Shown: positions 1 to 64,000 of the stretch, piece by piece
Numbering within the stretch: the stretch's first letter is position 1
How the letters are laid out: each line of letters opens with the position of its first letter
Source: Otis tarda
Taxonomy: Eukaryota > Chordata > Aves > Otidiformes > Otididae
NCBI GenBank assembly: GCA_026413225.1
Contig: CM048552.1
Span: 84,421,001 to 84,485,000, forward strand
DNA: 64,000 nucleotides
Direction of reading: 5' to 3'
Notes under the pieces: model-generated
Database searches by the model: none
The model's input: only the letters and a program-made list of their open reading frames with translations
What the model was told of the DNA's origin: nothing
Program-made: the position numbers and the translations under genes

Positions 1-2879
1 AAGTGCCAGCCACTCAAGCTCTTGCTGCTCCTCAGCGGCCATTGGCAGCGCATCTACAGCACCACAGACACTGGGGCTCTGGGCTTTCCCTGAGGAGCAG
101 GGCTTCGACGTTTACCACAAGCTGCACGTGTGCACCTACGGAAAAAAAACCCCGAAAAATCACGAACGTCGGACGATTGCTCCCACACCAAAAGTGCCAG
201 CCACTCAAGCTCCTGCTGCTCCTCAGCGGCCATTGGCAGCGCATCTACAGCACCACAGACACTGGGGCTCCGGGCTTTCCCTGAGGAGCAGGGCTTTGAC
301 GTTTACAAGCAGCTTCACTTGGGTGCCCACTGAAAAAAACCATGAAAAATCACGAACGTCGGACGATTGCTCCCACACCAAAAGTGCCAGCCACTCAAGC
401 TCTTGCTGCTCCTCAGCGGCCATTGGCAGCGCATCTACAGCACCACAGACATTGGGGCTGCGGGCTTTCCCTGAGGAGCAATGCTTCGACGTTTGCCCCC
501 AGCTGCACCTGGGCGCCTACGGAAAAATAAAACCCTAAAAATCACGAACGTCGGACGATTGCTCCCACACCAAAAGTGCCAGCCACTCAAGCTCTTGCTG
601 CTCCTCAGCGGCCATTGGCAGCCCATCTACAGCACCACAGACACTGGGGCTCCGGGCCTTCCCTGAGGAGCAGGGCTTCGACGTTTGCCACCAGCTGCAC
701 GTGGGCGCCCACTGAAAAGAAACCCCGAAAAATCACGAACGTCGGACGATTGCTACCACACCAAAAGTGCCAGCCACTCAAGCTCTTGCTGCTCCTCAGC
801 GGCCATTGGCAGCGCATCTACAGCACCACAGACACTGGCGCTCTGGGCTTTCCCGTAGGAACAGAGCTTCAATGTTTACCACCAGCTGCACGTGGGCGCC
901 CACTGAAAAAAAACACCGAAAAATCACAAACGTCGGACGATTGCTCCCACACCAAAAGTGCCAGCCACTCAAGCTCTTGCTGCTCCTCAGCGGCCATTGG
1001 CAGCCCATCTACAGCACCACAGACACTAGTGCTCCGGGCTTGCCCTTAGGAACAGAGCTTAAATGTTTACCACCAGCTGCACGTGGGCGCCCACTGAAAA
1101 AAAACACCGAAAAATCACGAACGTCGGACGACTACTCCCACACCAAAAGTGCCAGCCACTCAAGCTCTTGCTGCTCCTCAGCGGCCATTGGCAGCGCATC
1201 TACAGCACCACAGACACTGGGGCTCCGGGCTTTCCCTGAGGAGCAGGGCTTTGACGTTTGCCACCAGCTGCACGTGGGCGCCCACTGAAAATAAAGCCCC
1301 GAAAAATCACGAACGTCGGACGATTGCTCCCACACCAAAAGTGCCAGCCACTCAAGCTCTTGCTGCTCCTCAGCGGCCATTGGCAGCGCATCTACAGCAC
1401 CACAGACACTGGGGCTGCGGGCTTTCCCTGAGGAGCAGGGCTTCGACATTTGAAACCAGCTGCACGTGCGTCCCCAATGAAAAAAACCATGAAAAATCAC
1501 GAACGTCGGACGATTGCTCCCACACCTAAAGTGCCAGCCACTCAAGCTCTTGCTGCTCCTCAGCGGCCATTGGCAGTGCATCTACAGCAGCACAGACATT
1601 GGGGCTGCGGGCTTTCCCTGAGGAGCAATGCTTCGACGTTTGGCCCAGCTGCACCTGGGCGCCAACTGAAAAATATAACCCTAAAAATCACAAACGTCGG
1701 ACGATTGCCCCACACCAAAAGTGCCAGCCACTCAAGCTCTTGCTGCTCCTCAGCGGCCATTGGCAGCGCATCTACAGCACCACAGACACTGGGGCTCCGG
1801 GCCTTCCCTGAGGAGCAGGGCTTCGATGTTTGCCACCAGCTGCACGTGGGCGCCCACTGAAAAGAAACCCCGAAAAATCATGAACGTCGGACGATTGCTA
1901 CCACACCAAAAGTGCCAGCCACTCAAGCTCTTGCTGCTCCTCAGCGGCCATTGGCAGTGCATCTACAGCACCACAGACACTGGGGCTGCGGGCTTTCCCT
2001 GAGGAGCAGGGCTTCGACGTTTGCCCCCAGCAGCACGTGGGCGCTCACTGAAAAAAAACCCCGAAAAGTCACGAACGTTGGATGATTGCTCCCACACCAA
2101 AAGTGCCAGCCACTCAAGCTCTTGCTGCTCCTCAGCGGCCATTGGCAGCGCATCTACAGCAGCACAGACATTGGGGCTCCAGGCTTTCCCTGAGGAGCAG
2201 GGCTTTGACATTTGCCACCAGCTGCACGTGGGCGCCCACTGAAAATAGAACCCCGAAAAATCACGAACGTTGGATGATTGCTCCCACACCAAAAGTGCCA
2301 GCCACTCAAGCTCTTGCTGCTCCTCAGCGGCCATTGGCAGCGCATCTACAGCACCACAGACACTGGGGCTGCGGGCTTTCCCTGAGGAGCAGGGCTTCGA
2401 CATTTGAAACCAGCTGCACGTGGGTGCCCAATGGAAAAAAACATGAAAAATCACCAACGTCGTACGATTGCTCCCACACCAAAAGTGCCAGCCACTCAAG
2501 CTCTTGCTGCTCCTCAGCGGCCATTGGCAGCGCATCTACAGCACCACAGACATTGGGGCTGCGGGCTTTCCCTGAGGAGCAATGCTTCGACGTTTGCCCC
2601 CAGCTGCACGTGGGCGCCCACTGAAAAAAAAAACCCTAAAAATCAGGAACGTCACACGACTGCTCCCACACCAAAAGTGCCAGCCACTCAAGCTCTTGCT
2701 GCTCCTCAGCGGCCATTGGCAGCGCATCTACAGCACCGCAGACACTGGGGCTCCGGGCCTTACCTGAGTAGCAGGGCTTCGACGTTTGCCACCAGTTGCA
2801 CGTGGGCGCCCACTGAAAAAAAACCCCGAAATATCACGAACGTCGGACGATTGCTCCCACACCAAAAGTGCCAGCCACT
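1..2879. repeat. Satellite region with mixed monomer subtypes, no clear local HOR
   Basis: About 15 monomers. No short higher-order period is obvious inside this stretch, but parts reappear downstream. The distinctive monomer series around 1,440-1,990 (marked by GCACGTGCGTCCCC and by GAGGAGCAATGCTTCG) reappears around 7,550-7,960, about 6.1 kb or 32 monomers away. A relative of the AATGCTTCG monomer also lies near 10,220. No gene or other feature is present. Confidence 0.85.
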
Positions 2880-5800
2880 CAAGCTCTTGCTGCTCCTCAG
2901 CGGCCATTGGCAGCGCATCTACAGCACCACAGACACTGGCGCTCTGGGCTTTCCCTGAGGAACACGGCTTCAACGTTTGCCCCAAGCTGCACGTGAGCGC
3001 CCACTTATAAAGAACCCCAAAAAATCTCGAAGGTCGGACGCTTGCTCCCACACCAAAAGTGCCAGCCACTCAAGCTCTTGCTGCTCCTCAGCGGCCATTG
3101 GCAGCGCATCTACAGCACCACAGACACTGGGGCTCCGGGCTTTCCCTGAGGAGCATGGCTTCGACCTTTGCCCCCAGGTGGATCGCGGCGCCCGCTGAAA
3201 TAGAAACCCCGAAAAATCACGAACGTCGGACGATTGCTCCCACATCAAAAGTGCCAGCCACTCAAGCTCTTGCTGCTCCTCAGCGGCCATTGGCAGCGCA
3301 TCTACAGCACCACAGACACTGGGGCTCCGGGCCTTCCCTGAGGAGCAGGGCTTCGACGTTTGCCCCCAGCTGCACGTGGGGGCCCACTGAAAAAAAACCC
3401 CGAAAAATAACGAACGTCGGACGATTGCTCCCACACCAAAAGTGCCAGCCACTCAAGCTCTTGCTGCTCCTCAGCGGCCATTGGCAGCGTATCTACAGCA
3501 CCACAGACATTGGGGCTGCAGGCTTTCCATGAGGAGCAATGCATCCACGTTTGCCCCCAGCTGCACATGGGCGCCCTCTGAAAAAAAACCCCGAAAAATC
3601 ACGAACGTCGGACGATTGCTCCCACACCAAAAGTGCCAGCCACTCAAGCTCTTGCTGCTCCTCAGCGGCCATTGGCAGCGCATCTACAGCACCACAGACA
3701 CTGGGGCTCCGGGCCTTCCCTGAGGAGCAGGGCTTCGATGTTTGCCCCCAGCTGCTCCTGGGCGCCTACTGAAGAAAAACCCCTAAGAATCACGAACATT
3801 GGTCGATTGCTCCCACACCAAAAGTGCCAGCCACTCAAGCTCTTGCTGCTCCTCAGCGGCCATTGGCAGCGCATCTACAGCACCACAGACATTCGGGCTC
3901 CAGGGATTCCCTGAGGAGCAGGGCTTCGACATTTGCAACCAGCTGCACGTGTGTGCCCACTGAAAAAAACCCCGTAAAATCAGGAACGTCGGACAATTGC
4001 TGCAAAACCAAAAGTGCCAGCCACTCAAGCTCTTGCTGCTCCTCAGCGGCCATTGGCAGCGCATCTACAGCACCACAGACGTTGGGGCTCCAGGCTTTCC
4101 CTGAGGAGCAGGGCTTCGACGTTTACCACCAGCTGCACGTGGGAGCCCCTGAAGAAAACCCCGAAAAATAACGAACATCGGACGATTGCTCCCACACCAA
4201 AAGTGCCAGCCACTCAAGCTCTTGCTGCTCCTCACCGGCCATTGGCAGCGCATCTACAGCACCACAGACACTGGGGCTCCGGGCTTTGCCTGAGGAGCAG
4301 GGCTTCGACATTTGCAACCAGCTGCACGTGTGTGCCCAATGAAAAAAAACCCCGAAAAATGAGGAACGTCGGACGATTGCTCCCACACCAAAAGTGCCAG
4401 CCACTCAAGCTCTTGCTGCTCCTCAGCGGCCATTGGCAGTGCATCTACAGCACCACAGACATTAGGGCTCCAGGCTTTCCCTGACGAACAGGGCTTCGAC
4501 GTTTACCACCAGGTGCACGTGTGCGCCCACTGAAAATAAACCCCGAAAAATCACGAACGTCGGATGATTGCTCCCACACCACAAGTGCCAGCCACTCAAG
4601 CTCTTGCTGCTCCTCAGCGGCCATTGGCAGCGCATCTACAGCACCACAGACACTGGCGCTCTGGGCTTTCCCTGAGGAACACGGCTTCAACGTTTGCCCC
4701 AAGCTGCACGTGAGCGCCCACTGAAAAAGAACCCCAAAAAATCTCGAAGGTCGGACGCTTGCTCCCACACCAAAAGTGCCAGCCACTCAAGCTCTTGCTG
4801 CTCCTCAGCGGCCATTGGCAGCGCATCTACAGCACCACAGACACTGGGGCTCCGGGCTTTCCCTGAGGAGCATGGCTTCGACGTTTGCCCCCAGGTGCAT
4901 CGCGGCGCCCGCTGAATTAGAAACCCCAAAAAATCACAAACGTCGGACGATTGCTCCCACACCAAAAGTGCCAGCCACTCAAGCTCTTGCTGCTCCTCAG
5001 CGGCCATTGGCAGCGCATCTACAGCACCACAGACACTGGGGCTCCGGGCCTTCCCTGAGGAGCAGGGCTTCGACGTTTGCCCCCAGCTGCACGTGGGGGC
5101 CCACTGAAAAAAAACCCCGAAAAATAACGAACGTCGGACGATTGCTCCCACACCAAAAGTGCCAGCCACTCAAGCTCTTGCTGCTCCTCAGCGGCCATTG
5201 GCAGCGTATCTACAGCACCACAGACATTGGGGCTGCAGGCTTTCCATGAGGAGCAATGCATCGACGTTTGCCCCCAGCTGCACATGGGCGCCCATGAAGA
5301 AAAACCCCGAAAAATCACGAACGTCGGACGATTGCTCCCACACCAAAAGTGCCAGCCACTCAAGCTCTTGCTGCTCCTCAGCGGCCATTGGCAGCGTATC
5401 TACAGCACCACAGACATTGGGGCTGCAGGCTTTCCATGAGGAGCAATGCATCGACGTTTGCCCCCAGCTGCACATGGGCGCCCTCTGAAGAAAAACCCCG
5501 AAAAATCACGAACGTCGGACGATTGCTCCCACACCAAAAGTGCCAGCCACTCAAGCTCTTGCTGCTCCTCAGCGGCCATTGGCAGCGCATCTACAGCACC
5601 ACAGACACTGGGGCTCCGGGCCTTCCCTGAGGAGCAGGGCTTCGATGTTTGCCCCCAGCAGCCCCTGGGCGCCTACTGAAGAAAAACCCCTAAGAATCAC
5701 GAACATTGGTCGATTGCTCCCACACCAAAAGTGCCAGCCACTCAAGCTCTTGCTGCTCCTCAGCGGCCATTGGCAGCGCATCTACAGCACCACAGACATT

Positions 5801-7560
5801 AGCGCTCCGGGCTTTCCCTGAGGTGCAGGCCTTCAACGTTTACCACCAGCTGCACGTGTGCGTGCACAGAATAAAATCCGCGAAAAATGACGAACGTTGG
5901 ACGATTGCTCCCACACCAAAAGTGCCAGCCACTCAAGCTCTTGCTGCTCCTCAGCGGCCATTGGCAGCGCATCTACAGCACCACAGACATTGGGTCTCCA
6001 GGGATTCCCTGAGGAGCAGGGCTTCGACATTTGCAACCAGCTGCACGTGGGTGCCCACTGAAAAAAACCCCGTAAAATCAAGAACGTCGGACAATTGCTG
6101 CAAAACCAAAAGTGCCAGCCACTCAAGCTCTTGCTGCTCCTCAGCGGCCATTGGCAGCGCATCTACAGCACCACAGACGTTGGGGCTCCAGGCTTTCCCT
6201 GAGGAGCAGGGCTTCGACGTTTACCACCAGCTGCACGTGGGAGCCCCTGAAGAAAACCCCGAAAAATAACGAACATCGGACGATTGCTCCCACACCAAAA
6301 GTGCCAGCCACTCAAGCTCTTGCTGCTCCTCACCGGCCATTGGCAGCGCATCTACAGCACCACAGACACTGGGGCTCCGGGCTTTGCCTGAGGAGCAGGG
6401 CTTCGACATTTGCAACCAGCTGCACGTGTGTGCCCAATGAAAAAAAAACCCCGAAAAATGAGGAACGTCGGACGATTGCTCCCACACCAAATGTGCCAGC
6501 CACTCAAGCTCTTGCTGCTCCTCAGCGGCCATTGGCAGTGCATCTACAGCACCACAGACATTAGGGCTCCAGGCTTTCCCTGACGAACAGGGCTTCGACG
6601 TTTACCAGCAGGTGCACGTGTGCGCCCACTGAAAATAAACCCCGAAAAATCACGAACGTCGGATGATTGCTCCCACACCACAAGTGCCAGCCACTCAAGC
6701 TCTTGCTGCTCCTCAGCGGCCATTGGCAGCGCATCTACAGCACCACAGACACTGGCGCTCTGGGCTTTCCCTGAGGAACACGGCTTCAACGTTTGCCCCA
6801 AGCTGCACGTGAGCGCCCACTGAAAAAGAACCCCAAAAAATCTCGAAGGTCGGACGATTGCTCCCACACCAAAAGTGCCAGCCACTCAAGCTCTTGCTGC
6901 TCCTCAGCGGCCATTGGCAGCGCATCTACAGCACCACAGATACTGGGGCTCCGGGCCTTCCCTGAGGAGCATGGCTTCGACGTTTGCCCCCAGGTGCATC
7001 GCGGCGCCCGCTGAAATAGAAACCCCAAAAAATCACAAACGTCGGACGATTGCTCCCACACCAAAAGTGCCAGCCACTCAAGCTCTTGCTGCTCCTCAGC
7101 GGCCATTGGCAGCGCATCTACAGCACCACAGACACTGGGGCTCCGGGCCTTCCCTGAGGAGCAGGGCTTCGACGTTTGCCCCCAGCTGCACGTGGGGGCC
7201 CACTGAAAAAAAACCCCGAAAAATAACGAACGTCGGACGATTGCTCCCACACCAAAAGTGCCAGCCACTCAAGCTCTTGCTGCTCCTCAGCGGCCATTGG
7301 CAGCGTATCTACACCACCACAGACATTGGGGCTGCAGGCTTTCCATGAGGAGCAATGCATCGACGTTTGCCCCCAGCTGCACATGGGCGCCCTCTGAAGA
7401 AAAACCCCGAAAAATCACGAACGTCGGACGATTGCTCCCACACCAAAAGTGCCAGCCACTCAAGCTCTTGCTGCTCCTCAGCGGCCATTGGCAGCGCATC
7501 TACAGCACCACAGACAGTGGGGCTCCGGGCCTTCCCTGAGGAGCAGGGCTTCGACATTTG
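2880..7560. repeat. HOR block A: 9-mer then 11-mer unit, two copies plus a partial third
   Basis: A monomer marked by AACACGGCTTCAACG occurs at 2961, 4678 and 6777. These spacings are 1,717 bp (9 monomers) and 2,099 bp (11 monomers). Copies run about 2,880-4,596, 4,597-6,695 and 6,696-7,560, with monomers in the same order. The second copy is longer by two monomers: one directly duplicated monomer (5,159-5,539) and one extra divergent monomer (about 5,826-6,018). The third copy breaks off into another series near 7,560. Boundaries are approximate because neighbouring monomers are alike. Confidence 0.85.
5159..5539. repeat. Tandem duplication of a single distinctive monomer
   Basis: Two adjacent monomers (5,159-5,348 and 5,349-5,539) share a rare set of variants: CAGCGTATC, GGGGCTGCAGGC, TTTCCATGAGGAGC and AATGCATCGACG. 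They differ mainly at the end, CCCATGAAG against CCCTCTGAAG. The corresponding place in the first copy of block A (3,442-3,632) has one such monomer, so this looks like a local one-monomer duplication within the 11-mer copy. Confidence 0.85.
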
Positions 7561-7659
7561 AAACCAGCTGCACGTGCGTCCCCAATGAAAAAAACCATGA
7601 AAAATCACGAACGTCGGACGATTGCTCCCACACCAAAAGTGCCAGCCACTCAAGCTCTT

Positions 7660-10600
7660 GCTGCTCCTCAGCGGCCATTGGCAGCGCATCTACAGCACCA
7701 CAGACATTGGGGCTGCGGGCTTTCCCTGAGGAGCAATGCTTCGACGTTTGCCCCCAGCTGCACCTGGGCGCCAACTGAAAAATAAAACCCTAAAAATCAC
7801 GAACGTCGGACGATTCCTCCCACACCAAAAGTGCCAGCCACTCAAGCTCTTGCTGCTCCTCAGCGGCCATTGGCAGCGCATCTACAGCACCACAGACACT
7901 GGGGCTCTGGGCCTTCCCTGAGGAGCAGGGCTTCGATGTTTGCCACCAGCTGCACGTGGGCGCCCACTGAAAAGAATCCCCGAAAAATCACGAACGTCGG
8001 ACGATTGCTCCCACACCAAAAGTGCCAGCCACTCAAGCTCTTGCTGCTCCTCAGCGGCCATTGGCAGCCCATCTACAGCACCACAGACACTGGCGCTCTC
8101 GGCTTTCCCTTAGGAACAGAGCTTCAATGTTTACCACCAGCTGCACGTGGGCGCCTACGAGAAAAAAACACCGAAAAATCACGAACGTCGGACGATTGCT
8201 CCCACACCAAAAGTGCCAGCCACTCAAGCTCTTGCTGCTCCTCAGCGGCCATTGGCAGTGCATCTACAGCACCACAGACACTGGGGCTGCGGGGTTTCCC
8301 TGAGCAGCAGGGCTTCGACGTTTAACACCAGCTGCACGTGGGCGCCCACTGAAAATAGAACCCCGAAAAATCACGAACGTTGGACGATTGCTCCCACACC
8401 AAAAGTGCCAGCCACTCAAGCTCTTTTAAATCCTCAGCGGCCACTGACAGCGCATCTACAGCACCACAGACACTGGCGCTCTGGGCTTTCCCTGACGAAC
8501 AGGGCTTTGACATTTGCCACCGGCTGCACGTGGGCGCCTACGAAAAAAAACCCCGAAAAATCACGAACGTCGGACGATTGCTCCCACACCAAAAGTGCCA
8601 GCCACTCAAGCTCTTGCTGCTCCTCAGCGGCCATTGGCAGCGCATCTACAGCACCACAGACACTGGGGCTCCGGGCTTTCTCTGAGGAGCAGGGCTTCGA
8701 CGTTTACCACAAGCTGCACCTTGGCGCCCCTTGAAAAAAAACCCCTAAGACTCACGAACGTCGGACGATTGCTCCCACACCAAAAGTGCCAGCCACTCAA
8801 GCTCTTGCTGCTCCTCAGCGGCCACTGACAGCGCATCTACAGCACCACAGACACTGGCGCTCTGGGCTTTCCCTGACGAACAGGGCTTCGACGTTTGCAA
8901 CCAGCTGCACGTGGGCGCATACGGAAAAAAAACCGCGAAAAACCACGAACGTTGGACGATAGCTCCCACACCAAAACTGCCAGCCACTCAAGCTCTTGCT
9001 GCTCCTCAGCGGCCATTGGGAGCGCATCTACAGCACCACAGACACTGGGGCTCTGGGCTTTCCCTGAGGAGCAGGGCTTTGACGTTTGCAACCAGCTGCA
9101 CCTGGGCGCCAACTGAAAAATAGCCCCAAAATATCACGAACGTTAGACGATTGCTCCCACACCAAAAGTGACAGACACTCAAGATCTTGCTGCTCTTCAG
9201 CGGCCATTGGCAGCGCATCTACAGCACTACAGACATTGGCGCTTAGGGCTTTCCCTGAGGAGCAGGGCTTCGATGTTTGCCAACAGCTGCACGTGGGCAC
9301 CAACGAAAAAAAGCCCCGAAAAATCACGAACGTCGGACGATTGCTCCCACACCAAAAGTGACAGCCACACAAGCTCTTCCTGCTCCTCAGCGGACACTGG
9401 CAGCGCATCTACAGCACCACAGACATTGGGGCTCCGGGCTTTCCCTGAGGAGCAGGGCTTCGACATTTGCCCCCTGCTGCACGTGGGTGCCCAATGAATA
9501 AAACCATGTAAAATCACGAACGTCGGACGATTGCTCCCACACCAAAAGTGTCAGCCACTCAAGCTCTTGCTGCTCCTCAGCGGCCATTGGCAGCGCATCT
9601 ACAGCACCACAGACACTGGGGCTCCGGGCTTTCCCTGAGGAGCAGGGCTTCGACGTTTAACACCAGCTGCACCTTGGCGCCCCCTGAAAAAAAACCCCTA
9701 AGACTCACGAACGTCGGACGATTGCTCCCACACCAAAAGTGCCAGCCACTCAAGCTCTTGCTGCTCCTCAGCGGCCACTGACAGCGCATCTACAGCACCA
9801 CAGACATTGGGGCTCCAGGCTTTCCCTCAGGAGCAGGGCTTTGACATTTGCCACCAGCTGCACGTGGGCGCCCACTGAAATAAAAACCCCCTAAAATCAC
9901 TAACGTCGGACGATTGCTCCCACACCAGAAGTGCCAGCTACTGAAGCTCTTGCTGCTCCTCAGCGGCCATTGGCAGCGCATCTACAGCACCACAGACACT
10001 GGGGCTCCGGGCATTCCCTGATGAACAAGGCTTCGACGTTTACCACCAGCTGCACCTGGGCGCCTACGGAAAAAAAACCCTGAAAAATCACGAAAGTCGG
10101 ACGATTGCTCCCACACCTAAAGTGCCAGCCACTCAAGCTCTTGCTGCTCCTCAGCGGCCATTGGCAGTGCATCTACAGCAGCACAGACATTGGGGCTGCG
10201 GGCTTTCCCTGAGGAGCAATGCTTCGACGTTTGCCCCCAGCTGCACCTGGGCGCCAACTGAAAAATAAAACCCTAAAAATCACGAACGTCGGACGATTGC
10301 TCCCACACCAAAAGTGCCAGCCACTCAAGCTCTTGCTGCTCCTCAGCGGCCATTGGCAGCGCATCTACAGCACCACAGACACTGGGGCTCTGGGCCTTCC
10401 CTGAGGAGCAGGGCTTCGATGTTTGCCACCAGCTGCACGTGGGCGCCCACTGAAAAGAATCCCCGAAAAATCACGAACGTCGGACGATTGCTCCCACACC
10501 AAAAGTGCCAGCCACTCAAGCTCTTGCTGCTCCTCAGCGGCCATTGGCAGTGCATCTACAGCACCACAGACACTGGGGCTGCGGGGTTTCCCTGAGGAGC

Positions 10601-11780
10601 AGGGCTTCGACGTTTAATACCAGCTGCACGTGGGCGCCCACTGAAAATAGGACCCCGAAAAATCACGAACGTTGGACGATTGCTCCCACACCAAAAGTGC
10701 CAGCCACTCAAGCTCTTTTAAATCCTCAGCGGCCACTGACAGCGCATCTACAGCACCACAGACACTGGCGCTCTGGGCTTTCCCTGACGAACAGGGCTTT
10801 GACATTTGCCACCGGCTGCACGTGGGCGCCTACGAAAAAAACCCCGAAAAATCACGAACGTCGGAAGATTGCTCCCACACCAAAAGTGCCAGCCACTCAA
10901 GCTCTTGCTGCTCCTCAGCGGCCATTGGCAGCGCATCTACAGCACCACAGACACTGGGGCTCCGGGCTTTCTCTGAGGAGCAGGGCTTCGACGTTTACCA
11001 CAAGCTGCACCTTGGCGCCCCTTGAAAAAACCCCTAAGACTCACGAACGTCGGACGATTGCTCCCACACCAAAAGTGCCAGCCACTCAAGCTCTTGCTGC
11101 TCCTCAGCGGCCACTGACAGCGCATCTACAGCACCACAGACACTGGCGCTCTGGGCTTTCCCTGACGAACAGGGCTTCGACGTTTGCAACCAGCTGCACG
11201 TGGGCGCATACGGAAAAAAAACCGCGAAAAACCACGAACGTCGGACGATAGCTCCCACACCAAAACTGCCAGCCACTCAAGCTCTTGCTGCTCCTCAGCG
11301 GCCATTGGGAGCGCATCTACAGCACCACAGACACTGGGGCTCTGGGCTTTCCCTGAGGAGCAGGGCTTCGACATTTGCCCCCTGCTGCACGTGGGTGCCC
11401 AATGAATAAAACCATGTAAAATCACGAACGTCGGACGATTGCTCCCACACCAAAAGTGTCAGCCACTCAAGCTCTTGCTGCTCCTCAGCGGCCATTGGCA
11501 GCGCATCTACAGCACCACAGACACTGGGGCTCCGGGCTTTCCCTGAGGAGCAGGGCTTCGACGTTTAACACCAGCTGCACCTTGGCGCCCCCTGAAAAAA
11601 AACCCCTAAGACTCACGAAAGTCGGACGATTGCTCCCACACCAAAAGTGCCAGCCACTCAAGCTCTTGCTGCTCCTCAGCGGCCACTGACAGCGCATCTA
11701 CAGCACCACAGACATTGGGGCTCCAGGCTTTCCCTCAGGAGCAGGGCTTTGACATTTGCCACCAGCTGCACGTGGGCGCC
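7660..11780. repeat. HOR block B: large duplication (~12-13 monomers) with monomer losses
   Basis: The series from about 7,660 is repeated from about 10,143. The offset is 2,483 bp at first. It drops to 2,292 bp after about 8,190, because the second copy lacks one monomer. It is about 1,910 bp near 9,470-9,790, because two more monomers present at 9.1-9.45 kb are missing. A rare change, TTTTAAATCC in place of the usual TGCTGCTCC, marks the same monomer at about 8,424 and 10,716. The region between the copies (9.87-10.14 kb) is ordinary satellite. Boundaries are approximate. Confidence 0.8.
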
Positions 11781-13139
11781 CACTGAAAAAAAACCCCGAA
11801 AAATCACGAACGTCGGACGATTGCTCCCACACCAAAAGTGCCAGCCACTCAAGCTCTTGCTGCTCCTCAGCGACGATTGGCAGCGCATCTACAGCACCAC
11901 AGACACTGGGGCTCCGGGCATTCCCTGAGGAGCAGGGCTTCGACATTTGCAAACAGCTGCACGTGGGCGCCCACTGAAAAAATACCCCGAAAAATCACGA
12001 ACGTCGGACGATTACTCCCACACCAGAAGTGCCAGCCACTCAAGCTCTTGCTGCTCCTCAGCGGCCATTGGCAGCGCATCTACAGCACCACAGACACTGG
12101 GTCTCCGGGCATTCCCTTACGAACAAGGCTTCGACGTTTACAACCAGCTGCACCTGGGCGCATACGGAAAAAAAAAACCCCAAAAATCACGAAGGTCGGA
12201 CGATTGCTCCCACACCAAAAGTGCCAGCCACTCAAGCTCTTGCTGCTCCTCAGCGGCCATTGGCAGCGCATCTACAGCACCACAGACATTGAGGCTCCAG
12301 GCTTTCCCTGACGAGCAGGGCTTTGACATTTTCCACCAGCTGCACGTGGGCGCCTACGGAAAAAAAATCCCCGAAAAATAACGAACGTCGGACGATTACT
12401 CCCAAACCAAAAGTGCCAGCCACTCAAGCTCTTGCTGCTCCTCAGCGGCCACTGGCAGCGCATCTACAGCACCACAGACATTGGGGCTCCGGGCTTTCCC
12501 TGAGGAGCAGGGCTTCGACATTTGCCCCCAGCTGCACGTGGGCGCCAACTGAAAAAAAACCCCGAAAAATCACGAACGTCGGACGATTGCTCCCACACCA
12601 AAAGTGTCAGCCACTCAAGCTCTTGCTGCTCCTCAGCGGCCATTGGCAGCGCATCTACAGCACCACAGTCACTGGGGCTCCGGGCTTTCCCTGACGAACA
12701 AGGCTTCGACGTTTATCACCAGGTGCACCTGGGCGCCTACGGAAAAAAACCCCGAAAAATCACGAACGTCGGACGATTGCTCCCACACCAAAAGTGCCAG
12801 CCACTCAAGCTCTTGCTGCTCCTCAGCGGCCATTGGCAGTGCATCTACAGCACCACAGACACTGGGGCTGCGGGGTTTCCCTGAGGAGCAGGGCTTCGAC
12901 GTTTGCGCTCAGCTGCACGTGGGCGCTCACTGAAAAAAAACCCCGAAAAATCACGAACGTTGGATGATTGCTCCCACACCAAAAGTGCCAGCCACTCAAG
13001 CTCTTGCTGCTCCTCAGCGGCCATTGGCAGCGCATCTACAGCACCACAGACATTGGGGCTCCAGGCTTTCCCTGAGGAGCAGGGCTTTGACATTTGCCAC
13101 CAGCTGCACGTGGGCGCCCACTGAAAATAGAACCCCGAA
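11781..13139. repeat. Satellite region between HOR blocks B and C
   Basis: About seven monomers of several subtypes, including copies with GCGCATACGG or GCGCCTACGG in place of the 12-bp palindrome and A-runs of up to nine. I see no short HOR period confined to this stretch and nothing that is not satellite. Confidence 0.8.
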
Positions 13140-16100
13140 AAATCACGAACGTCGGACGATTGCTCCCACACCAAAAGTGCCAGCCAGCCAAGCTCTTGCT
13201 GCTCCTCAGCGGCCACTGACAGCGCATCTACAGCACCACAGACACTGGCGCTCTGGGCTTTCCCTGACGAACAGGGCTTCGACGTTTGCAACCAGCTGCA
13301 CGTGGGCGCATACGGAAAAAAAACCGCGAAAAACCACGAACGTCGGACGATTGCTCCCACACCAAAAGTGCCAGCCAGCCAAGCTCTTGCTGCTCCTCAG
13401 CGGCCATTGGGAGCGCATCTACAGCACCACAGACACTGGGGCTCTGGGCTTTCCCTGAGGAGCAGGGCTTTGACGTTTGCCCCCAGCTGCACCTGGGCGC
13501 CAACTGAAAAATAGCCCCAAAATATCACGAACGTTAGACGATTGCTCCCACACCAAAAGTGACAGACACTCAAGATCTTGCTGCTCTTCAGCGGCCATTG
13601 GCAGCGCATCTACAGCACTACAGACATTGGGGCTAAGGGCTTTCCCTGAGGAGCAGGGCTTCGATGTTTGCCACCAGCTGCACGTGGGCACCAACGAAAA
13701 AAAGCCCCGAAAAATCACGAACGTCGGACGATTGCTCCCACACCAAAAGTGACAGCCACACAAGCTCTTCCTGCTCCTCAGCGGACACTGGCAGCGCATC
13801 TACAGCACCACAGACATTGGGGCTCCGGGCTTTCCCTGAGGAGCAGGGCTTCGACATTTGCCCCCTGCTGCACGTGGGTGCCCAATGAAATAAAACCATG
13901 TAAAATCACGAACGTCGGACGATTGCTCCCACACCAAAAGTGCCAGCCACTCAAGCTCTTGCTGCTCCTCAGCGGCCACTGACAGCGCATCTACAGCACC
14001 ACAGACATTGGGGCTCCGGGCTTTCCCTCAGGAGCAGGGCTTTGACATTTGCCACCAGCTGCACGTGGGCGCCCACTGAAATAAAAACCCTGAAAAATCA
14101 CGAACGTCGGACGATTGCTCCCACACCAGAAGTGCCAGCCACTGAAGCTCTTGCTGCTCCTCAGCGGCCATTGGCAGCGCATCTACAGCACCACAGACAC
14201 TGGGGCTCCGGGCTTTCCCTGAGGAGCAGGGCTTCGACATTTGCAAACAGCTGCACGTGGGAGCCCACTGAAAAAAAACCCCGAAAAATCAAGAACGTCG
14301 GACGATTGCTCCCACACCAAAAGTGCCAGCCACTCAAGCTCTTGCTGCTCCTCAGCGGCCATTGGCAGCGCATCTACAGCACCACAGACACTGGGGCTCC
14401 GGGCTTTCCCTTACGAACAAGGCTTCGACGTTAACCACCAGGTGCACCTGGGCGCCTACGGAAAAAAACCCCGAAAAATCACGAACGTCGGACGATTGCT
14501 CCCACACCAAAAGTGCCAGCCACTCAAGCTCTTGCTGCTCCTCAGTGGCCATTGGCAGTGCATCTACAGCACCGCAGACATTGGGGCTCCGGGCTTGCCC
14601 TAAAGAACAGGGCTTCAACGTTTACCACCAGCTGCACCTGGGCACCCACTGAAAAAAAAGCCCGAAAAATCACGAACGTCGGACGATTGCTCCCACACCA
14701 AAAGTGCCAGCCACTCAAGCTCTTGCTGCTCCTCAGCGACCATTGGCAGCGCATCTACAGCACCACAGACACTGGGGCTCCGGGCTTTCCCTGAGGAGTA
14801 GGGCTTCGACATTTGCAACCAGCTGCAGATGTGCGCCCACTGAAAAAAAACCCCGAAAAATCACGAACGTCGGACGATTGCTCCCACACCAAAAGTGCCA
14901 GCCAGCCAAGCTCTTGCTGCTCCTCAGCGGCCACTGACAGCGCATCTACAGCACCACAGACACTGGCGCTCTGGGCTTTCCCTGACGAACAGGGCTTCGA
15001 CGTTTGCAACCAGCTGCACGTGGGCGCATACGGAAAAAAAACCGCGAAAAACCACGAACGTCGGACGATTGCTCCCACACCAAAAGTGCCAGCCAGCCAA
15101 GCTCTTGCTGCTCCTCAGCGGCCATTGGGAGCGCATCTACAGCACCACAGACACTGGGGCTCTGGGCTTTCCCTGAGGAGCAGGGCTTTGACGTTTGCCC
15201 CCAGCTGCACCTGGGCGCCAACTGAAAAATAGCCCCAAAATATCACGAACGTTAGACGATTGCTCCCACACCAAAAGTGACAGACACTCAAGATCTTGCT
15301 GCTCTTCAGCGGCCATTGGCAGCGCATCTACAGCACTACAGACATTGGGGCTAAGGGCTTTCCCTGAGGAGCAGGGCTTCGATGTTTGCCACCAGCTGCA
15401 CGTGGGCACCAACGAAAAAAAGCCCCGAAAAATCACGAACGTCGGACGATTGCTCCCACACCAAAAGTGACAGCCACACAAGCTCTTCCTGCTCCTCAGC
15501 GGCCACTGGCAGCGCATCTACAGCACCACAGACATTGGGGCTCCGGGCTTTCCCTGAGGAGCAGGGCTTCGACATTTGCCCCCTGATGCACGTGGGTGCC
15601 CAATGAATAAAACCATGTAAAATCACGAACGTCGGACGATTGCTCCCACACCAAAAGTGCCAGCCACTCAAGCTCTTGCTGCTCCTCAGCGGCCACTGAC
15701 AGCGCATCTACAGCACCACAGACATTGGGGCTCCAGGCTTTCCCTCAGGAGCAGGGCTTTGACATTTGCCCCCAGCTGCACGTGGGCGCCCACTGAAATA
15801 AAAACCCCCTAAAATCACGAACGTCGGACGATTGCTCCCACACCAGAAGTGCCAGCTACTGAAGCTCTTGCTGCTCCTCAGCGGCCATTGGCAGCGCATC
15901 TACAGCACCACAGACACTGGGGCTCCGGGCTTTCCCTGAGGAGCAGGGCTTCGACATTTGCAAACAGCTGCACGTGGGAGCCCACTGAAAAAAAACCCGA
16001 AAAATCAAGAACGTCGGACGATTGCTCCCACACCAAAAGTGCCAGCCACTCAAGCTCTTGCTGCTCCTCAGCGGCCATTGGCAGCGCATCTACAGCACCA

Positions 16101-17640
16101 CAGACACTGGGGCTCCGGGCTTTCCCTTACGAACAAGGCTTCGACGTTAACCACCAGGTGCACCTGGGCGCCTACGGAAAAAAACCCCGAAAAATCACGA
16201 ACGTCGGACGATTGCTCCCACACCAAAAGTGCCAGCCACTCAAGCTCTTGCTGCTCCTCAGTGGCCATTGGCAGTGCATCTACAGCACCGCAGACATTGG
16301 GGCTCCGGGCTTGCCCTAAAGAACAGGGCTTCAACGTTTACCACCAGCTGCACCTGGGCACCCACTGAAAAAAAGCCCGAAAAATCACGAACGTCGGACG
16401 ATTGCTCCCACACCAAAAGTGCCAGCCACTCAAGCTCTTGCTGCTCCTCAGCGACCATTGGCAGCGCATCTACAGCACCACAGACACTGGGGCTCCGGGC
16501 TTTCCCTGAGGAGTAGGGCTTCGACATTTGCAACCAGCTGCAGATGTGCGCCCACTGAAAAAAAACCCCGAAAAATCACGAACGTCGGACGATTGCTCCC
16601 ACACCAAAAGTGCCAGCCAGCCAAGCTCTTGCTGCTCCTCAGCGGCCACTGACAGCGCATCTACAGCACCACAGACACTGGCGCTCTGGGCTTTCCCTGA
16701 CGAACAGGGCTTCGACGTTTGCAACCAGCTGCACGTGGGCGCATACGGAAAAAAAACCGCGAAAAACCACGAACGTCGGACGATTGCTCCCACACCAAAA
16801 GTGCCAGCCAGCCAAGCTCTTGCTGCTCCTCAGCGGCCATTGGGAGCGCATCTACAGCACCACAGACACTGGGGCTCTGGGCTTTCCCTGAGGAGCAGGG
16901 CTTTGACGTTTGCCCCCAGCTGCACCTGGGCGCCAACTGAAAAATAGCCCCAAAATATCACGAACGTTAGACGATTGCTCCCACACCAAAAGTGACAGAC
17001 ACTCAAGATCTTGCTGCTCTTCAGCGGCCATTGGCAGCGCATCTACAGCACTACAGACATTGGGGCTAAGGGCTTTCCCTGAGGAGCAGGGCTTCGATGT
17101 TTGCCACCAGCTGCACGTGGGCACCAACGAAAAAAAGCCCCGAAAAATCACGAACGTCGGACGATTGCTCCCACACCAAAAGTGCCAGCCACACAAGCTC
17201 TTGCTGCTCCTCAGCGGACACTGGCAGCGCATCTACAGCACCACAGACATTGGGGCTCCGGGCTTTCCCTGAGGAGCAGGGCTTCGACATTTGCCCCCTG
17301 CTGCACGTGGGTGCCCAATGAATAAAACCATGTAAAATCATGAACGTCGGACGATTGCTCCCACACCAAAAGTGCCAGCCACTCAAGCTCTTGCTGCTCC
17401 TCAGCGGCCACTGACAGCGTATCTACAGCACCACAGACATTGGGGCTCCAGGCTTTCCCTCAGGAGCAGGGCTTTGACATTTGCCACCAGCTGCACGTGG
17501 GCGCCCACTGAAATAAAAACCCCCTAAAATCACGAACGTCGGACGATTGCTCCCACACCAGAAGTGCCAGCTACTGAAGCTCTTGCTGCTCCTCAGCGGC
17601 CATTGGCAGCGCATCTACAGCACCACAGACACTGGGGCTC
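13140..17640. repeat. HOR block C: 9-monomer unit (1,715-1,718 bp), about 2.6 copies
   Basis: Copies run about 13,140-14,857, 14,858-16,573 and 16,574-17,640. A diagnostic monomer with GTGACAGACACTCAAGATCT carries an AGATCT site at 13,573, 15,291 and 17,006, spaced 1,718 and 1,715 bp. Copies are nearly identical over the stretches I compared; most differences are one A more or less in the A-run or an isolated substitution. Partial versions of the same series lie at about 9.0-9.9 kb (AGATCT at 9,182) and 19.4-20.5 kb (AGATCT at 19,866, 2,860 bp or 15 monomers from the last copy). Confidence 0.9.
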
Positions 17641-17966
17641 CGGGCTTTCCCTGACGAACAGGGCTTCGACGTTTACCACCAGCTGCACGTGGGCGCCTAC
17701 GGAAAAAAAACCCTGAAAAATCACGAACGTCGGACGATTGCTCCCACACCAAAAGTGCCAGCCACTCAAGCTCTTGCTGCTCCTCAGCGGCCATTGGCAG
17801 CGCATCTACAGCACCACAGACATTGGGGCTCCGGGCTTTCCCTGAGGAGCAGGGCTTCGACGTTTGCCCCCAGCTGCACCTGGGCACCCACTGAAAAAAA
17901 CCCCGAAAAATCACGAACGTCGGACGATTGCTCCCACACCAAAAGTGCCAGCCACTCAAGCTCTTG

Positions 17967-18042
17967 CTGCTCCTCAGCGGCCATTGGCAGCGCATCTACA
18001 GCACCACAGACACTGGGGCTCCGGGCTTTCCCTGAGGAGCAG
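17967..18042. repeat. 11-bp inverted repeat with 54-nt spacer inside the monomer
   Basis: CTGCTCCTCAG at 17967-17977 is the exact reverse complement of CTGAGGAGCAG at 18032-18042, with 54 nt between them. Most monomers in the window keep both arms, so the array holds this dyad at about 191-bp spacing. The left arm is the more constant. The right arm is broken in monomers that carry CTGACGAACAG, a common subtype at 8-22 kb. Either strand of DNA, or any transcript, could form an 11-bp stem with a large loop. Whether it does, or binds a protein as a dyad, is not shown by the sequence. Confidence 0.85.
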
Positions 18043-18066
18043 GGCTTCGACATTTGCCACCAGCTG

Positions 18067-18081
18067 CACGTGGGCGCCCAC
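18067..18081. other. E-box CACGTG overlapping 12-bp palindrome GTGGGCGCCCAC
   Basis: The E-box at 18067-18072 overlaps a perfect 12-bp palindrome at 18070-18081. A second palindromic hexamer, CAGCTG, lies directly upstream at 18061-18066. An A-run follows within four bases. CACGTG is the canonical site for bHLH-zip factors such as USF and MYC/MAX. Its occurrence in a satellite may be chance. Many monomers carry variants (CACCTGGG, CACGTGTG, GCGCCTACGG, GTGCCCAATG), so only a subset keep the full palindrome. Confidence 0.8.
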
Positions 18082-18091
18082 TGAAAAAAAA

Positions 18092-18109
18092 CCCCGAAAA
18101 ATCACGAAC
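18092..18109 (-). other. CENP-B-box-like segment with spacer one base too long
   Basis: Read on the minus strand, this segment is TTCG, eight bases, CGGG. The mammalian CENP-B box essential core is TTCG, seven bases with A at the fifth, then CGGG. Both half-sites are therefore present in the consensus monomer, with one extra base between them and without the central A. The same arrangement recurs in the many monomers with CCCCGAAAAATCACGAAC. It is a resemblance only: CENP-B normally requires exact spacing, and I do not know that this organism has CENP-B. Confidence 0.35.
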
Positions 18110-21100
18110 GTCGGACGATTGCTCCCACACCAAAAGTGCCAGCCACTCAAGCTCTTGCTGCTCCTCAGCGGCCACTGACAGCGCATCTACAGCACCACAG
18201 ACACTGGCGCTCTGGGCTTTCCCTGACGAACAGGGCTTCGACGTTTGCAACCAGCTGCACGTGGGCGCATACGGAAAAAAACCGCGAAAAATCACGAACG
18301 TCGGACGATTGCTCCCACACCAAAAGTGCCAGCCACTCAAGCTCTTGCTGCTCCTCAGCGGCCATTGGCAGCGCATCTACAGCACCACAGACACTGGGGC
18401 TCTGGGCTTTCCCTGAGGAGCAGGGCTTTGACGTTTGCCCCCAGCTGCACCTGGGCGCCAACTGAAAAATAGCCCCAAAATATCACGAACGTTAGACGAT
18501 TGCTCCCACACCAAAAGTGCCAGCCACTCAAGCTCTTGCTGCTCCTCAGCGGCCATTGGCAGCGCATCTACAGCACCGCAGACACTGGGGCTCCGGGCTT
18601 TCCCTGAGGAGCAGGGCTTCGACATTGCCCCCAGCTGCACGTGGGCGCCAACTGAAAATTAGCCCCGAAAAATCACGAACGTTGGACGATTGCTCCCACA
18701 CCAAAAGTGCCAGCCACTCAAGCTCTTGCTGCTCCTCAGCGGCCATTGGCAGCGCATCTACAGCACCACAGACACTGGGGCTCCGGGCTTTCCCTGAGGA
18801 GCAGGGCTTCGACATTTGCCACCAGCTGCACGTGGGCGCCCACTGAAAAAAAAAAAGTGAAAAATCACGAACGTCGGACGATTGCTCCCACACCAAAAGT
18901 GCCAGCCACTCAAGCTCTTGCTGCTCCTCAGCGGCCATTGGCAGCGCATCTACAGCACCACAGACATTGGGGCTCCGGGCTTTCCCTGAGGAGCAGGGCT
19001 TTGACATTTGCCACCAGCTGCACGTGGGCGCCCACTGAATAAAACCCCGAAAAATCACGAACGTCGGACGATTGCTCCCACACCAAAAGTGCCAGCCACT
19101 CAAGCTCTTGCTGCTCCTCAGCGGCCACTGGCAGCGCATCTACAGCACCACAGACATTGGGGCTCCGGGCTTTCCCTGAGGAGCAGGGCTTCGACATTTG
19201 CAACCAGCTGCACTTGGGTGCCCACTGAAAAAAACCCCGAAAAATCACGAACGTCGGACGATTGCTCCCACACCAAAAGTGCCAGCCACTCAAGCTCTTG
19301 CTGCTCCTCAGCGGCCATTGGCAGTGCATCTACAGCACCACAGACATTGGGGCTCCGGGCTTTCCCTGAGGAGCAAGGCTTCGACGTTTGCCACCAGCTG
19401 CACCTGGGCGCCCACTGAAAAAAAACCCCGAAAAATCACGAACGTCGGACGATTGCTCCCACACCAAAAGTGCCAGCCACTCAAGCTCTTGCTGCTCCTC
19501 AGCGGCCACTGACAGCGCATCTACAGCACCACAGACACTGGCGCTCTGGGCTTTCCCTGACGAACAGGGCTTCGACGTTTGCAACCAGCTGCACGTGGGC
19601 GCATACGGAAAAAAAACCGCGAAAAACCACGAACGTCGGACGATTGCTCCCACACCAAAAGTGCCAGCCACTCAAGCTCTTGCTGCTCCTCAGCGGCCAT
19701 TGGGAGCGCATCTACAGCACCACAGACACTGGGGCTCTGGGCTTTCCCTGAGGAGCAGGGCTTTGACGTTTGCCCCCAGCTGCACCTGGGCGCCAACTGA
19801 AAAATAGCCCCAAAATATCACGAACGTTAGACGATTGCTCCCACACCAAAAGTGACAGACACTCAAGATCTTGCTGCTCTTCAGCGGCCATTGGCAGCGC
19901 ATCTACAGCACTACAGACATTGGGGCTAAGGGCTTTCCCTGAGGAGCAGGGCTTCGATGTTTGCCACCAGCTGCACGTGGGCACCAACGAAGAAAAGCCC
20001 CGAAAAATCACGAACGTCGGACGATTGCTCCCACACCAAAAGTGACAGCCACACAAGCTCTTGCTGCTCCTCAGCGGACACTGGCAGCGCATCTACAGCA
20101 CCACAGACATTGGGGCTCCGGGCTTTCCCTGAGGAGCAGGGCTTCGACATTTGCCCCCTGCTGCACGTGGGTGCCCAATGAATAAAACCATGTAAAATCA
20201 TGAACGTCGGACGATTGCTCCCACACCAAAAGTGCCAGCCACTCAAGCTCTTGCTGCTCCTCAGCGGCCACTGACAGCGTATCTACAGCACCACAGACAT
20301 TGGGGCTCCAGGCTTTCCCTCAGGAGCAGGGCTTTGACATTTGCCACCAGCTGCACGTGGGCGCCCACTGAAATAAAAACCCCCTAAAATCACGAATGTC
20401 GGACGATTGCTCCCACACCAGAAGTGCCAGCTACTGAAGCTCTTGCTGCTCCTCAGCGGCCATTGGCAGCGCATCTACAGCACCACAGACACTGGGGCTC
20501 CGGGCATTCCCTGATGAACAAGGCTTCGACGTTTACCACCAGCTGCACCTGGGCGCCTACGGAAAAAAAACCCTGAAAAATCACGAAAGTCGGACGATTG
20601 CTCGCACACCAAAAGTGCCAGCCACTCAAGCTCTTGCTGCTCCTCAGCGGCCATTGGCAGCGCATCTACAGCACCACAGACATTGGGGCTGCGGGCTTTC
20701 CCTGAGGAGCAATGCTTCGACGTTTGCCCCCAGCTGCACCTGGGCACCCACTGAAAAAAAACCCCGAAAAATCACGAACGTCAGACGATTGCTCCCACAC
20801 CAAAAGTGCCAGCCACTCAAGCTCTTGCTGCTCCTCAGCGACCATTGGCAGCGCATCTACAGCACCACAGACACTGGGGCTCCGGGCTTTCCCTGAGGAG
20901 CAGGGCTTCGACATTTGCCCCCAGCTGCACGTGGGAGCCCACTGAAAAAAAACCCCGAAAAATCACGAACGTCGGACGATTGCTCCCACACCAAAAGTGC
21001 CAGCCACTCAAGCTCTTGCTGCTCCTCAGCGGCCATTGGCAGCGCATCTACAGCACCACAGACACTGGGGCTCCGGGCTTTCCCTTACGAACAAGGCTTC

Positions 21101-22611
21101 GACGTTAACCACCAGGTGCACCTGGGCGCCTACGGAAAAAAACCCCGAAAAATCACGAACGTCGGACGATTGCTCCCACACCAAAAGTGCCAGCCACTCA
21201 AGCTCTTGCTGCTCCTCAGTGGCCATTGGCAGTGCATCTACAGCACCGCAGACATTGGGGCTCCGGGCTTGCCCTAAAGAACAGGGCTTCAACGTTTACC
21301 ACCAGCTGCACCTGGGCACCCACTGAAAAAAAACCCCGAAAAATCACGAACGTCGGACGATTGCTCCCACACCAAAAGTGCCAGCCAGCCAAGCTCTTGC
21401 TGCTCCTCAGCGGCCATTGGCAGCGCATCTACAGCACCACAGACACTGGGGCTCCGGGCTTTCCCTTACGAACAAGGCTTCGACGTTTACCACCAGCTGC
21501 ACCTGGGCGCCTACGGAAAAAACACCCCGAAAAATCACGAAAGTCGGACGATTGCTCGCACACCAAAAGTGCCAGCCACTCAAGCTCTTGCTGCTCCTCA
21601 GCGGCCATTGGCAGCGCATCTACAGCACCACAGACACTGGGGCTCCGGGCTTGCCCTAAAGAACAGGGCTTCAACGTTTACCACCAGCTGCACCTGGGCG
21701 CCCACTGAAAAAAAACCCCGAAAAATCACGAACGTCGGACGATTGCTCCCACACCAAAAGTGCCAGCCACTCAAGCTCTTGCTGCTCCTCAGCGGCCACT
21801 GACAGCACATCTACAGCACCACAGACACTGGCGCTCTGGGCTTTCCCTGACGAACAGGGCTTCGACGTTTGCAACCAGCTGCACGTGGGCGCATACGGAA
21901 AAAAACCACGAAAAATCAGGAACGTTGGACGATTGCTCCCACATCAAAAGTGCCAGCCACTCAAGCTCTTTCTGCTCCTCAGCGGCCACTGGCAGCGCAT
22001 CTACAGCACCGCAGACACTGGCGCTCTGGGCTTTCCCTGAGGAGCAGGGCTTTGAGGTTTGCCCCCAGCTGCACCTGGGCGCCAACTGAAAAATAGCCCC
22101 AAAATATCACGAACGTTAGACGATTGCTCCCACACCAAAAGTGCCAGCCACTCAAGCTCTTGCTGCTCCTCAGCGGCCATTGGCAGCGCATCTACAGCAC
22201 CGCAGACACTGGGGCTCCGGGCTTTCCCTGAGAAGCAGGGCTTTGACGTTTGCCCCCAGCTGCACGTGGGCGCAAACTGAAAATTAGCCCCGAAATATCA
22301 CGAACGTTGGATGATTGCTCCCACACCAAAAGTGCCAGCCACTCAAGCTCTTGCTGCTCCTCAGCGGCCATTGGCAGCGCATCTACAGCACCACAGACAC
22401 TGGGGCTCCCGGCTTGCCCTAAAGAACAGGGCTTCAACGTTTACCACCAGCTGCACGTGGGAGCCCACTGAAAAAAAACCACGAAAAATCACAAACGTCG
22501 GACGATTGCTCCCACACCAAAAGTGCCAGCCACTCAAGCTCTTGCTGCTCCTCAGCGGCCATTGGCAGCGCATCTACAGCACCACAGACACTGGGGCTCC
22601 GGGCTTTCCCT

Positions 22612-25600
22612 GAGGAGCAGGGCTTCGACATTTGCAACCAGCTGCACGTGGGCGCCCACTGAAAAAAAACCCCGAAAAATCGCGAACGTCGGACGATTGC
22701 TCCCATACCAAAAGTGCCAGCCACTCAAGCTCTTGCTGCTCCTCAGAGGCCATTGGCAGCGCATCTACAGCACCACAGACATTGGGGCTCCGGGCTTTCC
22801 CTGAGGAGCAGGGCTTTGACATTTGCAACCAGCTGCACGTGGGCGCCTAGGGAAAAAAAACCCCGAAAAATCACGAACGTCGGACGATTGCTCCCACACC
22901 AAAAGTGACAGCCACACAAGCTCTTTCTGCTCCTCAGCGGCCACTGGCAGCGCATCTACAGTACCACAGACATTGGGGCTCCGGGCTTTCCCTGAGGAGG
23001 AGGGCTTCGACATTTCCTACCAGCTGCACGTGGGTGCCCAATGAATAAAACCATGTAAAATCACCAACGTTGGACGATTGCTCCCACACCAAAAGTGCCA
23101 GCCACTCAAGCTCTTGCTGCTCCTCAGCGGCCATTGGCAGCGCATCTACAGCACCACTGACATTGGGGCTCCAGGCTTTCCCTGAGGAGCAGGGCTTTGA
23201 CATTTGCCCCCAGCTGCACGTGGGCACCCACTGAAAAAAAAACCCCTAAAATCACGAACGTCGGACGATTGCTCCCACACCAGAAGTGCCAGCCACTCAA
23301 GCTCTTGGTGCTCCTCAGCGGCCATTGGCAGCGCATCTACAGCACCACAGACACTGGGGCTCCGGGCTTTCCCTGAGGAGCAGGGCTTCGACATTTGCAA
23401 CCAGCTGCACTTGGGCGCCCACTGAAAAAAAACCCCGAAAAATCGCGAACGTCGGACGATTGCTCCCACACCAAAAGTGCCAGCCACTCAAGCTCTTGCT
23501 GCTCCTCAGCGGCCATTGGCAGCGCATCTACAGCACCACAGACATTGGGGCTCCGGGCTTTCCCTGAGGAGCAGGGCTTTGACATTTGCAACCAGCTGCA
23601 CGTGGGCGCCTACGGAAAAAAAACCCCAAAAAATCACGAACGTCGGACGATCGCTCCCACACCAAAAGTGCCAGCCACTCAAGCTCTTGCTGCTCCTCAG
23701 CGGCCATTGGCAGCGCATCTACAGCACCACAGACATTGGGGCTGCGGGCTTTCCCTGAGGAGCAGGGCTTTGACATTTGCCACCAGCTGCACGTGGGCGC
23801 CTAGGGAAAAAAAACCCCGAAAAATCACGAACGTCGGACGATTGCTCCCACACCAAAAGTGACAGCCACACAAGCTCTTGCTGCTCCTCAGCGGCCACTG
23901 GCAGCGCATCTACAGTACCACAGACATTGGGGCTCCGGGCTTTCCCTGAGGAGCAGGGCTTCGACATTTGCAACCAGCTTCACTTTGGTGCCCAATGAAT
24001 AAAACCATGTAAAATCACGAACGTCGGACGATTGTTCCCACACCAAAAGTGCCAGCCACTCAAGCTCTTGCTGCTCCTCAGCGGCCATTGGCAGCGCATC
24101 TACAGCACCACTGACATTGGGGCTCCAGGCTTTCCCTGAGGAGCAGGGCTTTGACATTTGCCACCAGCTGCACGTGGGCACCCACTGAAAAAAATACCCC
24201 CTAAAATCAAGAACGTCGGACGATTGCTGCCACACCAGAAGTTCCAGCCACTCAAGCTCTTGCTGCTCCTCAGCGGCCATTGGCAGCGCATCTACAGCAC
24301 CACAGACACTGGGGCTCCGGGCTTTCCCTGACGAACAAGGCTTCGACGTTTACCACCAGCTGCACGTGGGCGCCTACGAAAAAAAAACCCCGAAAAATCA
24401 GGAATGTCGGACGATTGCTCCCACACCAAAAGTGCCAGCCACTCAAGCTATGGCTGCTCCTCAGCGGCCATTGGCAGCGCATCTACAGCACCACAGACAC
24501 TGGGGCTCCGGGATTTGCCTGAGGAGCAGGGCTTCGACATTTGCAACCAGCTGCACGTGGGCGCCCACTGAAAAAAAACCCCGAAAAATCGCGAACGTCG
24601 GACGATTGCTCCCATACCAAAAGTGCCAGCCACTCAAGCTCTTGCTGCTCCTCAGAGGCCATTGGCAGCGCATCTACAGCACCACAGACATTGGGGCTCC
24701 GGGCTTTCCCTGAGGAGCAGGGCTTTGACATTTGCAACCAGCTGCACGTGGGCGCCTAGGGAAAAAAAACCCCGAAAAATCACGAACGTCGGACGATTGC
24801 TCCCACACCAAAAGTGACAGCCACACAAGCTCTTTCTGCTCCTCAGCGGCCACTGGCAGCGCATCTACAGTACCACAGACATTGGGGCTCCGGGCTTTCC
24901 CTGAGGAGGAGGGCTTCGACATTTCCTACCAGCTGCACGTGGGTGCCCAATGAATAAAACCATGTAAAATCACCAACGTTGGACGATTGCTCCCACACCA
25001 AAAGTGCCAGCCACTCAAGCTCTTGCTGCTCCTCAGCGGCCATTGGCAGCGCAACTACAGCACCACTGACATTGGGGCTCCAGGCTTTCCCTGAGGAGCA
25101 GGGCTTTGACATTTGCCCCCAGCTGCACGTGGGCACCCACTGAAAAAAAAAACCCCTAAAATCACGAACGTCGGACGATTGCTCCCACACCAGAAGTGCC
25201 AGCCACTCAAGCTCTTGGTGCTCCTCAGCGGCCATTGGCAGCGCATCTACAGCACCACAGACACTGGGGCTCCGGGCTTTCCCTGAGGAGCAGGGCTTCG
25301 ACATTTGCAACCAGCTGCACTTGGGCGCCCACTGAAAAAAAACCCCGAAAAATCGCGAACGTCGGACGATTGCTCCCACACCAAAAGTGCCAGCCACTCA
25401 AGCTCTTGCTGCTCCTCAGCGGCCATTGGCAGCGCATCTACAGCACCACAGACATTGGGGCTCCGGGCTTTCCCTGAGGAGCAGGGCTTCGACATTTGCA
25501 ACCAGCTGCACGTGGGCGCCTACGGAAAAAAACCCCAAAAAATCACGAACGTCGGACGATCGCTCCCACACCAAAAGTGCCAGCCACTCAAGCTCTTGCT

Positions 25601-26450
25601 GCTCCTCAGCGGCCATTGGCAGCGCATCTACAGCACCACAGACATTGGGGCTGCGGGCTTTCCCTGAGGAGCAGGGCTTTGACATTTGCCACCAGCTGCA
25701 CGTGGGCGCCTAGGGAAAAAAAACCCCGAAAAATCACGAACGTCGGACGATTGCTCCCACACCAAAAGTGACAGCCACACAAGCTCTTGCTGCTCCTCAG
25801 CGGCCACTGGCAGCGCATCTACAGTACCACAGACATTGGGGCTCCGGGCTTTCCCTGAGGAGCAGGGCTTCGACATTTGCAACCAGCTTCACTTTGGTGC
25901 CCAATGAATAAAACCATGTAAAATCACGAACGTCGGACGATTGTTCCCACACCAAAAGTGCCAGCCACTCAAGCTCTTGCTGCTCCTCAGCGGCCATTGG
26001 CAGCGCATCTACAGCACCACTGACATTGGGGCTCCAGGCTTTCCCTGAGGAGCAGGGCTTTGACATTTGCCACCAGCTGCACGTGGGCACCCACTGAAAA
26101 AAATACCCCCTAAAATCAAGAACGTCGGACGATTGCTGCCACACCAGAAGTTCCAGCCACTCAAGCTCTTGCTGCTCCTCAGCGGCCATTGGCAGCGCAT
26201 CTACAGCACCACAGACACTGGGGCTCCGGGCTTTCCCTGACGAACAAGGCTTCGACGTTTACCACCAGCTGCACGTGGGCGCCTACGAAAAAAAAACCCC
26301 GAAAAATCAGGAATGTCGGACGATTGCTCCCACACCAAAAGTGCCAGCCACTCAAGCTATGGCTGCTCCTCAGCGGCCACTGCAGCGCATCTACAGCACC
26401 ACAGACACTGGGGCTCCGGGATTTGCCTGAGGAGCAGGGCTTCGACATTT
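22612..26450. repeat. HOR block D: 10-monomer unit of 1,909 bp, two copies
   Basis: Copies run about 22,612-24,520 and 24,521-26,450. Ten monomers follow in the same order, and a stretch of about 600 bp that I compared directly differed only by one substitution pair (CGCATCTAC against CGCAACTAC) and A-run length. The unit carries two monomers with GCGCCTAGGG, giving CCTAGG at 22,846 and 23,800 and again at 24,755 and 25,709. The near-identity implies a recent duplication, or an assembly duplication, which long reads would separate. Confidence 0.9.
22846..22851. repeat. Diagnostic CCTAGG variant marking a monomer subtype
   Basis: The usual GGGCGCCCACTGAAA is replaced by GGGCGCCTAGGGAAA, which destroys the 12-bp palindrome. 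I find CCTAGG at 22,846, 23,800, 24,755, 25,709, 31,414, 35,042, 36,741 and 40,176, and none outside 22.8-40.2 kb. It is a useful marker of related monomers in blocks D and F. Confidence 0.85.
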
Positions 26451-28062
26451 CCAACCAGCTGCACGTGGGTGCCCAATGAAAAAAACCATGTAAAATCACG
26501 AACGTCAGACGATTGCTCCCACACCAAAAGTGCCAGCCACTCAAGCTCTTGCTGCTCCTCAGCGGCCATTGGCAGTGCATCTACAGCACCGCAGACACTG
26601 GGGCTCTGGGCTTTCCCTGAGGAGCAGGGCTTTGACGTTTGCCCCCAGCTGCACCTGGGCGGCAACTGAAAAATAGCCCCAAAATATCACGAACGTCGGA
26701 CGATTGCTCCCACACCAAAAGTGCCAGCCACTCAAGCTCTTGCTGCTCCTCAGCGGCCATTGGCAGCGCATCTACAGCACCGCAGACACTGGGGCTCCGG
26801 GCTTTCCCTGAGGAGCAGGGCTTCGACATTTGCCCCCAGCTGCACCTGGGCGCCAAATGAAAATTAGCCCCGAAATATCACGAACGTTGGATGATTGCTC
26901 CCACACCAAAAGTGCCAGCCACTCAAGCTCTTGCTGCTCCTCAGCGGACATTGGCAGCGCATCTACAGCACCACAGACACTGGGGCTCCGGGCTTTCCCT
27001 GAGGAGCAGGGCTTCGACATTTGCAACCAGCTGCACGTGGGCGCCCAATGAATAAAACCATGTAAAATCACGAACGTCGGACGATTGCTCCCACACCAAA
27101 AGTGCCAGCCACTCAAGCTCTTGCTGCTCCTCAGCGGCCATTGGCAGCGCATCTACAGCACCACTGACATTGGGGCTCCAGGCTTTCCCTGAGGAGCAGG
27201 GCTTTGACATTTGCCACCAGCTGCACGTGGGCACCCACTGAAAAAAATACCCCCTAAAATCAAGAACGTCGGACGATTGCTCCCACACCAAAAGTGCCAG
27301 CCACTCAAGCTCTTGCTGCTCCTCAGCGGCCATTGGCAGCGCATCTACAGCACCACAGACACTGGGGCTCCGGGCTTTCCCTGACGAACAAGGCTTCGAC
27401 GTTTACCACCAGCTGCACGTGGGCGCCTACGAAAAAAAAACCCCGAAAAATCAGGAATGTCGGACGATTGCTCCCACACCAAAAGTGCCAGCCACTCAAG
27501 CTATGGCTGCTCCTCAGCAGCCACTGCAGCGCATCTACAGCACCACAGACACTGGGGCTCCGGGCTTTGCCTGAGGAGCAGGGCTTCGACATTTCCAACC
27601 AGCTGCACGTGGGTGCCCAATGAAAAAAACCATGTAAAATCACGAACGTCGGACGATTGCTCCCACACCAAAAGTGCCAGCCACTCAAGCTCTTGCTGCT
27701 CCTCAGCGGCCATTGGCAGTGCATCTACAGCACCGCAGACACTGGGGCTCTGGGCTTTCCCTGAGGAGCAGGGCTTTGACGTTTGCCCCCAGCTGCACCT
27801 GGGCGGCAACTGAAAAATAGCCCCAAAATATCACGAACGTCGGACGATTGCTCCCACACCAAAAGTGCCAGCCACTCAAGCTCTTGCTGCTCCTCAGCGG
27901 CCATTGGCAGCGCATCTACAGCACCGCAGACACTGGGGCTCCGGGCTTTCCCTGAGGAGCAGGGCTTCGACATTTGCCCCCAGCTGCACCTGGGCGCCAA
28001 CTGAAAATTAGCCCCGAAATATCACGAACGTTGGATGATTGCTCCCACACCAAAAGTGCCAG
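25905..28062. repeat. HOR block E: 6-monomer unit (~1,144 bp), two tandem copies
   Basis: Copies run about 25,905-27,048 and 27,049-28,062, the first overlapping the end of block D. A marker monomer with CAAGCTATGGCTGCTCC and a one-base deletion (CCACTGCAGCGC, creating CTGCAG at 26,380-26,385) repeats at +1,144 bp. The same series returns at about 32.6-33.6 kb and 36.9-38.0 kb, which are 4,371 bp apart. The unit was therefore also spread as part of longer duplications. Confidence 0.85.
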
Positions 28063-30100
28063 CCATTCAATCTATTGCTGCTCCTCAGCGGCCATTGGCA
28101 GTGCATCTACAGCACCACAGACATTGGGGCTGCGGGCTTTCCCTGAGGAGCAATGCTTCGACGTTTGCCCCCAGCTGCACGTGGGCGCCCTCTGAAGAAA
28201 AACCCCTAAAAATCACGAACGTCGGACGATTGCTCCCACACCAAAAGTGCCAGCCACTCAAGCTCTTGCTGCTCCTCAGCGGCCATTGGCAGCGCATCTA
28301 CAGCACCACAGACATTGGGGCTCCGGGCTTTCCCTGAGGAGCAGGCGTTCGACGTTTACCACCAGCTGCACGTGGGCGCCCACTGAAAATAAAACATGTA
28401 AAATCACGAACGTCGGACGATTGCTCCCACACCAAAAGTGCCAGCCACTCAAGCTCTTGCTGCTCCTCAGCAGCCATTGACAGCGCATCTACAGCACCAC
28501 AGACACTGGGGCTCCGGGCTTTCCCTGAGGAGCAGGGCTTTGACATTTGCCACCAGCTGCACCTCGGCGCCCACTGAAAAAAAAAAGTGAAAAATCTCGA
28601 ACGTCGGACAATTGCTCCCACACCAAAAGTGCCAGCCACTCAAGCTCTTGCTGCTCCTCAGCGGCCATTGGCAGCGCATCTACAGCACCACAGACACTGG
28701 GGCTCCGGGCTTTCCCTGAGGAGCAGGGCTTCGACGTTTACCACTAGCTTCACCTGGGCGCCCCCTGAAAAAAAACACCTAAGAATCACGAAGGTCGGAC
28801 GATTGCTCCGACACCAAAAGTGCCAGCCACTCAAGCTCTTGCTGCTCCTCAGCGGCCATTGGCAGTGCATCTACAGCACCACAGACATTGGGGCTCCGGG
28901 CTTTCCCTGAGGAGCAGGGCTTCGAAATTTGCAACCAGCTGCACGTGGGTGCCCAACGAAAAAAAACATGTAAAATCACGAACGTCGGACGATTGCTCCC
29001 ACACCAAAAGTGCCAGCCACTCAAGCTCTTGCTGCTCCTCAGCGGCCACTGACAGCGCATCTACAGCACCATAGACACTGGCGCTCTGGGCTTTCCCTGA
29101 CGAACAGGGCTTCGACGTTTGCAACCAGCTGCACGTGGGCGCCCACTGAAAAAAACCCGTGAAAAATCACGAACGTCGGACGATTACACCCACACCAAAA
29201 GTGCCAGCCACTCAAGCTCTTCCTGCTCCTCAGCGGCCATTGGCAGCGCATCTACAGCACCACAGACATTGGGGCTCCGGGCTTTCCCTGAGGAGCAGGG
29301 CTTCGACATTTGCAACCAGCTTCACTTGGGTGCCCAATGAATAAAACCATGTAAAATCACGAACGTCGGACGATTGCTCCCACACCAAAAGTGCCAGCCA
29401 CTCAAGCTCTTGCTGCTCCTCAGCGGCCATTGGCAGCGCATCTACAGCACCACTGACATTGGGGCTCCGGGCTTTCCCTGAGGAGCAGGGCTTTGACATT
29501 TGCCACCAGCTGCACGTGGGCACCCACTGAAAAAAATACCCCCTAAAATCACGAACGTCGGACGATTGCTGCCACACCAGAAGTTCCAGCCACTCAAGCT
29601 CTTGCTGCTCCTCAGCGGCCATTGGCAGCGCATCTACAGCACCACAGACACTGGGGCTCCGGGCTTTCCCTGACGAACAAGGCTTCGACGTTTACCACCA
29701 GCTGCACGTGGGCGCCTACGGAAAAAAAACCCCGAAAAATCAGGAATGTCGGACGATTGCTCCCACACCAAAAGTGCCAGCCACTCAAGCTCTTGCTGCT
29801 CCTCAGCGGCCACTGCAGCGCATCTACAGCACCACAGACATTGGGGCTCCGGGATTTGCCTGAGGAGCAGGGCTTCGACATTTGCAACCAGCTGCACGTG
29901 GGTGCCCAATGAAAAAAACCCCGAAAAATCACGAACGTCGGACGATTGCTCCCACACCAAAAGTGCCAGCCACTCAAGCTCTTGCTGCTCCTCAGCGGCC
30001 ACTTACAGCGCATCTACAGCACCATAGACACTGGCGCTCTGGGCTTTCCCTGACGAACAGGGCTTCGACGTTTGCAACCAGCTGCACGTGGGCGCCCACT

Positions 30101-30120
30101 GAAAAAAACCTATCGGACGA
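30101..30120. repeat. Monomer with 16-bp internal deletion (copy 1)
   Basis: The A-run and CC are followed directly by TATCGGACGA, with the usual GTGAAAAATCACGAA part missing. This is the duplicate of the event at 36,001-36,020, exactly 5,900 bp downstream. There the same position reads CGTCGGACGA, so this copy appears to have changed CG to TA after the duplication. Confidence 0.8.
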
Positions 30121-33100
30121 TTGCTCCCACACCAAAAGTGCCAGCCACTCAAGCTCTTGCTGCTCCTCAGCGGCCACTGCAGCGCATCTACAGCACCGCA
30201 GACACTGGGGCTCCGGGCTTTCCCTGAGGAGCAGGGCTTCGACATTTGCCCCCAGCTGCACGTGGGTGCCCAATGAAAAATCCATGTAAAATCACGAACG
30301 TCGGACGATTGCTCCCACACCAAAAGTGCCAGCCACTCAAGCTCTTGCTGCTCCTCAGCAGCCATTGGCAGTGCATCTACAGCACCGCAGACACTGGGGC
30401 TCTGGGCTTTCCCTGAGGAGCAGGGCTTTGAGGTTTGCCCCCAGCTGCACCTGGGCGCCAACTGAAAAATAGCCCCAAAATATCACGAACGTCGGACGAT
30501 TGCTCCCACACCAAAAGTGCCAGCCACTCAAGCTCTTGCTGCTCCTCAGCGGCCATTGGCAGTGCATCTACAGCACCGCAGACACTGGGGCTCTGGGCTT
30601 TCCCTGAGGAGCAGGGCTTTGACGTTTGCCCCCAGCTGCACCTGGGCGCCAACTGAAAATTAGCCCCGAAATATCACGAACGTCGGACGATTGCTCCCAC
30701 ACCAAAAGTGACAGCCACTCAAGCTCTTGCTGCTCCTCAGCGGCCATTGGCAGCGCATCTACAGCACCACAGACACTGGGGCTCCGGGATTTCCCTGAGG
30801 AGCAAGGCTTCGATGTTTGCCACCAGCTGCACGTGGGCGCCCACTGAAAAAAAAAAGTGAAAAATAACGAACGTCGGACGATTGCTACCACACCAAAAGT
30901 GCCAGCCACTCAAGCTCTTGCTGCTCCTCAGCGGCCATTGGCAGCGCATCTACAGCACCACAGACATTGGGGCTCCAGGCTTTCCCTGAGGTGAAGGGCT
31001 TTGACATTTGCCACCAGCTGCACGTGGGCGCCCACTGAAAAAAAAACCCCCTAAAATCACGAATGTCGGACGATTGCTCCCACACCAGAAGTGCCAGCCA
31101 CTCAAGCTCTTGCTGCTCCTCAGCGGCCATTGGCAGCGCATCTACAGCACCACAGACACTGGGGCTCCGGGCTTTCCCTGAGGAGCAGGGCTTCGACATT
31201 TGCAACCAGCTGCACGTGGGCGCCCACTGAAAAAAAACCCCGAAAAATCACGAACGTCGGACGATTGCTCCCACACCAAAAGTGCCAGCCACTCAAGCTC
31301 TTGCTGCTCCTCAGTGGCCATTGGCAGCGCATCTACAGCACCACAGACATTGGGGCTCCGGGCTTTCCCTGAGGAGCAGGGCTTTGACATTTGCCACCAG
31401 CTGCACGTGGGCGCCTAGGGAAAAAAAACCCCGAAAAATCACGAACGTCGGACGATTGCTCCCACAACAAAAGTGACAGCCACACAAGCTCTTGCTGCTC
31501 CTCAGCGGCCACTGGCAGCGCATCTACAGTACCACAGACATTGGGGCTCCGGGCTTTCCCTCAGGAGCAGGGCTTCGACGTTTACAACTAGCTTCACCTG
31601 GGCGCCCCCTGAAAAAAAACACCTAAGAATCACGAAGGTCGGACGATTGCTCCGACACCAAAAGTGCCAGCCACTCAAGCTCTTGCTGCTCCTCAGCGGC
31701 CATTGGCAGTGCATCTACAGCACCATAGACACTGGCGCTCTGGGCTTTCCCTGACGAACAGGGCTTCGACTTTTGCAACTAGCTGCACGTGGGCGCCCAC
31801 TGAAAAAAACCCGTGAAAAATCACAAACGTCGGACGATTACTCCCAGTCCAAAAGTGCCAGTCACTCAAGCTCTTGCTGCTCCTCAGCGGACAATGGCAG
31901 CGCATATACAGCACCGCAGACACTGGGGCTCCGGGCTTTCCCTGAGGAGCAGGGCTTCGACATTTGCCCCCAGCTGCACGTGGGCGCCCACTGAAAAAAA
32001 AACTTGTAAAATCACGAACGTTGGACGATTACACCCACACCAAAAGTGCCAGTCACTCAAGCTCTTGCTGCTCCTCAGCAGCCATTGACAGTGCATCTAC
32101 AGCACCACAGACATTGGGGCTCCGGGCTTTCCCTGAGGAGCAGGGCTTCGACATTTGCAACCAGCTGCACGTGGGTGCCCAACGAAAAAAAACATGTAAA
32201 ATCAGGAACGTCGGACGATTGCTCCCACACCAAAAGTGCCAGCCACTCAAGCTCTTGCTGCTCCTCAGCGGCCACTGACAGCGCATCTACAGCACCATAG
32301 ACACTGGCGCTCTGGGCTTTCCCTGACGAACAGGGCTTCGACGTTTGCAACCAGCTGCACGTGGGCGCCCACTGAAAAAAACCCGTGAAAAATCACGAAC
32401 GTCGGACGATTACACCCACACCAAAAGTGCCAGCCACTCAAGCTCTTCCTGCTCCTCAGCGGCCATTGGCAGCGCATCTACAGCACCACAGACATTGGGG
32501 CTCCGGGCTTTCCCTGAGGAGCAGGGCTTCGACATTTGCAACCAGCTTCACTTGGGTGCCCAATGAATAAAACCATGTAAAATCACGAACGTCGGACGAT
32601 TGTTCCCACACCAGAAGTGCCAGCCACTCAAGCTCTTGCTGCTCCTCAGCGGCCATTGGCAGCGCATCTACAGCACCACTGACATTGGGGCTCCAGGCTT
32701 TCCCTGAGGAGCAGGGCTTTGACATTTGCCACCAGCTGCACGTGGGCACCCACTGAAAAAAAAATACCCCCTAAAATCAAGAACGTCGGACGATTGCTGC
32801 CACACCAGAAGTTCCAGCCACTCAAGCTCTTGCTGCTCCTCAGCGGCCATTGGCAGCGCATCTACAGCACCACAGACACTGGGGCTCCGGGCTTTCCCTG
32901 ACGAACAAGGCTTCGACGTTTACCACCAGCTGCACGTGGGCGCCTACGAAAAAAAAACCCCGAAAAATCAGGAATGTCGGACGATTGCTCCCACACCAAA
33001 AGTGCCAGCCACTCAAGCTATGGCTGCTCCTCAGCGGCCACTGCAGCGCATCTACAGCACCACAGACACTGGGGCTCCGGGATTTGCCTGAGGAGCAGGG

Positions 33101-36000
33101 CTTCGACATTTCCAACCAGCTGCACGTGGGTGCCCAATGAAAAAAACCATGTAAAATCTCGAACGTCGGACGATTGCTCCCACACCAAAAGTGCCAGCCA
33201 CTCAAGCTCTTGCTGCTCCTCAGCGGCCATTGGCAGTGCATCTACAGCACCGCAGACACTGGGGCTCTGGGCTTTCCCTGAGGAGCAGGGCTTTGACGTT
33301 TGCCCCCAGCTGCACCTGGGCGGCAACTGAAAAATAGCCCCAAAATATCACGAACGTCGGACGATTGCTCCCACACCAAAAGTGCCAGCCACTCAAGCTC
33401 TTGCTGCTCCTCAGCGGCCATTGGCAGCGCATCTACAGCACCGCAGACACTGGGGCTCCGGGCTTTCCCTGAGGAGCAATGCTTCGACGTTTGCCCCCAG
33501 CTGCACCTGGGCGCCAACTGAAAATTAGCCCCGAAATATCACGAACGTTGGATGATTGCTCCCACACCAAAAGTGCCAGCCACTCAAGCTCTTGCTGCTC
33601 CTCAGCGGACATTGGCAGCGCATCTACAGCACCACAGACACTGGGGCTCCGGGCGTTCCCTGAGGAGCAGGGCTTCGATGTTTGCCACCAGCTGCACGTG
33701 GGCGCCCACTGAAAAAAAAAAGTGAAAAATCACGAACGTCGGACGATTGCTCCCACACCAAAAGTGCCAGCCACTCAAGCTCTTGCTGCTCCTCAGCGGC
33801 CATTGGCAGCGCATCTACAGCACCACAGACATTGGGGCTCCAGGATTTCCCTGAGGAGCAGGGCTTTGACATTTGCCACCAGCTGCACGTGGGCGCCCAC
33901 TGAATAAAAAACCCCGAAAAATCACGAACGTCGGACGATTGCTCCCACACCAAAAGTGACAGCCACACAAGCTCTTGCTGCTCCTCAGCGGCCACTGGCA
34001 GCACATCTACAGTACCACAGACATTGGGGCTCCGGGCTTTCCCTGAGGAGCAGGGCTTCGACATTTGCAACCAGCTTCACTTGGGTGCCCAATGAATAAA
34101 ACCATGTAAAATCACGAACGTCGGACGATTGCTCCCACACCAAAAGTGCCAGCCATTCAATCTCTTGCTGCTCCTCAGCGGCCATTGGCAGTGCATCTAC
34201 AGCACCACAGACATTGGGGCTGCGGGCTTTCCCTGAGGAGCAATGCTTCGACGTTTGCCCCCAGCTGCACATATGCGCCCTCTGAAGAAAAACCCCTAAA
34301 AATCACGAACGTCGGACGATTGCTCCCACACCAAAAGTGCCAGCCACTCAAGCTCTTGCTGCTCCTCAGCGGCCACTGGCAGTGCATCTACAGCACCACA
34401 GACACTGGGGCTCCGGTCTTTCCCTGAGGAGCAGGGCTTCGACGTTTACCACCAGCTGCACGTGGGCGCCCCCTGAAAAAAAACCCCTAAGAATCACCAA
34501 GGTCGGACGATTGCTCCCACACCAAAAGTGCCAGCCACTCAAGCTCTTGCTGCTCCTCACCGGCCATTGGCAGCGCATCTACAGCACCACAGACACTGGG
34601 GCTCCGGGCTTTCCCTGAGGAGCAGGGCTTCGACGTTTACCACTAGCTTCACCTGGGCGCCCCCTGAAAAAAACCCGTGAAAAATCACGAACGTCGGACG
34701 ATTACTCCCAGTCCAAAAGTGCCAGTCACTCAAGCTCTTGCTGCTCCTCAGCGAACAATGGCAGCGCATATACAGCACCGCAGACACTGGGGCTCCGGGC
34801 TTTCCCTGAGGAGCAGGGCTTCGACATTTGCCCCCAGCTGCACGTGGGCGCCCACTGAAAAAAAAACTTGTAAAATCACGAACGTTGGACGATTACACCC
34901 ACACCAAAAGTGCCAGCCACTCAAGCTCTTGCTGCTCCTCAGCGGCCATTGGCAGCGCATCTACAGCACCACAGACATTGGGGCTCCGGGCTTTCCCTGA
35001 GGAGCAGGGCTTTGACATTTGCAACCAGCTGCACGTGGGCGCCTAGGGAAAAAAAACCCCGAAAAATCACGAACGTCGGACGATTGCTCCCACACCAAAA
35101 GTGACAGCCACTCAAGCTCTTGCTGCTCCTCAGCGGCCACTGGCAGCGCATCTACAGTACCACAGACATTGGGGCTCCGGGCTTTCCCTGAGGAGCAGGG
35201 CTTCGACATTTGCAACCAGCTTCACTTGGGTGCCCAATGAATAAAACCATGTAAAATCACGAACGTCGGACGATTGCTCCCACACCAAAAGTGCCAGCCA
35301 CTCAAGCTCTTGCTGCTCCTCAGCGGCCATTGGCAGCGCATCTACAGCACCACTGACATTGGGGCTCCAGGCTTTCCCTGAGGAAGAGGGCTTTGACATT
35401 TGCCACCAGCTGCACGTGGGCACCCACTGAAAAAAATACCCCCTAAAATCACGAACGTCGGACGATTGCTGCCACACCAGAAGTTCCAGCCACTCAAGCT
35501 CTTGCTGCTCCTCAGCGGCCATTGGCAGCGCATCTACAGCACCACAGACATTGGGGCTCCGGGCTTTCCCTGACGAACAAGGCTTCGACGTTTACCACCA
35601 GCTGCACGTGGGCGCCTACGAAAAAAAAACCCCGAAAAATTAGGAATGTCGGACGATTACTCCCACACCAAAAGTGCCAGCCACTCAAGCTCTTGCTGCT
35701 CCTCAGCGGCCACTGCAGCGCATCTACAGCACCACAGACATTTTGGCTCCGGGATTTGCCTGAGGAGCAGGGCTTCGACATTTGCAACCAGCTGCACGTG
35801 GGTGCCCAATGAAAAAAACCCCGAAAAATCACGAACGTCGGACGATTGCTCCCACACCAAAAGTGCCAGCCACTCAAGCTCTTGCTGCTCCTCAGCGGCC
35901 ACTTACAGCGCATCTACAGCACCATAGACACTGGCGCTCTGGGCTTTCCCTGACGAACAGGGCTTCGACGTTTGCAACCAGCTGCACGTGGGCGCCCACT

Positions 36001-36020
36001 GAAAAAAACCCGTCGGACGA
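36001..36020. repeat. Monomer with 16-bp internal deletion (copy 2)
   Basis: The sequence reads AAAAAAACCCGTCGGACGA. The likely parent form, seen at about 29,150 and 39,420, is CCCGTGAAAAATCACGAACGTCGG. Removing one CGT and the bases up to the next CGT gives exactly this product. That makes it a microhomology-type deletion between two CGT trinucleotides. Confidence 0.8.
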
Positions 36021-39000
36021 TTGCTCCCACACCAAAAGTGCCAGCCACTCAAGCTCTTGCTGCTCCTCAGCGGCCACTGCAGCGCATCTACAGCACCGCA
36101 GACACTGGGGCTCCGGGCTTTCCCTGAGGAGCAGGGCTTCGACATTTGCCCCCAGCTGCACGTGGGTGCCCAATGAAAAATCCATGTAAAATCACGAACG
36201 TCGGACGATTGCTCCCACACCAAAAGTGCCAGCCACTCAAGCTCTTGCTGCTCCTCAGCGGCCATTGGCAGCGCATCTACAGCACCACAGACATTGGGGC
36301 TCCAGGCTTTCCCTGAGGAGCAGGGCTTTGACATTTGCCATGAGCTGCACGTGGGCGCCCACTGAAAAAAAAACCCCCTAAAATCACGAATGTCGGACGA
36401 TTGCTCCCACACCAGAAGTGCCAGCCACTCAAGCTCTTGCTGCTCCTCAGCGGCCATTGGCAGCGCATCTACAGCACCACAGACACTGGGGCTCCGGGCT
36501 TTCCCTGAGGAGCAGGGCTTCGACATTTGCAACCAGCTGCACGTGGGCACCCCCTGAAAAAAAAACCCGAAAAATCACGAACGTCGGACGATTGCTCCCA
36601 CACCAAAAGTGCCAGCCACTCAAGCTCTTGCTGCTCCTCAGCGGCCATTGGCAGCGCATCTACAGCACCACAGACATTGGGGCTCCGAGCTGTCCCTGAG
36701 GAGCAGGGCTTTGACATTTGCCACCAGCTGCACGTGGGCGCCTAGGGAAAAAAAACCCCGAAAAATCACGAACGTCGGACGATTGCTCCCACACCAAAAG
36801 TGACAGCCACACAAGCTCTTGCTGCTCCTCAGCGGCCACTGGCAGCGCATCTACAGTACCACAGACATTGGGGCTCCGGGCTTTCCCTGAGGAGCAGGGC
36901 TTCGACATTTGCAACCAGCTTCACTTTGGTGCCCAATTAATAAAACCATGTAAAATCACGAACATCGGACGATTGTTCCCACACCAAAAGTGCCAGCCAC
37001 TCAAGCTCTTGCTGCTCCTCAGCGGCCATTGGCAGCGCATCTACAGCACCACTGACATTGGGGCTCCAGGCTTTCCCTGAGGAGCAGGGCTTTGACATTT
37101 GCCACCAGCTGCACGTGGGCACCCACTGAAAAAAATACCCCCTAAAATCAAGAACGTCGGACGATTGCTGCCACACCAGAAGTTCCAGCCACTCAAGCTC
37201 TTGCTGCTCCTCAGCGGCCATTGGCAGCGCATCTACAGCACCACAGACACTGGGGCTCCGGGCTTTCCCTGACGAACAAGGCTTCGACGTTTACCACCAG
37301 CTGCACGTGGGCGCCTACGAAAAAAAAACCCCGAAAAATCAGGAATGTCGGACGATTGCTCCCACACCAAAAGTGCCAGCCACTCAAGCTATGGCTGCTC
37401 CTCAGCGGCCACTGCAGCGCATCTACAGCACCACAGACACTGGGGCTCCGGGATTTGCCTGAGGAGCAGGGCTTCGACATTTCCAACCAGCTGCACGTGG
37501 GTGCCCAATGAAAAAAACCATGTAAAATCACGAACGTCGGACGATTGCTCCCACACCAAAAGTGCCAGCCACTCAAGCTCTTGCTGCTCCTCAGCGGCCA
37601 TTGGCAGTGCATCTACAGCACCGCAGACACTGGGGCTCTGGGCTTTCCCTGAGGAGCAGGGCTTTGACGTTTGCCCCCAGCTGCACCTGGGCAGCAACTG
37701 AAAAATAGCCCCAAAATATCACGAACGTCGGACGATTGCTCCCACACCAAAAGTGCCAGCCACTCAAGCTCTTGCTGCTCCTCAGCGGCCATTGGCAGCG
37801 CATCTACAGCACCGCAGACACTGGGGCTCCGGGCTTTCCCTGAGGAGCAGGGCTTCGACATTTGCCCCCAGCTGCACCTGGGCGCCAACTGAAAATTAGC
37901 CCCGAAATATCACGAACGTTGGATGATTGCTCCCACACCAAAAGTGCCAGCCACTCAAGCTCTTGCTGCTCCTCAGCGGACATTGGCAGCGCATCTACAG
38001 CACCACAGACACTGGGGCTCCAGGATTTCCCTGAGGAGCAGGGCTTTGACATTTGCCACCAGCTGCACGTGGGCGCCCACTGAATAAAAAACCCCGAAAA
38101 ATCACGAACGTCGGACGATTGCTCCCACACCAAAAGTGCCAGCCACACAAGCTCTTGCTGCTCCTCAGCGGCCACTGGCAGCGCATCTACAGTACTACAG
38201 ACATTGGGGCTCCGGGCTTTCCCTGAGGAGCAGGGCTTCGACATTTGCAACCAGCTTCACTTGGGTGCCCAATGAATAAAACCATGTAAAATCACGAACG
38301 TCGGACGATTGCTCCCACACCAAAAGTGCCAGCCATTCAATCTCTTGCTGCTCCTCAGCGGCCATTGGCAGTGCATCTACAGCACCACAGACATTGGGGC
38401 TGCGGGCTTTCCCTGAGGAGCAATGCTTCGACGTTTGCCCCCAGCTGCACATGGGCGCCCTCTGAAGAAAAACCCCTAAAAATCACGAACGTCGGACGAT
38501 TGCTCCCACACCAAAAGTGCCAGCCACTCAAGCTCTTGCTGCTCCTCAGCGGCCACTGGCAGTGCATCTACAGCACCACAGACACTGGGGCTCCGGTCTT
38601 TCCCTGAGGAGCAGGGCTTCGACGTTTACCACCAGCTGCACGTGGGCGCCCCCTGAAAAAAAACCCCTAAGAATCACCAAGGTCGGACGATTGCTCCCAC
38701 ACCAAAAGTGCCAGCCACTCAAGCTCTTGCTGCTCCTCAGCGGCCATTGGCAGCGCATCTACAGCACCACAGACATTGGGGCTCCGGGCTTTCCCTGAGG
38801 AGCAGGCGTTCGACGTTTCCCACCAGCTGCACGTGGGCGCCCACTGAAAATAAAACATGTAAAATCACGAACGTCGGACGATTACACCCACAACAAAAGT
38901 GCCAGCCACTCAAGCTCTTGCTGCTCCTCAGCAGCCATTGACAGTGCATCTACAGCACCACAGACACTGGGGCTCCGGGCTTTCCCTGAGGAGCAGGGCT

Positions 39001-40563
39001 TTGACATTTGCCACCAGCTGCACCTCGGCGCCCACTGAAAAAAAAAAGTGAAAAATCTCGAACGTCGGACGATTGATCCCACACCAAAAGTGCCAGCCAC
39101 TCAAGCTCTTGCTGCTTCTCACCGGCCATTGGCAGCGCATCTACAGCACCACAGACACTGGGGCTCCGGGCTTTCCCTGAGGAGCAGGGCTTCGACGTTT
39201 ACCACTAGCTTCACCTGGGCGCCCCCTGAAAAAAAACACCAGAGAATCACGAAGGTCGGACGATTGCTCCCACACCAAAAGTGCCAGCCACTCAAGCTCT
39301 TGCTGCTCCTCAGCGGCCATTGGCAGTGCATCTACAGCACCATAGACACTGGCGCTCTGGGCTTTCCCTGACGAACAGGGCTTCGACGTTTGCAACTAGC
39401 TGCACGTGGGCGCCCACTGAAAAAAACCCGTGAAAAATCACGAACGTCGGACGATTACTCCCAGTCCAAAAGTGCCAGTCACTCAAGCTCTTGCTGCTCC
39501 TCAGCGGACAATGGCAGCGCATCTACAGCACCGCAGACACTGGGGCTCCGGGCTTTCCCTGAGGAGCAGGGCTTCGACATTTGTCCCCAGCTGCACGTGG
39601 GCGCCCACTGAAAAAAAAACTTGTAAAATCACGAACGTTGGACGATTACACCCACACCAAAAGTGCCAGTCACTCAAGCTCTTGCTGCTCCTCAGCAGCC
39701 ATTGACAGTGCATCTACAGCACCACAGACATTGGGGCTCCGGGCTTTCCCTGAGGAGCAGGGCTTCGACATTTGCAACCAGCTGCACGTGGGTGCCCAAC
39801 GAAAGAAAACATGTAAAATCAGGAACGTCGGACGATTGCTCCCACACCAAAAGTGCCAGCCACTCAAGCTCTTGCTGCTCCTCAGCGGCCACTGACAGCG
39901 CATCTACAGCACCATAGACACTGGCGCTCTGGGCTTTCCCTGAAGAACAGGGCTTCGACGTTTGCAACCAGCTGCACGTGGGCGCCCACTGAAAAAAACC
40001 CGTGAAAAATCACGAACGTCGGACGATTACACCCACACCAAAAGTGCCAGCCACTCAAGCTCTTCCTGCTCCTCAGCGGCCATTGGCAGCGCATCTACAG
40101 CACCACAGACATTGGGGCTCCGGGCTTTCCCTGAGGAGCAGGGCTTTGACATTTGCAACCAGCTGCACGTGGGCGCCTAGGGAAAAAAAACCCCGAAAAA
40201 TCACGAACGTCGGACGATTGCTCCCACACCAAAAGTGCCAGCCACTCAAGCTCTTGCTGCTCCTCAGCGGCCATTGGCAGCGCATCTACAGCACCGCAGA
40301 CACTGGGGCTCCGGGCTTTCCCTGAGGAGCAGGGGTTCGACATTTGCCCCCAGCTGCACGTGGGTGCCCAATGAAAAAACCCATGTAAAATCACGAACGT
40401 CGGACGATTGCTCCCACACCAAAAGTGCCAGCCACTCAAGCTCTTGCTGCTCCTCAGCGGCCATTGGCAGCGCATCTACAGCACCACAGACATTGGGGCT
40501 CCGGGCTTTCCCTGAGGAGCAGGGCTTCGACATTTACCACTAGCTTCACCTGGGCGCCCCCTG

Positions 40564-40580
40564 AAAAAAAAAAAAAAAAA
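40564..40580. repeat. Expanded A17 homopolymer within a monomer
   Basis: The A-run after CCCCCTG is 17 bases here; most monomers have 6 to 9. The CCCCT that normally follows is absent, and the run passes straight into GAATCACGAAGG. The monomer belongs to the AAAAACACCTAAGAATC subtype seen near 28.77 and 31.62 kb, so the C-block was lost or replaced by A. Homopolymer miscalling is possible. Confidence 0.8.
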
Positions 40581-41700
40581 GAATCACGAAGGTCGGACGA
40601 TTGCTCCCACACCAAAAGTGCCAGCCACTCAAGCTCTTGCTGCTCCTCAGCGGCCACTTACAGCGCATCTACAGCACCATAGACACTGGCGCTCTGGGCT
40701 TTCCCTGACGAACAGGGCTTCGACGTTTGCAACCAGCTGCACGTGGGCGCCCACTGAAAAAAAAACGCGAAAAACCACGAACGTTGGACGATTGCTCCCA
40801 CACCAAAAGTGCCAGCCACTCAAGCTCTTGCTGCTCCTCAGCGGACATTGGCAGCGCATCTACAGCACCGCAGACACTGGGGCTCCGGGCTTTCCCTGAG
40901 GAGCAGGGCTTCGACATTTGCCCCCAGCTGCACCTGGGCGCCAACTGAAAATTAGCCCCGAAATATCACGAACGTTGGATGATTGCTCCCACACCAAAAG
41001 TGACAGCCACACAAGCTCTTGCTGCTCCTCAGCGGCCACTGGCAGCGCATCTACAGTACCACAGACATTGGGGCTCCGGGCTTTCCCTGAGGAGCAGGGC
41101 TTCGACATTTGCAACCAGCTTCACTTGGGTGCCCAATGAATAAAACCATGTAAAATCACGAACGTCGGACGATTGCTCCCACACCAAAAGTGCCAGCCAC
41201 TCAAGCTCTTGCTGCTCCTCAGCGGCCATTGGCAACGCATCTACAGCGCCACAGACACTGGGGCTCCGGTCTATCCCTGAGGAGCAGGGCTTTGACGTTT
41301 ACCACCAGCTGCACGTGGGCGCCCCATGAAAAAAAACCCCTAAGAATCACCAAGGTCGGACGATTGCTCCCACACCAAAAGTGCCAGCCACTCAAGCTCT
41401 TGCTGCTCCTCAGCGGCCATTGGCAGCTCATCTACAGCACCACAGACATTGGGGCTCCGGGCTTTCCCTGAGGAGCAGGCGTTCGACGTTTCCCACCAGC
41501 TGCACCTCGGCGCCCACTGAAAAAAAAAAGTGAAAAATCACGAACGTCGGACGATTGCACCCACACCAAAAGTGCCAGCCACTCAAGCTCTTGCTGCTCC
41601 TCACCGGCTATTGGCAGCACATCTACAGCACCACAGACATTGGGGCTCTGTGCTTTCCCTGACGAACAGGGCTTCGACGTTTGCAACCAGCTGCACGTGG

Positions 41701-44700
41701 GCGCCCACTGAAAAAAAACCGTGAAAAATCACGAACATCGGACGATTACTCCCAGTCCAAAAGTGCCAGTCACTCAAGCTCTTGCTGCTCCTCAGCAGCC
41801 ATTGACAATGCATCTACAGCACCATAGACACTGGCGCTCTGGGCTTTCCCTGAGGAGCAGGGCTTCGACATTTGCCCCCAGCTGCACGTGGGCGCCCACT
41901 GAAAAAAACCCGTGAAAAATCACGAACGTCGGACGATTACACCCACACCAAAAGTGCCAGCCACTCAAGCTCTTGCTGCTCCTCAGCGGACAATGGCAGC
42001 GCATCTACAGCACCGCAGACACTGGGGCTCCGGGCTTTCCCTGAGGAGCAGGGGTTCGACATTTGCCACCAGCTGCACGTGGGTGCCCAATGAAAAAAAG
42101 CATGTAAAATCACGAATGTCGGACGATTGCTCCCACACCAAAAGTGCCAGCCACTCAAGCTCTTGCTGCTCCTCAGTGGCCATTGGCAGCGCATCTACAG
42201 CACCACAGACAGTGGGGCTGTGGGCTTTCCCTGAGGAGCAATGCTTCGACGTTTGCCCGCAGCTGCACCTGGGCACCCTCTGAAGAAAAACCCCGAAAAA
42301 TCACGAACGTCGGACGATTGCTCCCACACCAAAAGTGCCAGCCACTCAAGCTCTTGCTGCTCCTCAGCGGCCATTGGCAGCGCATCTACAGGACCGCAGA
42401 CACTGGGGCTCTGGGCTTTCCCTGAGGAGCAGGGCTTCGACGTTTGCCCCCAGCTGCACGTGGGCGCCCACTGAAAAAAAACCCCGAAAAATAACGAACG
42501 TCGGACAATTGCTCCCACACCAAAAGTGCCAGCCACTCAAGCTCTTGCTGCTCCTCAGCGGCCATTGGCAGCGCATCTACAGCACCACAGACATTGGGGC
42601 TCCGGGCTTTCCCTGAGGAGCAGGGCTTCGACGTTTACCACTAGCTTCACCTGGGCGCCCCCTGAAAAAAAAAAATAATCACGAAGCTTGGACGATTGCT
42701 CCCACACCAAAAGTGACAGCCACTCAAGCTCTTGCTGCTCCTCACCGGCCATTGGCAGCGCATCTACAGCACCACAGACATTGGCGCTCTGGGCTTTCCC
42801 TGAGGAGCAGGGCTTAGACGTTTGTAAACAGCTGCACGTGGGCGCATACGGAAAAAAAACCCCGAAAAATCATGAACGTCGAACGATTGCTCCCACACCA
42901 AAAGTGCCAGCCACTCAAGCTCTTGCTGCTCCTCAGCGGCCATTGGCAGCGCATCTACAGCACCACAGACATTGGGACTCCGGGCTTTCCCTGAGGAGCA
43001 GGGCTTCGACATTTGCAACCAGCTGCACGTGGGCGCCCACTGAAAAAAAAACCCCCTAAAATCACGAACGTCGGAGGATTGCTCCCACACCAGATGTGCC
43101 AGCCACTCAAGCTCTTGCTGCTCCTCAGCGGCCATTGGCAGGGCATCTACAGCACCACAGACATTGGGGCTCCCGGCTTTCCCTCAGGAGCAGGGCTTCG
43201 ACATTTGCCCCCAGCTGCACGTGGGTGCCCAATGAAAAAAACCATGTAAAATCACGAACGTCGGACGATTGCTCCCACACCAAAAGTGCCAGCCACTCAA
43301 GCTCTTGCTGCTCCTCAGCGGCCATTGGCAGCGCATCTACAGCACCACAGACATTGGGGCTCCAGGCTTTCCCTGAGGAGCAATGCTTCGACGTTTTCCC
43401 CCAGCTGCACCTGGGCGCCCACTGAAAAAAAAACCCGAAAAATCACAAACGTCGGACGATTGCTCCCACACCAGAAGTGCCAGCCACTCAAGCTCTTGCT
43501 GCTCCTCAGCGGCCATTGGCAGCGCATCTACAGCACCATAGACACTGGGGCTCCGGGTTTTCCCTGAGGAGCAATGCTTCGACGTTTGCCCCCAGCTGCA
43601 CCTGGGCGCCCTCTGAAGAAAAACCCCGAAAAATCAGGAACGTCGGACGATTGCTCCCACACCAAAAGTGCCAGCCACTCAAGCTCTTGCTGCTCCTCAG
43701 CAGCCATTGGCAGCGCATCTACAGCACCACAGACACTGGGGCTCCAGCCTTTCCCTGAGGAGCAGGGCTTCGATATTTGCAACCAGCTGCACTTGGGCGC
43801 ATACGGAAAAAAAACCGCAAAAAACCACGAACGTCGGACGATTGCTCCCACACCAAAAGTGCCAGCCACTCAAGCTCTAGCTGCTCCTCAGCGGCCATTG
43901 GCAGCGCATCTACAGCACCACAGACACTGGGGCTCCGGGCTTGCCCTGAGGAGCAGGGCTTTGACATTTGCCACCAGCTGCACGTGGGCGCCCACTGAAA
44001 AAAAAAAGTTAAAAATCACGAACGTCGGACGATTGCTCCCACACCAAAAGTGCCAGCCACTCAAGCTCTTGCTGCTCCTCAGCGGCCATTGGCAGCGCAT
44101 CTACAGCACCACAGACACTGGGGCTCCGGGCTTTCCCTGAGGAGCAGGGCTTCGACATTTGCAACCAGCTGCACGTTGGCGCCAACTGAAAAAAAAACCC
44201 GAAAAATCACGAACGTCGGACAATTGCTCCCACACCAAAAGTGCCAGCCACTCAAGCTCTTGCTGCTCCTCAGCGGACACTGGCAGCGCATCTACAGCAC
44301 CACAGACATTGGGGCTCCGGGCTTTCCCTGAGGGGCAGGGCTTGGACGTTTACCACCAGCTGCACGTGGGCGCCCACTTGAAAAAAAACCCCGAAAAATC
44401 AGGAACGTCGGACGATTACACCCACACCAAAAGTGCCAGCCACTCAAGCTCTTGCTGCTCCTCAGCGGCCATTGGCAGCGCATCTACACCACCACAGACA
44501 TTGGGGCTCCAGGCTTTCCCTGAGCAGCAGGGGTTTGACATTTGCCACCAGCTGCACGTGGGCGCCCACTGAAAAAAAAAACCCCTTAAATCACAAACGT
44601 CGGACGATTGCTCCCACACCAGAAGTGCCAGCCACTCAAGCTCTTGCTGCTCCTCAGCGGCCATTGGCAGCGCATCTACAGCACCACAGACACTGGGGCT

Positions 44701-46970
44701 CCGGGCTTTCCCTGACGAACAAGGCTTCGACGTTTACCACCAGCTGCACGTGGGCGCCCACTGAGAAAAAACACCGAAAAATCAGGAACGTCGGACGATT
44801 GCTCCCACACCACAAGTGCCAGCCACTCAAGCTCTTGCTGCTCCTCAGCGGCCACTAACAGCGCATCTACAGCACCACAGGCATTGGGGCTCCGGGCTTT
44901 CCCTGAGGAGCAGGGCTTCGAAGTTTTCCCCCAGCTGCACGTGGGCGCCCACTGAAAAAAACCCGTGAAAAATCATGAACGTCGGACGATTGCTCCCACA
45001 CCAAAAGTGCCAGCCACTCAAGCTCTTGCTGCTCCTCAGCGGCCATTGGCAGCGCATCTACAGCACCGCAGACACTGGGGCTCTGGGCTGTCCCGGAGGA
45101 GCAGGGCTTTTACGTTTGCCCCCAGCTGCACCTGGGCGCCAACTGAAAAATAGCCCCAAAATATCACGAACGTTAGACGATTGCTCCCACACCAAAAGTG
45201 CCAGCCACTCAAGCTCTTGCTGCTCCTCAGCGGACATTGGCAGCGCATCTACAGCACCACAGACACTGGGGCTCCGGGCTTTCCCTGAGGAGCAAGGCTT
45301 CGATGTTTGCCACCAGCTGCACGTGGGCGCCCACTGAAAAAAAACCCTGAAAAATAACAAACGTCGGACGATTGCTCCCACACCAAAAGTGCCAGCCACT
45401 CAAGCTCTTGCTGCTCCTCAGCGGCCATTGGCAGCGCATCTACAGCACCACAGACATTGGGGCTCCAGGCTTTCCCTGAGGAGCAGGGCTTTGACATTTG
45501 CCACCAGCTGCACCTGGGCGCCCACTAAAAAAAAAAACGCCTTAAATCACAAACGTCGGACGATTGCTCCCACACCAAAAGTGCCAGCCACTCAAGCTCT
45601 TGCTGCTCCTCAGCGGCCACTGGCAGCGCATCTACAGCACCACAGACATTGGGGCTCCGGGCTTTCCCTGACGATCAAGGCTTCGACGTTTACCACCAAC
45701 TGCACGTAGGCGCCTACGGAAAAAAAAACCCGAAAAATCAGGAATGTCGGACGATTGCTCCCACACCAAAAGTGCCAGCCACTCAAGCTCTTGCTGCTCC
45801 TCAGCAGCCATTGGCAGCGCATCTACAGCACCATAGACACTGGTGCTCTGGGCTTTCCCTGAGGAGCAGGGCTTCGACGTTTGCAACCAGCTGCACCTGG
45901 GCACCCACTGAAAAAAAACGCGAAAAACCACGAACGTCGGACGATTGCTCCCACACCAAAAGTGCCAGCCACTCAAGCTCTTGCTGCTCCTCAGCGGCCA
46001 TTGGCAGCGCATCTACAGCACCACAGACACTGGGGCTCCGGGCTTTCCCTGAGGAGCAGGGCTTCGACATTTGCAACCATCTGCACGTGGGCGCTCACTG
46101 AAAAAAAAAAAAAGTGAAAAATCACGAACGTCGGACGATTGCTCCCACACCAAAAGTGCCAGCCACTCAAGCTCTTGCTGCTTCTCAGCGGCCATTGGCA
46201 GCGCATCTACAGCACCACAGACACTGGGGCTCCGGGCTTTCCCTGAGGAGCAGGGCTTCGACATTTGCAACCAGCTGCACGTGGGCGCCCACTGAAAAAA
46301 AAACCCCCTAAAATCACGAACGTCGGACGATTGCTCCCACACCAGATGTGCCAGCCACTCAAGCTCTTGCTGCTCCTCAGCGGCCATTGGCAGCGCATCT
46401 ACAGCACCACAGACACTGGGGCTCCCGGCTTTCCCTGAGGAGCCGGGCTTCGACATTTGCCACCAGCTGCACGTGGGTGCCCAGTGAAAAAAACCATGTA
46501 AAATCACGAACGACGGACGATTGCTCCCACACCAGAAGTGCCAGCCACTCAAGCTCTTGCTGCTCCTCAGCGGCCATTGGCAGCGCATCTACAGCACCAC
46601 AGACTTTGGGGCTCTGGGCTTTCCCTGAGGAGCAATGCTTTGAAGTTTGCCCCCAGCTGCACGTGGGCGCCCACTGAAAAAAAAACCCGAAAAATCACGA
46701 ACGTCGGACGATTGCTCCCACACCAAAAGTGCCAGCCACTCAAGCTCTTGCTGCTCCTCAGCGGCCATTGGCAGCGCATCTACAGCACCACAGACATTGG
46801 GGCTCCGGGCTTTCCCTGAGGAGCAGGGCTTCGACGATTGCCACCAGCTGCACGTGGGCGCCCACTGAAAAAAAAACCCGAAAAATCAGGAACGTTGGAC
46901 GATTGCTCCCACACCAAAAGTGCCAGCCACTCAAGCTCTTGCTGCTCCTCAGCGGCCATTGACAGTGCAT
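41701..46970. repeat. Satellite region G: mixed monomers, weak HOR order
   Basis: About 28 monomers of many subtypes. Individual monomers recur downstream; for example the ACCAGATGTGCCAGCC monomer appears at about 43,090, 46,343 and 57,790, and the CCACTAAAAAAAAAAACGCC type at 45.53 kb returns at 48.78, 52.21 and 56.79 kb. I see no unit repeated in tandem inside this stretch. It reads as the parental mix from which block H was drawn; that is inference. Confidence 0.75.
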
Positions 46971-49900
46971 CTACAGCACCATAGACACTGGGGCTCCGGG
47001 CTTTCCCTGAGGAGCAGGGCTTCGACATTTGCAACCAGCTGCACCTGGGCACCCACTGAAAAAAAAACCACGAAAAAGCACGAATGTCGGACGATTGCTC
47101 CCACACCAAAAGTGCCAGCCACTCAAGCTCTTGCTGCCCTTCAGTGGCCATTGGCAGCGCATCTACAGCACCACAGACACTGGGACTCCGGGATTTCCCT
47201 GAGGAGCAGGCTTAGAAGTTTGCCCCCAGCTGAACCTGGGCGCCAATTGAAAAATAGCACCGAAATATCACTAACGTTGGACGATTGCTCCCACACCAAA
47301 AGTGCCAGCCACTCAAGCTCTTGCTGCTCCTCAGCGGCCATTGGCAGCGCATCTACAGCACCACAGACATTGGGGCTGCGGGCTTTCCCTGAGGAGCAAT
47401 GCTTCGACGTTTGCCCCCAGCTGAACGTGGGTGCCCACTGAAAAAAACCCCTAAGAATCAGGAACATCGGACGATTGCTCCCACACCAAATGTGCCAGCC
47501 ACTCAAGCTCTTGCTGCTCCTCAGTGGCCATTGGCAGCGCATCTACAGCACTACAGAAATTGGGGCTCCGGGCTTTCCCTGAGGAGCAATGCTTCGACGT
47601 TTGCAACCAGCTGCTCGTGGGCGCCCTCTGAAGAAAAACCCCGAAAAATCACGAACGTCGGACGATTGCTCCCACACCGAAACTGCCAGCCACTCAAGCT
47701 CTTGCTGCTCCTCAGCGGCCATTGGCAGCGCATCTACAGCACCACAGACACTGGGACTCCGGGATTTCCCTGAGGAGCAGGGCTTTGAAGTTTGCCCCCA
47801 GCTGAACCTGGGCGACAATTTAAAATAGCCCCGAAATATCACGAACGTTGGACGATTGCTCCCACACCAAAAGTGCCAGCCACTCAAGCTCTTGCTGCTC
47901 CTCAGCGACCATTGGCAGCGCATCTACAGCACCATAGACACTGGGGCTCCGGGCTTTCCCTGAGGAGCAGGGCTTCGACATTTGCAGCCAGCTGCACGTG
48001 GGCGCCCACTGAAAAAAAACCCCTAAGAATCAGGAACATCAGACGATTGCTCCCACACCAAAAGTGCCAGCCACTCAAGCTCTTGCTGCTCCTCACCGGC
48101 CATTGGCAGCGCATCTACAGCACCACAGACATTGGGGCTGCGGGCTTTCCCTGAGCAGCAATGCTTCGACGTTTGCCCCCAGCTGCACGTGGGTGCCCAA
48201 TGAAAAAATAAACATATAAAATCACGAACATCGGACGATTGCTCCCACACCAAAAGTGCCAGCCACTCAAGCTCTTGCTGCTCTTCAGCGGCCATTGGCA
48301 GCGCATCCACAGCACCACAGACACTGGGACTCCGGGATATCCCTGAGGAGCAGGGCTTTGACATTTGCCCCCAGCTGAACCTGGGCGCCAATTGAAAAAT
48401 AGCCCCGAAATATCACGAACGTCGGACGGATTGCTCCCACACCAAAAGTGCCAGCAACTCAAGCTCTTGCTGCTCCTCAGCGGCCATTGGCAGCGCATCT
48501 ACAGCACCACAGATATTGGGGCTGCGGGCTTTCCCTGAGGAGCAGGGCTTCGACGTTTTCCCACAGCTACACGTGGGTGCCCACTGAAAAAAAAACCCGA
48601 AAAATCACGAACATCGGACGATTGCTCCCACACCAAAAGTGCCAGCCACTCAAGCTCTTGCTGCTCCTCAGCGGCCATTGGCAGCGCATCTACAGCACCA
48701 CAGACATTGGGGCTCCAGGCTTTCCCTGAGGAGCAGGGCTTTGACATTTGCCACCAGCTGCACCTGGGCGCCCACTAAAAAAAAAACGCCTTAAATCACA
48801 AACGTCGGACGATTGCTCCCACACCAAAAGTGCCAGCCACTCAAGCTCTTGCTGCTCCTCAGCGGCCACTGGCAGCGCATCTACAGCACCACAGACATTG
48901 GGGCTCCGGGCTTTCCCTGACGATCAAGGCTTCGACGTTTACCACCAGCTGCACGTGGGCGCCTACGGAAAAAAAACCCCGAAAAATCAGGAACGTCGGA
49001 CGATTGCTCCCACACCACAAGTGCCAGCCACTCAAGCTCTTGCTGCTCCTCAGCGGCCACTAACAGCGCATCTACAGCACCACAGACATTGGGGCTCCGG
49101 GCTTTCCCTGAGGAGCAGGGCTTCGACATTTGCCTCCAGCTGCACGTGGGTGCCCAGTGAAAAAAACCATGTAAAATCACGAACGACGGACGATTGCTCC
49201 CACACCAAAAGTGCCAGCCACTCAAGCTCTTGCTGCTCCTCAGCGGCCATTGGCAGCGCATCTACAGCACCACAGACATTGGGGCTGCGGGCTTTCCCTG
49301 AGGAGCAATGCTTTGAAGTTTGCCCCCAGCTGCACGTGGGAGCCCACTGAAAAAAAAACCCGAAAAATCACGAACGTCGGACGATTGCTCCCACACCAAA
49401 AGTGCCAGCCACTCAAGCTCTTGCTGCTCCTCAGCGGCCATTGGCAGCGCATCTACAGCACCACAGACATTGGGGCTCCGGGCTTTCCCTGAGGAGCAGG
49501 GCTTCGACGTTTGCCACCAGCAGCACGTGGGCGCCCTCTGAAGAAAAACCCCGAAAAATCAGGAACGTTGGACGATTGCTCCCACACCAAAAGTGCCAGC
49601 CACTCAAGCTCTTGCTGCTCCTCAGCAGCCACTTACAGCGCATCTACAGTACCATAGACACTGGTGCTCTGGGCTTTCCCTGACGAACAGGGCTTCGACG
49701 TTTGCAACCAGCTGCACCTGGGCACCCACTGAAAAAAAAACGCGAAAAACCACGAACATTGGACGATTGCTCCCACACCAAAAGTGCCAGCCACTCAAGC
49801 TCTTGCTGCTCCTCAGCGGCCATTGGCAGCGCATCTACAGCACCACAGACATTGGGGCTCCGGGCTTTCCCTGAGGAGCAGGCGTTCGACGATTCCCACC

Positions 49901-50216
49901 AGCTGCACGTGGGCACCCACTGAAAAAAAAACATGTACAATCATGAACGTCGGACGATTACACCCACACCAAAAGTGCCAGTCACTCAAGCTCTTGCTGC
50001 TCCTCAGCGGCCATTGACAGTGCATCTACAGCACCACAGACACTGGGGCTCCGGGCTTTCCCTGAGGAGCAGGGCTTTGACATTTGCCACCAGCTGCACC
50101 TGGGCGCCCACTGAAAAATAAACCCGAAAAATCACGAACGTCGGACGATTGCTCCCACACCAAAAGTGCCAGCCACTCAAGCTCTTGCTGCTTCTCAGCG
50201 GCCATTGGCAGCGCAT
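46971..50216. repeat. HOR block H, copy 1 (17 monomers, 3,246 bp)
   Basis: Copy 1 begins with the monomer carrying CTTGCTGCCCTTCAGTGGCC. It includes GCTTAGAAGTTTGCC, the AAAAAATAAACATATAAAATC monomer and the CCACTAAAAAAAAAACGCC monomer. It has the same order as copy 2 but lacks one monomer. The offset changes from 3,246 to 3,438 bp near 47.65-47.69 kb, where GAAGAAAAACCCCG is joined to the monomer with CACACCGAAACTGCC. Confidence 0.85.
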
Positions 50217-53200
50217 CTACAGCACCGCAGACACTGGGGCTCCGGGCTTTCCCTGAGGAGCAGGGCTTCGACATTTGCAACCAGCTGCACGTGGGCGCCA
50301 ACTGAAAAAAAAACCACGAAAAAGCACGAACGTCGGACGATTGCTCCCACACCAAAAGTGCCAGCCACTCAAGCTCTTGCTGCCCTTCAGTGGCCATTGG
50401 CAGCGCATCTACAGCACCACAGACACTGGGACTCCGGGATTTCCCTGAGGAGCAGGCTTAGAAGTTTGCCCCCAGCTGAACCTGGGCGCCAATTGAAAAA
50501 TAGCACCGAAATATCACTAACGTTGGACGATTGCTCCCACACCAAAAGTGCCAGCCACTCAAGCTCTTGCTGCTCCTCAGCGGCCATTGGCAGCGCATCT
50601 ACAGCACCACAGACATTGGGGCTGCGGGCTTTCCCTGAGGAGCAATGCTTCGACGTTTGCCCCCAGCTGAACGTGGGTGCCCACTGAAAAAAACCCCTAA
50701 GAATCAGGAACATCGGACGATTGCTCCCACACCAAAAGTGCCAGCCACTCAAGCTCTTGCTGCTCCTCAGTGGCCATTGGCAGCGCATCTACAGCACTAC
50801 AGAAATTGGGGCTCCGGGCTTTCCCTGAGGAGCAATGCTTCGACGTTTGCAACCAGCTGCTCGTGGGCGCCCTCTGAAGAAAAAACCCCGAAAAATCACG
50901 AACGTCGGACGATTGCTCCCACACCAAAAGTGCCAGCCACTCAAGCTCTTGCTGCTCCTCAGCGACCATTGGCAGCGCATCTACAGCACCACAGACACTG
51001 GGGCTCCGGGCTTTCCCTGAGGAGCAGGGCTTCGACATTTGCAGCCAGCTGCACCTGGGCGCGCACTGAAAAAAAACCCCTTAAAATCACGAACGTCGGA
51101 CGATTGCTCCCACACCGAAACTGCCAGCCACTCAAGCTCTTGCTGCTCCTCAGCGGCCATTGGCAGCGCATCTACAGCACCACAGACACTGGGACTCCAG
51201 GATTTCCCTGAGGAGCAGGGCTTTGAAGTTTGCCCCCAGCTGAACCTGGGCGACAATTTAAAATAGCCCCGAAATATCACGAACGTTGGACGATTGCTCC
51301 CACACCAAAAGTGCCAGCCACTCAAGCTCTTGCTGCTCCTCAGCGACCATTGGCAGCGCATCTACAGCACCACAGACACTGGGGCTCCGGGCTTTCCCTG
51401 AGGAGCAGGGCTTCGACATTTGCAGCCAGCTGCACGTGGGCGCCCACTGAAAAAAAACCCCTAAGAATCAGGAACATCAGACGATTGCTCCCACACCAAA
51501 AGTGCCAGCCACTCAAGCTCTTGCTGCTCCTCACCGGCCATTGGCAGCGCATCTACAGCACCACAGACATTGGGGCTGCGGGCTTTCCCTGAGCAGCAAT
51601 GCTTTCGACGTTTGCCCCCAGCTGCACGTGGGTGCCCAATGAAAAAATAAACATATAAAATCACGAACATCGGACGATTGCTCCCACACCAAAAGTGCCA
51701 GCCACTCAAGCTCTTGCTGCTCTTCAGCGGCCATTGGCAGCGCATCCACAGCACCACAGACACTGGGACTCCGGGATATCCCTGAGGAGCAGGGCTTTGA
51801 CATTTGCCCCCAGCTGAACCTGGGCGCCAATTGAAAAATAGCCCCGAAATATCACGAACGTCGGACGATTGCTCCCACACCAAAAGTGCCAGCAACTCAA
51901 GCTCTTGCTGCTCCTCAGCGGCCATTGGCAGCGCATCTACAGCACCACAGATATTGGGGCTGCGGGCTTTCCCTGAGGAGCAGGGCTTCGACGTTTTCCC
52001 ACAGCTACACGTGGGTGCCCACTGAAAAAAAAACCCGAAAAATCACGAACATCGGACGATTGCTCCCACACCAAAAGTGCCAGCCACTCAAGCTCTTGCT
52101 GCTCCTCAGCGGCCATTGGCAGCGCATCTACAGCACCACAGACATTGGGGCTCCAGGCTTTCCCTGAGGAGCAGGGCTTTGACATTTGCCACCAGCTGCA
52201 CCTGGGCGCCCACTAAAAAAAAACGCCTTAAATCACAAACGTCGGACGATTGCTCCCACACCAAAAGTGCCAGCCACTCAAGCTCTTGCTGCTCCTCAGC
52301 GGCCACTGGCAGCGCATCTACAGCACCACAGACATTTGGGCTCCGGGCTTTCCCTGACGATCAAGGCTTCGACGTTTACCACCAGCTGCACGTGGGCGCC
52401 TACGGAAAAAAAAACCCCGAAAAATCAGGAACGTCGGACGATTGCTCCCACACCACAAGTGCCAGCCACTCAAGCTCTTGCTGCTCCTCAGCGGCCACTA
52501 ACAGCGCATCTACAGCACCACAGACATTGGGGCTCCGGGCTTTCCCTGAGGAGCAGGGCTTCGACATTTGCCTCCAGCTGCACGTGGGTGCCCAGTGAAA
52601 AAACCATGTAAAATCACGAACGACGGACGATTGCTCCCACACCAAAAGTGCCAGCCACTCAAGCTCTTGCTGCTCCTCAGCGGCCATTGGCAGCGCATCT
52701 ACAGCACCACAGACATTGGGGCTGCGGGCTTTCCCTGAGGAGCAATGCTTTGAAGTTTGCCCCCAGCTGCACGTGGGAGCCCACTGAAAAAAAAACCCGA
52801 AAAATCACGAACGTCGGACGATTGCTCCCACACCAAAAGTGCCAGCCACTCAAGCTCTTGCTGCTCCTCAGCGGCCATTGGCAGCGCATCTACAGCACCA
52901 CAGACATTGGGGCTCCGGGCTTTCCCTGAGGAGCAGGGCTTCGACGTTTGCCACCAGCAGCACGTGGGCGCCCTCTGAAGAAAAACCCCGAAAAATCAGG
53001 AACGTTGGACGATTGCTCCCACACCAAAAGTGCCAGCCACTCAAGCTCTTGCTGCTCCTCAGCAGCCACTTACAGCGCATCTACAGCACCATAGACACTG
53101 GTGCTCTGGGCTTTCCCTGACGAACAGGGCTTCGACGTTTGCAACCAGCTGCACCTGGGCACCCACTGAAAAAAAAACGCGAAAAACCACGAACATTGGA

Positions 53201-53648
53201 CGATTGCTCCCACACCAAAAGTGCCAGCCACTCAAGCTCTTGCTGCTCCTCAGCGGCCATTGGCAGCGCATCTACAGCACCACAGACATTGGGGCTCCGG
53301 GCTTTCCCTGAGGAGCAGGCGTTCGACGATTCCCACCAGCTGCACGTGGGCACCCACTGAAAACATGTACAATCATGAACGTCGGACGATTACACCCACA
53401 CCAAAAGTGCCAGTCACTCAAGCTCTTGCTGCTCCTCAGCGGCCATTGACAGTGCATCTACAGCACCACAGACACTGGGGCTCCGGGCTTTCCCTGAGGA
53501 GCAGGGCTTTGACATTTGCCACCAGCTGCACCTGGGCGCCCACTGAAAAAATAAACCCGAAAAATCACGAACGTCGGACGATTGCTCCCACACCAAAAGT
53601 GCCAGCCACTCAAGCTCTTGCTGCTTCTCAGCGGCCATTGGCAGCGCA
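50217..53648. repeat. HOR block H, copy 2 (18 monomers, about 3,432 bp)
   Basis: This is the fullest regular copy of the unit and follows copy 1 directly. It contains the extra monomer ending GGGCGCGCACTGAAAAAAAA (about 51,060) that copy 1 lacks. Elsewhere the two copies are almost identical, including long stretches around 48.4-50.2 and 51.8-53.6 kb. Confidence 0.85.
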
Positions 53649-54219
53649 TCTACAGCACCGCAGACACTGGGGCTCCGGGCTTTCCCTGAGGAGCAGGGCT
53701 TCGACATTTGCAACCAGCTGCACGTGGGCGCCAACTGAAAAAAAACCACGAAAAAGCACGAACGTCGGACGATTGCTCCCACACCAAAAGTGCCAGCCAC
53801 TCAAGCTCTTGCTGCCCTTCAGTGGCCATTGGCAGCGCATCTACAGCACCACAGACACTGGGACTCCGGGATTTCCCTGAGGAGCAGGCTTAGAAGTTTG
53901 CCCCCAGCTGAACCTGGGCGCCAATTGAAAAATAGCACCGAAATATCACTAATGTTGGACGATTGCTCCCACACCAAAAGTGCCAGCCACTCAAGCTCTT
54001 GCTGCTCCTCAGCGGCCATTGGCAGCGCATCTACAGCACCACAGACATTGGGGCTGCGGGCTTTCCCTGAGGAGCAATGCTTCGACGTTTGCCCCCAGCT
54101 GAACGTGGGTGCCCACTGAAAAAACCCCTAAGAATCAGGAACATCGGACGATTGCTCCCACACCAAAAGTGCCAGCCACTCAAGCTCTTGCTGCTCCTCA
54201 GTGGCCATTGGCAGCGCAT

Positions 54220-56490
54220 CTACAGCACTACAGAAATTGGGGCTCCGGGCTTTCCCTGAGGAGCAATGCTTCGACGTTTGCAACCAGCTGCTCGTGGGCG
54301 CCCTCTGAAGAAAAACCCCGAAAAATCACGAACGTCGGACGATTGCTCCCACACCAAAAGTGCCAGCCACTCAAGCTCTTGCTGCTCCTCAGCGACCATT
54401 GGCAGCGCATCTACAGCACCACAGACACTGGGGCTCCGGGCTTTCCCTGAGGAGCAGGGCTTCGACATTTGCAGCCAGCTGCACCTGGGCGCGCACTGAA
54501 AAAAAAACCCTTAAAATCACGAACGTCGGACGATTGCTCCCACACCGAAACTGCCAGCCACTCAAGCTCTTGCTGCTCCTCAGCGGCCATTGGCAGCGCA
54601 TCTACAGCACCACAGACACTGGGACTCCAGGATTTCCCTGAGGAGCAGGGCTTTGAAGTTTGCCCCCAGCTGAACCTGGGCGACAATTTAAAATAGCCCC
54701 GAAATATCACGAACGTTGGACGATTGCTCCCACACCAAAAGTGCCAGCCACTCAAGCTCTTGCTGCTCCTCAGCGACCATTGGCAGCGCATCTACAGCAC
54801 CACAGACACTGGGGCTCCGGGCTTTCCTGAGGAGCAGGGCTTCGACATTTGCAGCCAGCTGCACGTGGGCGCCCACTGAAAAAAAAAACCCCTAAGAATC
54901 AGGAACATCAGACGATTGCTCCCACACCAAAAGTGCCAGCCACTCAAGCTCTTGCTGCTCCTCACCGGCCATTGGCAGCGCATCTACAGCACCACAGACA
55001 TTGGGGCTGCGGGCTTTCCCTGAGCAGCAATGCTTCGACGTTTGCCCCCAGCTGCACGTGGGTGCCCAATGAAAAAATAAACATATAAAATCACGAACAT
55101 CGGACGATTGCTCCCACACCAAAAGTGCCAGCCACTCAAGCTCTTGCTGCTCTTCAGCGGCCATTGGCAGCGCATCCACAGCACCACAGACACTGGGACT
55201 CCGGGATATCCCTGAGGAGCAGGGCTTTGACGTTTGCCCCCAGCTGAACCTGGGCGCCAATTGAAAAATAGCCCCGAAATATCACGAACGTCGGACGATT
55301 GCTCCCACACCAAAAGTGCCAGCAACTCAAGCTCTTGCTGCTCCTCAGTGGCCATTGGCAGCGCATCTACAGCACTACAGAAATTGGGGCTCCGGGCTTT
55401 CCCTGAGGAGCAATGCTTCGACGTTTGCAACCAGCTGCTCGTGGGCGCCCTCTGAAGAAAAACCCCGAAAAATCACGAACGTCGGACGATTGCTCCCACA
55501 CCAAAAGTGCCAGCCACTCAAGCTCTTGCTGCTCCTCAGCGACCATTGGCAGCGCATCTACAGCACCACAGACACTGGGGCTCCGGGCTTTCCCTGAGGA
55601 GCAGGGCTTCGACATTTGCAGCCAGCTGCACCTGGGCGCGCACTGAAAAAAAACCCCTTAAAATCACGAACGTCGGACGATTGCTCCCACACCGAAACTG
55701 CCAGCCACTCAAGCTCTTGCTGCTCCTCAGCGGCCATTGGCAGCGCATCTACAGCACCACAGACACTGGGACTCCAGGATTTCCCTGAGGAGCAGGGCTT
55801 TGAAGTTTGCCCCCAGCTGAACCTGGGCGACAATTTAAAATAGCCCCGAAATATCACGAACGTTGGACGATTGCTCCCACACCAAAAGTGCCAGCCACTC
55901 AAGCTCTTGCTGCTCCTCAGCGACCATTGGCAGCGCATCTACAGCACCACAGACACTGGGGCTCCGGGCTTTCCCTGAGGAGCAGGGCTTCGACATTTGC
56001 AGCCAGCTGCACGTGGGCGCCCACTGAAAAAAAACCCCTAAGAATCAGGAACATCAGACGATTGCTCCCACACCAAAAGTGCCAGCCACTCAAGCTCTTG
56101 CTGCTCCTCACCGGCCATTGGCAGCGCATCTACAGCACCACAGACATTGGGGCTGCGGGCTTTCCCTGAGCAGCAATGTTTCGACGTTTGCCCCCAGCTG
56201 CACGTGGGTGCCCAATGAAAAAATAAACATATAAAATCACGAACATCGGACGATTGCTCCCACACCAAAAGTGCCAGCCACTCAAGCTCTTGCTGCTCTT
56301 CAGCGGCCATTGGCAGCGCATCCACAGCACCACAGACACTGGGACTCCGGGATATCCCTGAGGAGCAGGCTTTGACGTTTGCCCCCAGCTGAACCTGGGC
56401 GCCAATTGAAAAATAGCCCCGAAATATCACGAACGTCGGACGATTGCTCCCACACCAAAAGTGCCAGCAACTCAAGCTCTTGCTGCTCCT
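54220..56490. repeat. Internal 6-monomer tandem duplication (1,146-1,147 bp unit)
   Basis: Copies run about 54,220-55,366 and 55,367-56,490, each with the monomer order found once in block H copy 2. The junction is a chimeric monomer. It starts with GTGCCAGCAACTC (ending about 55,328), typical of the monomer that precedes ACAGATATTGG. It then continues from about 55,346 with CAGTGGCC and CTACAGAAATTGG, typical of the monomer six positions earlier. The exchange therefore lies within about 20 bp. Confidence 0.85.
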
Positions 56491-57369
56491 CAGCGGCCAT
56501 TGGCAGCGCATCTACAGCACCACAGATATTGGGGCTGCGGGCTTTCCCTGAGGAGCAATGCTTCGACGTTTTCCCACAGCTGCACGTGGGTGCCCACTGA
56601 AAAAAAAACCCGAAAAATCACGAACATCGGACGATTGCTCCCACACCAAAAGTGCCAGCCACTCAAGCTCTTGCTGCTCCTCAGCGGCCACTGGCAGCGC
56701 ATCTACAGCACCACAGACATTGGGGCTCCAGGCTTTCCCTGAGGAGCAGGGCTTTGACATTTGCCACCAGCTGCACCTGGGCGCCCACTAAAAAAAAAAA
56801 CGCCTTAAATCACAAACGTCGGACGATTGCTCCCACACCAAAAGTGCCAGCCACTCAAGCTCTTGCTGCTCCTCAGCGGCCACTGGCAGCGCATCTACAG
56901 CACCACAGACATTTGGGCTCCGGGCTTTCCCTGACGATCAAGGCTTCGACGTTTACCACCAGCTGCACGTGGGCGCCTACGGAAAAAAAACCCCGAAAAA
57001 TCAGGAACGTCGGACGATTGCTCCCACACCACAAGTGCCAGCCACTCAAGCTCTTGCTGCTCCTCAGCGGCCACTAACAGCGCATCTACAGCACCACAGA
57101 CATTGGGGCTCCGGGCTTTCCCTGAGGAGCAGGGCTTCGACATTTGCCTCCAGCTGCACGTGGGTGCCCAGTGAAAAAAACCATGTAAAATCACGAACGT
57201 CGGACGATTGCTCCCACACCAGAAGTGCCAGCCACTCAAGCTCTTGCTGCTCCTCAGCGGCCATTGGCAGCGCATCTACAGCACCACAGACATTGGGGCT
57301 GCGGGCTTTCCCTGAGGAGCAATGCTTTGAAGTTTGCTCCCCAGCTGCACGTGGGAGCCCACTGAAAAA

Positions 57370-57386
57370 ACCCGAAAATCACGAAC
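57370..57386 (-). other. Variant with correct CENP-B-box spacing (8 of 9 core bases)
   Basis: This monomer has lost one A, leaving CCCG, seven bases, CGAA on the plus strand. On the minus strand that is TTCG-N7-CGGG, matching the spacing of the essential CENP-B box. The only core mismatch is the central A, which is T here. I noticed it in this one monomer. It is probably a chance product of the A-run deletion, but it is the closest match I found in the window. Confidence 0.35.
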
Positions 57387-59372
57387 GTCGGACGATTGCT
57401 CCCACACCAAAAGTGACAGCCACTCAAGCTCTTGCTGCTCCTCAGCGGCCATTGGCAGCGCATCTACAGCACCACAGACATTGGGGCTCCGGGCTTTCCC
57501 TGAGGAGCAGGGCTTCGAAGTTTTCCCCCATCTGCACGTGGGCGCTCACTGAAAAAAAAAAGTGAAAAATCACGAACGTCGGACGATTACTCCCACACCA
57601 AAAGTGCCAGCCACTCAAGCTCTTGCTGCTTCTCAGCGGCCATTGGCAGCGCATCTACAGCATCGCAGACACTGGGGCTCCGGGCTTTCCCTGAGGAGCA
57701 GGGCTTCGACATTTGCAACCAGCTGCACGTGGGCGCCCACTGAGAAAAAACCCCCTAAAATCACGAACGTCGGACGATTGCTCCCACACCAGATGTGCCA
57801 GCCACTCAAGCTCTTGCTGCTCCTCAGCGGCCATTGGCAGGGCATCTACAGCACCACAGACACTGGGGCTCCCGGCTTTCCCTCAGGAGCCGGGCTTCGA
57901 CATTTGCCCCCAGCTGCACGTGGGTGCCCAGTGAAAAAAACCATGTAAAATCACGAACGTCGGACGATTGCTCCCACACCAAAAGTGCCAGCCACTCAAG
58001 CTCTTGCTGCTCCTCAGCGGCCATTGGCAGCGCATCTACAGCACCACAGACATTGGGGCTCCGGGCTTTCCCTGAGGAGGAGGGCTTCGACGTTTGCCCC
58101 CAGCAGCACGTGGGCGCCCTCTGAAGAAAAACCCCGAAAAATCAGGAACGTTGGACGATTGCTCCCACACCAAAAGTGCCAGCCACTCAAGCTCTTGCTG
58201 CTCCTCAGCAGCCACTTACAGCGCATCTACAGCACCATAGACACTGGTGCTCTGGGCTTTCCCTGACGAACAGGGCTTCGACGTTTGCAACCAGCTGCAC
58301 CTGGGCACCCACTGAAAAAAAAACGCGAAAAACCACGAACGTCGGACGATTGCTCCCACACCAAAAGTGCCAGTCACTCAAGCTCTTGCTGCTCCTCAGC
58401 GGACATTGGCAGCGCATCTACAGCACCACAGACACTGGGGCTCCGGGCTTTCCCTGAGGAGCAGGGCTTCGACATTTGCAACCAGCTGCACTTGGGCGCA
58501 TACGGAAAAAAAACCGCAAAAAACCACGAACGTCGGACGATTGCTCCCACACCAAAAGTGCCAGCCACTCAAGCTCTTGCTGCTCCTCAGCGGCCATTGG
58601 CAGCGCATCTACAGCACCACAGACACTGGGGCTCTGGGCTTTCCCTGAGGAGCAGGGCTTCGACGTTTACCCCCAGCTGCACTTGGGCGCCCACTGTAAA
58701 AAACCCCCTAAGAATCACGAACGTCGGACGATTGCTCCCACACCAAAAGTGCCAGCCGCTCAAGCTCTTGCTAATCCTCAGCGGCCATTGGCAGCGCATC
58801 TACACCACCACAGACACTGGCGCTCTGGGTTTTCCCTGACGAACAGGGCTTTGAAGTTTGCCCCCAGCTGAACCTGGGCACCAATTGAAAAATAGCCCCG
58901 AAATATCACGAACGTTGGGCGATTGCTCCCACACCAAAAGTGCCAGCCACTCAAGCTCTTGCTGCTCCTCAGCGGCCATTGGCAGCGCATCTACAGCACC
59001 ACAGACATTGGGGCTCTGGGCTTTCCCTGAGGAGCAGGCGTTCGACGATTCCCACCAGCTGCACGTGGGCACCCACTGAAAAAAAAACATGTACAATCAT
59101 GAACGTCGGACGATTACACCCACACCAAAAGTGCCAGTCACTCAAGCTCTTGCTGCTCCTCAGCGGCCATTGACAGTGCATCTACAGCACCACAGACACT
59201 GGGGCTCCGGGCTTTCCCTGAGGAGCAGGACTTTGACATTTGCCACCAGCTGCACCTGGGCGCCCACTGAAAAATAAACCCGAAAAATCACGAACGTCGG
59301 ACGATTGCTCCCACACCAAAAGTGCCAGCCACTCAAGCTCTTGCTGCTTCTCAGCGGCCATTGGCAGCGCAT

Positions 59373-61130
59373 CTACAGCACCGCAGACACTGGGGCTCCG
59401 GGCTTTCCCTGAGGAGCAGGGCTTCGACATTTGCAACCAGCTGCACGTGGGCGCCAACTGAAAAAAAAACCACGAAAAAGCACGAACGTCGGACGATTGC
59501 TCCCACACCAGAAGTGCCAGCCACTCAAGCTCTTGCTGCCCTTCAGTGGCCATTGGCAGCGCATCTACAGCACCACAGACACTGGGACTCCGGGATTTCC
59601 CTGAGGAGCAGGCTTAGAAGTTTGCCCCCAGCTGAACCTGGGCGCCAATTGAAAAATAGCACCGAAATATCACTAACGTTGGACGATTGCTCCCACACCA
59701 AAAGTGCCAGCCACTCAAGCTCTTGCTGCTCCTCAGCGGCCATTGGCAGCGCATCTACAGCACCACAGACATTGGGGCTGCGGGCTTTCCCTGAGGAGCA
59801 ATGCTTCGACGTTTGCCCCCAGCTGAACGTGGGTGCCCACTGAAAAAAACCCCTAAGAATCAGGAACATCGGACGATTGCTCCCACACCAAAAGTGCCAG
59901 CCACTCAAGCTCTTGCTGCTCCTCAGTGGCCATTGGCAGCGCATCTACAGCACTACAGAAATTGGGGCTCCGGGCTTTCCCTGAGGAGCAATGCTTCGAC
60001 GTTTGCAACCAGCTGCTCGTGGGCGCCCTCTGAAGAAAAAACCCCGAAAAATCACGAACGTCGGACGATTGCTCCCACACCAAAAGTGCCAGCCACTCAA
60101 GCTCTTGCTGCTCCTCAGCGACCATTGGCAGCGCATCTACAGCACCACAGACACTGGGGCTCCGGGCTTTCCCTGAGGAGCAGGGCTTCGACATTTGCAG
60201 CCAGCTGCACCTGGGCGCGCACTGAAAAAAAACCCCTTAAAATCACGAACGTCGGACGATTGCTCCCACACCGAAACTGCCAGCCACTCAAGCTCTTGCT
60301 GCTCCTCAGCGACCATTGGCAGCGCATCTACAGCACCATAGACACTGGGGCTCCGGGCTTTCCCTGAGGAGCAGGGCTTCGACATTTGCAGCCAGCTGCA
60401 CGTGGGCGCCCACTGAAAAAACCCCTAAGAATCAGGAACATCAGACGATTGCTCCCACACCAAAAGTGCCAGCCACTCAAGCTCTTGCTGCTCCTCACCG
60501 GCCATTGGCAGCGCATCTACAGCACCACAGACATTGGGGCTGCGGGCTTTCCCTGAGCAGCAATGCTTCGACGTTTGCCCCCAGCTGCACGTGGGTGCCC
60601 AATGAAAAAATAAACATATAAAATCACGAACATCGGACGATTGCTCCCACACCAAAAGTGCCAGCCACTCAAGCTCTTGCTGCTCTTCAGCGGCCATTGG
60701 CAGCGCATCCACAGCCCCACAGACACTGGGACTCCGGGATATCCCTGAGGAGCAGGGCTTTGACGTTTGCCCCCAGCTGAACCTGGGCGCCAATTGAAAA
60801 ATAGCCCCGAAATATCACGAACGTCGGACGATTGCTCCCACACCAAAAGTGCCAGCAACTCAAGCTCTTGCTGCTCCTCAGCGGCCATTGGCAGCGCATC
60901 TACAGCACCACAGATATTGGGGCTGCGGGCTTTCCCTGAGGAGCAATGCTTCGACGTTTTCCCACAGCTGCACGTGGGTGCCCACTGAAAAAAAAACCCG
61001 AAAAATCACGAACATCGGACGATTGCTCCCACACCAAAAGTGCCAGCCACTCAAGCTCTTGCTGCTCCTCAGCGGCCATTGGCAGCGCATCTACAGCACC
61101 ACAGACACTGGGGCTCTGGGCTTTCCCTGA
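59373..61130. repeat. HOR block H, copy 4 (partial)
   Basis: The unit starts again with the CTTGCTGCCCTTCAGTGGCC monomer, 9,156 bp from the start of copy 2. The offset to copy 2 falls to 8,964 bp after about 60,300, so one monomer is missing. The junction joins the CACACCGAAACTGCC monomer (60,270-60,280) to the monomer with CAGCGACCATTGG (60,308-60,318). Similarity to block H ends near 61,130. Confidence 0.85.
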
Positions 61131-64000
61131 GGAGCAGGGCTTCCAAGTTTTCCCCCAGCTGCACGTGGGCTCGCACTGGATAAAAACCCCTAAAAATCAC
61201 GAACGTCGGACGATTGTTCCCACACCAGAAGTGCCAGCCACTCAAGCTCTTGCTGCTCCTCAGCGGCCATTGGCAGCGCATCTACAGTACCACAGACACT
61301 GGGGCTCCGGGCTTTCCCTCAGGAGCAGGGCTTCGACGTTTGCCCCCAGCTGCACGTGGGCACCCACTGAAAAAAAAACCCGAAAAATCACGAACATCGG
61401 ACGATTGCTCCCACACCAAAAGTGCCAGCCACTCAAGCTCTCGCTGCTCCTCAGCGGCCATTTACAGCGCATCTACAGCACCACAGACACTGGGGCTCCG
61501 GGCTTTCCCTGAGGAGCAATGCTTCGACGTTTGCCCCCAGCTGCACGTGGGCGCCCTCTGAAGAAAAACCCCGAAAAATCACGAACGTCGGACGATTGTT
61601 CCCACACCAAAAGTGCCAGCCACTCAAGCTCTTGCTGCTCCTCAGCGACCATTGGCAGCGCGTCGACAGCACCACAGACACTGGTGCTCCGGGCTTTCCC
61701 TGAGGAGCAGGGCTTCGACGTTTACCACTAGCTTCACCTGGGCACCCCCTGAAAAAAAACCCCTAAGAATCACGAACGTCGGACGATTGCTCCCACACCA
61801 AAAGTGCCAGCCACTCAAGCTCTTGCTGCTCCTCAGCGGCCATTGGCAGCGCATCTACAGCACCACAGACATTGGGGCTGCGGGCTGTCCCTGAGCAGCA
61901 ATGCTTCGACGTTGGCCCCCAGCTGCACGTGGTTGCCCAATGAAAAAAAAACATGTAAAATCAAGAACATCGGACGATTGCACCCACACCAAAAGTGCCA
62001 GCCACTCAAGCTCTTGCTGCTCCTCAGCGGCCATTGGCAGCGCATCTACAGCACCACAGACATTGGGGCTCCGGGCTTTCCCTGAGGAGCAGGGCTTCGA
62101 CATTTGCAGCCACCTGCACCTGGGCGCCCACTGAAAAAAAACCCCGAAAAATCACGAACCTCGAACGATTGCTCCCACACCAAAAGTGCCAGCCATTCAA
62201 GCTCTTGCTGCTCCTCAGCGGCCATTGGCAGCGCATCTACAGCACCACAGACACTGGCGCTCTGGGCTTTCTCTGACGAACAGGGCTTAGACGTTTCTAA
62301 ACAGCTGCACGTGGGCGCATACGGAAAAAAAACCCCGAAAAATCACGAACGTCGGACGATTGCTCCCACACCAAAAGTGCCACCCACTCAAGCTCTTGCT
62401 GCTCCTCAGCGGCCACTTACAGCGCATCTACAGCACCACAGACACTGGGGCTCCGGGCTTTCCCTGAGGAGCAGGGCTTCGATGTTTACCACCAGCTGCA
62501 CCTGGGCGCCCACTAAAAAAAAACCACTAAGAAGCACGAACGTCTGACGATTGCTCCCTCACCAAAAGTGCCAGCCACTCAAGCTCTTGCTGCTCCTCAG
62601 CGGCCATTGGCAGCGCATCTACAGCACCACAGACACTGGCGCTCTGGGCTTTCCCTGACGAACAGGGCTTAGACGTTTCCCACCAGCTTCACGTGGGCGC
62701 CCACTGAAAAAAAAAAGTGAAAAATCACGAACGTCGGACGATTACTCCCACACCAAAAGTGCCAGCCACTCAAGCTCTTGCTGCTTCTCAGCGGCCATTG
62801 GCAGCGCATCTACAGCACCACAGACACTGGGGCTCCAGGCTTTCCCTGAGGAGCAGGGCTTCCAAGTTTTCCCCCAGCTGCACGTGGGCTCCCACTGGAT
62901 AAAAACCCCTAAAAATCACGAACGTCGTACGATTGCTCCCACACCAGAAGTGCCAGCCACTCAAGCTCTTGCTGCTCCTCAGCGGCCATTGGCAGCGCAT
63001 CTACAGTACCACAGACACTGGGGCTCCGGGCTTTCCCTCAGGAGCAGGGCTTCGACGTTTGCCCCCAGCTGCACGTGGGCACCCACTGAGAAAAAAACCC
63101 GAAAAATCACGAACATCGGACGATTGCTCCCACACCAAAAGTGCCAGCCACTCAAGCTCTCGCTGCTCCTCAGCGGCCATTGGCAGCGCATCTACAGCAC
63201 CACAGACACTGGGGCTCCGGGCTTTCCCTGAGGAGCAATGCTTCGACGTTTGCCCCCAGCTGCACGTGGGCGCCCACTGAAAAAAAACCCCGAAAAATCA
63301 CGAACATCGGACGATTGCTCCCACACCAAATGTGCCAGCCACTCAAGCTCTTGCTGCTCCTCAGTGGCCATTGGCAGCGCATCTACAGCACCACACACAC
63401 TGGGGCCCCCTGCTTTCCCTGACGAAAAGGGCATCGACTTTTGACACCAGCTGCACGTGGGCGCCCCCTGAAAAAAAAACGCGAAAAACCACGAACGTTG
63501 GACGATTGTTCCCACACCAAAAGTGCCAGCCATTCAAGCTCTTGCTGCTCCTCAGCGGCCATTGGCAGCGCATCTACAGCACCATAGACACTGGCGCTTT
63601 GGGCTTTCCCTGACGAACAGGGCTTCGACGTTTACCCCAGCTGCACGTGGGCACCCACTTAAAAAAACCCGTGAAAAATCACGAACGTCGGACGATTGCT
63701 CCCACACCAGAAGTGCCAGCCACTCAAGCTCTTGTTGCTCCTCAGCGGCCATTGGCAGTGCATCTACAGCACCACAGACACTGGGGCTCCGGACTTTCCC
63801 TCAGGAACAGGGCTTCGAAGTTTGCCCCCAGCTGCACATGGGCGCCCACTGAAAAAAAAACCCGAAAAATCACGAACATCGGACGATTGCTCCCACACCA
63901 AAAGTGCCAGCCACTCAAGCTCTTGCTGCTCCTCAGCGGCCATTGGCAGTGCATCTACAGCAGCACAGACACTGGGACTCCAGGCTTTCCCTGACAAGCA
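61131..64000. repeat. Satellite region I with a 9-monomer duplication (1,719 bp)
   Basis: The monomer with GGCTTCCAAGTTTTCCC and CACTGGATAAAAACCCC occurs at about 61,138 and 62,857, followed by the same next monomers (CAGTACCACAGACACTGG, CAAGCTCTCGCTGCTCC). The offset is 1,719 bp. The intervening monomers are of mixed subtypes. The array continues past the window end in mid-monomer. Confidence 0.8.

What the first reader, a model, noticed from the sequence alone, without database searches (positions are those of the whole stretch)
2880..61130. Higher-order repeat length changes repeatedly along one array
Units of 9, 11, about 12-13, 9, 10, 6 and 17/18-30 monomers follow one another within 60 kb, and series from one block reappear in others (AGATCT monomer at 9.2, 13.6, 15.3, 17.0, 19.9 kb). 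This looks like layered local amplifications rather than one homogenised HOR. It could mark an array edge or a fast-evolving array.
Basis: seen in the sequence. Interest (0 to 1): 0.7.

Follow-up and report, generated by a model that had tools for sequence, protein, structure and literature searches.

The report
Patchwork of duplications in bird satellite
A 64-kb stretch of a bird chromosome consists of one 191-base repeat whose recent history of overlapping local duplications can still be read; the pattern is real but is an ordinary way for centromere-type repeats to evolve.

Summary
The window is one head-to-tail array of a 191-bp satellite (335.5 copies). Near-identical runs of monomers recur at 9, 11, 12, 9, 15, 10, 6, 18, 24 and 30 monomers. 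The longest run is 22 monomers, against at most 3 in 100 shuffles. The long units have only about two to 2.6 copies, though one four-monomer series recurs five times; only 5 of 51 runs across both arms look like intact tandem duplications. This is a patchwork of recent local duplications in a monomeric array, not a series of homogenised HORs.

The window is the inner part of an 80-kb arm on a 216-Mb bird contig. Rightward lie a core of ~635/826-bp units with a ~435-bp LTR-like insert, an assembly gap, and a 62-kb arm in opposite orientation. That arm has the same mosaic with other lags. The likeliest mechanism is in-register unequal exchange plus gene conversion, as in known layered/cascading HORs. 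The outer 12 kb has almost no runs, so the mosaic does not mark the edge. Side finding: in this arm half of each monomer stays nearly constant although recent changes hit both halves.

The parts
1..63994 (+). Continuous head-to-tail array of a 191-bp satellite monomer (335 monomers, all found in one orientation)
   Evidence: TRF, anchor scan
2866..7446 (+). 9-monomer unit (offset 1717 bp, 4 matched monomers), its 11-monomer derivative (2098-2100 bp, 8 matched monomers), then a partial third copy
8211..11263 (+). Pair of 4-monomer runs at offset 2292 bp (12 monomers)
13175..17561 (+). 9-monomer unit, about 2.6 copies (14 matched monomers, mean 1.4 differences, offset 1718 bp); carries AGATCT at 13573, 15291, 17006
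16608..20994 (+). 15-monomer offset (2860 bp), 8 matched monomers; carries AGATCT at 17006 and 19866
22521..26338 (+). 10-monomer unit in two adjacent copies (10 matched monomers, mean 0.8 differences, offset 1909 bp)
25956..28053 (+). 6-monomer offset (1144 bp), 5 matched monomers, adjoining the second copy of the 10-mer
28818..38705 (+). Partial, interleaved copies at offsets of 17, 22, 23, 29, 31 and 35 monomers
29961..30135 (+). 175-bp monomer; the only other one starts at 35861, in the lag-31 copy
40042..47109 (+). Stretch with no run of 3 or more matched monomers at lag up to 40
47681..55313 (+). 18-monomer unit, about 2.2 copies (22 matched monomers, mean 1.2 differences, offset 3438 bp)
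50736..60274 (+). 24-monomer (4578 bp), 30-monomer (5719 bp) and 6-monomer (1147 bp, from 54167) offsets made of monomer types of the 18-monomer block
3228..3318 (+). One example of the low-variation zone of a monomer (consensus positions 171-191 plus 1-70, 91 bases)
   Evidence: zone; place of this example read by eye

Best explanation
The window is part of one arm of a centromere-type satellite array on a 216-Mb contig of a bird. SHOWN: blocks of neighbouring monomers, at lags of about 5-30 monomers and more, recur in monomer register, mostly within 20 kb, and are much more alike than unrelated monomers; blocks overlap and cut one another, so the unit length changes along the array. INFERRED: the copying is unequal exchange (or an equivalent recombination-repair event) between misaligned sister chromatids, later events cutting up earlier ones, with gene conversion adding a share of the small differences between copies. 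Nothing has homogenised the arm as a whole. The neighbouring LTR-bearing core amplified separately and more recently than the monomer pool diverged. The centromeric role is inferred from position and presence on several contigs, not shown.
For: Offsets are whole multiples of about 191 bp. Runs far exceed shuffles. 169 of 184 independent paired copies differ at 3 or fewer sites (pairs selected at 7 or fewer), all pairs by a median of 21. In the left arm close pairs (5 or fewer differences) fall from 2.0-3.0% of pairs at 1-6 kb to 0.06% at 20-30 kb, 1 of 12,298 at 30-40 kb and 0 of 22,156 beyond 40 kb. The 10-mer block shows the expected geometry: two copies plus a 137-bp shared tract. Nested derivatives (9 to 11; 18 to 24/30/6) can be read in the monomer map. 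Right arm: same style, different lags; between arms 13 of 134,820 pairs have 7 or fewer differences and the longest shared run (9 or fewer) is 2. Differences between young copies carry alleles already at 5% or more elsewhere more often than random mutation predicts: 28% vs 8% in the conserved zone, 51% vs 24% in the variable zone.
Against: 46 of 51 runs are shorter than their lag, so single-step unequal exchange does not explain them without further unseen events. Under 1 kb the share of close pairs is lower (0.77%) than at 1-6 kb. The right arm declines more slowly: 0.35% at 30-40 kb and 8 of 6,405 pairs at 40-60 kb, the farthest 53 kb apart. Mechanism is read from end states of one assembly; no reads were available. 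No CENP-A data for this animal.
Confidence: 0.78

Rival explanations
1. Remnant of one formerly homogeneous HOR array that has decayed by mutation and deletion, leaving different apparent periods.
For: Monomer types of one block recur in others (AGATCT monomer over 10.7 kb; the series of types 17-20 at five places).
Against: Copies within blocks are about 99% alike while monomers in general differ by about 11%; lags do not share one base period; the other arm has a different set of lags and no shared run longer than 2; 40.0-47.1 kb has no run at lag up to 40.
Confidence: 0.1
2. Assembly artefact: false local duplications or mis-ordered reads in a satellite.
For: There is a 500-N gap 44 kb to the right of the window, so this is a hard region; no reads could be checked.
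Against: Independent copies differ at about 0.7% of sites rather than being identical, although 85 of 184 pairs show no difference; the map is nested and consistent; a rare 175-bp monomer is shared by the two copies of one run; near-identical monomers also occur within samples of some other contigs (C36, C68), though not in all.
Confidence: 0.08
3. Copy-and-paste by extrachromosomal circles or break-induced replication inserting blocks of monomers at nearby sites, rather than sister-chromatid exchange.
For: Most duplicated blocks are not adjacent to their copies (46 of 51 runs).
Against: Later overlapping duplications also separate copies; the decline with distance and in-register offsets suit misaligned exchange; the clean cases are adjacent.
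Confidence: 0.2

Closest known systems
Chicken CNM centromeric HORs (PMC9974502; passages read)
   Same: Bird centromeric satellite; monomers divergent within and between chromosomes yet forming HORs; authors compare with human 'layered expansions'; one centromere core consists of three tandem copies of an ERV.
   Different: 41-bp monomer; HOR units of 26-98 monomers in clusters of 5-162 units. Here the monomer is 191 bp and the long units have about two to 2.6 copies.
Duck APL-HaeIII satellite (PMC6435179; abstract and passages)
   Same: 190-bp monomer; similar inter-monomer identity (84.7% there; median 21 of 191 differences, about 89%, here); 313 HaeIII, 211 MspI, 246 TaqI and 0 BamHI sites in 335 monomers, in line with its Southern ladders.
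   Different: GC 51.6% there against 55.7-57.5% per 2-kb bin here. Sequences could not be compared because the clone sequence is in an unheld figure. The FISH probe gave no signal on duck chromosomes 1 and Z; this array is on a 216-Mb contig. The alpha-haemoglobin exon 2 does not match the duck entry best (entry species recalled).
Alpha-satellite cascading / patchwork HORs of primates (PMC11157248, PMC12428378; search listing only)
   Same: Independent HOR expansions of different length side by side.
   Different: There the HOR units form large arrays (recalled); here the long units have two to three copies.
Macro-dyad symmetry of Tribolium satellites (PMC13081366; passages read)
   Same: Satellite arms in opposite orientation over tens of kb at a putative (peri)centromere.
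   Different: Here one case in a bird, with an LTR-bearing core and an assembly gap between the arms; that paper says such symmetries were documented exclusively in Tribolium.

Membership tests
Homogenised higher-order repeat (HOR) array | Monomers within a unit diverged, copies of the unit nearly identical | tested here: met
   Median 21 differences between monomers; mean 1.2 per monomer between 184 independent paired copies chosen at 7 or fewer
Homogenised higher-order repeat (HOR) array | Unit of one length repeated many times in tandem | tested here: not met
   About two to 2.6 copies of the long units; 5 of 51 runs intact tandem
Layered / cascading local HORs | Several different unit lengths, nested in or cutting one another | tested here: met
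   Monomer map and lag runs
Layered / cascading local HORs | Age gradient from a young centre to old flanks | tested here: inconclusive
   Distance to consensus is nearly flat along the left arm (10.5-13.8 of 191) and tends to rise outward in the right arm (12.7 to 20.5); 37 core units of the ~826-bp kind are 95.7% alike at the median
Centromeric satellite | Same satellite at one place on many chromosomes | tested here: inconclusive
   Hits on nine contigs: C1, C12, C13, C17, C36, C67, C68, C84, C108 (only 40 of 3085 candidates scored; several are small contigs, so the number of chromosomes is unknown)
Centromeric satellite | CENP-A occupancy | not testable with these tools
   No chromatin data
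CENP-B-box satellite | 17-bp CENP-B box | tested here: not met
   0 matches with up to 3 mismatches; core motif with up to 1 mismatch: 2 against 9.25 expected (motif recalled)
APL-HaeIII (duck) | Sequence homology to the 190-bp duck clone | not testable with these tools
   Clone sequence not in the held text; only length, GC and restriction pattern compared
Solo LTR captured in the core repeat | TG...CA ends and a short target duplication inside a monomer | tested here: met
   pairs 51 starts and ends; one is a second start inside the first insert, so 50 distinct inserts (49 of 432-440 bp, one of 477). 49 are preceded by CAGGG; after the 51 pairings come CAGGC (29), CAAGG (21) or CAAAG (1), so the duplication is imperfect. 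LTR origin is inferred from the ends; no repeat library was available

The most novel reading that the evidence does not exclude
The C1 locus is a bird centromere built as a macro-dyad: two independently evolving satellite arms in opposite orientation around a young LTR-bearing core. Half of every monomer is kept nearly constant by selection for a bound factor (strongly in the window's arm), while local duplication constantly reshuffles the other half.
Probability: 0.12. Interest if true: 0.62.

Novelty: new member of a known kind. Interest (0 to 1): 0.33.

Why it matters
Birds' centromeric satellites are still little studied at sequence level (my impression, not a count). This arm is a legible record of satellite turnover on a scale of roughly 1-6 kb, before homogenisation erases it, so the size, range and register of the events can be measured. 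It also lets one ask, inside one array, whether a conserved monomer zone reflects selection, conversion or a mutational cold spot. The basic phenomenon is known.

Tried and rejected
A fuzzy-regex monomer search timed out and was replaced by a mismatch scan. Rfam: nothing at gathering thresholds in the window. CENP-B box: none. Telomere repeats: no doubled TTAGGG in the window and no tripled one in the 255-kb region. Long stop-free stretches exist (up to 265 codons), but 191 is not a multiple of 3 and no coding role was pursued. 'Tgut191A', a recalled name for a zebra-finch 191-bp satellite, gave no paper, so identity with it is untested. Breakpoint phase: intervals often contain the conserved zone, but that zone is about half the monomer, so this was not counted as evidence. 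Naming the species from haemoglobin exons gave only 'bird'. A mutational cold spot as sole cause of the conserved zone was rejected for the left arm but not for the right arm. Against the zone contrast: an allele-count test on 98 clusters (199 and 239 recent, 101 and 158 old) was not significant (Fisher p = 0.11), although the ratios in the same call did differ (recent 1.20, bootstrap 0.98-1.48; old pairwise 2.04-2.83). The zone boundaries were chosen by eye from the same data, which somewhat inflates the old ratio. Young-copy differences from all 629 overlapping pairs were replaced by 184 independent pairs, which weakened the contrast. In one search the observed allele frequencies exclude near relatives while the expected ones use all monomers, a small mismatch.
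Full report
WHERE IT IS. The window lies in an unnamed 1.198-Gb genome of 116 contigs, at C1:84,421,001-84,485,000, with C1 216.4 Mb long. Globin matches put four genes close together near one end of C1 and three on C15. One exon 2 from each group was tested: they match alpha-A and beta haemoglobin chains best (in one search six engineered double-alpha chains rank above by summing two stretches). That the leading entries are ostrich, duck, goose and pigeon is recalled. The animal is a bird; I could not name it.

THE ARRAY. TRF gives one array, 1-63994, period 191, 335.5 copies. All 336 anchors are on the plus strand (30 bases, up to 7 mismatches; 0 reverse). Monomer pairs differ at a median of 21 aligned positions.

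THE OBSERVATION. Runs of near-identical monomers recur at fixed lags: 9, 11, 12, 9, 15, 10, 6, then 17-35 interleaved, then 18, 24, 30 and 6. The AGATCT sites are exact. Shuffling monomer order 100 times never gave a run longer than 3; the longest observed is 22. 227 of 335 monomers lie in a run of at least 3 with lag up to 40, and 235 at any lag. The stretch 40,042-47,109 has none at lag up to 40.

WHAT THE UNITS ARE. The monomer map shows the changes of period as nested edits. The 9-mer at 2.9 kb becomes an 11-mer when one monomer type doubles and one unmatched monomer is added. A 6-mer adjoins the second copy of the 10-mer and shares its types. The 18-mer block supplies the types seen at lags 24, 30 and 6. 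One series of four types, which includes the AGATCT monomer, recurs five times between 8.8 and 20.2 kb. Of 51 runs (lag under 40, length 4 or more, both arms) only 5 span at least their lag, as an intact tandem duplication should; 46 are shorter. I therefore prefer 'patchwork of local duplications' to 'changing HOR'.

SURROUNDINGS. The plus-strand array runs from 84,408,813 to 84,488,930 (421 anchors at up to 8 mismatches), so the window starts 12 kb inside its left edge. From 84.489 to 84.5285 Mb the monomers are interleaved with inserts with TG...CA ends, at spacings mostly of about 826 or 635 bp. A gap of 500 N lies at 84,528,553-84,529,052. From there a minus-strand array runs to 84,590,835 (322 anchors), followed by short blocks of both orientations. 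One search paired 51 insert starts and ends. One is a second start inside the first insert, leaving 50 distinct inserts: 49 of 432-440 bp and one of 477. 49 follow CAGGG; after the 51 pairings come CAGGC (29), CAAGG (21) or CAAAG (1), which fits a solo LTR with a decayed target duplication. 37 core units of the ~826-bp kind (the ~635-bp kind left out) are 93.6-100% alike, median 95.7%. A 435-bp piece (about 411 bp of insert and 24 bp of the following monomer) is identical in 9 places, 7 of 8 spacings being 2.3-3.3 kb. The 40 scored hits of that piece are all in this core, out of 2176 first-look candidates. The insert family is probably dispersed; whether the composite exists elsewhere is not settled.

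SCALE OF TURNOVER. In the left arm the share of monomer pairs with 5 or fewer differences is 0.77% under 1 kb, 3.0% at 1-2 kb, 2.0% at 4-6 kb, 0.72% at 10-15 kb, 0.06% at 20-30 kb, 1 of 12,298 pairs at 30-40 kb, and 0 of 22,156 beyond 40 kb (the script's labels say 'kb' but are bases). The right arm falls more slowly, with 0.35% at 30-40 kb and the farthest close pair 53 kb apart. It has its own lags (14, 33, 18, 23, 26, 29), 246 of 321 monomers in runs, and no run longer than 2 shared with the left arm. Monomers from eight other contigs (170 monomers in 35.1 kb) are about as far from the window's as the window's are from each other (median 17-24 against 20). The nearest neighbour of a window monomer is at a median of 2 within the window and 13-18 in those contigs. 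The samples are small (14-36 monomers each), which by itself raises the latter; seen from the contigs, the nearest of the 336 window monomers is still 7-14 away. So a genome-wide pool of diverged monomers appears to be copied only locally.

MECHANISM. In-register lags, adjacency in the clean cases, the fall with distance and nesting suit repeated unequal exchange between misaligned sisters. 184 independent pairs of copies (27 runs) differ at 224 sites, more unevenly than Poisson (variance 2.39, mean 1.22) and more clustered than random (38% of gaps within 15 bp against 28%). The differing alleles are often ones common elsewhere: 28% against 8% expected in the conserved zone, 51% against 24% in the variable zone. 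This points to gene conversion in addition. These are inferences from one assembly.

A CONSERVED HALF. Consensus positions about 171-191 plus 1-70 (91 sites) vary little; 71-170 vary much. Among unrelated pairs in the window the variable zone differs 3.37 times as often per site; among 90 recent paired copies only 1.69 times (39 against 66 differences; bootstrap 1.26-2.19). Differences likely to be new mutations (allele under 1% elsewhere) are about even in both arms together: 30 conserved, 25 variable. So in this arm the conserved zone is not merely a mutational cold spot; selection or zone-limited conversion must remove variation there. Against this: in the right arm old and young ratios agree (1.90 and 1.77, bootstrap 1.2-2.71); among the eight other contigs the ratio ranges from 1.02 (C84) to 2.93 (C68); a cruder allele-count test over both arms was not significant (Fisher p = 0.11); and the zone was drawn by eye on these data. 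I leave the cause open.

KNOWN OR NEW. Chicken centromeres form HORs likened to human layered expansions, and one core is made of ERVs (PMC9974502, passages). Duck has a 190-bp centromeric satellite with a compatible restriction pattern (PMC6435179, abstract and passages; site counts here), but its sequence could not be compared, and its GC content differs. Mallard centromeres carry APL-HaeIII with CR1 invasions (PMC11745021, passages); the Pekin duck paper reports the same repeat at assembled centromeres (PMC7787181, passages). In nematodes conserved motifs sit at satellite monomer junctions (PMC3694981, abstract). Opposed satellite arms were said to be documented exclusively in Tribolium (PMC13081366, passages). 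My searches for a bird 191-bp satellite, avian HORs and solo-LTR composites showed no listing that describes this structure. They cover open-access papers only, and I did not open the listed papers that merely contain '191 bp' (for example PMC2966331, PMC5559828). I file the finding as a new member of a known kind.

Noticed in passing
G000:C1:84,489,003-84,528,552 (L014-L018): Composite core: mostly one or two 191-bp monomers' worth of satellite plus a ~435-bp TG...CA insert (solo-LTR-like), 50 distinct inserts; nine identical 435-bp stretches, mostly 2.3-3.3 kb apart, point to very recent amplification.
   Followed up: partly
G000:C1:84,408,813-84,590,835: The satellite changes orientation across the core and an assembly gap: an 80-kb plus arm and a 62-kb minus arm that share no run longer than two monomers.
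   Followed up: partly
window 1-64000, each monomer, consensus positions 171-191 and 1-70: About half of each monomer is nearly invariant in this arm although recent copies change in both halves; the contrast is weak in the other arm and absent in the sample of contig C84.
   Followed up: yes
window 29961 and 35861: Two 175-bp monomers, the only ones of that length in the window, lie in the two copies of a lag-31 run.
   Followed up: yes
G000:C1:84,591,227-84,600,471 (L024-L025): Beyond the right arm, short blocks of diverged monomers in alternating orientation; the 17 extracted have a median nearest-neighbour distance of 57-64 aligned positions to every other group.
   Followed up: no
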